Below are positions 1-64,000 of a stretch of 64,000 nucleotides of DNA, one piece after another (within the stretch, counting starts at the first letter, position 1; the number at the start of each line of letters is the position of its first letter). The notes beneath the pieces were generated by a model, which saw only the letters and a list, made by a program, of their open reading frames with translations, had not been told where the DNA came from and did not search any database. The stretch comes from Owenia fusiformis (lineage: Eukaryota > Annelida > Polychaeta > Sabellida > Oweniidae), in the NCBI GenBank assembly GCA_903813345.2, contig CAIIXF020000004.1, positions 4,235,525 to 4,299,524 on the forward strand. Direction: 5' to 3'. Position numbers and translations under genes: made by a program.

Positions 1-106
1 GCGCATTGGCATTTTATCTTACATATTTTTACCGGTATTTCGGTAACGGTACGGTTATTAGCGTGATGGTTACCGGTACTGGTTTTCAGTACCGTTGCGA
101 CCTCTA

Positions 107-376
107 GTAGCAGCAGTAGAACTGTCTTACCTGTTACGGTTGACTGTAGAACATGTTTGGCAAAGATGGGTAGCAGCAGTAGAAATGCCTTACCTGTTAT
201 GGTTGACTGTAGAACATGTTTGGCAAGTATGGGTAGCAGCAGTAGAACTGTCTTACCTGTTATGGTTGACTGTAAAACATGTTTGGCAAGGATGGGTAGC
301 AGCAGTAGAACTGTCTCACCTGTTATGGTTGACTGTAGAACATGTTTGGCAAGGATGGATAGCAGCAGTAGAACTG
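107..376. repeat. 63-bp tandem repeat at left edge
   Basis: A 63-bp unit beginning gtagcagcagtagaactg repeats about 4.3 times with a few substitutions. Because 63 is a multiple of three, several frames stay open and translate into a 21-residue repeat, but there is no other sign of a gene. Each unit contains cttacctg, which reads as a CAG|GTAAG splice donor on the minus strand. Bases 31-100 just before it hold several accggta/ggtacc words, perhaps the end of a transposon. Confidence 0.85.
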
Positions 377-397
377 AATACACAGAGGGCTGAAACA

Positions 398-700
398 TGT
401 TAAGCATATATTAAATGCAAGGAATTAAAGATGTGCCTTTAAGATGTGGTGTTAAGCGTATATTAAATGCAAGGAATTAAAGATGTGCCTTCAAGATGTG
501 GAAAGAGATCACTTTGAGCCTTTAAGATGTTAAATGGGATGAATTAAGGATGCACCTTTAATGTATGAGAAGAGCTAAAGATGATCCTTTAAGATGTGAA
601 GTGTGAGTAATTAAAGATGAGCCTTTAAGATATTAAGATGAATTAAGGATGCACCTTTAAGTCATGAGAAGAGTTAAAGATGAGCCTTTAACATATGAGA
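398..700. repeat. Degenerate repeat of ttaaagatg / cctttaagatg words
   Basis: Words such as attaaagatgtgcctttaag and gaattaaggatgcaccttta recur about every 40-70 bases with drift. This is a decayed minisatellite with no coding signal. Confidence 0.7.
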
Positions 701-2650
701 ATATGATTTGATATCTCAAATACCAGTTGATGGATTTGCTTCAAATTTTATATAGTGATACCTAGGGAGAAAGGTGGGATTTACTACTCCATGGAGTTGC
801 AGTTTTTGTAGTTTAGAAAGTTATTCCAGTATAAGAGAGTTGCATTTTTGTGTCATTCTGTTCATTTCTGTGCACTTTAATTCATAGCCAATTCCATGCT
901 TTCTAAATAGAGGAGTTTCTATATAGCTTTGAAATCTCGCTGATTCTCGTTTTTTGTGGGATTTTAAGAGATTTGTATATTAGAGAGAATCAGATATAGT
1001 GAGCAGGCAAAACAAAAAATTGTTTCAATTTTAGAATATTTTTGGCTCATGTCATTCCTTGTCATGCCTATTTTCTAAAAATCACAAAAGTGCATATACT
1101 TTATTCCAGGAAAACTAAAGATTTTTACAATAATGTGTTATTTTTCTATAAGAATGGTTACCATTTTTATTATTTGGGAGAATTTAAACATTTTTCACTC
1201 ATTTTTGCACTTTGAATCATTAATAACTTCACCAATTTATAACATATTGTGAATCTTTTGGGAGATATTGTATTTGAGATTGTAAGGAATAGATTGGTAG
1301 GTCAATTATACATGTTGCTTGTAATTTTGTCACCCCTATAGATCAGATTCTGCCTTTAAACCTCAAACGACTTACATTTCCTTCTTTTTAATAGCATATT
1401 TGAATTCAGTGATGTTTTCTTCAATAATAACTTTGATTTATACAGTTATATTATTTAAATCGTTTTCTTTGACTTTTTAATTTTTTTTTTTTAAAAGTGT
1501 AGGGTAAATCTCCATTGATGCAATGTTAAATTTTTTTAAAACCTTGGTTTATTCGTTTAACAATCAGAGTTTCATGTTTAATCACAACATGTACATCAAG
1601 TCATTTGAATTTTAGATTCAACCAGCACTTTTTGATAAATTGTGAAATTAAGTGACTAGTTTTTACCACAGAAGCTATGGCAGTCTGGTCCAACCAAAAC
1701 AAATAGAATAGATAAATAAATAAAGTCCTTACACCTATTTATTCATCTTTAGCTATATAGCAACTCCCTTATTGCATTTAATCAACCAAATTACAACAGT
1801 TTGATTCTTGAAATCAGAATGCATCGCTAGAATGTGCTTATAATATTGATTATGATTAATTTTAAGATAAAAGTTAAGCTTTTATTAAAAGGCATGTTCA
1901 TTTATCCAGAAAAACAATTTTGATTTAACATTTCATTGAAAATTAAGAAAATTATTATCAGTAAAAATGGTTGAAAAAGTGAAATGCACATACATACCTT
2001 CATTGTTGAAAGTCTACAATAATTAATAAAATAATTGAATAGAGATTCTACATTTACCTTCTTATTCACAAAGGATACTAAATCCCATGAGTATCTGTAT
2101 AGGCCATGTGATCTAATTCAACCAATAATATTGTAGTTTACAAAATAAACATGGTAAAATAATCAATATAATTTTCAGTGTTGTCTTATTTGTCTGTGGC
2201 ATTTATAACAATAATTTCAATACTGTACATTCAGTTTGATTTATACGAGCACTCTGATCTGAACCCAAAGAAATTCTTCGTGGCATATTTGTCTTTTCCC
2301 GATAATTCACACGTCGATAATTGAATCATCCAAATTTCTACCATTTCTGGAAATTTAGAGTGGAACTCTGCACTTTTTTATTTTATTCCTTACAGGTTTT
2401 ACCATTTTTGTGTTGTTATTTTGCCTAACCAAACGTGAGAATTGATATTTTTTATAAAGGATATATACAAGAACTAAACAAAGAATAAAGACTTAGGGAT
2501 AACAGACCAGGTAATCATTTTGCTCAAAGTGCATTTTATAACACCGTAGGTATTTATAATAAGAGTCTCTTAATATTTTTGCATACGGTAATTGGTAAAA
2601 CTTTTTGGTCTTTTCCAATTTTACACCAGGGCTAATGTATATTCTGATTA
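701..2650. other. Non-coding stretch upstream of GCC2 exons
   Basis: No ORF or exon-like stretch with credible splice sites was recognised on either strand. It is probably intergenic or a long GCC2 intron. It contains one copy of a dispersed repeat, listed separately. Confidence 0.5.
1178..1362 (+). repeat. Dispersed repeat, copy 1 (pair at 23258)
   Basis: This stretch can be aligned by eye with 23258-23440. Shared words in the same order include ttttgcactttgaa, tttgagattgtaaggaata, acatgttgcttgtaattt and cacccctatagatcagattct. The two copies are on the same strand, are diverged and have no ORF. The element type is unknown. Confidence 0.7.
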
Positions 2651-2652
2651 TA

Positions 2653-3176
2653 CAGGGTGGGCCAAAAAAACGCCACTTTTTTTTCAAAATGCTATAACTT
2701 TTTAAATTTTTGATAAAAAATCATAATTTGCATACCAAATGAAACTTGAGGATGCTATCTACTCATGGATTATGAATTGTACACTTTTACTTGAGTAAAA
2801 TATGTCACCAGCCTCCCACTTTAACAATTGGTGTGCCATAAGAAATAAACATAATTTGCAAAATGTTCCTGAATTGATACGGCCTGATGACCACCAAGCT
2901 AATAGTCCTGATGCTATCCCCAGTGAGTATACGGTATGGGAAGGTCTCCAGGAGATGGTATGAAGGCACCCAATCTAAAAAATTGCCTAACTAAAGCTGG
3001 CAATTAAGAAAGGTTGAAAGAAACTTACCTAACATTGCACCGAAACTGCTATATCAGCAAGGCAACTAAGACTAAACGCTATCATCAAAGAGGGTGACGG
3101 ACCAATTGAATATAGGTTGGAAAATAAAAAAGTTATAGTGTCTTGAAAAAAAAGTGGCGTTTTTTGGCCCACCCTG
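2653..3176. mobile_element. 524-bp Tc1/mariner-type MITE
   Basis: The element starts cagggtgggccaaaaaa and ends ttttttggcccaccctg. The inverted ends match over about 33 bp and weakly for 20 bp more. TA lies on both sides (2651-2652 and 3177-3178), the usual target duplication of the Tc1/mariner superfamily. No transposase is encoded, so it is non-autonomous. A related end occurs near 60100. Confidence 0.9.
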
Positions 3177-4369
3177 TATATACAACCTTTACAAGTTATC
3201 TGAAGAAATATAGACCGAAAAGCAGGGGTAATATTGTCAATTACATCCCGCAGGGCTAGGCACAAACATTTTCTGTACCCTGAACGACTGAAGGGAGTCA
3301 GGGGTTCAAAAGCTTTTGTGCCTAATATTATTACATACCATTGTTGACAATACACTAGCATTGTCTACACTTATACTTATGTATTGCATACCACCGAAGC
3401 ACTAGCATAGCCTATCAGAAAAACAAAATATCTAAATTCTTGTGATTTTAAAGATTATGTAAGACAAAGCTAGAGGAGCTTTAGTTATCTCGACAAATGA
3501 AGTTCTGTCCATCCGTCTGTCCGTCTGTCAGATGGCTGCTGCTTGAAAATTGGCGCACAGGGCTTTAATTATCTCAACAAATGAAGTTCAGTCCATCAGT
3601 CTGTCCGTCAGATGGCTGCTGCTTGAAAATTAGCATGCATGAATTTTTAGGGAAGAACATATTTATGAATATAGAATTCAAACAGCTGCCATTTTGTTCA
3701 CTTCAACATTTGAATAGTGAATTTTGGTCTTATTTTCAGATGAAAAATTCCAAAACTCACAAGAAATGATTGAGATATTGGTTCAAATCTTTTGAAAAGT
3801 TTATTTTGAATTTAAAGTTGGTTATAATTGCAGGAAATAACAATAATTTGAACATTTTCATTGTTGGAAAATATTGAGTTTAGGTCCTGGGAGCCAATCG
3901 CCCTTGTTTTTTAGCATATATCCATGTTATGTTTTTGCTTCCTGTCGATAATGAACAACTTGTGGATATTTTGAAAAGGTTTTGTCAACAAAATGAATAG
4001 AATTAGAATCTATAGAAATTAGAAATCCATTATTAATATGACCAGATTAATGTATTCAAACATATAAGCAGTGAATAATAAAACAAATATTTAATTCCTT
4101 CGAGCATTGTGGAATATCACTGTGGAATCAGTTACTAAACTAGAAAAATACAGAAACTCCAGAAAAAGTTTAGAAAAAAATATTAAGGAAACATGTTCAT
4201 ATTTTGTTTTTCAAAAGCTAGTTATGTACATGTATTGTCTTCTGAACAGGGTATTAAGGGATGATAATATACATCCAGTGGTTTGCACCCTTACCAACAA
4301 TTGCATGGGGTTGTGCTTTTGTGTTACAAAATAGCGTGAAATTAGCAAGGATTAAAGTACTACAGTAAT
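3177..4369. other. Non-coding, with a short direct duplication
   Basis: At about 3478-3634 a segment with atctcaacaaatgaagttc, gtctgtccgtc and agatggctgctgcttgaaaatt occurs twice, roughly 86 bases apart. It may be related to the cgtc-rich dispersed element at 14326. Nothing else is recognised. Confidence 0.5.
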
Positions 4370-4374
4370 TAGGC

Positions 4375-4970
4375 ATGTAGTCAACACTCAACATTGTATA
4401 GAAATGCAAGAAAATCAGACACTTCATTCAAATTTAAAAGAGAAATGAGTGGAATTAGCAAGGAATAAAGTAAACAGGCATGTAGTCAACACTCTAAATT
4501 GTATAGAAATGCAAGAAAATCAGACACTTCATTCAAATTTAAAAGAGAAATGAGTGGAATTAGCAAGGAATAAAGTAAACAGGCATGTAGTCAACACTCT
4601 AAATTGTATAGAAATGCAAGAAAATCAGGTAGTTCATTCAAATTTTAGAGAGAAATGAGAGGAATTAGCAAGGAATAAAGTAAACAGGCATGTAGTCAAC
4701 ACTCTAAATTGTATAGAAATGCAAGAAAATCAGACACTTCATTCAAATTTAAAAGAGAAATGAGTGGAATTAGCAAGGAATAAAGTAAACAGGCATGTAG
4801 TCAACACTCTAAATTGTATAGAAATGCAAGAAAATCAGACACTTCATTCAAATTTAAAAGAGAAATGAGTGGAATTAGCAAGAATGAAGTAAACAGACAT
4901 GTAGTCAACACTCTAAATTGTATAGAAATGCAAGAAAATCAGACACTTCATTCAAATTTAAAAGAGAAAA
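4375..4970. repeat. 105-bp satellite, cluster 1
   Basis: The unit is about 105 bp, with words ggaattagcaaggaataaag, taaacaggcatgtagtcaac and gtatagaaatgcaagaaaat. About 5.5 copies are nearly identical. The same satellite recurs at 11100-11590 inside a GCC2 intron, so both clusters lie in or near the same locus. ORFs across it are repeat translations. Confidence 0.9.
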
Positions 4971-5607
4971 TGTTAAACGAACATGATTATTTTAACGGGC
5001 AAGTATTGTACATATACAGTATTAAAGAATGTGGATTCCAGGATTCACTGAAGCCAGAGACATATAATAATGTTATCATATGTCTCTGCTGAAGCATAAA
5101 AATGGTATTAAAATGCCATGTGCACTTTGACCACAGTGTTTATTCAACAGTATAACTATCTTTTTCTCATAATATTTTTGCGATGTTATTGACCATGAAA
5201 TGTCTGCACTTTCAGCTGACTCAGACTGTCCTATACGATGAGATGTTAAATTATCCGTTTTTGAAAAACTTTAGACAATTCTATTATTATTTACTCATGG
5301 TAAAGCTATAAATGAAGCAAGCATTAAACAGGGAATATGCCTATTTTTGAAGAAAAAAGGATAGAATATTATTTTATAAAATATATGATTATGATGAAAT
5401 AATGGTTTTGAAACCCAAAAGCTATATTAACAATGTATTGAAAGTGTAACATGTTAATGTAATATAAAGTAAAAGTGTAAAAGGTAAATGTACTCACAAT
5501 ATTTGGGCCTTTGAAAACCAGTCTTATCGGTCATCACAAAAAATAAATTTGTGCTACAGAGCAAAAAAGGTGCCCAAGATTGAGAGGAAAATGTGCTTGA
5601 TTTAAAT

Positions 5608-6003
5608 CAAAGGACGATTCTCGGTTTGGAGAAAAGTTTCCTGGGCTAATAATTTTTTATGAAAAATATAGAAATATTACCCAAATTAAACTATGAATAT
5701 TCAAAAGAGGACATTTAAATCTATAAGATGTAAAAGTAACAAATTGGTCTGAAGCAGGGATAACGTTCAATTAGACCGATTCGATAAAATACAAGTCTCT
5801 ATTTGGGGGAAAAAGTTCATCAGTGTACTGCGCTAATATTTTTTTGGCGAAAAATCTAGAAATATTACCCAAATTAAATTATGACTATTCAAAAGAAGAC
5901 ATTCAAATCTATATTATGTAAAAAAAATCAAATTTGTCCGAAGCAGGGATAATGCTCATTTAGATTGATGAACTTCGTTCTCCAAACCGAGAATCGTCCT
6001 TTG
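5608..6003. mobile_element. Fold-back element with 26-bp perfect inverted ends
   Basis: Left end caaaggacgattctcggttt (and on to ggagaa) is exactly repeated inverted at the right end, closing with gaatcgtcctttg. Inside is an imperfect internal duplication around gaaatattacccaaatta. No ORF is present. Similar ends flank 54838-55001, so this is a family. Confidence 0.8.
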
Positions 6004-6577
6004 GTCAATATCTGGGGGGGGAAATTGTTAAGACATAAGTCATGGCTCATTTGGAACGAATATTTCTGCTTTTTAAGATGAACAAAAAATCAAAATATTG
6101 AATAATCTGTGATAATACCCCTTTTCCTGTACCCTATGACATTTATTTATGGTAATAAAAATGCAATTAAGTAAAGATTATGAAAACCATAAATCACATA
6201 AATGTCAGTTGGAAATATTTCATGAAAGCTATTCTTGAAATTGATGTAATTCATTTGTTTAATTATTGATTAACTTACCTATTTCTAGTTACACTTTTTA
6301 GATAGAAGCTGTCTTATATTTGGAAAGGTGCATCAAGTTACACAATAAAAAATGGAAATATATATTATTGGAAAAAAGTTGTGTTAAACAGGCAGCAAAG
6401 ACTAAAGAATGTAGGAAGTTTGAAGAAATCTTTTCAAAAAGCGTGCCTATGTTTACCTTCCGATGCTTATTTATTATCTGAACAGGAAATGGTGATATCT
6501 GATCAAATATGGATTTTATTGAAGTTTTAAAATGCAGAAATATCAGATTCATTAGAATTAAATGATGATTGTTAATG

Positions 6578-7255
6578 TTTTATATTGATACATGTGTTTT
6601 CTCTGTTTCCAGGGCTCGTCTATCCCCAGTACTTTATATTGATACATGTGTTTTCTCTGTTTCCAGGGCTCGTCTATCCCCAGTACTTTATATTGATACA
6701 TGTGTTTTCTCTGTTTCCAGGGCTCGTCTATCCCCAGTACTTTATATTGATACATGTGTTTTCTATGTTTCCAGGGCTCGTCTATCCCCAGTACTTTATA
6801 TTGATACATGTGTTTTCTCTGTTTCCAGGGCCTAGGCTCGTTTATCCCCAGTACTTTATGTTGATACATGTGTTTTCTCTGTTTCCAGGGGTCGTCTATC
6901 CCCAGTACTTTATATTGATACATGTGTTTTCTCTGTTTCCAGGGGTCGTCTATCCCCAGTACAGTTGGGGACATAAATAAATGACAGGTGGATTTGCTGA
7001 AGTGAGGATTTCCCATGTTAAAAATAAGAGAATTTACAAGAGGCCATAAATCAGTGGATGAGATTATACAAAATGTAAAATATACAAATTTTAAGGGATA
7101 TGTATCTATACAATATTGGAAATTATGGGCTTTCAGACCACCATAATTAGGAAATAGTGATCGAAAATCGACCTGTCATTTATTTTTGTCCCCAACTGTA
7201 CTTTATATTGATACATGTGTTTTCTCTGTTTCCAGGGCTCGTCTATCCCCAGTAC
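6578..7255 (+). repeat. 54-bp array carrying a 3' splice site
   Basis: Eight copies of a 54-bp unit lie directly upstream of, and end inside, the first recognised GCC2 exon. Each unit holds tttctctgtttccag, a good polypyrimidine tract and AG acceptor, plus the first 19-20 bases of the exon. Only the last acceptor (7235) leads to an open exon: reading on from an upstream acceptor in the exon frame meets a TGA in the next unit. One unit has a 6-bp insert (near 6832), and the array is split by the MITE at 6962-7198. Confidence 0.9.
6962..7198. mobile_element. 237-bp TA-flanked MITE inside the array
   Basis: The ends are cagttggggacataaataaa and its inverse (28 bp, one mismatch). TA is duplicated at 6960-6961 and 7199-7200. 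Removing the element and one TA restores cccagtactttatattg, exactly the unit junction seen in neighbouring 54-bp copies, so the empty site is directly confirmed. Confidence 0.95.
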
Positions 7256-10200
7256 CCCCACAATAGTCCCCTTTGAACAGCTCCTTACTTCACCCCTGGA
7301 CGACAGAGCCAGTAAGTATGAGCCATGGGGGGGGGGATAACCAGAAACTCATAAATTAATGAATCCTAAATCCATTCTTGTAACCATGGAGATCATGATA
7401 GTGTCATATTGAAAAACAATGAATTATTATTTTTTTTAAATTTTATTTCCTTCATATATACCATAAAATCAAATATATAACAATCAACAGTGGACACTCT
7501 GTTTGTCTGTTTGTTTGTTTGCTTGCTTGGTTGTTTGTTTGTTTATTCATCGTCAGTTTGTTCAATATTTATGCCACTGGGTGGGTCATTTTATCAAATT
7601 TCCAAATCAACACTACTGGACATCTTGTTTGGGTACAATTTAGGGACTTAATGAGAAATTCAATATTAACAATTAATTAGTTTATTACTGCTGGCATGAG
7701 AATATGGGAATTATATTAAATTGTCTAATTAAATCAAGATTTGAAAATCAACAATTTCTAATGTTGCTTTAAGCTCTTGTTGGTATACTATATCTTAGCC
7801 CTTTGTCAGAATTACAAAATAAGGCATTTTTGTTACATTGCAAGAGGATTGTCGTGGATCATGCATAGGGGTGTGGTCTGAATGTCAACATTTGTAGAAA
7901 ATGATCTTGTTTTTATAGTTTGAACCCCCTCCCACCCTCCTTTAATAATGTTAATTTGAAAAATGTTGACTTTTGGGTGAATTTGTCCAATATGACAGCA
8001 TCTAAGGCCAATATGACAGCATCTAAAGCCATTAACACACTGGTATATACATTCTTAATCAGGCCTGTCAGTTTTTCAATTTATGAGATATGAATAACGT
8101 CATGCTTGAATAACACGCTGCTTAGGATCAACAAACGATATGCAAGACGGGTTTGTTCTACATGAATAATTTCTCAGCCTTATTATTGTCAACAATGGTG
8201 TCCCTAATTAAATCATGTAGAGTCTGGTCTCGAAGTTGACGTGTGTCACTGAGGACATGCACTTTACAGATCTATATTAAGGGATGTTCTGCTTTGATAA
8301 CTCTGAGAATCGAGCGATTATTGTCAAGTAATGATGTATCAAATTAACTCATGCAGAGAGTGGTCTTGAATTTTTATCTAGCATGATTTACATGATGGTT
8401 AAAGAAATCCCATATGGAGAAATCAAATCTCAAAATTCCCAATTTTTCACCATTTTGGTTAGCCAGACCCCTTCTTATCTGCCGATTCCACTTTGGAAAG
8501 ATCAAGACAAATTTTTCACTAGTTCATGCGCATTTAGCCTTGAACTTTTCATTTGTTTGACCTTCAAATAGAGAGCTAGCCCATATTGGTAGATTGTGCT
8601 AACTGTATCTATAACAAATTACCAAAATTTAATTTCACTGAAATGTTTGATATAATGGCCACCTTGCCGACGTAACAAGTGCCTAAATATCACTTTAATT
8701 TTTTTTTATTTATTTATTATCATATTCATTTAGTATTACATTAACAGTGTTGGCACTTGAAATGGATTGGACATGTAGTGAAACCAGTATATAGTGAGCA
8801 CCTCTGGAGATTCAAAAAATATTCACTGTATGTAAGTGTTCATTACAGAGAGAGAATTTTATACAGGGGTCATGAATGTGTATTGAAGTGGTGTTCACTA
8901 AACACAGGTGTTCGCCAGGTCAATTTGAATGTGTCTTGAAGTGGTGTTCACTAAACACAGGTGTTCGCCAGGTCAATGTGAATGTGTATTGAAGTGGTGT
9001 TCACTAAACACAGGTGTTCACTAGAGAGAGGTGTTCACCAATAGAGATTTAACTGTATTTTTACATATTCTTCAGGTGTTAAGAGTTTTACTTCTCTTGA
9101 TGAGGAATTCTTACAACAACAGATGAAATCTTCAGAGAAGAAGATAGAGCATTTGAATGAGGTAGGCAAAATGTTTGGAAAATATCTTGAATTGTTCGAA
9201 CTGAACCAAGGAGGATTGGCAGCCATTATTCAAACTTGATCTTCAGTTGCCTGGCATGGAACATTTTGGTAAAAATATTCCTGGCATGGAACATTTTGGT
9301 AAAAATATTCCTATAAGGTTCTCTTTGGACCAAGTATTTCGTTGGAAGATGGACATTACACATATTATGGTAATATTCAAGCTTCCTCAGCAGTTCTAGT
9401 CTTCAAAGTATGTTTAATATCATTACAAAATTGATCTATGCAAGGCAAAGGAGGATCAAGCTTAAATAATGGCTTTCAATCTTCTTTGAGCTAAACATTT
9501 AAACTGCCATATTTGGCTGTTTTGTTGGGCTGTTTCATTTGTTTTTTAAACTCATTCTGGATTTTTTAAACATCTTGATTCATAAAGTGTCAGTTGCTCC
9601 AGGGTCACATTGATATCTCTAGCAGAAAACTCAATTGACTGAGTAAACAAAGTAAAATGCTAATGATGCTATCGAAAGAAATTCATGTCACTATGCCCTG
9701 TAAAGATTTACTCAAAGACAAGCATCAACCTATTATAATATCTGTCTGGTTGATCAATTTTCTCTCACCAGGTAAATGAAAATGAAGCTATTTCTTTTTT
9801 TGGTTGCAATCTCCTGTCAAAAACCTGCATACTGTTACTCGAATTAATTGCGAATATTTAATTTGGCAAAATCAGCAAGCGGAGAAAAGGAAGGTGCTGT
9901 ACCATGAGTATAAGGCTAGGTATATTGTAAGTCAAGTGGAGATGACCAAAATTTCTGAAAAACTGCCACAGACTCAAATTGGCAAATTTTTGCATATCGC
10001 TGAATTCGTGAAATTAAAATGGGCACCAAATTAATAAGAGTAATAGCACATGAAGTTAGTAGTTAGTATTGTATGCAATACTAAGTCAAAATTTATTTTC
10101 AGCTTGTAAATGAAAATGAGGCCACGATAATGCGGCTTACGGAGCAGGCGAAGATCTTGAAGGATGAGATACGTAGGATGGAACGTAACAAAGAGAGGGA

Positions 10201-12465
10201 AAACTCTGTTTCTAACATGGAATACCTGAAAAATATTGTCATGAAGGTGAGAACAATTAAAAACTGTCTAATTTGAATGCATCCTGGATGAGTAAAAGTG
10301 TTTGGATGAGGAAATGTCCATATTTTAATACAATACAATACAATACAAAAAAATACAAAACAATACAATGCAATGCAATACAATACAATACAATACAATG
10401 CAATGCAATGCAATACAATACAATACAATGCAATACAATACAATACAATAATAGGGAAATAGACTTAAAAAGTGTTCATTTAAACAGGTGTTTTAATTAG
10501 AAAGGTTTTCAGGAACATTTACAGAAAAACCTGTATATCTTATCTGAACACCTCCCAATGTGAACACTTTTTCCTGGTCTCAAATTTAAGAAACCTGGTA
10601 AATGGTAAACGGTAGTTTTCCTGAACTGCCCCAGGATGTTGTCCATGTTACCATAGCAACTATTATTCAAAATATAACAATGGACACATATATGAAAGAA
10701 ACCATACTTATTACATGCTTTTCTAGAAATTGCAATTGCCAGAGACCATGGCCTTCTATTGTTGCTTTCTTTACAAGGCAGAGATGGTCTGAATATCAGA
10801 CTTAGAAATATGGATAATGATACAGATATTTTAATCTCCTTAATTTAATCATAAAACCTGATATAAAGAGCATGCACTGCTGAAATGATACTATTTATAA
10901 ATGATATATCATCATTATTAGATGGTTTTACAATGGATCTACTAACATTCAAAGTAATTATCGAAACAGCTGTGGAATTCATGAATGATGATGCAAGAGA
11001 CAAGTGTGCCGAATGTGATAATTATAATAGATCACTTTAATCTTTCGGTTGTGTGTCTTCTTTTAAAAATTACTGTGGAAAAGTTTCACAGTGGTCATGT
11101 TTTTGAGTTGCAAAATAGAGTGAAAAAGAGTGGAATAAGCAAGGAATAAAGGAAACAAGAAATCACTCAACATTTTGAATTGTTCCAATCATGAAATAGA
11201 CTTTTAAACTTTCAAATTGTAATATAGAGTGGAGTGGAAATACAAGAATATGATACAGTTCATTCAAATTTTAGAGAGAAATGAGTGGAAAAAGGAAGGA
11301 ATAAAGTAAACAGGCATTTAGTTAACATTCTAAATTGTATAGAAATGCAAGAAAATCAGACTGTTCAACAAATTTTAGAGAGAAATGAGTGGAAAAAGGA
11401 AGGAATAAAGTAAACAGGCATGTAGTTAACATTCTAAATTGTATAGAAATGCAAGAAAATCAGATACTTCATTCAAATTTTAGAGAGAAAATGAGAGAAT
11501 AAGGAAGGAATAAAGTAAACAGGCATGTAGTTAAGACTCTAAATTGTATAGAAATGCAAGAAAATCGGGTAGTTCTTTCAAATTGTAAAGAAAACAAGTG
11601 TGGAAAAGGCAAGCTCAAATTGACCTTTTTTCCATTACATGATACCGAATTGGCTTTAAGTGTAAGAAGTTCAATTATGTACACATCTATGTCTCTCTTA
11701 TCTCCTTTTCTTACATCTCTGTACAATTTATGGAGCTGTCACATAAGAAGGCCGTGTGGCCTCACCATTCGCCACCATGTGAATACTTTGGGGCAGACAT
11801 TGTGGCATGGCATAGACACAGGATGACCAAAACAAATAGTTTTGTAGCAAGATATCCCCGTCACACCAAATACAAATATTGATTAATAAATTTAAAAAAA
11901 AATAAATGCTCAAAATTATTCATATGGTGCACTGGTGGCGAATGGTGAGTCCACACAGCCAAGTGTGACAGCTACCAGCATATCTGTTCACATTATTCCT
12001 TGCTTGCTCCTCTCTTGTATTTTACATGTTAAAACATGACATATATGATATTTCTCTTCCAGTTTTTATTCTCGAAAGCAAGTGCAGAAAAGCAGCAACT
12101 TATACCAGTGTTGACCACAATGCTTAGACTCAGTAAGGAAGAAGTTTCCAATCTTGAACTCATGGCGAAAGGTAATGTAATCATTTCTTTAAAGAAATAA
12201 AGAGATAAAGAGCTTTTGAATGTTCAGACATTGTTTCTCAAATAAACTAAAATTATTTTCATGAATAAGTAAATGATTAAGGAACGAGAATAATCAAATA
12301 TTGACAGAATAAAAACTAGAGCTCGTTTGTAATAATATGATTAGTAGTACAATAGTAGTACAATTATGTGCTAAAAGATGGCTCTGTGTTCCAGGTGAAG
12401 ATGGCCAAGGTGAAGGAGCAGGGGGTTGGGGCAACTATTTACACCGTTGGTCGGGCATCACGTAA
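7236..12465 (+). CDS. GCC2: GCC2-like golgin, C-terminal five exons (partial)
   Basis: This is the C-terminal end of a trans-Golgi tethering golgin. Exons: 7236-7311, 9076-9161, 10103-10246, 12063-12171 and 12395-12465, with stop TAA at 12463. All junctions are GT/AG and phases agree. The product reads about 160 residues: a linker with PSTPTIVPFEQLL, a charged coiled-coil stretch (EEFLQQQMKSSEKK, RLTEQAKILKDEIRRMER), then a GRIP domain starting NMEYLKN, continuing QQLIPVLTTMLRLS and ending WGNYLHRWSGIT. The GRIP domain is known to bind Arl1-type GTPases at the trans-Golgi. The WxxYLHxWSG ending is what I remember as typical of GCC2 (GCC185) rather than GCC1 or golgin-245, so the family is firm and the exact member likely. 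The 5' exons were not found in the window. Introns hold the 105-bp satellite, a CAATA microsatellite and a fold-back element. Confidence 0.88.
8772..9058. repeat. gtgttcac-rich dispersed element with 56-bp direct repeats
   Basis: The segment begins agtgaaaccagtatatagtg and contains three copies of a roughly 56-bp unit (gaagtggtgttcactaaaca). It belongs to the same loose family as 13925, 21143, 47692 and 54460. It ends 18 bases before the GCC2 exon at 9076. Confidence 0.6.
10322..10450. repeat. CAATA/CAATG pentanucleotide microsatellite
   Basis: About 25 copies of caata with caatg variants lie 75 bases after a GCC2 exon donor. The overlapping ORFs on both strands are artefacts of a 5-bp repeat that has no stop in some frames. 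Confidence 0.95.
11100..11590. repeat. 105-bp-type satellite, cluster 2
   Basis: This is the same satellite as at 4375-4970 (taaacaggcatgtagttaac, gtatagaaatgcaagaaaat), with about five diverged copies of 85-105 bp. It lies within the GCC2 intron between 10246 and 12063. Confidence 0.85.
11734..11973. mobile_element. 240-bp inverted-repeat element in GCC2 intron
   Basis: Arms of about 40 bp (agctgtcaca, then ctcaccattcgccacca) face each other at 11734-11777 and 11931-11973. The centre is AT-rich with no coding. Target duplication is not clear. Confidence 0.75.
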
Positions 12466-12683
12466 CCATTGCAACGAATTGTCTGTGTCACTATAGCAAC
12501 CAACTTTACACCCAGCACCAAAAAGCAAAAAGGTGGCCAACTAGAAATTATTTTGTGTAACCATACAAACCATGGTGTACCAAAATAAAATCCAGAACTG
12601 GAAACCTCATAGAGCTGAATTAAAACATGACACCAAAAGCTGACATTTGAGACTTGCAAAATAAATGAATTGGAACTTGGCTC

Positions 12684-12689
12684 AATAAA
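12684..12689 (+). promoter_or_regulatory. GCC2 poly(A) signal candidate
   Basis: The first canonical aataaa after the GCC2 stop lies 219 bases downstream. A MITE begins two bases later (12691), so it either inserted just after the cleavage signal or its sequence forms the downstream element. Confidence 0.55.
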
Positions 12690-12690
12690 C

Positions 12691-13117
12691 CAGATGCGAG
12701 TAGAAATAATCTTGATTTACGTCATTAAAAATTAAAAATTCAGTCAAAAGTAATATCATATTTGAAATCTACCTGTAAAATTACATCTAGAAATGTGGTT
12801 TTAAAAAGTGTTTATCAACTTTGAAAAATTAATTTTCTTTGAAAATGTGACTTCTAGCTCGGGGAGATTCCCTATAGACCCCATGCTATAAAATCACAAA
12901 AAATGAAATATCTTTTCTTTTAATGGACAGATAATATTTTGCTTTACTGGACATATTTTCATTAGTATAAGTATCAGGCACATAAGGGTTATATGAAAAT
13001 TGAGCCACTTAAATTGATAATATTCAAGTTTAAGGGAACTTTTTTATATACCTGCCATGTTAATTGACCCGAATCAGCCACCTGGTGGTGAAACTGGTAA
13101 CTACCTACTCGCATTTG
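12691..13117. mobile_element. 427-bp MITE family member, copy 1
   Basis: The ends are cagatgcgagtag and ctactcgcatttg. A second copy with the same ends and interior (agaaatgtggtttt, ggggagattcccyatagac) is at 52823-53227. There is no ORF. Confidence 0.85.
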
Positions 13118-13924
13118 GGTAATTCAAGTCATTTCTTGTGGCTTATTTGTGCATTATTATTGTTTTGTTGGTATATCATAGAAGGAAGTGATTGAATCAA
13201 TTAACTGTAAATCAAGTATAAAATGCTGAACAATATTTACTTTAGTTGAAGCTGTTGAAATATGTGCCACTGAGAAAAATACCCAAGGAAGAATGTTCCA
13301 GTAATTTATTGTACCACCAGCTTATTATCTTTTTTTAAATGTAAACGTTCACATTAATGCTGTGGGCAAAAAGGTTCCATTGTCTCAATAAGTCCATCTT
13401 AAAATGCTTTATTGTAAATACATATATGTTCAAATAGAACAAGCGGGTTTATGCAATGTATGCATATTATTGTACATATGGGCAAAAATGAATTTGTAAA
13501 TATGAAACGTGTTGTAAATGATGGTAGCTTGGCTGTCTGCAGCAAGTTGTAATGTCCCCCCTCCCACTCAACATGCATGTGCTTATAGGGTGAAATGAAG
13601 TGGAGGGGGACAAATACTTGTTGAAAAAGTTTAAAAGGTTATTTTATTTAAGGCAGCTATTGGTTATGATGGTATAAGAGTTGCATATGTTTGCTACATT
13701 ATAAGCATACAATGTGATGGTATAGATGGAGTGCAGATCAGTTGATCATGTTGAATGTTCACCGAGTGAGTTCAGCAAAAGTTTGGCTCAGAGAGATTGT
13801 TTTCTTAAATCGATGTAATTTGCAACATTTGAAATTAATTAAAAGAAAATCCTGTGAAAACAGTACTATCTTGTCAGTTTGAAGCAGTTTTCAGTGTACC
13901 AGTGAAATTTTTATTTTAGGCTAA

Positions 13925-14093
13925 AGTAAAACCTGTCTTAGTGAACACCTCTTTCTAAACACGTGAACACCTATGTTTAGTGTGCACCACTTCAATAAAC
14001 ATTTTACATTGACTCCTGTATAAAATCCCCTCCAAAGTGACCACTGCCTACAATTGTAGCTCCATAGGTGTTCACTATATCCAGGTTTCACTG
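13925..14093. mobile_element. agtgaaacctg-family inverted-end element
   Basis: The left end reads agtaaaacctgtcttagtga and the right end, inverted, cagtgaaacctggatatagt. The interior repeats gtgaacacct words. Related copies or fragments lie at 8772, 21143, 47692 and 54460, and a further trace near 32440. Confidence 0.7.
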
Positions 14094-14325
14094 TATATTG
14101 GTAGTAAGTCACAAGACTCCTTCTGATACTCACAACATCTTTCTGTTTCACAAGAAACTGAGAAGAAATGAGATGTCATGGTTTATCAGGATGCACCAGA
14201 CTCACTCAAGAAATAAGGAAAAATAGTTTTGAGGAAAAAACCTTACCCATCACTTCATCATTTCCAAAAATGCATGTATTGTTAAACAAAGAATGCATTG
14301 AATGTATTGCATTCTGTCTTATTTC

Positions 14326-14830
14326 ATTTATTATCCCATCGAACAAAGTTCGGAGGGATAGAGGAACGCGTCTGTCCGTCCGTCCGTCCGTACGTACGTA
14401 CGTACGTACGTCCGTCCGTCCGTCCGTCCGTCCGTCCGTCCGTCAGTCCGGGCAATAACTCAAATACCGTTGGCCCGATTTTGTTCATATTTTGTACACA
14501 TATACCCTATGGGATAGAAGTTCTGCTTGAAAGCCGATTTTCAAAATGGCCGCTCATTTCAAAATGGCGGCCATTTTAGTGCCGATTTTACAGTAATTTT
14601 GAAAAATGGCCAACATTTTTATGTGTGTGTTATTTTACAAGTACGTGTGCGATTTTTCAAAAATTTTAGAGGTGGCTACTTAAAAGCATATTATTCCTTC
14701 TGATGACAACTTTGCTAGTGAGCAACTATTTTGAAAATGGTGGCCTTTCTGGTGTGTTGTTTTATGATATTTGCTATTCGTTTGTAAAGATGCCAGCCAT
14801 TTCTGTTCGATGGGATTTGGCGTTGCCGTT
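14326..14830 (+). repeat. cgtc-microsatellite dispersed element
   Basis: The core reads ttatcccatcgaacaaagtt, then ggagggata, a run of cgtc/cgta tetranucleotides (14371-14455), then caataactcaaatacc. Blocks of aaaatggcggccatttt follow. Diverged relatives occur inverted at 26075-26235 and 50760-50975. Confidence 0.75.
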
Positions 14831-15175
14831 GTTCTGGTTTTTATAAGTATTGCAAATGAAATAAATAAGTTAAAGGCACACAGTACTTAAATGTGCTTAA
14901 AGCCACCTGTTTAAAGTAATAAATAATGCCTAGATATTGAACAAATATTTCATTCTATTGAGGTGAATACCTGTACATCTTTCACAAGTGATATTCACCG
15001 AAAATAGAGTGAAATATTTGTTTTATTATATCACTGTCTAGCTAAACATCCCTAATATTATTAAGTCATAGGTTAACCTTTGAAATACATACAAATCTAC
15101 TCGGTTCTTCTGCCATTTTGACTTACACTGAACTAAATTATTTACACTGAACGAAAACAAATTCTTTGAAAATTC

Positions 15176-15312
15176 CCGGGAGCGTGGGATATCGCTAGAT
15201 ATCTCACGGTTGTCTAATCTGATTAGCATTGCCATTGAATATCGCTAGATATCCCACGACATGTGACCCGGTTTTGACCAATCATACTGTCGCTAGCTAG
15301 ATAGCGATATAA
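15176..15312. other. Cluster of atatcgctagatat palindromes
   Basis: Two copies of gatatcgctagatatc-like palindromes (15188-15204, 15239-15255) and a looser one (gctagctagatagcgatat, 15292-15311) occur within 140 bases. They could be binding sites or the ends of a decayed element. No gene is adjacent. Confidence 0.5.
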
Positions 15313-15682
15313 TAATTGTTGTTATCCCGGAGTGGACGATTCGGCTTAAATGTATTGTAATGCAAACTGTATTATGTCAGATCGTTATTTAGAATAACAA
15401 GTTCCTTTAAACGTGTTGTATTTTGAAGTCAACATGTATGAACAAACAAGAAAATGGTCATGCCGGTCAGGCATCTTTCCATCACTCCATATATGGTTAA
15501 AATAACTGCATGATTTTCTCGCATTGTAGTAAACAAAGATCCCTGATACCTGTTAACTTTATTCCTTGGCCTCAAAATTGGCTAAATTGGCCTCGTTTCG
15601 AAACATGACCACCTTGACGTTTTCTTTAAAGACTATGGGCCCAAGCACTGCGGTTGTACACGCTTAGTATATATTTAACATA

Positions 15683-15742
15683 CAGGGTGTTCCAAATGAT
15701 TGCAAACTATTTTGTCCTAATTGTTACTTTTGGTACACCCTG
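15683..15742. mobile_element. 60-bp mini MITE, TA-flanked
   Basis: The ends cagggtgttcc and ggtacaccctg are inverted, with TA on each side. This is the shortest of the mariner-type pieces in the window. Confidence 0.7.
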
Positions 15743-17089
15743 TATGAAAAACTGAGGTAGATTTTACACTTGGAGGGTTGAATATTATTCAGAAATAAAG
15801 TGGGAGAAATATTAAATATTGTGTTTGTTGTGTTATATGTACTTTTATTCCATAGTTAGCATGATATTCATAGGACAGCATGTCAAAATAAAAACGGTAT
15901 TTTTGTAATCAGTGGTAAAATATGATATTTTTGACAAATTTTCACTTAACTATAGCATACGGTGTTAAAGCCATGACATGCGGCGCCGTATGCTATGAAT
16001 TATGGATTTTTGCTACTTCTGACTCAAAACGAGGCTTAGTGCCAACATCGCCGGATTGTTTGGAAAATTCGAATTCAATCACTTAATTTTCGACGATTTT
16101 GATGACTTTTACTAAGCTCGCTCGTGCAGATATCATATCCATTCGTGGATAAAAATCATATCACTCATAAATCATAGGATATCCTCTATATATATTGCAC
16201 GTAAATGTTGCCACATTTGCAAATCCAAATTCTCAAACATTTTCCTCATAGGTGGAATTGGCATATCTTCTATTGACAAAAATGAATGCAACGAAAACTC
16301 TTCATTTTGTTTTGTCTCACTTCATGTATTTTCAGTTTGTGGTTTAATTTTCAAAATTTCACCCGTTTAAAATTCTCTTTTCCCTGTCCTTTCCCAGAAT
16401 TCTAATATCCTGATCATTTATACCATAATAACCCTCTTAAAAGATTTTGCCCTACGAAAATCTTGGGACTTTCTGTGTTTGTGTTCTGATGTCTTGGGAA
16501 CCTGAAGCACCATCTAAATGAAAAAACTAAGTCTATATACAGTACAGGAAAAGAGAGTCAATACATTCCATGTACAACTTTCAAGTAGGTGGCACTTCAA
16601 GATTCTGTGAGTAATGCCCCCCCCCCCCCCTATATTCAGTCACTTGTACTTTGATACATGAAAAAACGGGTCAGTGCAGTCCTCATTCAAACATAGGACA
16701 GATAGTAAACCAGTAGAGCTCAACCAGAAATCAGCATTGGTTAGTGCATCAAAATTTGTTGATTGTTTTTTTTATTATTACTTTTGAATATTAATTTTGG
16801 TCTTCAATTAATCAATTTCAATAAAAATTTGATGATTTTGTTAAAACGGCCAAACAGAAACATCCAGTTAATATTGGAGCTTCTAGATGCCAAATATTTG
16901 GAGGGGAGTGTACTTCAGGAGAACAAGTTTTTGGAGGGGAGTGTACCTCAGGAGAACAAGTCTCAGAAAAAGTTGTCAACAGCACACTCGTGAGTATAAG
17001 TAACCAACATAAAAATACCATATTTTTATTCTCCATTATTTATTTATGAACCCATTTTGCCCTATTTGTTCAAGGGTAGTAACATTTAC

Positions 17090-17545
17090 ACATACACATC
17101 TTTTTTACATGTGAAGCTTATAACATACTATAAGGAGATTAACATGTACAGATTAACATACATAGATTTTCATGTATAGATTATGACATGTAGGTTAACA
17201 TCTACAGATAAATATATGTAAATTAACATGTACAGATTAACACATGTAAATTAATATGTAAATTAACATGTACAGATTAACACATGTAAATTAATATGTA
17301 CACATTAACACATGTAAATTAACATGTACACATTAACACATGTAGATGAACATGTACAGATTAACACATGTAAATTAACATGTACAGATTAACACATGTA
17401 GATTAACATGTATAGATTTACACATGCAAATTAACATGTACAGATTAACACATGTAGATGAACATGTACACATTAACACATGTAGATGAACATGTACACA
17501 TTAACATATGTAGATTAACATGTACACATTAACATGTAGAACTTA
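17090..17545. repeat. Minisatellite of acatgtacagattaac units
   Basis: Alternating words acatgtacagattaacacat and gtaaattaac or gtagatgaac, about 27-28 bp per unit, repeat roughly 14 times with drift. Confidence 0.85.
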
Positions 17546-19874
17546 ATTTGTGGCTAATAGACCAACAATATCATACATTCTGACATTACTGCATTACTTA
17601 TCTGATAAACTAAAATGATAACTGTTCCCCTTAAATGTTGTTCACATAAATGTGTAGCATAGAATGTTCCTAAGCATTGATGCCCATGATTTGTACATAT
17701 TTACAGTCTAACACCCCCAAAAAAGTTTGACAACCTGGAACTCCCTTTTGGACAATGTGTTAAACCATGTTTACGAGTCTGGCAATTTTCAAAGATTCAT
17801 TAGTCGTAAATTTTGGTTAAATTCACAAGTAGTAATTTTTGCTTTTTGAAAATTCAATATTCAAACATTAACATGAGTTCACCCACTATCCATTGGAAAG
17901 TTAGAGTTGTCAAACTTGTTAAGGAGGTGTAAGTGCTAATGATTGCTCATTGCATACATATAATAATGCACTATCTTCTTTAGGTTTATTGTATAATGTC
18001 TAACTGATGTGTTATCACAATGGGGTTTTTGAATATAAGTGTTCAGTGCAAATGTCTTGAAATGTCTTTAAAATACACAATGTATTTTGTTAATAAGTGT
18101 TTCATTGGTTGCAACCACAGATTTGTATGCTACTTTTTACTTAAGATATTTTCAGATAATTTAAATTTTCAAAATATACAATATCACATTTTTTGTGTGC
18201 AATATACAGCAAGCTTGATCATCACATAGGCCACAATTTTTCAAAATTTTGTTTTACAAGTCTCTTGGCTTCTTTTACATTCCCCAATTGAACCAATTGG
18301 CCAATCAGAAGACAGTAGCTACATTTTATCAACTGATGTATGGTTACTAAAGGAAAACTGTACTAAGACTTTGGAAAAAGACTTGCATACAAAAACTTCA
18401 TTCATTAAATTCCATCTACATTCAACGAGTCATAGGGTTAAATCCCTTACTATAAAATCCACAAAAGGCTTACTGTTAAACAAACTAATCAAAAACTTTG
18501 ACCTAAGCTTAACTTATATAGTTTTTCAACATTCAAATGGACCAAATAATAAAAATCTACTATGTAAATCAATCTCTATATAATAATAATAATCATAACT
18601 ACATAACAATATTCTATATGATTCACAGGTTTAAATAGTGCTTCAAGGTAAAAAAGAATTTGTAATTAATATTTTCAAATTATTAATATTTTCACATTAC
18701 TAAAACAATATTACAGAAAAATTCATTGAAAATTGGTGAAACTGAATTAGGAGAGAAGGAATCAAAATGTATTTCTCACATTTGAAAGTTTGATTACTGA
18801 AGTAATTGTAAAAAATGTATTCTTAAAAAGACATTAATAAGGAATGATTGTTAAGAAGTGACTTATTGCGTCCTAAAGACATTCAAATGGTGTGGTAAAT
18901 AAATGTTATTATACAATAATATTCTATTAGTGTAAAAATATAGAATTTCTTTTGAAGTGAAAGCGCGCACAAACTGTACATATACCCCACAATACATTTC
19001 AGAAAGCTTAAATCAAAAGAGGTTCTTGTCCCATGATGCAACAGCTTTAACAATTTGCATTATGGGTCAGATTCCTTTCCTTTCATAAAAATAATTTATT
19101 AAATACAAATCCTCATGGGGCCAACAAACCTTTCCTTAATATTACAAGCTGGGCATTCATTCTACATATAACCCAAAATTTGAAAAATTCCCTAAAAATC
19201 ATACTTTTTGGATAAATATTGTCGGAGGCAAGGGTCCAAATATTTTATTAAGGGGAGAACATTAAGAGTTCGTATTCTTATTCTGTACTTAGGTTGAATT
19301 TTTCAGAGAATCAAATCATATTGTATTTATGGAATGTAATACCCAACTTGAAATAAAATGCTCAAAAGCCCAAATAATACCTAGCTATGTATCTCTATAT
19401 ACACGATTATTTATCCCTCAAGAAATTACTATGTACATTGTTCACCAAAACTGTCTATACTTATAATACCCAGCTCATCAGCTTTTATGCATAGTCAAAT
19501 ATCCCAATATTCTATCACTTTTAACTTTGTCTAAGCTAGAGCTGAATATATTCTTAACTCTATCGAGGCTAGAGCTAAAAATATTTGGTTTCACTCCTTT
19601 AGAGAGTCAGTCTTGCTCAATAGGTGATATTCTTTTACTAAGAAACTGTCACCAAGTTGAACAATTTTTTTTTTACATTTTGGAAAGTCTGTTTTTTGAG
19701 AGGTGTTTTTCCTTCATTCTGAGGGAATATTTTTAAATTCCCAATTTTTTTAACTTGGAAAAATAAAAATATGTCTGTGTGCCGTGCTATTCTAGAGTTA
19801 GATGATCCTAATTCAAAGCCAAGGTCATGAGATGTCAAAGTTGAAGGTCATTCAGTAGTATCTCCATTTTGCGT

Positions 19875-22800
19875 CTAATCTACCTTGACCACACTGTAGA
19901 TCTTTGTCACAAACCAGAAGCATGCAAAGAAACCTATGCTCCCTGAAAATAAAAAACATTATGCTCTTTATGGGTATGTAGTGCCAACCACGTAAATCTA
20001 ATGCTTGATAATTTTAGTGAATAAATAAATAATAAAAAAATTTGAAAAACACATTCCATTGCTATGGATTTCATTGCCTTGCTTAAGCTACACAAATATG
20101 AAACAATTTTCACTGATCTCCACAATTGTGTAGCAACTGCGTGCTAAACGCTGTAAAAATTTGAAATTAATTCTAATGAAGATATTTAACTTACCTGTGA
20201 GTAAGAAAAACACAAAGACCATAATGAAGGTGTAGCCAAAGTAGAGCAGGGTAGATACACCCCCACTGATCTCAAGTCTGGACACAAAGTAATAGATACA
20301 ATATATGAACAGGTAGACTGCCGTGAATCCACTTGTTAGGAATGAGCGCCACCACCAGTGGTAGTCCTGAAAAAAAGTTTTCAATGAATTGTTATTTTGG
20401 GTTTTGAATCTTTTGGCGTAGTTTTAATTGAATTTTTGTTTATCACATGGAATGAGTGCTTGGTCTGGAATAATATATGTTAACGTTATTTTGCCCTTTC
20501 AGTTTTTCAATTTTAGTGTTCTTTTTACTTTAAAATTCTATTGATACAATATTTGTTTTTTTTGATAAGTTTGTATTTATTATTTTCAAATAATAATTTG
20601 ATAAAACAGATATTTGAAAATCTGTCAAAGAGTGTTAAATGTATTCTTAAGATGTAAAATCGGTAACATAGGATGTAAGATCAGTAGCATACCTCGGCAC
20701 ATAGGTGGAAATAGCAGAGAAGTATAGTTGCCTGGGAGCAGGTTACGATAAGAATGATAAACACGAGGAACAAGAATCCAAACATGTAGTAGATCTGGTG
20801 AGACCTGAAATAAAACAGAAGTTTACAATAAGACCTGAAATATAGCACAAGTTTACAATAAGAATCCAAACATATAGTACATCTGGTGATACCTAAAATA
20901 AAACAGGAGTTTACAATAAGACCTGAAATATAGCACAAGTTTACAATAAGAATCCAAACATGTAGTAGATCTGGTGAGACCTGAAATAAAACAGAAATTT
21001 ACATTAAGAAATATGGTTAGGCATTAAGATGACAAAATTACACAATCTGGTTAGCAAATTTCAAAAGGTTACAAAAGTGTAACTAATTGTTACATATGAC
21101 AAACGTTAATCACAAAATTTGTTGGCTGTAATAATAATTAAAACGTGTCTAAGTGGAACACCTCTGGTACCTCTTTAAAGTGTTTCACTTTGGACTTTGG
21201 AGGTGTTCCACTTTTAAAGGTTCATTTAACATTAAGTTGGTCTTGGGACTCTAAAAAGTGTTCCTCTTTGGAGGTGTTCCACTTTTAAAGGTTCATTTAA
21301 CATTAGGTCAGTTGGTTTTGGAACTCTGAAAAGTGTTCCACTTCTAGAGGTGTTCCTTTTTAGAGGTTTCACTGTTACTTATAGTAATAATATTTGACCA
21401 AGTAGTGCTATTAATCCAGAATTTAACATAAATATTTGGGGATTTATATTACGATAGAGTTATATTACGATTTAAGGAACCATCTTGTTTCTCTTACCAT
21501 ATGCTATTGAGAATGAAGAAAAGTTGGATGAAGATACAGCCAAAAGGCAAGACTCCTCCCATGACGATACCAGGAATAGGTTTGGTGTAAAATGTCTGGT
21601 CGGGAATCTGGCGAGGGATTTGATTGGTTCGCACAGGATGCTCAATTGGCTGAAATGGAAAATGTGTAAGAATGCATAAAATTCATTTGTTTTCCAATAT
21701 ACTGTGTGAAACAACTTTAAAATATAATATACTTAGTATATATAATCTCAAGTATATCAGTATTTATATTATTAATTTATTTTATAGTTTTGTATCAGAG
21801 GCATAAAAATTGATTTTTCAATCAAATTCCTTTATTTAATATCATTTCAATTGATATAAATTGATTAATTCAATAGATATACAGGTGGATATTGGAGTGC
21901 AGTGAAACACATTCGGTAAAAAAGTTTTTTTTGACTCAATCTTACTTTTTTAAAGGTTTGAGAGTACCGCTTAAATAATTTCATTTTTATTTAGAATCCA
22001 TTATTGATTCACATTCAACAACCTGGTTGTTTACTAAATATCATTGCACAAAAATACCTTTACATTCTATTACAGACATACCCCTGTATTATTCTGTTAA
22101 AATAGCATAATTTTCAGTCTAAATGCACTTCACATTCAGGTCTCCCTTATTTTAAATATCCTGATCAAACAACCATAGTACCATAGGATATTATATCCAA
22201 ACACCCCTTATTTAACCAGTAAAATCACCTCAAAATGGTTTTAACAATTATTTAATAACTTTCAGTCTAAACGCATTACACAGGTGTTCATTTATTTTAA
22301 ATATCCCTTACTAAACAACCACAGTACCATATTAAGATATCACATGAAAAGTACCCCTTATTCAACCTGTAAAAACACCTCTGCAAAAAAGTACCAAAAC
22401 CCCTGAATTTTGCAGCCAAAACCATCTTATTAACTTCCAGAACATTTCTGCCCTATATTTTATTTATAAAACAGTTACCTCCTGTATTTCCATGCAGGTG
22501 TGAAAACAAAATTAAATATTTAGATTCATTTTCAAATAATTTTTCAGTATTACATCCCACTCTTTTCCAAGTTATAACTTTTAGACAGAAAAATTACAAA
22601 AATATTTCTTCATTGGAGAACTCAAAAAAGTTTTTAAAGCCTCTTTTGACATCACAAGGGAATTGTGGGAACAAACCCTCCTTGTACTCATCCCAACCAT
22701 CCCAATAAAATTAATTTTTACATAGTCATAAAACTTTGTAGATTAACATGGAACGTGTTTGCAACTGTGGGGGGACTAAGTAAATGTGCACGATAAGTAC

Positions 22801-25800
22801 ATACCCGTTTCTTGAAGCCAAAGTATGCGCCAACAAATGTAAGAGGTACGGACACTCCAAACCATAAAGCTAAGAGTGCTACGAGGGTTCCGAATGGTAT
22901 AACTGTGGGGGAGACTAAGTAAACATGCACAATAAATACATACCCGTTTCTTGAAGCCAAAGTATGCGCCAACAAATGTAAGAGGTACGGACACTCCAAA
23001 CCATAAAGCCAAGAGTGCTACTAGGGTTCCGAATGGTATAGCTCCACTGCTTCCCTTGATCCACAACACAAGGTTCAATATGAAGAAGACGGCAAACACA
23101 ATCCTAAAACAACATAAAACAAGGCGTAAACACATGACAAATGTCACAGACATCGAGCGCCAAACACTGTTTAGGGCAGGATATCATTTCTTGAATGTTG
23201 AATAAAAACTCTATGGAAACAGATCAAAAATACCACTCTTTAAAGGTATTTTTTAAATTTTCGAATATTTTTGGCTCATTTTTCTCGATTTTTTGCACTT
23301 TGAACCTTTAATAACCAATTGATTACATATTGGGGATACTTAAGGATATATCATATTTGAGATTATAAGGAATACACTGGTATGTCATTTGTACATGTTA
23401 CTTGCAATTTTTCACCCCCTATAGATCTGATTCTAGCTTTAATATGTATACAATTGTTAAACAGCAACTTATTGTTCTTACCCTGGGCACAGAATTGAGG
23501 TCAGGATTACATTAGACTTCCACTTTTCACCTCCCATCACTGAAAAAAGATTTTTAAAATATTTTAATATGTGACACCAGTCAGCTCTTATATATTACCT
23601 TAAATTATCTTACTAAGGACTGATCTTTGAGTGTCTACATTTTCTAACCTAACAAACATTTCAGTTTTAAATTTAAAATTCCAAAATGTCACTGGACTTG
23701 AGATTTCAAGAAAATCTTAAAAACATATTTTAGTGCTCTAAATGTTTTGTATTGAAGTAGAACTAATAATCAATCTATATTTGGTTCAATGCTTACTTTT
23801 ATATATTCTAGAAGAGATGTAGCCAGCAGGGGTTCCCAGACATACATAAAGTACAAGGGCACATGTCATCAAAGACCCTCTGTTAGCAGGTGACAAGAAT
23901 CCAAGACATGCAAATACTGAAATAGATAAACAAAAATGTTACAAACTGGTTAGGTGTAACATGGATACCAAATGTTGTTCAAAACTAACACCAAATGCTG
24001 GTTGCAAAAATGGTAGCTATGACAATATGTGATGACATCAGAACACAGTTTAAGTGTAAAGTTTTCAGTTATAAGAAGTGTAAATTTTAAAGATGGGAGA
24101 CATCATACTAATTGCTTTGAGAATATTTTGAATCCTTGAGAGCATGTTTTTCTACTTTGGGCTTGATTTGAGATTTATTTTTATATACACATTTTGAGTG
24201 CTAACAAGTATTTTCAGTGTGCGCTTATATAATGAGTCAGCTACTTATTTTGAGTGCTTTTTTAAAACATACCCAGTGTGATAAGAGCCATAAAGAATAT
24301 CTGTACTCCATTGCCAAGGAACACTGACAGAACCATTCCCTTTCTGGGGGGTCTGAAGACATCCCCATGTACCAGCTTCCAACCAAACTCCTCTTGGGCG
24401 TCATCCTAGTACAGATACACAATTTAATATATTATTATCATGAGACAGGGCATTAACATGCAAAATGTCAATACCCGCCATTTGTTACAGATGAGGAATG
24501 ACAGATGCCAACCACCACCCACTAAACGCCAAACTCCATCCAAAAAAAAAGACTATAACAATATATTTTCACATCATTTAGTTTTGCGGTCAGTATGGAT
24601 ATACAGTAAAACGTGTAAGGTTCAGCCTTTCTGTTATTATAAGGGAAACATCTACATATTGTGAATTCCCATTTGAAGTGCTGTTTCCCATGAACTTATT
24701 GTAAAATGGCCTCTATAGTTGGAACATTGACAAATACACCTGGCATACTATTTTGAGGTTTTATGTTCTTCACTTTACACAATATATGTTTTCAAGGTTT
24801 AAACAGCCTACAAATGGGTGGAATATTATATATGAGTAAAATAGAAACGAGTGAAACAGATATGAGTGAAATACAAATGAGTGAAATACAAATGAGTAAA
24901 ATACAAATGAGTGAAACTACTCACAGAGTTATCCATCTGGTTGTATCTTGCAATGTCTTTGTGAAGAGTCCTCAACATGATCATAGCAACCATTCCACTA
25001 AGGAACAACACAATCACTAGGGAGTTCATGATGCTGAAAAATACAATAAAATTACCAAAATGTACAAATTTCAGTTTGGATGAACCAAAAAGTACAACTG
25101 AATGCTCCAAAGGGAAACAAGCAAAATTATCTTAAATATGTTCATTAATTGAATTATAAATGAAATGATTTTTTCCAAACTTTTATATTTTACACATAAT
25201 ATTTACACAAGGCATTAAAATTACAAAACTGTAAACACTCATTTGTGGTGACATTAAATATCAGCCACACAACGTGACAATTCACAGTGACATGATACAT
25301 GAAAATAAATGTTTAACTATATAAAAAACGTACCTGAACCATTGAATGTTGGTATGTGGCATGGAGTCCAAGATGTAATCCCATCTGGAGGACCATTTAA
25401 TATTTGGGTCATCCTGAAATAAACATACATTTGTTAACTTTAGACATTTGTTGAGTGATGATATACATTTTTGTACTCAAAAAGCTATTGTACTCAATAA
25501 ATATTCATTGTAAACATTCATTGTACACAAAACAGTCAATGTAAACTTAATAATGAATTTCTATTGAAATTGACCATTCAAAATTGAAATGTACTTACCT
25601 TAAATGTGACAGAGTAAGTATAGTTAAAGGTGATATCATTGTTGGTACCAGCAACTCCTAATACAGGGGCCCCGCTACATGCTGCCTCTCCAGTCTTGCC
25701 AGCATTATGCTTGATGCTAAAATGAAACATTTGGTACATTAACGCAGGCATTCTTATGCAGTTCATTAAAATGTTAAGTCTTTGTCTCACAAATTTTTCC

Positions 25801-28800
25801 AGATAGATTTTCTTTTTGTTCTCATTTATTTTGCCTGTTACAAGAAATTGTAATGAAATTCCTCGAAGGTGAGCTAAAGTCTAGTAATATGAAGCACATG
25901 GGACTGGTGCGAGTGACAATTGATTTGCATTTTTGACAATTTTCTCTCCATTCACATTTGAAAGGTAAGCAAAGAATGGGTGTCTCCTAATATGAAAAAA
26001 GAACAAAACACACACACAAACTTTAAATTCGAACAGTCATCTCATAAATTAACAAGCATGCCTAAAATCTTATCAGATCTCCGCCCAAAAGGCATAAGCC
26101 TATAAAATTTGAATCAAATCCATCAACTGGTATTTGAGTTATCACCCGGACAAACAGAGGGACGGAAGGATGAAGGGAGGGATGAACAGCTTTCCTATAT
26201 CCCCCTCTAACTTCATTCGGTGGGATAAAAATGGGCATATTTTGACCAATTTTGGTCTGAATTATGAAATTAAGAATTTTGCACCCACTTGAGAAAAATC
26301 CTTTGGAGAGCACTGAAGTTAAATTGATTAAACTGACTGAGATTTCTTCAACCGACAATCCATTATGACAAGACCACAACTTTTTGAATGTTATAAGCTA
26401 ATGGGTTTATACTAAGAAACACTGTTTACCTCCTTGGTTCAAGTTTGGCTGAGATAAGACGTCCAGCAGAGGTAGCTCCGAGAGAACTTCCCCATTCTTC
26501 CTTTTCTCCACTGTGGTAGGCTATGGTGATCTCAACGTGGTTGAATATATAGTAGGTGTCTTTCTGACTAAATTCAGCCTGCAATAGTGGAAACAATTGA
26601 ACTAGTTAAATGGTGGTAGGATATGGTGATCTCAACGTGGTTGAATATAAAGTAGGTGTCTTTCTGACTAAATTCAGCCTGCAATAGTGAAAACAATTGA
26701 ACTAGTTAAATGGTGGTAGGATATGGTGATCTCAACATAGTTGAGTATATAGTAGGTGTCTTTCTGACTAAATTCAGCCTACAATAGTGGAAACAAATGA
26801 ACTAGTTAAATGGTGGTAGGATATGGTGATCTCAACATGGTTGAATTTATAGTAGGTGTCTTTCTGACTAAATTCAGCCTGCAATAGTGGAAACAATTGA
26901 ACTAGTTAAATGGTGGTAGGATATGGTGATCTCAACATGGTTGAATTTATAGTAGGTGTCTTTCTGACTAAATTCAGCCTGCAATAGTGGAAACAATTGA
27001 ACTAGTAACAACTGAATTTTGTTCACCTTGTAAATTGTCTTCAGAAATAATTTAATCAAAAATGAAAAGTGGACTATTTATTTAAGCCCATAAATTGTCT
27101 TATGATGAATAATCAATTTGTTAAAGGTTATTACAAAATAAATTATTTGAATCTAGAAATACCAAATAAAAGCTTCATATTTTCTCATATCAACTTGAAG
27201 CAAGTGTGAGGCATTATGGGATACTCACATTGATGACGCAAGCATCTTTAGCTTTGCCTTCAGCCGTGACGTAACATCCAATGGGGAACCCAGGAGAACA
27301 GTATTTCTGATCACCCTCGACTTCATAGCACCATGTGACAGGCATGTTATCAATGATCCTGATTGAATAAAGAATTTCAACATGTAAACTTTACGTTTGA
27401 ATGATTAGTTTAACGACCTTATATAAAGTATATGTTTTGTGGGAATGCATTTCAGGGATCATCCCATGTTTTTTCTCAACAAACTGGTTGAGAATCAATT
27501 CTTTTTATAAAATAATCAATATTTCATCTTTTTCAAAGGATAATTTTTTTTCAACAGAATGGCATGTAATTTTCAAGCTTTCAGATATTTGCAGTCTTTG
27601 GTTGCTCGACTACTAGAACAGTGACTAGACTTTCCTTTCTACTTTAAAATTGTGTCAAAATGATGAAAAAGCACTAAAATCATTCATTTTTACCAGAAAC
27701 TTGAAAAGTGTATAAATTTGAATAAAGTGTCTCACTTTGGGGTTTTCTAACATACTTTTACATTTTACTACCAAGAGCCTGAAACATTTTGTAATTTTCT
27801 TGCTTATTCCAATCTTTTCCACTTATTTTCACATACAAAAGGATGGGTTGCAAATGTGCTGTTTTTTCCCCATCAATCAATTTTGACCATTTTACTAGTA
27901 TTAATACCTCAATATGTGCTTTTTATGAGAAAACTATTTTGCAGTCATTTTGACCTCAACTTTAAGGTCAAATAGGTCATTGAAGTAGGTCACTATTTCA
28001 AGTCTAAGTCTGGAACAAATTCTATTCCAACAGAACTCATTTTTATACCTTCCCCAAGACTGCTATATAAGTTGATCACATTGCATTGCTAGATATGCTT
28101 CGAAAAGGGTTATTTGAGTCTTGGACCGATAATTGGAAAATTGCCAAAAATGTAAGTACAAAGTGTATTGACACTGTATGGTACCTTTAAGCAAACAGAG
28201 TTATTTCTTACTTTCTCTTGTAGTATATAATTATAATTATGAAATCAAATCAAATTATGAGTTTTTGTAATAATTAGAATTAACTTGATAATTAATGAAG
28301 TAACTTTAATATATAGTGATCAATAATGTTTAGGTTTATATAATCCATCCAATGAGACAGACAAACCATTTTCTGTACTACTGCTATTGTACTTTATTGA
28401 AACATTAGTAAATATCAACAAAAAAGAAATAAATATTTGTTGTAACAAATGTAAAAGTAAAAAGTAGAAATCTGCAACGATGCCAATTGTACAACACTGA
28501 TAATCTCAATAAAATGAAATAAACAATTGTAAAAACACAATTCATGTGCACTATAAAAATGTTTCATTGTGTCTAACTTGTAAAATATTGTTCATTGATT
28601 TCAGATCCACTGCAAATTGTACTATGCTGAATTTTCTGCATTGGTACAAATGTTTTAATATTGAACATTTTATCAATATTAAGTTAAGTCACCATGTATA
28701 TAGTAGTGTTTAATTCCAGAAACTTAGTTGGAATCTGTATCTGAATCATCAGATTCAGTGTCTGATGTAACTTTTGCATCCATTAAATGAATGGATGGGT

Positions 28801-31800
28801 CCTCTTGAGGCTCAAAGGTTTCCTTGTGGCGCATCTTCCCAAGGTACCAGACCACACTGGCAATGTGTGCGCAGCAACCAACTGTGCGTGCACCAGTTTT
28901 ACAGGTGCAATACCAGTCAATCACCTTTTGAGATCTAGAGTACCTAACCCACAAAGTGTACACCTTTGAACTTACATGTCTACTCTGCAGTTTGACACGA
29001 ATAATATTACTAAATTGTTCATTTATTTGGATTTCATAGTCTCCATTTTCCTGTAGGTGCTGACTGGCATAATAAGGGGCTTGCTTGAGCTGGTAAACCC
29101 CCAGTGTAATGAAACGCAGATCTTCATCAGATAACTTAGGGAAATTAGGGGCAGCATTTTCAGCATCAAGCTTAACCCAAGCACCACTTCTACTGGCCAA
29201 ATTGTTCTGAAGAACAAAACTTTGAAGATGATTTGGTTTAGCTGCCAAGACTTTCATTCTCTTGGCAATCTTAATGTCATCTGGATGAGAACGTTTCAAA
29301 GGTACATAGAATTTGTTCATGATGGAACAAACGATTCGCACATAATCACCAATAAATGGAATTTGAGAGTTACTAACTACATTTGCGAGAAATTGGAATC
29401 GTTTCATTCTACCATTAACACTTTCCACCACCCATCTCACTTTGGTCACCAACCGTGACTCATTCGCTTCATTAGTTGAATGCTGTTTTGAACCTTTTTG
29501 TAGAAATGCTGGCATTCTCGGTTCCAAACTATTTTCTGTGATTGTCTGTAGACAATCCCTGAAGCCTCTATCAATTATGAGGAAGTCACCTGGTTCGACC
29601 CATTCAGACATCCCTGATATATTCTGATTGAGAATATCTTCAAGAATCGCAGCATCGTTATTCTTTTGATCAGCTAGGTATGGACCAACTACATCAACAA
29701 CATAACCAGTAGTGGACACAATCATCATTGGTTTGGTCAGGTGTCTCCCCTTGTAGATTGAGTAGGATCTCCTTTGAAAACTGTAGTTAGAACTCTTTTC
29801 TATGTACACATAGGTTCCATCAAGGACCAGAATGGCAACATCACCATCTTGAGAAGTGAAGATTTCTTTAGCCATATCAGTAGTGAGATCATTTATGAGT
29901 GTACCTCTATTTGTAGCATTGAATCCAAGATTGAAAGGAACAAAATCGTTCATAAGAGAAGTTCTAACACGTTTGATGATTCTTGACACTTGACATTTTC
30001 TTCTTAACTTGAACAGGGCCCTGAGTTGATTGTGGGATAATGACATACGAAGTTTCATGAGGAACAACCCCAATGAGTTTGCATTGCTGATAACTGATGA
30101 CTGTGGCAAAGATGTAAGAGTATTCAAAAGGTCATTGAAATCGTTTCTCACAAGTCCTGTAAAGACCTTACAATCTTCATCAGAGAGTGATCCATCATCG
30201 AAATCAATAATTTGCTGGACTTCAGCAGGGTTTGAAGGAAATGAGGAAGTGTTAATATTCTGAAAGATGTTGATAATGTCATCTGAAGTAACAGTTGTCA
30301 TCTTCTTTGTACACTTGTCCTTGTCAATCACAACATCATCTTTCAATAAGTTGGTTTCTTGGTTTAAATGTTCTCTACATATGTAGTTGTTCCTTGGGAC
30401 AAAAATAGAGTGCTTGGACAGAATATTTACTCTTGCTTCTTCTGGTACTACAATGCACTTAGATGTTACTTTCAATGAACATATAAAGCATTTTGCTTTA
30501 GAGAATCCAATGGAAGGCATTGGTAAGTCAATTGTTGGTGAACTTGAACATTGTAACTCATGTGTGCCATTAGACAATTGGACAATGCAGAGATTGCAAA
30601 CTCTGCCACCTACAATATCTTTCAACACCTTATATTTGCTTCTGAGTCTGTCTGAGAGGGGTCGGCTCTTTCTAATTAGTTTGATACGCGACTCACAACA
30701 AGCACAGTTAATGAAAGTCATGGTGGAATATCTCCTGATGTAGTCCTGGAAATATAATGGCCTTTTAGATTTACCAACATACTCAGGCTAAAAATGGTGT
30801 ATTTTTATACATGTTTTCCCTGATTTCTACATGAGATCACTCGATTATCCCTTAGATATTTCAAGTACTGGTGTATATCCATATTCTTTAGCAGCTGTTT
30901 AAAAAACTAAGGGATAATAGGCTGTTCTCATATAGAAATTTCAAAAAAACCTATACAAATACCCCCCTTTTAGTGTGCTTACAGTAGTCATTTTAATCCA
31001 GATATTCTGCTCTATGTAACACTGCCACTTGATAACAGTGGTGTCACAGTATCAATATTACATTAGTATTGAAGTTAGTTACATTTATAATTATGAAAAT
31101 ATGCTCACCTTTTGGATGGTTATGGATTTAGTAGAGTCAAATTTTCAAATCACAAATAGTAATGGAGGGTCCATGCTTTATATAACCTCTGACATGTACA
31201 TAAGTACATGAATACAGGTGTAAATTGTTTTATATGTAAGTCCAATAATTACACTTACCAACAATGTAAACAATGGCACATAAATATTTGTTTGAAAAAT
31301 TGAACTACAATTTTCAGCAGGATAGGGAGACACATGTTAAATCCCCATTGAAGTGAAACCAAACCTTTACATCAATTTTTTTTATTTTTTCCATGTGACT
31401 CAGACAGAGTACAAGTTAACTTTTTTCACACTGATATGCTTATCAAAGTGTCAAATGCAAGAATGTATATATAAAACAAGATATTGACAATAGAGGACTT
31501 TTTTAAAGTGCACCAAAAAAATACGCACCAGTGATGTTGGTAGTTCTTCATGATGTTCTTCTTGAGGAAATCCAACTTATTCTTGGTTTCCTGGCCAGAA
31601 TATTTTTTCTGGCAGAGATTCTTACACTTTTCATCTTTGGCGAAACTTATCTGAAAAGAAATTTTGATTGAGTTACGAGTTATAACTTTGCGAATACTTT
31701 CAAATGCTATACATTTTAAAAAAAATATGACATAAAATTGACAAATAAAAAACGAGACATATGATACAGGTGAATGATATAAAATGTATTCAATTGTTTT

Positions 31801-34800
31801 CTTAATATAAGGATATGAATCAAATAAAAATAACAAGACACATTGTTATTAATATCTCGAAGAGCAAAATTGTCTATGTTTACCCAGCATGCCGAAAACC
31901 TGATCAGATCTGAGCACTAATCTGCTCTTGCATCTGTAAAAATTACACAGATAAATGGGTATCCTGGAATTCAGATAAGACCGATTTGGCACCCCCCCCC
32001 CCCCGCCCTACCCGCCCATCAGCACAAGATGGCAGCAATACAGACCATTTCAGTGTGTGGTTAATGTCATGTGAAGCATTTTCAACATATCAAATAATGC
32101 AAAGCAGGACATGTATGTATCATAAACAGTCAGTTTTCAGTAAAAATGTTCTCAACAGGATTATTTGTTCTACCTTGCAAATGTTCAAGATTTTGAATTT
32201 AAAAAATGTGTTTTCATTCACATATATAAAGAGCTTAGAGCATGAAATTAAGCACAGCAGGTGTAAAAATGTATTTGTAGATGTAAAAATACAAAAGATC
32301 ATTTTTAAAATAAATGACAGATCAGATCATAACAAGCTGTGTCAATTACATTGATTTTTTGCTGCAACAACGTTTAACTAAACAGGGAAGTGCCACATAG
32401 TATGATATTTCACAGTAATGTGAAATTTGTGGTACAATGAAACTTGTACATGTATATCTGAACACCTTTCTGATCTGAACACCTCTCTGATCTGAACAAT
32501 ATATTATCTCAATATGTTTCATTTCTTAATTAAAAAGCATGTTTTTATTTAAAACCTACCACCTATAAAAGTACAAACCCAAGCAATAAATTCCTATGCC
32601 TTACTTTACAAAGGAATTTGTATGTACGAGGGTTGTCAAAAAGATTGAATAAAATCTTTGAAAAAATGTCAAGACTTTTTGAGCAACCCTCATATACACA
32701 TAGTATTCTCCCACGAAGTCCAAAAGCATTTGTCCAAACTTACTTGATATGGGGATTTGTGTATACGTTGGCCAAAGACAACCTGCCCCAAGTTTTCTAC
32801 TGGGGTTTCATCGACAGCATTAGCACAGAAGTCAAAGCTGAAACACATAACCAGGAGTGTCTAGATAACTATAAGCAATGAGTGAAAGAAGAGGGGGAAA
32901 TTACCCAGAGTTCAAAGATGAACCTATCAACATGAAAAATTTGAACGAAGAGGTTCCTCTTTGAATTCTGGGTCATTTTCGCCTCTTGCGTGAAACATGG
33001 TGCATTGTGGGAAGGGAATTCCGCTAATGTAGATCACATGATGGTCATTTTCTGAAGAACAGTCTTTGCAATATACCACGAACTGAATATCATTGGCATT
33101 TTCAAAAATGATGTTTCCTTCAGGCAATGAGAGTACTGCCAATTGATCACATAAAAAGATAAAATATATCTATTTGATTTGATTTGATTTGAAAACTATA
33201 TTTATTCTGGGTAGCTCTATCAGTACAAAAACTGGTCTTCCTAGAGGCCCAGTAATAATTTACAATTATTTACAATGTGTACAATAAATATAGAAACATA
33301 CAAATAGATATATAGGACATATAGAACAATTTGATATATATGCATCTTCAAAGTATGCATTTACATGAAACATAGAGAACAACTTATAAGAGAATTACAT
33401 GAATATAAGGAACAATGTCTTTAAATAATGCATTTACATGATTTTCATTTTCTGATCTGATACACTTGTTTATATGCTTTCTTAAAAGAGTTTACAGAAT
33501 CAGACTCTTTGACAGTCTTATCAAGCTTGTTCCAAAGATGTGAACCACTGTATGATATGCTTTTCCTAAATATTTCAAGTTTTGGTTTTGGTACATAAAG
33601 TGAATTTTCCACAACTGCTCTAGTGGCATAATTATGGACAGACTTTGTCTCTTTGAAACAGTTTTGGATATATGGGGGAGAGATGCATGAAATAGCCTGG
33701 TACATTAAAATTGATTTCCTATATCTAATCATTTCCTGAATTGGAGTCCAATTTAGGGACTGAAATAAAGTGACACTTGAAATATCAAAATTAGCTCTCA
33801 GTATAATTCGTGCTGCCATCTTTTGAAGTTTCTCTAGTCTAGTCAGATAGATTTTATTAGAACATTCTCCCCAGACAATTGAGCAGTAATTAAATTCTGG
33901 TAATATGATTGTATTATAAATTGTGATGAGTGCTTCCTTTGAAACAAATGGTTTAAGCCTTCTTAAAATACCTATCTTACAAGAAATCTTTGAACAAAGC
34001 TTTTCAATATGTACTTTGAATGCTAATTTGTCGTCCACAATAACACCTAAATATTTATAAGTTTCAACATTTTCAATCACATTATTTGATATTGTTATGG
34101 TATCTTCATCATTTCCATACTTTGAGGTATTTCCTATTTTCATTAATTTTGTTTTACTATAGTTTAAATTCATCTTATTACATTTCATCCATTCATCAAT
34201 ACAGTTAATATCATTTTGAAGTAGTGTATGAAGAGATGGTACATCACAAGTTGACCTAGTTAAAGTAGTATCATCTGCAAACAGTCTGATGCAACCATCT
34301 TGACTGCCTACCTTGGCTAAGTCATTAATAAAGATTATGAAGAGCAAAGGTCCAATTATCGATCCTTGTGGAATTCCTAAAGAGACAGATGCTTCTTGCG
34401 AAGGTGTATCATCTAAAATAACAGTTTGTTTCCTATTTTTTAAGTAGTGTTGAAACCAAAGTAAACTTTTACTGCCTACACCATACAATTTTAACTTTTC
34501 TAGTAAGATCGAATGATCAACAAGATCAAACGCCTTACTCAGGTCTAAAAATATAGTTCCCGTTAATTTACCTTCGTTAAAATTTTTTAGCCATTCATCA
34601 CATAAAGAAAGAAGTGCTGTCTCTGTAGAATGGTGATCCCTAAAACCTGATTGCCATATTGAAAATAGGTTGTTGGCTTTAAAATACATATATAATTGAT
34701 TATGAACAGCCCTCTCTAGTATTTTTGATATAATAGGAAGTATTGAAATAGGCCTATAATTATTAGTTTCATATTTGTTGCCTTGTTTGTAAACAGGCAC

Positions 34801-37800
34801 TACTTTGGCATGTTTCCATTCATCAGGGATTTCACTGGTGTTTAATGACATGTTAATGATAAAGGTCACATATGGTGCTATTATATTACTGGCTAGCTTC
34901 AATAATTTACAGCTGATACCATCAAGTCCAGTGGCTTTGGATAAGGTCATGTCCTTAATTGTTTTGATTACAAACTCACAAGTAACTTCTTGGAGCTCAA
35001 ATGAGGTATTATGTTGATTGATATAATCAAGTGGGTTTTTTCCAGTCTGTTGAATCTTTTTAGATATTGTTGGTCCTATATTGCTGAAAAAGTTATTGAA
35101 GGCATTGGCCACTTCATATGGGGAGGATATTTCATTTCCTTCAACAATTAACGATTTTTGAGTTTCTTTCATTTTCTGTGGCAGTAGAGTTTTTAAGCAC
35201 TTCCACATGTTAGAGGGTTTATGCTCGTTCGTTTTAATTTTGTCTTTATAGTATTTTGCTTTAGCTTCTCTTATTAGGTATGTTACTCTGTTCCTTAATC
35301 TATTTGAATTTCTCCTATCATCTTCACTTCCCGTTGCATCTGCAACTTTCTTGTAATAATCTCTCTTGTTCATAAGTTGTAGAATTTCATCATTAATATA
35401 TGGCTTTGAACCTGCTTTCATGCGCTTTTCAACAATTGGTGCATGTTTGTCTACTACCTCCATAAACAGGCACTTGAAGCTCATCCAGGCACTATTTACA
35501 TCATTACATAATTTGATATCACCCCATGAGACTTTATTTAAGTCACGCTCAAAGTCATTGTGATTAAAATGTTTGAACCTCCTATACTTTAGTGTTTTAT
35601 GTGTATATTTTACATTCCTGGTTGGTCGCACTGTGGAAACTATATTGTGATCGCTTAAATTACAGCTAGTGACCACTGCTGGAGTGTATTTCTCAGGGTT
35701 ATTAGTCAATATCCAATCAATAAGTGATACACTGTCGCGAGTGATGCGTGTTGGGTGAGACACAATCTGTGTTAGATTATGAAGTTCACTTAAAAACAAT
35801 AAATCCTTTGTTGATTTTGATAAGGTATCTGTATTCAGATCACAGTTAACATCACCCATAATAATTATTTCTTTATTTTCAGCGTCAGCTCTATTCAATG
35901 ATTCAGATAAAGTGTTCATATAATTTTGATTTGAGGATGGAGATCTGTAGAGTGATGAAACAAGTATTGGCTTAATAAATTTGGGTCTTAGTTCAACCCA
36001 TACCATGTCCAGATCATTAAATTGTAGATCAACTCTCTGTACATATTCAATATCCTGAGAAATATATATACATACCCCCTTTGAATGTCTATTATTGTCC
36101 TTCCTTACCATCGTATAGCCTGGAATGTCTATTTCAGAATCATGTATTGAATTATCAAGCCATGTTTCACTTATTGTGATGATGTCATATGCATGTTTTT
36201 GATGTAGGCATCTCAGTTCTTCAATTTTAGGAAACAGACTTCTCACATTATGATGACATAATTTAATTCCACTTATGGTTTTATCTTTCATTAATGGGGT
36301 AGTAGTGTGTAGTGTGTCCCTGTGTGACCTCTCCTGGAGGTCAACATATTTCAAAGTTGTGGCTAGAAAGAATCTAATATCTAGATAATTAGTCAGTCTG
36401 CTAGTACTGTAGCACTCACATAAATAATTCTCTGAGCCCTCTTCATTGCTGTATCCCTAGGCACAATTACAAGGACACAATTTACTTTTGTGCCCCAGTT
36501 CTCCGCAGACGTAACATTTAACTCTCATTAAACAATTTCGTGCTTGATGATTTGTCTCTCCACAGCAGTAACAAGGGTTCTTTCTGATTGATTTTTCAGG
36601 GAGATGATTGTTATGATACTTTTTATTATTGACCTTCATGGTTAAATTTTTCAGTTTCTCAGCTCCTGCTATGTTAGGGTGGATGTTATCTCTGTATAGA
36701 TCTGGTCTTATCTTATTGTTTTGGTCTACAAAGACCACATCATTGTCTTTGTATATAATGTTTCTGTATTGCTTGGTGAGATGCCGTAACTTTTTGTTTG
36801 TTTCCCTTACTTTGATATCTACATTTACATCATTTTGAACTGGTAGCACTCCACCAATTATGATGTTTATTTTTGGACTTACTTTTTGAATGTCCTTGAT
36901 GATTTTTTCCATGAGTTCCATGCACTTATCAGGAGAGTCACGATCAGACCTTATGTTATTAACCCCACAGTCTATGATGACATCTGAGAACATGGTGTTG
37001 TCATATAGCATATCGCAAATCCTTCGATTTACATCTTGGATCCTATCTCCAGAGTTAGCTATTATCACATATATATTGTCGTCAATGTTCTGAACATTCT
37101 TTAGTCTGGAATCACCGATCCACAATACCTTTTTGGATGCTGTTGAGGTTTTGAGTGATGCTTGGGCTGTTTCTACCTGAGTTTTGTTTCCCTGATCTGG
37201 ATTTTGGGTTTGTTCATATTCTTCAATTAATGGCTCAAATCGGTTAGAGGTTGATATCTGTGACTGAAAATGTTCATTTACTGATAGGACTGTTTTTACG
37301 GCATTGGGTGGGGTTAACTCCATTGGTGGTGCTGTTGGGGTTTTAGGTGATGGTATTTCCATTGGCGGTGCTGTTGGGGTTTTTGGAGGGGCTAAATCAA
37401 CCGGTGGTGCTGTTGGGGTTTTAGGGGAAGTAAAAGCTACTTGTGGTCCTGTTGGCTTTTTTTGTAAGGACGAATTTGACATGGGTGCTGTAGATGCATG
37501 TAGATTTGTTGACTTAAGATGTAGTATAGATGGATCCATTGATTTCAGCTGAACATCTTGAAGCATGGCTCTTTGAGGTATCCATGCAGCTGACGGGATA
37601 TTACTTGGAGGTCTTGGAAATTGATATCCTTGTCTCAACATCTGGGGAGGTGGTAGAGACATTATATGTGCCTCTAGTTTGGCTATACGGTCTGATAGGC
37701 ACAGCATTTGCCTGTCTGTGATACACTGAACTTCATCAACTTTTCTCTCTATGGAGGCTATTTTCAAATGTGTGTCTGTACAACATAGTTTTGGTTTTTC

Positions 37801-40800
37801 CATAATATTGGCAATATCCTTTTTTATAACCTGTATGCTTTTTTGTGTGCCATTGATAGTTTTTGTTAGAGCTTTTGTGGCTAAATGTTCTAATGACATA
37901 ACATGGTTTGGGGGGTCTCTGAATGAGTCCTGGTTAATGGCTTCAATGCCTGTTTCCTCCTCTGTAAATCCATTAAAGCTCTGGTCACTAGTCCAGCTGT
38001 CATCCATAATTCAGCTGAAGATAAGCAAGTGTCAGACTGACTAATTTTAATGTCCTACTAATGTCTTGAAGATTCCAATCCTGGTTTTAGATTTCAATTT
38101 TCTAATTTAGAACTAAATTTTGAAGAATATTTATTGTAGATTTACTATTAATTTTAGTTTATATCTCCTTTGTTTGTAGCGTTATCTTAATAATTTCTTT
38201 GTCAACATCAAGTTGCACTGCTTATATATCCATATTTTCAAAAATTTGTAGTTTTGTAAACTCTTAACTAGAAAATTTCTGCTGTTTATGAGGAGCAACT
38301 TAAAACACTGCCACTTTCAAGTCTTACTATTCACTTCTATTGTCTAACATTTTTATTTAATATTCTTGTATTTTCAGGAGATTAAGGTTTAAAGTTTTTT
38401 TATTATCATTTAAACAAAACAAATTACAAACACAGCAAGGGCCGAAGCAATGCATTATTGGCCAGGAGATACTTAATGCTTTGTTAAATATTTGGCTGAA
38501 TTTCATTACATGACCATCATACGGTATACATTAGAGAGGATATGATTATCCCATAATTCTCACAGGTTCAATTTGTGTTCTAGAATTCCTGTAAGGGAAA
38601 TTGTCTGTTTTCAAGAAATTCCATATCTGACGCCACCTCCAAGAAAAGTGGGGAGTTCTCTAGTTTTGTATCAAATACCTGGTGTCCTCCCCTGTCAATT
38701 TCCCCTGTCAATTTCCCCCTGTATGTACAAGGGAAAATGCAGGAAAAGGCAAGACAGGGGTTTGATACCAAACGAGAAAGAAAGAAGCGGGCAGAAGGGC
38801 CTTATTTAGATTCATCAGGGTCGGCAATTGCATAAATCAAAGTTGTGAATTAGACAACATGTACGGCAAAAATTGCCTGTTTTTTTTAAAACTGAGATTC
38901 AGTACATCCATTTTTAAATGATGCCCCCTCCATAAAGCTTTCTTTATCTAACACAAGTGAGAGGCCTGTGATTAAAGTCTCAGACACACTTGCTCAATGA
39001 CGCCAGTATGGTCGCCGTAAGCTTCACAAAATCTGAGGCATTAGCCAACCAAAGTTTGTTATGGGAAACACTACATTGGGAAGGTAAGTACTTGTTACAA
39101 TCACATTGTAATCACAATCAACCCAAAGGCACTTTTCACATATGGAAACAACAATACATGTACTCCATTAACTATCCAATTAATATGCCTTTTGGTAAAT
39201 TGTACTTCAGTGTAATACTGTATGTACTATGTAGTTCTTCCCAGACAATGTGCTTAACATACAAAGCCCTTCTCTTCTATCCTTATATAACACAGTGATC
39301 TCCCCATGTCATCTTTACCGGGGGGCCCCTACTTGAAACCAAAGGACCACTAGCGTAGTGAGGGCCAAATTTTGAAAATTTGCTCCCAGTTGAGAATATT
39401 TTGGGGTGAACACTGTAACATTAACCCTTCATTTGATTTTCATAGATTATGATCTTGGAACCATAATGAAGAAATGACTTAAATGCTAGTTTAAGATTTT
39501 TCTCGGTCAAAAACATCAATAATGACCTTGTCTCCAATCATAGTAATAATATCTTTTCAATCAATGAAGGGTTGATGGGGGTATACTGGTGTGCCATATT
39601 TCAGGGTAGGAGGTGACCTCTATATTCCAAGTTATGAGGTAACTTCCAGACTCAAGGGTATGAGATAACTTCCATACTCAAGGGTAGGAGGTAATCCCAT
39701 ACTCCAGGGTAGGAGGTAACCTCTATATTCCAAAGTAGGAGGTAACTTTCATATTCCAGGGTTAAGTTAACGTCCATACTCCAGGGTACAAGGTAACTTC
39801 ATACTCCAAAGTAGGAGGTAACTTCCGTATTCCATACTACAGAGTATGAGGTAGCTCATATATACCTCAAGGTGGGAACTTACTTTGTACATAGAATGCT
39901 CAATACGTGAGCCAAATACAACTTGGCCCAGGTTTTCCACAGTTGGCAATAATGAGCCATTAGAGCAGAAGTCAAAGCTAAAATTTGTACAAAAAGTTTA
40001 AAATGTAAATAAATAGCATGCCCAATTTACAATGATCATTGATCAGCTATAATCACGGTAAACTAATGGCCACGAAATTCAAAGCAAAAATTTCATGGGA
40101 AGTGGTTTAAATCAATATGGACATAAATTTAGAACCATTGATCCTAAATTCTATTTGAACATACAATAATCATACAAGAACACAAATGTGTGCAACATGT
40201 CCCCACCAATGGGTGATCCCGTCATATGGTTATCCTGAAAATGGGTAGACAAGACTTTACCGACATAATTTTAGGATGGAAAATCCAAAATGGCCACCTT
40301 AAAATTTACCCAGAATGCCAAAAATTAGTCAGTTCTGGATAATCATACCAGAACCACCCCTGAAAATTTGAAATTGATTCGTCAAGTTAACCAGAATGGT
40401 GACATAACAATGGGGCTATTAACAGTATTTTATCAGCAAGTTCTGAACAGAAACCACTGAAGCAGTCAACCTTGCGATCAAGCTATGAACAGTAAGGCAC
40501 ATAAATGTATGTAAACAGTTATAGGACTATAGGTCCACTTAAAATGTTGATCTATTTGTCCAATTGACATATTTGACCCTATCGCTATATTGACCTTGGG
40601 GTCATTAACAAAAACTTCGTAAAGTTATGAATTCGTAAATCAATTGTTGTAACCATGGATATAATGATGTAACAGTTAGAGAAGAATGGATTTTATGAAT
40701 TCTTAACTTAATCATGATTCGGTTAATGGCCCCCTGATTGATATATTGACCCAATTGATATACTGACCTGATTGAAATATTGACCCAATCGATATATTGT

Positions 40801-43463
40801 CCTGCTTAATATAGACCCGACTACCTGACTGATATACTGACCTGATATATTGACCAAACTTATATATTGACCAGATAAATGCATTCCTGATTCATATAGA
40901 CCTAATAGATATATTGACCTGACTGATATATTGATTGGATATATAACACAACTGTATGAAATTACATTTTAAACCGTCAAAATTACATTTTCAATTTCAT
41001 TGCAGTTAATGTCAATGTGTAAAATCAAAGCACACGTTTTATTGATTAATTGAATTTTTTGTAGTTCAGAATAACACCTAAGGCTGATTTCATGAAAACT
41101 CAAATTAGTTCAAAATGATTAGAGCAGTCTACATGTATTAATAACTACAAGGTGTCCATAAAAAATATACCCCACTTCAAAGCCAGATTAAAGCTACCTT
41201 TCATATTGGTCATGATTGCCGAGTGAGTCACCAATGGCAGTTACATAATGATTGAGTTACCATCTGATGAAGGAAAAACTAGGCTTTTCTGCTACCATTG
41301 AATTTTAGAAATATTGCTCAGAATTATTGTAATCTTCCTTGGAAGTTTGGCATACTTTTTTAAGGACACCCTGTAGAATTAATGGAGTATAACATGCCTG
41401 CACATGGTTCATAAATGTATTATCGCTCACTGGAATACAAATATTGGCTCCAAAGGTGTATACATGGAAATGCCTCAATCCATTGAATGCATTTACCACA
41501 GCAACTTTGTGAGCATGCCAACTGAGAAGTCCTGTAGTATATTTTAAATTTATTACATAATGTCTAATTTAGAAAAATAATTGGAGATACAATCAGTATG
41601 ATTAATAGAATGATCATATTAATTAACAAATTATATATGTGATTCATAAATTAAATAAGATCGATCGCTTGTATTTCTGATAGGAAATTGCTTATTAAAA
41701 GCAAGACTATGCAGATATAGCCAAAAGACAAAACAATCAAACTTGGCCAATCCACTTTGGATCTCCTAGGAAATCCTCAAATTAAACAAGATTTGAGGCA
41801 AAATCATATCCTTTCTCCAGCAAATAAAACATTTTATTAAAACATTTTTGGAATAGGTTAAAAGTTTTTATTTGCATTATACATTATAGATTTTTTACAT
41901 AATAGAGGAGAGCCAAGATTATTAGCAATAGCATTATTGACCCCCTATTAAAACATTTCTTTAGAAAAACTTTAATTCAAGATACAAATATATTTTTCTA
42001 GCTTTATACTAATCTTACCTGGTATATTCATATGGAAGGACTGTTTCTACTGAATCTAAACGGTTTACAAATACTGGGATATTAGTCTGAAAATAAAAAC
42101 AACATGATTAGGTATCAACCGAAAAATGTTATAGCAGATTTGAGAAATCAAACTCGCCTGATCTGTTTAGGCCCCTGTGTCGACCTTTCATGTATGTAAT
42201 TTCTTCACACTGATGTTTTATAAAAAGGGAGACGCACTAAGGGTTTCATTAGCAGCAGGCAACAGGTGATTTTCACTGGTTGTTTTCACAGAATCGCCTG
42301 TTGTTTTTAGGGACTTTTCAACATTTCAACATTAAATTTATGATTTCCATTGAGTTTGCCTGTTGTTTTCATTTATTTAGCCTGTTGTGAGAAATTCTAG
42401 TGAAACCCCTGCTCACTAATTTTGATGTGTGGGGTTACTTTTAGTTTTATTTTGACCATGGGGCTATTTCGACATTGGCTTCAAATTTTAATCGACACAG
42501 TCTGCCATGCTAGTTTTTTTAAGTCTAAAATAAAATAAAAATCTCCCACTGGGTGAGATTTTAATGCATAATGGCTGAACTCAGATTTTTGAATCATTGG
42601 CCATGGTTTCAAAATAAATAACCCCACAACGAAGTAATCCCACATGACGAGGTTTGAATGAGTCCTCCTATCTATCATACATCGATGTGATCTCCCCTGC
42701 ATTAGTAATTTGAATGTGCCTACTTGAAACAATTGGAAATAAGAAAGACATGTAACATTGGTATGTATGTTTCTTGGTCTCACTATACAACAGCATGGTC
42801 CAGAAAGCCCATGGCAACGTGTATGACTCATAGTCATCTAAGTTTACATCTTGGGGAACTTTCAATTCATTTTCATTTTTGTTTCATTTTATGAGTATTT
42901 TTAACATGCTGGGTTACTTTGACGGTTTATTTATCCAGTAGACAGCGAAGTAATACTTTCTAACAAATATATGACAAAATTACCAGGTTTAACAAGCCAG
43001 GTGTCGAAATTTCTCTCTTTTACATAGGCCTGAAAGTAACAGGGAGGCAATGTCATCCAATCATCCATGTAGGTAATTGCAGACAAAAGAAAGCCTGCAT
43101 TGAGTGTCTGAACGACATTGCCGCCCTGTAGGCTAGGCCTACTCTAAAACTTAGGCTAAAAGCCATCACCAAACATCACTGTAAACATTACCCCCAAACA
43201 GTTCACTCATCCAAATTAAGTGCATATAGGTCATATTTTGTAACAAAATTTAAGCTAAGACTATAATTGATAAATTTTACAAATCAATGTTATCAGAATT
43301 TCTACCAAAAGCCGTAGATATTTGAATTTCTTACCTTACAAGTATCAGATTCCTCAGCACAATAATTTACAGGTGCCAAACCTGGTAAATAAAAGGCGTT
43401 AGTGAAACATATATATGATAAAACACATAATAAAGTCCTTCCTTGTATACTTTTGATATACAT
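19875..43463 (-). CDS. TM9SF2: TM9SF2 copy A, complete (17 coding exons)
   Basis: Nine-pass Golgi/endosome membrane protein; vertebrate TM9SF2 supports Golgi glycosylation, including heparan sulfate N-sulfation. Exons 5' to 3': 43335-43463, 42019-42086, 39884-39977 (3a) or 32744-32837 (3b), 31529-31650, 27229-27358, 26430-26578, 25599-25716, 25334-25413, 24925-25033, 24273-24405, 23797-23916, 23482-23539, 22944-23103, 21498-21649, 20693-20804, 20195-20366, 19875-19942. They sum to 1974 nt, giving 657 residues, near the vertebrate length. Residues 1-23 look like a signal peptide before [12 protein letters not shown]. The lumenal domain includes [11 protein letters not shown] and [15 protein letters not shown], and the first membrane span is about 298-320. 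Conserved [42 protein letters not shown] and the C-terminus [11 protein letters not shown] (KxD, COPI-type Golgi signal) are present. The conserved C-terminus and PIRTNQ-like region match TM9SF2 over TM9SF4. Phases agree throughout. Confidence 0.96.
20805..20995 (-). repeat. Partial copies of the exon-15 acceptor (TM9SF2A)
   Basis: Upstream of exon 15 the segment acceptor plus first ~30 exon bases (caatccaaacatgtagta-type words, then cctgaaataaaac) recurs two to three times, mixed with tttacaataag. The copies end before the exon body, so they are decoy 3' splice sites. Confidence 0.8.
21143..21375. mobile_element. agtgaaacctg-family element, copy in TM9SF2A intron
   Basis: The left end is aaaacgtgtctaagtggaac and the right end, inverted, cagtgaaacctctaaaaagg. 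The interior has three units with aggtgttccacttt and ggttcatttaacatta. Confidence 0.75.
22795..22930 (-). repeat. Duplicated 3' half of exon 13 with donor (TM9SF2A)
   Basis: About 110 bases of exon 13 plus its donor (CGG|GTATGT) are repeated just downstream of the real exon. A tolerable acceptor (ccccacag) precedes it, but joining it to exon 12 or 13 breaks the frame (from exon 13 it reaches TAG after seven codons). It is therefore a non-coding duplicate. Confidence 0.85.
23258..23440 (+). repeat. Dispersed repeat, copy 2 (pair at 1178)
   Basis: See the copy at 1178. Shared words include ttttgcactttgaa, tttgagattataaggaatac and caccccctatagatctgatt. It lies in the intron between exons 12 and 13 of TM9SF2A. 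Confidence 0.7.
24830..24917 (-). repeat. 15-bp repeat next to exon 9 donor
   Basis: About five units of gagtgaaatacaaat sit directly after the exon 9 donor of TM9SF2A (24924). On the transcript strand they read as repeated actcattt. Confidence 0.8.
26075..26235 (-). repeat. Dispersed element, inverted relative of 14326
   Basis: It contains tatttgagttatcacccgga, a gggagg-type run, then tatatccccctctaacttca and ttcggtgggataa. This is the reverse-complement layout of the cgtc element at 14326. Confidence 0.6.
26579..26999 (-). repeat. 100-bp array carrying the exon-6 acceptor (TM9SF2A)
   Basis: Four tandem 100-bp units lie immediately upstream of exon 6. Each holds intron end, acceptor TTGCAG|GCTGAATTTAG and about 65 bases of the exon, then falls back to intron sequence (aactagttaaat). 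The exon itself, 26430-26578, is the only one continuing to a donor, so the array is four decoy 3' splice sites. Confidence 0.92.
28724..30721 (-). CDS. DDE transposase-like protein with SWIM finger (665 aa)
   Basis: An intact intronless ORF in the TM9SF2A intron between exons 4 and 5, on the same strand. N-terminal cysteine pairs (C6, C9, C42, C45, then C78, C81 with a later CxxH at 115-118) suggest zinc binding. About residues 215-265 look like the helix-turn-helix that precedes DDE_Tnp_4 domains. The catalytic triad candidates are D301 (VLDGTYV), D384 (IIDRGFRD) and E433 (WVVESVNGR), resembling PIF/Harbinger or ISL2EU-type transposases. A C-terminal SWIM zinc finger follows (C605, C607, C617, H619), then an acidic tail. 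I found no convincing terminal inverted repeats, and no partner ORF, within 0.5-1 kb. It could be an active element, a decayed-end element, or a domesticated gene. The family placement is from motifs only. Confidence 0.85.
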   Translation of the reverse strand: MTFINCACCESRIKLIRKSRPLSDRLRSKYKVLKDIVGGRVCNLCIVQLSNGTHELQCSSSPTIDLPMPSIGFSKAKCFICSLKVTSKCIVVPEEARVNILSKHSIFVPRNNYICREHLNQETNLLKDDVVIDKDKCTKKMTTVTSDDIINIFQNINTSSFPSNPAEVQQIIDFDDGSLSDEDCKVFTGLVRNDFNDLLNTLTSLPQSSVISNANSLGLFLMKLRMSLSHNQLRALFKLRRKCQVSRIIKRVRTSLMNDFVPFNLGFNATNRGTLINDLTTDMAKEIFTSQDGDVAILVLDGTYVYIEKSSNYSFQRRSYSIYKGRHLTKPMMIVSTTGYVVDVVGPYLADQKNNDAAILEDILNQNISGMSEWVEPGDFLIIDRGFRDCLQTITENSLEPRMPAFLQKGSKQHSTNEANESRLVTKVRWVVESVNGRMKRFQFLANVVSNSQIPFIGDYVRIVCSIMNKFYVPLKRSHPDDIKIAKRMKVLAAKPNHLQSFVLQNNLASRSGAWVKLDAENAAPNFPKLSDEDLRFITLGVYQLKQAPYYASQHLQENGDYEIQINEQFSNIIRVKLQSRHVSSKVYTLWVRYSRSQKVIDWYCTCKTGARTVGCCAHIASVVWYLGKMRHKETFEPQEDPSIHLMDAKVTSDTESDDSDTDSN
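32627..32692. mobile_element. 66-bp mini MITE, TA-flanked
   Basis: The ends cgagggttgtcaaaaag and ctttttgagcaaccctca are inverted with TA on both sides. It lies 50 bases after the exon 3b donor of TM9SF2A. The end sequence resembles mariner elements at 58075 and 59844. Confidence 0.7.
32744..32837 (-). CDS. TM9SF2: TM9SF2A alternative exon 3b
   Basis: A second complete third exon with acceptor TTTCAG and donor CAA|GTAAGT, 94 nt, in the same phase as exon 3a. It encodes [18 protein letters not shown] and [10 protein letters not shown] against [18 protein letters not shown] and [10 protein letters not shown] in 3a. Since 94 is not a multiple of three, including both would shift the frame, so they must be used one or the other. 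The DETPVE motif is shared with exon 3 of copy B, suggesting 3b is the older or converted form. Confidence 0.85.
32889..32987. mobile_element. 99-bp fold-back element
   Basis: The left arm aagagggggaaattacccag agttcaaag and the right arm ctttgaattctgggtcattt tcgcctctt are inverted with few mismatches. No TSD was found. It is 50 bases upstream of the exon 3b acceptor. Confidence 0.65.
33445..36456 (-). CDS. LINE ORF2: endonuclease and reverse transcriptase
   Basis: Endonuclease motifs at the start ([37 protein letters not shown]) mark an apurinic-type EEP nuclease. Reverse transcriptase follows: [46 protein letters not shown] and the catalytic FADD. A C-terminal region with [12 protein letters not shown] and NYCSIVWG is typical of the Jockey/CR1/L2 group. 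The frame is open from the codon after the ORF1 stop (36456) for 1003 codons. There is no in-frame ATG until the one 57 codons in, just before the endonuclease core. The first plausible ATG start is therefore within [10 protein letters not shown] context, unless translation reads through or reinitiates after ORF1. Confidence 0.93.
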   Translation of the reverse strand, partial: GYSNEEGSENYLCECYSTSRLTNYLDIRFFLATTLKYVDLQERSHRDTLHTTTPLMKDKTISGIKLCHHNVRSLFPKIEELRCLHQKHAYDIITISETWLDNSIHDSEIDIPGYTMVRKDNNRHSKGVCIYISQDIEYVQRVDLQFNDLDMVWVELRPKFIKPILVSSLYRSPSSNQNYMNTLSESLNRADAENKEIIIMGDVNCDLNTDTLSKSTKDLLFLSELHNLTQIVSHPTRITRDSVSLIDWILTNNPEKYTPAVVTSCNLSDHNIVSTVRPTRNVKYTHKTLKYRRFKHFNHNDFERDLNKVSWGDIKLCNDVNSAWMSFKCLFMEVVDKHAPIVEKRMKAGSKPYINDEILQLMNKRDYYKKVADATGSEDDRRNSNRLRNRVTYLIREAKAKYYKDKIKTNEHKPSNMWKCLKTLLPQKMKETQKSLIVEGNEISSPYEVANAFNNFFSNIGPTISKKIQQTGKNPLDYINQHNTSFELQEVTCEFVIKTIKDMTLSKATGLDGISCKLLKLASNIIAPYVTFIINMSLNTSEIPDEWKHAKVVPVYKQGNKYETNNYRPISILPIISKILERAVHNQLYMYFKANNLFSIWQSGFRDHHSTETALLSLCDEWLKNFNEGKLTGTIFLDLSKAFDLVDHSILLEKLKLYGVGSKSLLWFQHYLKNRKQTVILDDTPSQEASVSLGIPQGSIIGPLLFIIFINDLAKVGSQDGCIRLFADDTTLTRSTCDVPSLHTLLQNDINCIDEWMKCNKMNLNYSKTKLMKIGNTSKYGNDEDTITISNNVIENVETYKYLGVIVDDKLAFKVHIEKLCSKISCKIGILRRLKPFVSKEALITIYNTIILPEFNYCSIVWGECSNKIYLTRLEKLQKMAARIILRANFDISSVTLFQSLNWTPIQEMIRYRKSILMYQAISCISPPYIQNCFKETKSVHNYATRAVVENSLYVPKPKLEIFRKSISYSGSHLWNKLDKTVKESDSVNSFKKAYKQVYQIRK
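36457..38007 (-). CDS. LINE ORF1: SGNH esterase plus zinc knuckles (516 aa)
   Basis: The ORF1 protein of the LINE, expected to bind RNA. An N-terminal coiled-coil-like region spans about 40-115. A proline-rich stretch at about 195-235 repeats PKTPTAPP four times. Residues 293-455 form an SGNH/GDSL hydrolase with all blocks: G298-D299-S300, G320, N350, and D440 with H443. Two CCHC zinc knuckles follow (C479, C482, H487, C492 and C498, C501, H506, C511). Esterase-type ORF1 proteins are known in the CR1/L2 group. The stop is TAG (36457-36459), and the frame continues directly into ORF2. Confidence 0.92.
   Translation of the reverse strand: MDDSWTSDQSFNGFTEEETGIEAINQDSFRDPPNHVMSLEHLATKALTKTINGTQKSIQVIKKDIANIMEKPKLCCTDTHLKIASIERKVDEVQCITDRQMLCLSDRIAKLEAHIMSLPPPQMLRQGYQFPRPPSNIPSAAWIPQRAMLQDVQLKSMDPSILHLKSTNLHASTAPMSNSSLQKKPTGPQVAFTSPKTPTAPPVDLAPPKTPTAPPMEIPSPKTPTAPPMELTPPNAVKTVLSVNEHFQSQISTSNRFEPLIEEYEQTQNPDQGNKTQVETAQASLKTSTASKKVLWIGDSRLKNVQNIDDNIYVIIANSGDRIQDVNRRICDMLYDNTMFSDVIIDCGVNNIRSDRDSPDKCMELMEKIIKDIQKVSPKINIIIGGVLPVQNDVNVDIKVRETNKKLRHLTKQYRNIIYKDNDVVFVDQNNKIRPDLYRDNIHPNIAGAEKLKNLTMKVNNKKYHNNHLPEKSIRKNPCYCCGETNHQARNCLMRVKCYVCGELGHKSKLCPCNCA
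38380..38530 (-). mobile_element. Possible 3' end of a second, truncated LINE
   Basis: The segment tttttattatcatttaaac, aaattacaaacacagc, gggccgaagcaatgcattat, ggccaggagata resembles in layout the 3' tail of the LINE at 33172 (tatttattctgg, aatttacaattatttacaat). There is no coding. This is a weak call. Confidence 0.3.
39560..39870 (-). repeat. ~31-bp repeat ending at exon 3a donor
   Basis: About nine units with ggaggtaacttccatactcc words run up to 14 bases from the exon 3a donor (AAA|GTAAGTTCCCACC). On the transcript strand the unit reads GGAAGTTACCTCC, close to the post-donor sequence, so the array may be donor-derived. Confidence 0.75.
39884..39977 (-). CDS. TM9SF2: TM9SF2A alternative exon 3a
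   Basis: The other version of exon 3, 94 nt, acceptor TTTTAG and donor AAA|GTAAGT. It encodes a lumenal segment with [15 protein letters not shown]. It is separated from 3b by the 5-kb LINE. The mRNA can use 3a or 3b with identical length (657 aa) but different lumenal residues. Confidence 0.88.
40560..40960. repeat. gatatattgacc repeat
   Basis: About 15 units of around 20 bases built on tgatatattgacc, drifting, lie in the intron between exons 2 and 3a of TM9SF2A. Confidence 0.8.
41148..41373. mobile_element. 226-bp TA-flanked MITE
   Basis: The ends caaggtgtccataaaaaata and, inverted, cagggtgtccttaaaaaagt, with TA at 41146-41147 and 41374-41375. It is of Tc1/mariner type and has no transposase. 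Confidence 0.8.
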
Positions 43464-43650
43464 TGTCTGTTTGAAGTTCAATATAGCCTAGTATATGTTG
43501 TACGGATGGTTTTATTTCGATATACAGCGCACTGATAAATTTTTTAGTTTTAAATCCAAAATGGCGGATCCACGTAGCTGGGAAAAGGGTCAAGGTCACT
43601 CTAACATTTCGCGGCAAATTTGAAATGCTCAAAAGTGGACTCTTCCCGAA
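43464..43650 (-). promoter_or_regulatory. TM9SF2A 5' UTR/promoter region
   Basis: Upstream of the copy A start the sequence shares blocks, in order, with the region before copy B: gat(g/a)aattttttag/at, tccaaaatgg and aggtcac-ct-acatt. The tandem duplication therefore included the promoter. No TATA box was placed. Confidence 0.55.
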
Positions 43651-44036
43651 GTTCTCGTACCGGGAAATTTAAAATTATGTAGCTTTCTTGATATTATTCT
43701 TTTAAACTAATTTAAAACAAAAAAAACGACTTTATGGTCAACTGGTCAAGGGAAATCGGTAGTCTTATCTTTTTAAAGGCCACATATAAAGTTTGAACAA
43801 CTTTAGATTAGGCCTAACTACAGGATGTCCCAAAAAATTTACTCAATTTGGGCTTGGACACGGGAGTAAATCTTTTTCCTTCATCGAAAAATGGAGAACC
43901 TTTCATATGATAAGAAAAACTTAGTTTTCAATAAGCATTATTCATAGAATATTCATTATTGCATGCATTACATGCATTAGTACTTCCTGACAAAGTGACA
44001 AATAGACGGCACGCTCTAAATTACCTCCACCGTAAT

Positions 44037-44222
44037 CAGGGGTGGATCTGAACACTAACAGGGGGGGGGGGGGCAAATTTCAAGTCTGAAAAATACTTTA
44101 ATAACCATGAATTTGGGCCCAAATTTTAAAAATGTAAGGCCCATTTTCTGAAAAAAGTAAAATAAGGCCCTAAAAGGCCCAGAAATCGGGGCCTTAAAAA
44201 ATCCCCCTCATCCTAATCCCCT
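44037..44222. mobile_element. gggccc-type dispersed element, copy 1
   Basis: It has a g-run followed by gggcccaaattttaaaaatg, taaggcccattttctgaaaa and ggggccttaaaaaatccccc. Similar segments lie at 51018 and 62712. Ends are unclear in this copy. Confidence 0.6.
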
Positions 44223-45805
44223 TTCCAGAAATTGTTAATATAGTGTAGAAGAAACTTCAATGTGTCGTTTCATTGTTTCCACATTGTTCAATGGATCTTG
44301 TCTCCTTTTGGAGATATCCAGTGCCACATTGTTATAAGTGCAAAATGAGGAAAAAAAATTTAGGCCTACCTTGTCATATCCGTTTGGGCAGGCAGTAGAG
44401 CCAATCGGATCCATAATTGTGATCATGTGACTAATAGTTATAACAATGTGGAAATAATGGGACGAGCTCTTACTAGTATACTTTGCAGGTAATTAACAAA
44501 GGAGATCATAAATCATGATGCCATACATATAAGCTTAGTACTATAGAACAAAAGAAAGCAGATTTGACATTATTTGTAACAAAAAAAGTTCATTTTTTTT
44601 ATACATAAATTTATTCCTTTAGTAAACAATATAAGACATGCAATTGATTGCCAAAGTTTTATAAAAAAAACAAAACATTAGCGGCAATTTTAGACAATAT
44701 GAATAGGAATACATTAAAATTAAAAATTTATCAATGTAATGTTTTCACACATATAAGAAACTATAATCCCATGGGCCAGGGATGTGTTAACACATGCATG
44801 CAAAAATTAGCCAAACCGATCAATTTGGCTCAGACTTTGATTAACAAAATGACTAAGTTCATTCAGTGAACTTAATCAATTACTGATCCTGTTATAGCCT
44901 TTTTACCTTTGTCATGTACCTTTTAAAGATCTGGTGGATTTATCCAAAATATTTACAATTTTTCGCACTTAAGTTGTGTTGTTATGGCGACCACTTGACC
45001 AATCATGATCAAACTTATCATAGCAACTAATTATATATAGATACACAATCCCTAGAAATATGAACGTGATTGAAGGTATATAACAGAAATTATTGATGAT
45101 TATCACAGTACCCCCTCATAAAAGTAGCCAGGGGGTTATACATGCCAATAATTCGCAGATGCTGAAAAACTAGACCCTATTATTTTCAAAATCAATGAGA
45201 AATGATATATTTCACATAATTAACATCATTAGAAAGGCGAAGAACATAGCTTTATTTCAAAAGTTTAGAATATTTAGAAAATAGTCATGATACTTTTTTG
45301 AAAAACTGTTTTGCCACCTGAGGAACATCGCAGCGCATCTTCATGGTATCATAAAATTTTCAAAATGCTGTAAAAGTTTATATAATACGCATAAAATCAT
45401 AGATTCATTATATATAACTTTTGTCTGATCATTTCAAAAGAGTAGATAAATATATATCCCCGCTCGTCGTGTACTTAAACCTCAGTAGGTATGGTATGGT
45501 ATGGAATACAATAATTTACATTGTTATTAGACATGTTAGAGTTGTATTTGATGATCTAAAAATCTAAACTTTCGTTTCTAAAATGGCGGGAAATTCAACT
45601 ATTCAAACTTTTATGTCACCACCAGAAGTGGTGGACAGCGTCCGAGGGTCGAGGTTCGGCATCTGAAACAAATGGTAGGAGAAGTCACATTTTCAAAAAT
45701 GTATCAAAGTAAGTCGTGAACAGAAATCTTTGAATGATTAAATTATAATTTCAAACTTAAAACGAGGCCTTTTGCCAATCAAAGGAAATATTTGGGTAAT
45801 ATATA
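44223..45805. other. Intergenic, upstream of TM9SF2A
   Basis: No gene is recognised. A 27-codon ORF with a good start context (aaaatggcggg, 45583-45666, +) stops early and has no recognisable relative. An exon-like piece on the minus strand at about 44378-44414 (MDPIGSTACPNGYDK before GTAGGC) has no partner exons. Confidence 0.45.
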
Positions 45806-46655
45806 GGGAACATGGGGCAAAGCGGCCCAAAAAATTAATTTTAAGTTGTTCTGTACGGGGTATTTTCGTATCTGTCAATCATCGCGCACTTTGATGTTCC
45901 ACTTTATTAATGGTTTGTGGTTTACATTTTTCGAGTGTTTTATACTTTCCTAGGACTATCTTCTGTGATTTTTCAATGGTCAAAAATATTGTCGAGAGTG
46001 GGGCAAAACGGCCCATGGGTGGGGCAAAACGGCCCACCCTCTGTTACACGGGATTTGAAACCAAAAAAATTAATCAATTACAAGACTCGTCCACAAACAT
46101 CTTATCTCAGACGTTCAAACCTTTGACAGATAAAGTATTCTTAACCCCTACCATAATTCTAGTCATTCGATATGTGTCGGAAGGAAATAAGGCACAAGCC
46201 AGATGTTAAAATTGTTACATTTGAAAACCAATTGTTCTTGCACAATAAGATTTTTGTATGTTATAACATGTGTGGGCCGTTTTGCCCCAAAGACATGTGA
46301 ATTTTCAAATAGACGTCATTTTAATTTGCCTAATATTTGAAGCTCGAAATTTTTACAAATAAAGAATAAATGTGCACACTCTTAAATGTTAAAATGTTAA
46401 ATCAAAACGATATTCTATTGTTGCCGGATTTTTTAGAGATTCTCGTGAGAGGGGTAATTCCCAAAAAGAGGGTGAAAAGTAGAATTACCTCTTACGTAAA
46501 GCGAGACGCTGCTTGGTTAAAAATGGACGGTCGAGAAGGTGGCAGATATTTCAAAATTCGATTTTGTGACTTTTGAAGAACCATCTTTTTATTAAGTTCA
46601 AAAGATATTTCGATGGGCAACTTTGCCCAAGAGGGCCGTTTTGCCCCATGTTCCC
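45806..46655. mobile_element. 850-bp element with gggaacatggggcaaa ends
   Basis: The left end gggaacatggggcaaagcgg (ccc) is repeated inverted at 46633-46655 with one mismatch. The motif ggggcaaaacggccc recurs inside twice in direct (46001-46036) and once in inverted orientation (46275). There is no ORF of known type, and TSDs are unclear. Confidence 0.7.
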
Positions 46656-47691
46656 CATTTTTCGCACAAAATTGATTTTCCTTGAAGAAGTGACAGAAAG
46701 AGGAGTAAGCTTAATAATAATTCAGTAATTTGAACTTCAGTCAATTTTGTCAACATTGCTCTGTGAAACAATAAGATTCACTAGCATAACGTCGATGTCC
46801 TACACCGGGGGGGGGGGGTACTCCCATATATTGGCCAATCGGGACGTGCCGCTAAATTGGGTCACTTTTTCACCGTTTTTTCCCATTTTGAAGAAAAAAC
46901 CTAGATATGGTGTCCCATTTTGATGGGGCACCCCCTGTACAAGCATTTGACCAGTACCCTCCCACGGGGTCCTACAGATCTTGTTATCTACTGTCATGTA
47001 TGATTGACTTTTCTATTGAATGTATTTATTAAACAATGGCTATCCACGTCACTGGTAAAATGGCAATGTGATCATGAAAATTGTAAAACGAAAATATTGC
47101 GAGTCGCTGCTTTTTCATAAAGATCAAACACTGACTTCAGATATGAGTACTTTGCAAGCTTTTATAAGTTTATTTGATTGAGTAATAACTCAGATTTCAA
47201 AAAATTTAACGTTATTCTAAAAAAGAATTCTGATTCTGACGGAAATACTAAGATTATGGTGAAAGCCACTAATTTTATTGAAAAGCCTTGAACTTTAATG
47301 AACAACCCTAATTCTAGTGAACACCCTACTGTTGTAGAAGATTCTGAAAACAGGAAGATAAACTCTACACAAGTTTTATACTATAAAATAGTTTATTTCT
47401 GTGGTGGTAAATAATTATTACATTAGTTGTATTTTACTCCATGGCATGTATACAACTAAAAACATATACATTTAATGCATGTTTCATACATGTTAAAACA
47501 CTGTAAAGAGGCAAGTGTATACACAGTGGTATAGACATGATACTCGTAATGTACAGTGTACCTGTATATACTAAATCTAGTAATCATTGTGCAGAAAATG
47601 AATAAATCGGAAGAATGAAAGTGAATACTAGTATTATAAAATACATAATACATAACATAAACATGACATTCATCAAATATATGTACAGTAA
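46656..47691. other. Intergenic, mostly unremarkable
   Basis: A g-run followed by tactcccatatattggcc at 46806-46960 resembles another low-copy element. Nothing else is recognised. Confidence 0.4.
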
Positions 47692-47838
47692 AACCTGTCT
47701 AAGTGGAACACATTTGGTACCTCTAAATGTGTTCCACTTGGGAGGTGTTCCACTTATAGAAGTTTATATAACATTAAGTCAGTTTCTCTTGTGACTCCGA
47801 AAAGTGTTCCATTCTAGAAGTGTTTCACTTAACTTTGT
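47692..47838. mobile_element. agtgaaacctg-family element
   Basis: It starts cagtaaaacctgtctaagtg and repeats gtgttccact words as in the copy at 21143. The right end is less clear (gtgtttcactt). Confidence 0.65.
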
Positions 47839-47865
47839 AAAAAATGAATGATAAATATCATGAAT

Positions 47866-48329
47866 GGGAAAGATAATGTGCCTATAGTATTCAAATATAA
47901 ATAAAATGGGAAAGATAATGTGCCTATAGTATTCAAATATAAATAAAATGGGAAAGATAATGTGCCTATAGTATTCAAATATAAATAAAATGGGAAAGAT
48001 AATGTGCCTATAGTATTCAAGTATAAATAAAATGGGAAAGATAATGTGCCTATAGTATTCAAATATAAATAAAATGGGAAAGATAATGTGCCTATAGTAT
48101 TCAAATATAAATAAAATGGGAAAGATAATGTGCCTATAGTATTCAAATATAAATAAAATGGGAAAGATAATGTGCCTATAGTATTCAAATATAAATAAAA
48201 TGGGAAAGATAATGTGCCTATAGTATTCAAATATAAATAAAATGGGAAAGATAATGTGCCTATAGTATTCAAATATAAATAAAATGGGAAAGATAATGTG
48301 CCTATAGTATTCAAATATAAATAAAATGT
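47866..48329. repeat. 42-bp minisatellite, 11 near-identical copies
   Basis: Unit gggaaagataatgtgcctat (continuing agtattcaaatataaataaaat) repeats 11 times with almost no change (one a/g variant near 48020). The minus-strand 161-codon ORF across it is a 14-residue repeat translation, not a gene. Confidence 0.97.
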
Positions 48330-49047
48330 GAAATATGATTGGCCAAATATGTAGTGCTAGTAATTGTCACATACATGTATATGTAGTAACTAGCCTATAC
48401 AAAATAAAAGATAAAATACAAAATAAAACAATACACTTCTTAGATGTTGTATTGGTGCCTCAGGTAGTTTATTTCTTGAGTATTCAAACATATATTAAAT
48501 AAAATTTGAAATATGATTTGTCAAATATGTAGTAGTTATCACATATGTAGTAGTTGTCAAATATGTAGTAGCTGTTATACTGTACTCCCGGTTAATTTCG
48601 CGAGTTTTAATTTTGTGAATTTTGAGAAAACACTATTTCGCTGCTATTAAATTTCACGAATTTCATTAAGAACACCTACTACTATGTCATCTTGGACAAC
48701 GACCCGCTACACCTTAATCTCTTTTTCATAGTTATTTTTGGTTTATTTGATCTAATAAGCCACTATAACAGACATTCTTACTTAGTATCCCATTTATCGC
48801 CTAAAAACACTTGACAAATATTTTACAAAACATGAAATGCAATGGAGTAGCAAGTAATGAAAATTTCACAAATTAATTTTCATGATTTTACCACAATCAT
48901 GAAAAGCGCGAAACTAAATTGTACGCAAAAATACTGGGACTACAGTATAGTTAGAGGCTGTCACATACTTCTAAGTAGTAAATGTCACATAGATAGGGAG
49001 CTAACACATAGGGAGTAGCTCTATCGTATCAACTGTCACATAGATAG

Positions 49048-49301
49048 CATGGGCGTAGTCAGCTTTCAGTCAGGGGGCGGGTGCGTTGGCAAAAATATTT
49101 TCAGGGTGCGATGGTGGCAAATTTTTTTAAGATTTGTTTTGAATTTTACAAAAATGATGTAACTTCCTTCAAAATTGAGCTAGAAGCTTCAAATGAAAAG
49201 CATTTAAAAGCTCCTTTCTTCTTCTATCTAACGGTTTCTATTTTTTGGTTATGGGGGGGGGGCTTTGATCGCACCCATCGCACCCCCTGGCTATGCCCAT
49301 G
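49048..49301. mobile_element. 254-bp fold-back MITE, gatag duplication
   Basis: The ends catgggcgtag and ctatgcccatg are inverted, with inner matches (cagggggcgggtgcg against cgcaccccctgg). The 5-bp gatag occurs on both sides. Removing the element gives cacatagataggagctaaca, matching neighbouring repeats of that phrase. Confidence 0.8.
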
Positions 49302-49392
49302 GATAGGAGCTAACACATAGGTAGTTGCTGTCTCATATTAAATGTCACATAGATAGGAAGTACACAAGAGTAGTGGAAAAATCAAGTTATTA

Positions 49393-52300
49393 TTAAAGTG
49401 TAGCAACAGCTTCCTCGTTTTCAATCAAGGTTTCCTTGTCACCATCCATGATTTCCTTGTCTTCATTTATACTTTCCTTGTTTTCTTCAACTGTTTCAGG
49501 ATTTATACGGTAGATTTTCCTCACAAACCAAAAACACGCAAAGAAACCTATGCTCCCTGGAAATATAAAACACTATGCTCAATATATGACACTAATAGAG
49601 ATAAATGCTCCAATGGGAGCATCGGCCAACATTGTTACAAAGTAATATAATACGATAAAGGATACAATGCAACAATTGATCATACACGAGCAATAATATC
49701 ATGATAAAATCATGTACATAGACAGATAGAGAAGACTTTGGAGCTAAGTAAATAAACTAAATATAATCCCGATGATATTGCGTATTGTATATGAACAGAC
49801 TCTCTATTTTCAATTTTGAAGAGACACCCCAAATAAATATTTTACCTGTGAGTAGGAAGAACACAAAGACTACAATAAAGGTGTAGCCAAAGTAGAGCAG
49901 GGTAGATACACCCCCAATGATCTCAAGTCTGGACACAAAGTAATAGATACAATATATGAACAGGTAGGCTGCCGTGAATCCACTTGTTAGGAATGAGCGC
50001 CACCACCAGTGGTAGTCCTGAAAAAAAGTTTTCCATTATTAGTGTTGTAGGTTTTCAGATTGTTGTATTTTGAATAAAATAATTTGGGTATCTTTTATTG
50101 AATTTTCATTTTTACAGGAATTCAAGTAAAAAGCACATGCCTATATTCAGAAAAGTATTGAAAACACAATTAGAATTAAGATATATTTCATCCTGGGAAA
50201 AAGGAACACAAAAAAGGATGAATGAAGAATAAAAGAGACAATTTGAAAACATCAAAACTTTCCAGAAAATAATTTTCTTTACTAACATTTGATATGTATA
50301 TTTTTTTGATAATGGCTACATCATTGTTTCTACATCTACTGATATTGTTTCTGTAAAACATTGAAACAACCAGAAAATGTTAATCTTTCAATGTTTTCAG
50401 ACAATGACTTCATCAATGGCATTGTGGGTCCCACGCTTTAAACAGGAGAAAGCTCTTATTTTGACAAACTTTCCACTAGCAACTGGAAAGTATAATATGC
50501 TTCAAATATTCACATATAAAATTTCAACAAAATCACTCCACAATTTTATCAGTTTAAGCAACAACGTAAAATAAAACATGAGAAAATGGCCACTCACTAA
50601 AAAGTGTGATATGCTTCTATGTACAGTCTAGTCACATGTAAAATTTCAACAAAATAGCTCCACCACTTTTTAGGGTCTAGTACAAAATGTAAACATAATA
50701 AATGTAAACAAAATCACTTCACTAGTTTTCCAGTTACAGCAGAAATTGTAAAATATTGAGTAACAGCCACCATTTTTCAAGATGGCCACCAGTTTTTTTT
50801 AAATAATTACATTTTCAACTTAATCAATATAGTAATATCTTGTATATTTTTTTGCATTTAAAACAAACATTACACTTTCATCTGTATTTGAGTTACTGCC
50901 CAGGTGTATGTCTGTAAGTATGGAGCCATTCTCTATATCCCTTTGAACTTTGTTCGATGGGATAATTACTGCAAAACCAAACACCAGGAATTCTCATTTC
51001 AGACATTTTAACATGGTAGTCCACTGGCAGATCCAGAAGCTGACAAGGGGGGGCCACATTTCAAGTGAAGCCAAAAACTTTTTGGGCCCATAAAACCAAA
51101 AATTGGGCCCGAATTTTGAAAATTTAAGGCCCATTTTTGAGGCCTTATATGACCCGCCAGTGTAGTCAACAGAACAATACAAAATTGGTTCCAGAAGATT
51201 TTTCACATTGTGAGATGATCGGATTAATAGTGTTATGAAACACAAATTTTACTGTAATACCATGCAACTTTGACAAATAAACAGCCAATTTTACCAAACT
51301 GTATTTATTGACAAAAGTTCACAGGTAGACAAACCCAAGACCCTCCCCCATTGGATATTGACACATGCTAAACAATATTTGTTAACATACCTCGGCACGT
51401 AAATGGAGATAGCATAAGATGATTGTATTCTGCAAACACATGATAACGAGAATAATAAAAACGATGAGAAGGAATCCAAACGTGTAGTAGACCTGGTGAT
51501 TCCTGAAATAAAACATAGATTTATCATACTGAGGTGATTATACACATCATGCATGTGATTTTTCATACTTCAGGCAATCTTTTCATAGAATCAGTGTTTC
51601 TCATAAAAATGACCAGATTGAGTATGGCAAGTGATTTTAGACAGTCATATCTTTAACCATGAGTATTTTCCGGCCATAAATACATTGGTTTTTATTAGAA
51701 CCAACTCTCTGAAAAAGTATGGATAATGACCCCACCTTGGCACTTTTTAAAAAATGTTAGGCTTATTTTCTAAAAAAGAGGATCTTGTTCTTCTCAATAT
51801 AAATACATTTCATACATTATATTATTTGTTTGAATAAACTTAACCATATCAAAAATTTATTCTGCACTACATGTATATTAACAGAAAACAGAAAAGAAGA
51901 TCTTCTTTTGAGTAAATAGGTTCAACATTTTGAAAACATGTTGACATGGGGTTCATATTCATAATTTTTCGAATTGTTCGATTGATATTTTTATTATCCT
52001 TGAGAATTTAATTGAAAGATAACGTATTGTGTTAGTGAGACATGTCATTTTTAAATTGAATAAGTACTCATTGTGAAAGATATGACCATATAAAGTCACT
52101 TGCCATACTAAACCTGGTCCTTTGTTTTGAAAAATTGGGGTTTTGACTAAAAAAACACAAAAACTTGGATTTCTCCCTATCTAAGTATGTATCATATACC
52201 TAGTCATTTATCCATTTAATTTATAACTCATAAAATATAATTCTCTTACCATATGCTATTGAGAATGAAGAACTGTAGAATGAAAATACAGCTAAATGGC

Positions 52301-55300
52301 AGAAATCCTCCCAATATTATAGAAGGAATTGGTTTCGTAAAAAACCTTTTCCATGGATGATTGGGAATGTCCCGAGGAATCTTACTGGTTGTCACTGGCT
52401 GTTTGATTGGCTACAAGAAACAAAGATTACGAGGAGTAATTATAAGGAGAAAACTCAGTCACACAAATGTAAGTGACAAATACAGGGTGAGTCCCCAAAA
52501 ATGTAACTCTCTATTTCTGGTTATAACTTTGTCATAATGATGGGATTCTTTTGTAGATAGAGAGTTAAAATAAAACTAATTTTGTCAATCAACTTTTGGT
52601 ATATTTAAGGCTTGATCTAATATCATTCTGTTAGATCAATACACCCAGGTTTGAAAATATAGAGTGATGCTCACTTGCATCAAATTTAATGAAGTCTTTC
52701 AAACGTGAATAAAAGTTATGTAATTCATGAGTTGCACTTATTTAGGTTCACCTTGTATTGAGGAATACCAAACAGTTGTAATAAATTTCTGTAATAATAA
52801 AAACAACACATCCCCAATATCCCAGATGCAAGTAGAAATAATCTTGATTTACGTCATTAAAAATTCAGTCAAACTGATGTCATATTTCGAATCTACATGT
52901 AAAATTACATTTAGAAATGTGGTTTTGAAAAGAGTTTATTTATTTTCTTTGAAAATGTGACTTCTAGGTCGGGGAGATTCCCCATAGACCCCATGTTGTA
53001 AAACCACAAAAAGTGAAATATCTTTTCTCGTGTTGGGCAGATAATATTTTCTTTTACTGGACATATTTTAATTTGTATAAGTATCAGATACATAAGGGTA
53101 ATATGACAAGTGAACCACTAAAACTGATGCATATTCAAGTTTAAGGGAATTTTGTAATACCCTGCCATATTATTTCCCCCGAATCAGCCACCTGGTGGCG
53201 AAACTGGTAACTACCTACTCGCATCTGAGTAATTGTTAATTCCACAACATCCCTTTAAAATGCATTCTTAAAATACATAGTAACTTTTAATTTATACGTA
53301 CTGCTTTTCTGAATCCAAAATATGCTCCAACAAATGTAAGAGGTACGCAGGCTCCAAACCATGAAATTAAGAGAGTTGCAAGCATCCTAAATTCTGTAGT
53401 CGCTCCCAGACTCCACTGTACAAGGTTCAACAGGAAATAGATGGCGAATACGATTCTACAATTAATGCAATCAATTCTACAATAATACAATCACTCCAAT
53501 TCTACATAATACAATCATTCCAATTCTACAATAATACTGTTATTTCAATTCTACAATAATACAATTATTTCAATTCTACAATAATACAATTATCCCAATT
53601 CTACATTACACAATCTAATCATTCCAATTCTACAATAATTTCAATTCTACAATAATACAATTATCCCAAATCTACAATTACTCAAATTCTACAATAATAC
53701 CATTATCTTGATTCTACAATCATACAATGACCTCAATTCTACAATTCTTTTAACAGTTGAAGTCTGAATAATTTCACTTATTTGCACTTGTAGTATGGTA
53801 TTTTTCAACTAAATTTTATTTTTATTTTTTGAACTAAATCAACATTATTGAGTAGCAAAACCCCAAGAAGAGGTTTTCCTGATATGTTTAACCTGGCAAG
53901 CAGATGACGATTTAATACTTTTTAAATCTCATAAAAATGACCATTAAGATTTTATGTCCAGTTCTTACTCACCCCTGGCATACAGTAGCTGTCAGAATGG
54001 CATTAGATTTCCATTTTTCACCTCCCATCACTATAAAAAATTTTGTTAATAATTATTATTTATTTTATTCATTCATTTATTTATTTTCATTGCACAATAG
54101 ATTTGTGATAAAAAGTACTTCTAATTTCCTTTAAAATATGATAAGTTGTATCATGATTTACATGGGCTAAATATTAGGACACCAAGGCAAAAGGCATATA
54201 TTGGTACATGTATATCATGTGTTGAAAAAACTTTAAGGGTTTACATTAAAAAAATAATTAACTAGCCCTAATGGCCGACACTATGTACAAGCAATAATTT
54301 AAAAGAAATACTTTTGTATATCCTTGAAGAGAAGTAACCCGCAGGGCCGCTTAGGCACACATATAGGATAATGGGACACGTCTTCAATGCCCCTCTGTTA
54401 GCAGGTGACAGAAACCCCAGACTTGCAAAAACTGAAAAAAGTAAGTTTTTTTAAATTCAGTAAAACCTGTGTAAGTGGAATTCTAAAAAGTGTTCCACTT
54501 GGGACACATGGAGTGTGTTCCACTTAAAGAGGTTTACATAACATTTAGGTGTTTCCTGTACAGAGGTGTTCCAATTGACAGTGTTATGACCCAGGTGTCC
54601 GTTTTTGGAACTGTTGTAACTTACGATTTGGTTGCAAGTCAAGTCATTGTTCATCAAAACACAGACCATGATTTTCCTAATTTCTTGGTACTGTAATTTA
54701 AGATCATGCTTAAGACAGACCCCTTGATGGGAAGTTGCAACTACAGCTCAGCTGTGGTGGCTAGCCCTTATGGGTCAGCGGTAGAGGATCAGATTTTGAA
54801 CTGGAAGGTCCTATATTTGATTGCCACACAAGGTGATAAAGGACAAGTCTCGGTTTGGAGAACAGTCTCCTCACCTGGGCTAATGTTTTTTCATGAAAAA
54901 TATAAAAATATCACCCAAATTAATTATGGATATTCAGAAGAGGACCTTCAAAGACTGCAGAAGACTGATGAACTTTGTTCTCCAAACCGAGGCTAGTCTT
55001 TTAGCAAAATCCCTATCATGTTTCAATATTAGTCCGGCAGCCAAAGTGTAAAAAATTGAGTGACCTTGTCTATTGCTAATGGAACAGTTATGCCCATGCC
55101 ATATTTCACAAAAAACAATCTCGATGTACCATATACATTAAAATTATATTATTTATAACCAAATTGCACTTTGCCCTAGGACTGAAATTAAAACTGATAA
55201 AATAACTTATAATTGAAATAATAATTACATGAGAAGATTTCAATTATTTTTACATTGTTATTTTGTTCATAATTTTATGTGATAATTAGGCCTAATATTG

Positions 55301-58300
55301 AGTGATTATTTTGAGTACTGATTTTGAGTGCTTAATTCAATACGTACCTAGTGTGATAAGAGCCATGAAAAATATCTGGACTCCATTGCCAAGTAACACG
55401 GAAAGAAACATTGCCATTCTAGGTGGTCTAAATACATCTCCTTGGACTAATCTATAACTCCCAGGAACAAATTTTCCACTTAACTCTCTCTGATCAGAGT
55501 CCTAGAAAATACACATAAAGGGGGCTCACCATACGCTCTGGAACATAAAAAATCGAGTCGACTTCTGTATGAAAAGAAATCGACTCGATTTTTTAATAAA
55601 TCTGGTAACCAACCCATGGGGTTCACTATGCTACTGTTACTTTCAGACGGTATGTCATAAACAGCAAATCTTTGTTTTATAAATGGTTAATTTACATAAA
55701 TTTTCATTTAATGTTTTGTTCAGTAAATTATTTGACCAAAAATGTTATTATTTGCCTAAAATGTAATTTTTGGGGAAAAAATAATTGATATATCTTATCA
55801 AATATGAAAATTACTGCTGAAGATATTTGTGATCCAGAATTATCCAAATATCAATTCATTAGAATTGAGAAAAAATTATGAACTGTAAAAATCATAATGT
55901 AATCCTGAAATAAAGTAAGAACTGTTGGTCTTTTTAGGAAATGGGTTGCAAATAAATAATCAAGTTACTTTCAACTTATCTCTTATCTTCATAGACCCTT
56001 TAATACCTTGCTTTTATATTGAAGAAAAACTTGCTTACTGTACTGTCTATCTGGCTGTAACGTTTGAGATCCTTACATATGATAACACCAAGACCTCCAC
56101 TGAGGAAACACACAACCAGTAGGGAGTTCATGATGCTGAAAAATATGACAGCGATGAAACACATTCAGAAGAGTTTTTATGATGCTGAAAGATATGACAG
56201 TGATAAAACACACATTCAGAAGGGAATTCATGATGGTGAAAAATATGACAGTGATAAAACACACATTCAGAAGGGAATTCATGATGGTGAAAAATATGAC
56301 AGTGATAAAACACATAACCAGTGGGGAATTCATGATGCTGAAAAAGATGACAGTGATGAAACACACAACAAGTAGGGAATTCATGATGCTGAAAAATATG
56401 ACACTGTTGAAACACACAACCAGTAGGGAGTTCATGATGCTGAAAAATATGACTGTGTTAAACACAAAACCAGTAGGAATTCATGATGCTGAAAAATATG
56501 ACTGTGTTAAACACAAAACAAGTAGGGAATTCATGATGCTGAAAAATATGACTGTGTTAAACACAAAACAAGTAGGGACTTCATGATGCTGAAAATTCAC
56601 CACTCACGAGCAATATTACCTTGATAAAATCCTTTTTTTATTAACCCTGCCCATTACCTAAAGTTAAATATCTCAGATTTGATGTATAAAATATCATAAT
56701 TCAAAATCATATGATAATATAGATAAGAGAACATACCTGAACCATAGGATGTTGGTATGTGGCATGGAGTCCAAGATGTAATCCCATCTGGAGGACCATC
56801 TAACATTGTTATTTTCCTGAAATACCATATAAAATTATTGTACATAATAGACAATCATTGTACAGTACATAACAAACAAGTTTTCTACACAATAGACAAT
56901 TATTGTACAAAATAGACAATTAATGTTAACAATATACAATATTATTTGTTACATAAAGAGCAAGGCAACTCTCTACCGAGAACGTAATCCCCACGATTTT
57001 AATGCCAATTTCCATATTTGGACAGCCACTCTGAATTTCTAGAGGCATATGAAGAAACAGAGTATAATATTCGAAATCTACTGTTAAATAAATATGATTT
57101 GAAATAATAAAAAAATACTTTTGATTGATCTGAAAAGGTATACTTACTCTAAACCTAATAGAGTATGTATAGTTGAAAGTGATATCATTGTTGGTACCAG
57201 CCACTCCTAATACAGGGGCCCCACTACATGTTGCCTCTCCAGTCTTGCCAGCATTATGCTTGATGCTAAAATGAAACATTTAGTACATTTAGAGTATGTA
57301 TACATGTAGTTGAAGATTATATCATTGTTGCTACCAGCCATTCCTAATACAGGGGCCCAACTACATGCTGCCTCTCCACTCTTGCCAGCATTATGCTTGA
57401 TGCTATAAAATTAAACATTAGCCAGATATACAAATTACACATTCAGTTGTTTTTAAGGTCAGAGCTTTATCTCACAAATACAATTTTAATTGACCGAGGC
57501 TTCATTGAGACTATTCCTTGACCTGCACACCCATCAACACAAGACCTCAACTTATTGTGTGTACTAAAAACACTATTTACCTCCTTGGTTCAAGTTTAGC
57601 TGAGATAAGACGTCCTGCAGAATTCCCGAGGGAGCTTCCCCATTCTTCCTTTTCTCCACTGTGGTAGGCTATGGTGATCTCAACATAGTTGAATATATAG
57701 TAGGTGTCTTTCTGACTAAATTCAGCCTGCAATAGAGGAAACAATTGAACTAGTTAGGCTATGGTGATCTCAACATGGTTGAATATATAGTAGGTGTCTT
57801 TCTGACTAAATTCAGCCTGCAATAGAGGAAACAATTGAACTAGTTAGGCTATGGTGATCTCAACATGGTTGAATATATAGTAGGTGTCTTTCTGACTAAA
57901 TTCAGCCTGCAATAGAGGAAACAATTGAACTAGTTAGGATATGGTGATCTCAATATGGTTGAATATATAGTAGGTGTCTTTCTGACTAAATTCAGCCTGC
58001 AATAGTGGAAATAATTGAACTAGTTAAATGATAAATTGTGGTAGGGTATGGTGATCTCAACATAGTTGAATATACGAGGGGTGATTCAAAAGTAATGGAC
58101 AAAATTTTATAGGCACGCTTACCTTTACCAGATTTGAATGAAACTTTGTACAAATAAAGATTAATCAATTATCTATTAGATGTTAAAACTTTATTAACTA
58201 AATGCAAATACATTTTGAGATAGAGCACTTCTCTTGGATCATGGTGCATACACCCGGAATCCATTTTTAAGGCTATTTTCATCCTAATAACAAATGGATT

Positions 58301-61300
58301 TTCAATGAAAAGTTTGCTGGTGCAAAATATTTTGCAATGCAAGATGTATATGAAAAGCATATCGAAGTAAGTTCAATAATAATCCATATCATTCCTTATT
58401 ATTCCTGATGATCATCCATTTGAATTATATTCAATCCTCAATGTATTCTCCTCCAAGTTCAATTACTTTCTTCTGTCGGCGCACCCATGCAGAGAACACA
58501 TGCCCAAATCCATCAGCAGCCATGGTGTTCAGCTGTTTTTGTACAGCCATTTCCAGCTCAGCTAATGTCTGAAAGGATTGTCCCTTTAATGCCATCTTAA
58601 GGGTGGGAAAAAGATAGAAATCACAAGGAGCAGTATCAGGGCTATATGGAGCATGTGGAAGTTGAGGCATGTCCATGAATGCTGCAAGAGTATCCTGAAC
58701 TAGCTTGGACCTGTGTGCTGGGGCATTGTCCATGTGTAACAAACGATTGTCTCTCGTGTCTTTCCTTTTCTTTTGAAGTGTCTGTCTTAGAAATATCATT
58801 GTGATGTCATAGCACAATTGGTTGCTGAATTTAGAACTCAACAGCAAACACATGGGCATGTGAGTCTTGCTTGACAATTGCATTACCATGCTTGTTAGAC
58901 ATATCATGTGTGGTAATTGAGTCCTTAAAACAAAATCAAGCAAAAATGACAAAAACATTCAATTATCATTAAAAAACCAATTCCACCCATGCTTACCCTT
59001 GTTACCATCGTTACGCATAGCTGAAACAATTTCAAATGCATTTAAATGAGAATTCGACACAAAGTAGAGAATTGATTGATCTATTCACTGTGAAAAAATT
59101 AGACTGATTGGGTGAAATTTAGTATGCCTATAAAATTTTGTCCATTACTTTTGAATCACCCCTCGTATAGTAGGTGTCTTTCTGACTAAATTCAGCCTGC
59201 AATAGTGGAAATAATTGAACTAGTTAAATCATAAATTGTGGTAGGGTATGGTGATCTCAACATAGTTGAATATATAGTAGGTGTCTTTCTGACTAAATTC
59301 AGCCTGCAATAGTGGAAATAATTGAACTAGTTAAATGATAAATTGTGGTAGGGTATGGTGATCTCAACATAGTTGAATATATAGTAGGTGTCTTTCTGAC
59401 TAAATTCAGCATGCAATAGTGGAAATAATTAAACTAGTTAAAATGATAAAATAGAATTTTCTTCAGCCTGCATGGTCTAACTAGGAATAAATAACTAGTT
59501 AAAATGATGAAATTGACTTTTCAGCTCGTAAATTGCATTATTATGGATACTTAACTAGTTCAAAAATAGTTTGAATCTGGAAACGGTTCTCATAAAAAAC
59601 GTGACACGCTATGTTTTGTGCACTTTTGGATACTCACATTGATAACGCAAGCATCTTTAGCTTTGCCTTCAGCGGTGACGTAACATCCAATGGGGAAGCT
59701 AGGAGAGCAGTATTTCTGGTCACCCTCGACTTCATAGCACCATGTGACTGGCATGTTATCTATGATCCTGTCAGTGGAAAATAGAAGTTTGTTAAGCAAA
59801 AACTAAATAATAATATAATTTTACATGAGAGACTTTGTATACGAGGGTTGTCCCAGAAGTACATGTAATGCTCTGTATGTTTTAACTTCCTTTATTATTC
59901 TTCGATTCAGCTGAAATATTGTGCATATTGCAATCGTAAATATTATAACCCATATATAAATGAAAGTTAACAAAAACAAGTCTGCAGAAGATCTTGAAGT
60001 AATTATACTAGGAGGTTATTAAACTGCACATGATCCTGAATCAATACAGTTCCTGAAAAACACTTATATACAAGTTATATCGAAATGAAAAATATGAATG
60101 TTTTTTGGCCCACCCTGGATATCGAATTGAAAACATTATCACCATGACAAACCTTTAAGTGTCTCACATATTCGATCAAAATTTGCCATGCAAACATGTT
60201 AGTCTACTTTACTGGCCCCCCTTGCTGTAACAAGGAACACAAAACACATTAAAACGCAAACATAAACCAATTAGTCAGACGATCACTTCACTATGAAAGT
60301 TAGGGGTGTTCAAGGCAAATGTGTATTAGCAGAATACGCTGTGTGCATGGACTAACACAATGTCAGTGGTCATTTACTGTGTCAACTTAGTAACCCTTGC
60401 ATATCCTGCTCACTCAAGTATTGAATACTTTTTTTATGATCTAAATCTTTGTGGTTTATAAAAAAATGTGATATATTTTAGTTGGAAATACATTAATAAA
60501 TATATTCATTCAAACAGCACTAGAATGCGGGAAGAAAGAGCAATGGTGACAAAATGCAGACCGAATTTTCCGTAAGGGTTTCAAACATTTCTGGACACAA
60601 TCATACATGTACTTCATGTGTACTGTTATTTTTAGTGCTGTATTTATAGATATAATTTCATGTATTAAAATCATATTTTCCAGCAATGACTTCAAATTCG
60701 GAACCACCCCCATATCACATTTTCTTCAATAACTCCAAACATGTGTAAACATTGACCATGTGCATATAAATTCAGATTTCACGAGCTCTTTCCTATTCGA
60801 TTACCTCATACACCCCTGCATGGATTTGAGTTGGATTCGCCTTTTATACGTGAGCCGGTACACATCGCAAACGCTGATTGGATAAAGATTGCGAGAATCT
60901 TTAATACGTACCAATTGTGCTCAAAGTTCATCAATATTCCTCTCTTTAGGAAGTCTAATTTTTTCCTGGATACCAAATCATTGTTTGAGTATATCTTCTG
61001 GCAGAGATTTTTACAGTTTTCATCTTTGCCAAAGTCAATCTAAAATATGATATTAAATCAATATTAAATCAAACAAATGAACATATAATAAAGCAAAGTT
61101 AACATGGTTTTTTCATGCATGTATTACAGGGGCTTGTCTGGAGGGTCGGACAAGCCCTCCGATGTGTTTGTACTGATCTAAGAAGTCAAACTCTTTATAA
61201 CAGTACACACTTATTGGAGGACTTGCCCTACACTCCTGACAAGCCCCTGTGTCATGTATCAGTGTATCTGAGCTGTATCTGAGCCTATATATATTTGCAC

Positions 61301-63472
61301 TATTCAATGTTTTTAAAGAACAAATTATGGCAACCACTTTCCAACCATAATTTGCTTATGGATATTGAAAGATATTACAATTTACTAAGACATCCTATAA
61401 TAATACAACTAAACATACTGCACAAAACAACAAATCCCCATGTAAAGCAACCATTGAATGTTACAGTGAACGATACAAGTGAGATCCAGCAACCACTGCC
61501 CAGATGACAACATAACGGTACGTAAAGAAAGAAACCAAGCTGATGACAAATTGTACCTTTTCAGGTATGATAAAAATCAGACTTATTCAAGCTTACTTCA
61601 TATGATGATTTTTGTATATGGGCACCATCACCAAAGATTGTCTGTCCAAAGGTTTCAACAGGAGTTTCATCTTCAGGCTTTGTGCAGAAATTAAAGCTGA
61701 AAATATATAGAACCAGGATTAACCTGAAATTTAATGACACAGCTAGCTACAGGCAGGAGAGGCAAAAACCCTACAAAAACTTTGGAGAATATTTTTTTTG
61801 ATTTTTTAGATGAAATTTTTTTTTTAATATTCTCCAAAGTTTTGGTAAGGGTAAGTTTGTCCGAGAGCAGACTAAACAAAGTCGTCCTTTGTTCAATGTT
61901 CACAGCGGTGTTAAAAAATATAATGTGTTTTGTACTGTATAGTGGAATATTTGATAAAAAATTTCAACTTTTATTTGCTAAATGGTGGGAAATTTGAATA
62001 TTGAAAAGTAGTCAATGAATGCTAAAAAAATATTTTCAAACTATACATGGGGCCTTTAACAAAAATTTTCTGATTCTCCGTCATTTTGCTTTTGCACTTT
62101 AACTTCATCTATCCCACAGGTTAGTACAAAACATGTCACAGTTCCATGACATACCCTAGGACACTATTCTGAATCAAATTCCTGCAAATTTATATACCTT
62201 GTGTGAGTCCAAGTTAAGCTAAAAAGCCATTTTTCAAAATGGCCACCAGTTTCAAAATGGCCACCATTTTAATGTCAATTTTAGGTACAACATTGATGAC
62301 ACGGTGTCACCTTGCCATGTTTTGTACTAACCCCTAATTCCTTATCCCGTACCAGGGCTATTGACTATAATCCTTGCACGGGATAACCTATTCCAACACA
62401 GGGATCTTTCAATATTTGTGTAATAATTTGGAATAGTATACATGTGGTAATCTTACCTGGAATATTCATAGGAGAGGGCTGATTTTACTGAATCTAAACT
62501 GTTTACAAATACTGGAATATAAGCCTGAAAATATAAAATGAAGTTCTGGTTTTACACCCTATATAGACTGTGCTATATAGAAACAAGTGGTGCGGATATC
62601 ATGTGTGCATGTGCGGACTTTAACGTTCATTTTTGAATTTGTAATATTTCATAGTAAATAAAGGCATGTTGGGTACTCAATTATAATATTATTACCCATT
62701 TGTAGATAATACCCACTGGCGGATTAGGGGGGGGGGGGCTGGGGGCCTTACAGCCCCAAAAAGTGGGCCTTTTGGTCGTTACTGGGCCTCTCAAGGCCTT
62801 ATTTTTTAATTTCAGGCCAAATTTTGAAGAAAATGGGCCTCAAGATTTCAGAATTTGGGCCCACTTTTGGGTTTTATGGGCCCAAAATTTTTGTCCGATA
62901 TCAGATATGTGCTATGTGTACCTCTAAAGAAGCAGTGTGGATAAACATCACTTTACGCTGGATATCCGCACTGCTTGTTTAGAGGTACCACATTTTCGGT
63001 ATGACTTTTTTATACAATCTCCCGGGCCTATGGAACATGTACTAGATTCTCGTTTTTGGTGGCCACGGCCCACATGGGCTTTCAAGAGTACCTTCTTCTA
63101 AAGCCACTATGCAAGAATTGGCTAGACTCGAGTAAAGATACGATTCTCTTGAACTGTGAAAGCCCATGGTATGAGGCACAGGGTATCCAGAACCCTGTGA
63201 GTGAAGGAATCAAAACCCTGTACCCTTATCCCGTTCCCGGACTATAGTCCATTTTTTCGACAAATCATAATTTCTAAATATTTTTCCTATATAGATTTGT
63301 CTAGCCTAGGCCTAATTTCTAAATAATTTCTTACCTCACAATCTTCAGATTTCATGGATTTCTCAGTGCAAAAAGTGACAGGTGCCAAACCTGGTAAATA
63401 AAAGGCATCTGTGAGGTATATGTGAAATAAAAGACATAATAAAGTCCGTCCTTTTGTTCTCTTGATATACAT
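49393..63472 (-). CDS. TM9SF2: TM9SF2 copy B, complete (17 exons, altered tail)
   Basis: Tandem paralogue of copy A, same strand and exon structure. Exons 5' to 3': 63335-63472, 62457-62524, 61597-61696, 60912-61039, 59638-59767, 57581-57726, 57148-57265, 56737-56816, 56039-56135, 55348-55501, 54312-54431, 53973-54030, 53302-53455, 52250-52410, 51391-51502, 49846-50017, 49393-49556. They sum to 2100 nt, 699 residues, with phases consistent. Signal peptide then [42 protein letters not shown] and [13 protein letters not shown] are kept. It is more diverged than A: exon 9 lost four codons after the first membrane span, exon 10 gained seven, and the exon 11 donor is weak (GTATTT). The last exon replaces the conserved KVD end with about 40 acidic/lysine-rich residues from 21-bp repeats. 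It is probably functional, given the open frame and splice sites. Confidence 0.94.
50760..50975 (-). repeat. Dispersed element, inverted relative of 14326
   Basis: It contains ttgagttactgcccaggtgt, tatatccctttgaactttgt and ttcgatgggataa, preceded by aagatggccaccag blocks. It lies in the intron between exons 15 and 16 of copy B. Confidence 0.65.
51018..51163. mobile_element. gggccc-type element, copy 2, with inverted ends
   Basis: The ends ccactggcagatc and gacccgccagtg are inverted, and the interior holds ttgggcccgaattttgaaaa and taaggcccattttt. This best defines the family seen at 44037 and 62712. Confidence 0.7.
52483..52755. mobile_element. 273-bp TA-flanked MITE
   Basis: The ends cagggtgagtccccaaaaat and, inverted, caaggtgaacctaaataagt match imperfectly, with TA on both sides. 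It lies in the intron between exons 13 and 14 of copy B. Confidence 0.6.
52823..53227. mobile_element. MITE family member, copy 2 (pair at 12691)
   Basis: The ends cagatgcaagtag and ctactcgcatctg are inverted. The interior shares long words with 12691-13117 (aaataatcttgatttacgtc). It lies 75 bases downstream of the exon 13 donor of copy B. Confidence 0.85.
53456..53760 (-). repeat. caattctacaataata array at exon 13 acceptor (copy B)
   Basis: About 12-14 units of 22-25 bases start directly at the exon 13 acceptor. On the transcript strand each reads ATTATTGTAGAATTG, echoing the true junction AATTGTAG|AATCG. Each unit therefore repeats the acceptor and the first exon bases. Confidence 0.8.
54460..54600. 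mobile_element. agtgaaacctg-family fragment
   Basis: cagtaaaacctgtgtaagtg followed by gtgttccact words and ggtttacataacattta, as in 47692 and 21143. It starts 30 bases upstream of the exon 11 acceptor of copy B. Confidence 0.6.
54755..55001 (+). mobile_element. Possible tRNA-derived SINE joined to fold-back
   Basis: gggtcagcggtagaggatca looks like a tRNA box A, and about 45 bases later tatttgattgcc resembles a decayed box B. This runs into a palindrome, aaggacaagtctcggtttgg with its inverse ending at about 55001, akin to the element at 5608. The tRNA origin is tentative. Confidence 0.45.
55547..55594 (-). other. 15-bp perfect hairpin before exon 10 of copy B
   Basis: aaaaaatcgagtcga (55547-55561) and its exact inverse (55580-55594) are separated by 18 bases. 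It lies 46-93 bases upstream of the exon 10 acceptor, where a transcript hairpin could affect splicing. It could also be a small transposon relic. Confidence 0.7.
56136..56592 (-). repeat. ~58-bp array carrying the exon-9 acceptor (copy B)
   Basis: About eight units follow exon 9 on the intron side. Each contains, on the transcript strand, TTTTTCAG|CATCATGAACTCC, the acceptor and first 15-25 exon bases, then gttttgtgtttaacac-type sequence. Only the copy at 56135 runs into the full exon. Overlapping ORFs on both strands are repeat artefacts. Confidence 0.92.
57290..57412 (-). repeat. Degenerate duplicate of exon 7 (copy B)
   Basis: The 3' two-thirds or more of exon 7 (gctaccagccattcctaata, ccagcattatgcttgatgct) is repeated just upstream of the real exon. 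It lacks a good donor, so it is a broken copy. Confidence 0.8.
58075..59165 (-). mobile_element. Mariner element, 1091 bp, TA-flanked
   Basis: The ends cgaggggtgattcaaaagta and its exact inverse extend for about 40 bp. TA at 58073-58074 and 59166-59167. Excision in thought gives gttgaatatatagtaggtgt, identical to other units of the host array. It is shorter than a typical 1.3-kb mariner. Confidence 0.95.
58431..58958 (-). pseudogene. Mariner transposase, 5'-truncated (175 aa)
   Basis: The C-terminal catalytic half of a mariner transposase. It has [10 protein letters not shown] (D77) and [17 protein letters not shown] (D113), spaced by 35 residues, one more than the classic 34. The N-terminal helix-turn-helix DNA-binding half and the first catalytic aspartate (the CDETW block) are missing, so the enzyme cannot be active. 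The element's total length fits an internal deletion. Confidence 0.9.
59844..60116. mobile_element. Mosaic of two mariner-type MITE ends
   Basis: The left end cgagggttgtcccagaagta is TA-preceded, but the right end ttttttggcccaccctgg belongs to the 2653-type family. Inside, tgatcctgaatcaatacagttcctg resembles the 2653 interior. It is a nested or recombined remnant in the intron between exons 4 and 5 of copy B. Confidence 0.6.
61137..61249. mobile_element. 113-bp fold-back MITE
   Basis: The ends caggggcttgtc and gacaagcccctg are perfectly inverted. An inner pair (cggacaagccctcc / ggaggacttgcc) also matches. TSD was not found. Confidence 0.7.
61776..61848. other. 18-bp hairpin
   Basis: aaaactttggagaatatt and its inverse flank a T-rich loop, 80 bases upstream of the exon 3 acceptor of copy B. 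Confidence 0.6.
62712..62890. mobile_element. gggccc-type element, copy 3
   Basis: It starts ccactggcggatta then a g-run, with gggcccacttttgggtttta and aggccttattttttaa. It belongs to the family of 51018; the right end is unclear. Confidence 0.6.
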
Positions 63473-63905
63473 CGTCTTTTTCTAGCTGTCTAGATCCTCG
63501 TATATGGTGTGCGATTGGTTTATTTTGAAAAAGAAAGCTCCGATGAATTTTTTATCCAAAATGGTTTCTTCAAGTCATGACGTGTGGTCTAATAGTAATA
63601 GGTCACGCTGACATTCTGATTTTGCGCTTCCCAAATTATAACTCTATCATTGACCGTCTATCATATATCAGATTTTGAAATCAAGTCTACAATTAACTGA
63701 CAATGTTTATTGGTAGAAACATGAGCCCATGGTAGAAAATATAAAAATAATTGAAATAAGTAAATTGGCGTAATCCAGCAGAACCCGGAACAATAACAAA
63801 GAAACAACCTTGAGAAAAGTGACTGATTTCACCTTCAAATAAAGCACTAGAAATCGGATTCACAGACACTAGTAATTGCTCAGATTTAGGACAATCAGCC
63901 TCAGT
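63473..63905. promoter_or_regulatory. Bidirectional promoter region
   Basis: 433 bases separate the start codons of TM9SF2B (-) and the carrier gene (+). The copy B side shares blocks with the promoter of copy A (gatgaattttttat, tccaaaatgg, aggtcac). No TATA box was placed with confidence. Confidence 0.55.
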
Positions 63906-64000
63906 ATGCCGGGGAAGGACAAAAGATTAACTTTCGCACAGAATTTTGTTTGTGGTGGAAATGCTGGTGTTATATGCCGAACTGTTTGTTCCCCTCTTGA
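63906..64000 (+). CDS. SLC25 mitochondrial carrier, N-terminal fragment
   Basis: The ATG at 63906 opens a frame running to the window edge, 31 codons plus two bases. It reads MPGKDKRLT, then FVCGGNAGVICRTVCSPL, the first transmembrane helix of a mitochondrial carrier leading into the PX[DE] signature (the next codon starts GA, so D or E). These carriers move metabolites across the inner mitochondrial membrane. The RLTxxQxxxCxGxAG pattern recalls SLC25A43, which I mention only as the best guess. The gene is cut by the window. Confidence 0.72.
   Translation, partial: MPGKDKRLTFAQNFVCGGNAGVICRTVCSPL

Follow-up and report, generated by a model that had tools for sequence, protein, structure and literature searches.

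Mirage-like tandem arrays across intron-exon boundaries, mostly at 3' splice sites, in a 64-kb window with GCC2 and two TM9SF2 paralogs

Background

Mirages, which are minisatellite-like repeats lying over intron-exon boundaries, have been described in the amphioxus genes Adh3, BflGb6 and BflGb9 (both globins), TnC and PGBD5 (PMC3087553, PMC3902484), the cases of PGBD5 and TnC in the latter paper (PMC3902484). In the sections of these papers drawn on here, mirages occur at both exon boundaries with units of about 10 to 160 bp (PMC3087553), and many of the repeats have intact splice signals (PMC3087553, PMC3902484). The mirage of BflGb6 consists of the 3' end of the intron and the 5' part of exon 2, and that of BflGb9 lies at the 3' boundary of an exon (PMC3087553). 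The same sections suggested that mirages do not interfere with regular splicing, described a mirage copy number that differs between two haplotypes, and cited a further source for somatic instability of the Adh3 mirage (PMC3087553). Human paralogs from segmental duplications have minisatellites, with units of about 30 bp on average, at exon-intron boundaries (PMC2812944, in the part used here), and tandem genomic duplication has been treated as a source of introns (PMC3443670, PMC2891723, likewise in part).

The arrays described below resemble the amphioxus mirages in being minisatellite-like repeats over the intron-exon boundary, and their layout is that of BflGb6 as given in the sections used. 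In contrast to the amphioxus cases, seven acceptors and only one donor are involved within 64 kb, two of the arrays carry transposon insertions, and the arrays are known from one genomic sequence alone. The human repeats are similar as boundary minisatellites in duplicated genes; however, as far as the part used describes them, they change splicing or form novel introns (PMC2812944), whereas here the frame is kept only if the array is intronic. Intron gain by tandem duplication, in the parts of the papers used, also involves short intragenic duplications with splice signals (PMC3443670, PMC2891723), but no new intron is apparent here; the introns already present are extended, at their 3' ends. 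The phenomenon is already in print, and any novelty would be confined to a possible bias towards 3' splice sites; a preference for acceptors is not claimed in the portions of the mirage and minisatellite literature covered by our searches, which were not aimed at this point alone. If the host is not a lancelet, mirages are more widespread than the sections used of the two lancelet papers show (PMC3087553, PMC3902484).

Gene models

Exon models were built on both strands of the window, that is, the whole stretch of 64 kb that was analysed. Its G+C content is 0.30-0.38 in 2-kb steps, and TRF returned 65 rows. The last five exons of GCC2 lie in the window on the plus strand. Its downstream exons, when joined, have GRIP and Rab_bind domains and match the GCC2 chain 3bbp_D (E 5e-11); exon 7236-7311 is without a domain of its own and was modelled from its splice signals and its open in-phase frame. 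TM9SF2A and TM9SF2B are tandem paralogs on the minus strand. Each model is one open frame (657 and 699 codons, respectively) with GT-AG introns, in which only the acceptor beside each exon body is used, and the matches to EMP70 have E values of 4.4e-221 for TM9SF2A and 1.9e-166 for TM9SF2B. A TM9SF2 peptide gave no match among solved structures. When TM9SF2A was compared with viral contigs, one stretch fitted a pattern and no contig encoded a relative. In total, the models contain 38 acceptors, in agreement with the original prediction of about 38 internal exons, and 37 donors. Exons of the paralogs are abbreviated below by letter and number (A6, A13 and A15 in TM9SF2A; B6, B7, B9 and B13 in TM9SF2B).

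Anatomy of the acceptor-spanning arrays

TRF together with the exon models showed tandem copies of the intron end, the AG and the exon start at seven of the 38 acceptors, namely those of GCC2 exon 7236, TM9SF2A exons 6 and 15, and TM9SF2B exons 6, 7, 9 and 13. A gapped search without TRF recovered six of the 38 acceptors and one of the 37 donors (score of at least 34) and missed B13. The steps are 17-137 bp at the acceptors and 139 bp at the donor, and the exonic share of the acceptor units ranges from about 5 to about 105 bp. The six acceptor arrays named in the original prediction all exist in the TRF output, the sequence and the exon models, with B13 as a marginal case; B7 had been overlooked. 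The units contain the intron end and the AG as proposed, but not within the proposed limits of 10-65 exon bases.

The GCC2 array (6579-6961, plus strand), recognised by TRF, in the sequence and by a check of the AGs, has seven upstream copies, all with an intact AG. The unit consists of 34 nt of the intron end and 20 exon bases, and the steps are 54 bp, except for one of 60 bp. An insertion of 237 bp resembling a MITE, with no strand assigned, lies inside the array before the last copy (6962-7198); its terminal inverted repeats agree at 28 of 30 bases, and TA is present on both sides. The last copy with the real acceptor follows, together with exon 7236-7311 (7199-7311, plus strand).

All the remaining acceptor arrays are on the minus strand. 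For A6 (26513-27006; exon 26578-26430; TRF and exon model), there are four upstream copies plus the real copy, and the unit of 100 bp comprises 34 intron and 66 exon bases. The array of A15 (20772-21009; exon 20804-20693; TRF and exon model) has four upstream copies in nested steps of 58 and 30 bp, which make an 88-bp repeat. That of B6 is a single array with seven upstream copies in steps of 57, 107 and 90 bp, split by a mariner-like element. Its exon-proximal part (57660-58074; exon 57726-57581) contains 90-bp units and the remainder of the 107-type unit that the element divides, and its upstream part (59166-59480) contains 107-bp units and one shorter copy, whose AG lies just before 59467. 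The element itself (58075-59165, minus strand, 1,091 bp) is flanked by TA at either end, has terminal inverted repeats of 26 bases without a mismatch, and contains a partial transposase ORF (58958-58431), the DDE_3 match of which is under the cut-off (23.9 versus 28.6 bits). The acceptor of B7 (57171-57449; exon 57265-57148) is spanned by a duplication of 137 bp in two copies, including about 105 exon bases, with the one extra copy 137 bp off. At B9 (56101-56595; exon 56135-56039; TRF and exon model), there are nine upstream copies in steps of 49-51 bp, and AC replaces AG in two of the decoys. The array of B13 (53453-53745; exon 53455-53302) has 12 upstream copies in steps of 17-29 bp and touches the acceptor with only about 5 exon bases in its unit, which makes it a marginal case.

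As in mirages, the unit lengths lie between about 10 and 160 bp and vary among the genes, and many, but not all, of the repeats keep the splice signal; the AG is intact in 29 of 32 decoys (B13 excluded), as expected if the arrays offer many decoy acceptors. The two elements recognised here sit inside arrays and are without the real acceptor, and so give no sign of a splice site borne by an introner or transposon. They also post-date the GCC2 and B6 arrays. The array set is a real and rather dense collection of mirages. Reads repeated or collapsed at exon edges during assembly could give a similar picture, and the draft genome of amphioxus apparently contained one misassembled mirage (PMC3087553, in the part used). 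However, the copies bear private substitutions and indels, MITE-like and mariner-like elements with flanking TA lie inside two of the arrays, and the exon 6 arrays of the two paralogs are related yet have different steps. Because of the transposon insertions with their TA duplications and the private changes of the copies, an assembly artefact is hardly credible.

Relationship of the exon 6 arrays

Among the acceptor arrays, a shared unit was found only between A6 and B6, and the others repeat their own exon edge. The units at different exons are thus unrelated save for this pair, which bears out the view that no single satellite has spread. Comparison by eye indicated that the 100-bp unit of A6 and the 90-bp unit of B6 correspond to the 107-bp unit of B6 with 7 and 17 bp, respectively, missing from the junction. 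In a tree of the exon 6 copies, those from A and B intermix, and the mean distances are 0.043 within A, 0.047 within B and 0.060 between them. On this comparison of their sequences, the A6 and B6 arrays stem from one founding junction, so that six independent acceptor origins, not seven, are to be counted. The differing unit lengths had been taken as a sign of independent events; this holds for several exons, but not for A6 and B6, which are alike despite their lengths.

When the TM9SF2 paralogs are compared, identity is 88-96% in exons 5-8 and 16 and 58-85% in the other exons. Third-position identity is 0.865 in exons 5-8 and 16 (215 codons) versus 0.591 elsewhere (435 codons), a grouping that was chosen after the identities were seen; exon 1 (0.77) and exon 2 (0.87), which do not belong to the named tract, also have high values. 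The high-identity tracts (25334-27358 and 20195-20366 in TM9SF2A; 56737-59767 and 49846-50017 in TM9SF2B) probably reflect recent gene conversion. The paralogs differ in which exons bear arrays.

Placement of the arrays relative to splice sites

We compared the positions of the arrays with random placement. After overlapping rows were merged, there were 20 arrays with units of at least 20 bp, or 19 founders when A6 and B6 were counted once. TRF rows outside the three gene spans (those in 1-6578, 12466-19874 and 43464-49392) and, within the genes, rows in the LINE ORF (37315 and 37324) and in exon B17 (49431) were excluded. Each array was collapsed to its founder and placed randomly in the gene space in 20,000 trials. 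The array list was merged by hand, masking was limited to the four transposon stretches that had been recognised, and placements that fell entirely within an exon were discarded. For the 19 founders, 1.25 acceptor and 1.22 donor matches were expected, and six and one were observed. The probability of at least six acceptors was 0.0007, a value that is nominal and post hoc, and that of at least seven matches of either kind was 0.0071. Without B13 (five observed), P was 0.0046; with the small-unit arrays added, it was 0.0011, TRF row 8996 being counted here beside the overlapping array 8873; and when A6 and B6 were treated as two arrays (seven of 20), it was 0.00005. In a test of proximity, in which the observed distances were taken from whole arrays and the null from single founders, 11 of the 19 lay within 40 bp of a splice site (expected 4.7, P = 0.0018), with eight on the acceptor side (expected 2.4, P = 0.0014) and three on the donor side (expected 2.3, P = 0.40).

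Direct comparison of acceptors with donors was borderline (7/38 versus 1/37; Fisher's test, 0.031 one-sided and 0.056 two-sided), and with A6 and B6 counted once and B13 left off (5/37 versus 1/37), p was 0.20. A position-wise count, in which a local copy had to agree at 24 of 30 bases, showed no acceptor excess, with 5/38 acceptors and 1/37 donors against 317/3000 random intron positions and 259/3000 random exon positions. We prefer the founder placement to this count, in which positions belonging to the arrays themselves inflate the random rates. The assertion that the acceptor cases are far from random is thus upheld only nominally and post hoc (P = 0.0007), given the borderline comparison with donors and the position-wise result. 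The acceptor excess rests on one window, the same one from which the hypothesis came, and something beyond random placement may favour acceptors.

A duplication across a donor was found at TM9SF2A exon 13 (22763-23040, minus strand, 139 bp in two copies; exon 23103-22944). The unit comprises 98 exon and 41 intron bases, and the copy lies 139 bp downstream. It is the only donor-spanning case among the 37 donors. Arrays that do not span the splice site begin 2 and 8 bp from the donors of TM9SF2A exons 15 and 9, respectively. Together with the A13 case, these indicate that the arrays are not exclusive to acceptors.

One explanation of this distribution is a mutational process focused on 3' splice sites, such as stalling of the polymerase at the polypyrimidine tract while the gene is transcribed or replicated, by which duplications would be founded there more often. 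It would account for six acceptor origins where 1.25 are expected and for donors at their expectation, for two further arrays that lie within 40 bp upstream of acceptors and do not span them, and for the several steps at one acceptor (58 and 30 bp at A15; 57, 90 and 107 bp at B6). However, the difference between acceptors and donors is borderline (p = 0.20 with A6 and B6 counted once and B13 left off), the hypothesis was drawn from the window in which it was tested, the 30- and 90-bp units could have been derived from longer ones by internal deletion, and published mirages, in the sections used, lie at both exon boundaries (PMC3087553). We consider such a process unlikely. Somewhat more doubtful still is its strong form, in which the 3' splice sites of this lineage are targeted, intron ends found duplications several times as often as intron starts or any other position, and mirages are an acceptor-specific and continuing source of intron growth and decoys. 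If the acceptor excess holds genome-wide, it would identify a new hot spot for tandem duplication and one way in which introns lengthen.

Decoy acceptors and splicing

Use of a decoy would lead to a premature stop in 41 of the 43 evaluated cases. Splicing therefore presumably relies, as a rule, on the last acceptor, and the idea that only this acceptor serves fits the models. The intact frames suggest that the decoys stay unused even though they are transcribed first. At GCC2, A6, A15, B6 and B9, the scores of most decoys come to within about 3 bits of that of the real site, and decoys that lack the AG have much lower scores. The decoys are probably ignored, and exon definition would be the likely cause: splicing would pair the downstream donor with whichever acceptor is closest to the exon body. 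An exon preceded by a row of nearly identical acceptors provides a natural test of splice-site choice.

The decoy AGs could also have a function, either in regulating expression by unproductive splicing or in aiding a weak acceptor. The premature stops that follow 41 of the 43 evaluated decoys would suit the former. As for the latter, six of the seven array acceptors (GCC2, 3.8 bits; A6, 7.8; B6, 10.0; B7, 8.3; B9, 9.5; B13, 1.8) are below the median of the 31 other acceptors (12.2 bits), although those 31 trained the scoring matrix and are thereby favoured in the comparison. The acceptor of A15, however, is strong (14.0 bits), and A and B differ in their array-bearing exons. Moreover, the decoy AGs in four arrays showed no extra conservation over the rest of the unit: changed bases amounted to 3/50 in the decoy AGs and 31/1094 at the other unit bases (p = 0.18), in a count that covered six of seven copies of GCC2, four of A6, six of seven of B6 and nine of B9, excluded A15, B7 and B13, and dropped a GCC2 copy of aberrant length as well as a short copy from B6. 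Because the AGs do not change at a lower rate than the other bases, there is no sign of selection keeping them. The amphioxus mirages, in the part of the paper used, apparently left regular splicing unaltered (PMC3087553). A function of the arrays is thus very unlikely, and we take them to be neutral.

Origin of the arrays

We favour, with a probability of about 0.8, the explanation that the arrays are mirages, that is, minisatellites that arose by local tandem duplication across exon edges and then underwent turnover, and that are tolerated if the site beside the exon body is intact. Each would have started as a short local tandem duplication in the genomic DNA that by chance straddled an exon edge. 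Slippage or unequal exchange would afterwards have added copies, removed others and made them more alike, as would gene conversion between the two TM9SF2 paralogs. A duplication within an exon would usually be purged by selection; one across a splice site could persist because the intact site stays by the exon body and the extra copies leave with the intron. Across an acceptor, the duplication would place the intron end, AG and exon start upstream, and the transcript would be unchanged if the last acceptor is used. The exon body does lie at one edge of each array, as had been pointed out, but this is forced and says nothing about the mechanism, because only a duplication with an intact copy beside the exon body would survive.

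By eye, the founding junction of A15 has 5 bp of microhomology (TTCTT) common to the intron flank and the exon, and the other founding junctions have few shared bases or could not be resolved. We infer that founding was by DNA slippage or microhomology repair. Several observations count against the favoured explanation: the acceptor excess, since random placement predicts equal numbers of donors and acceptors and few of either; the microhomology, which is clear at one founding junction only; and the high third-position identity of exons 1 and 2, which lie beyond the tract assigned to gene conversion. On balance, the mirages here would be of the ordinary kind, possibly with an acceptor bias.

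In an RNA-templated origin, a pre-mRNA or a lariat-exon intermediate would be copied back into the gene by template switching. The unit boundaries, read by eye, speak for it in that the units start some 16-41 bases before the AG, roughly where branch points lie, and stop within the exon. The distance from the unit start to the AG nevertheless varies (about 16 at B9, 25 at A15, 34 at GCC2 and A6, and 41 in the 107-bp unit of B6), the donor case at A13 has the opposite polarity, the microhomology at A15 fits DNA repair, and head-to-tail tandem copies require no RNA. Template switching involving RNA, one of the possible causes named in the original prediction, is unneeded, given that microhomology and the possibility that the shorter units are internal deletions of longer ones; we regard it as highly improbable.

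Other repeats and observations

Two 105-bp arrays in the GCC2 region (4364-4969 and 11237-11607) have the look of acceptor arrays, with an AG and then an open frame, and were rejected. Their units are 79-88% identical and their flanks seem related by eye; because the unit occurs at both places with related-looking flanks, it appears to be a dispersed repeat and not an exon edge, perhaps a dispersed element bearing tandem repeats. The start of GCC2 exon 10103 has a possible diverged copy 334 bp upstream (score 31), which is indistinguishable from chance and was not counted. A 63-bp array at 107-376 lies outside the gene models, and its minus-strand unit contains a donor-like CAG GTAAG.

TM9SF2A has two versions of exon 3 (32744-32837 and 39884-39977, 94 bp each, 67% identical), which are about 7 kb apart and separated by LINE sequence. 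The frame accepts either, and they may be mutually exclusive exons. A LINE with endonuclease and reverse transcriptase and an adjoining ORF having a GDSL-lipase domain and a zinc knuckle (33445-38010 for the two) lie in TM9SF2A on the strand of the gene, within an intron. Another intron position of the gene, on the same strand, holds a DDE_Tnp_4 transposase ORF of 687 codons (28724-30787). The C-terminus of TM9SF2B (49393-49556) is a repetitive, mostly acidic tail of about 37 residues, in place of which TM9SF2A has a short end.
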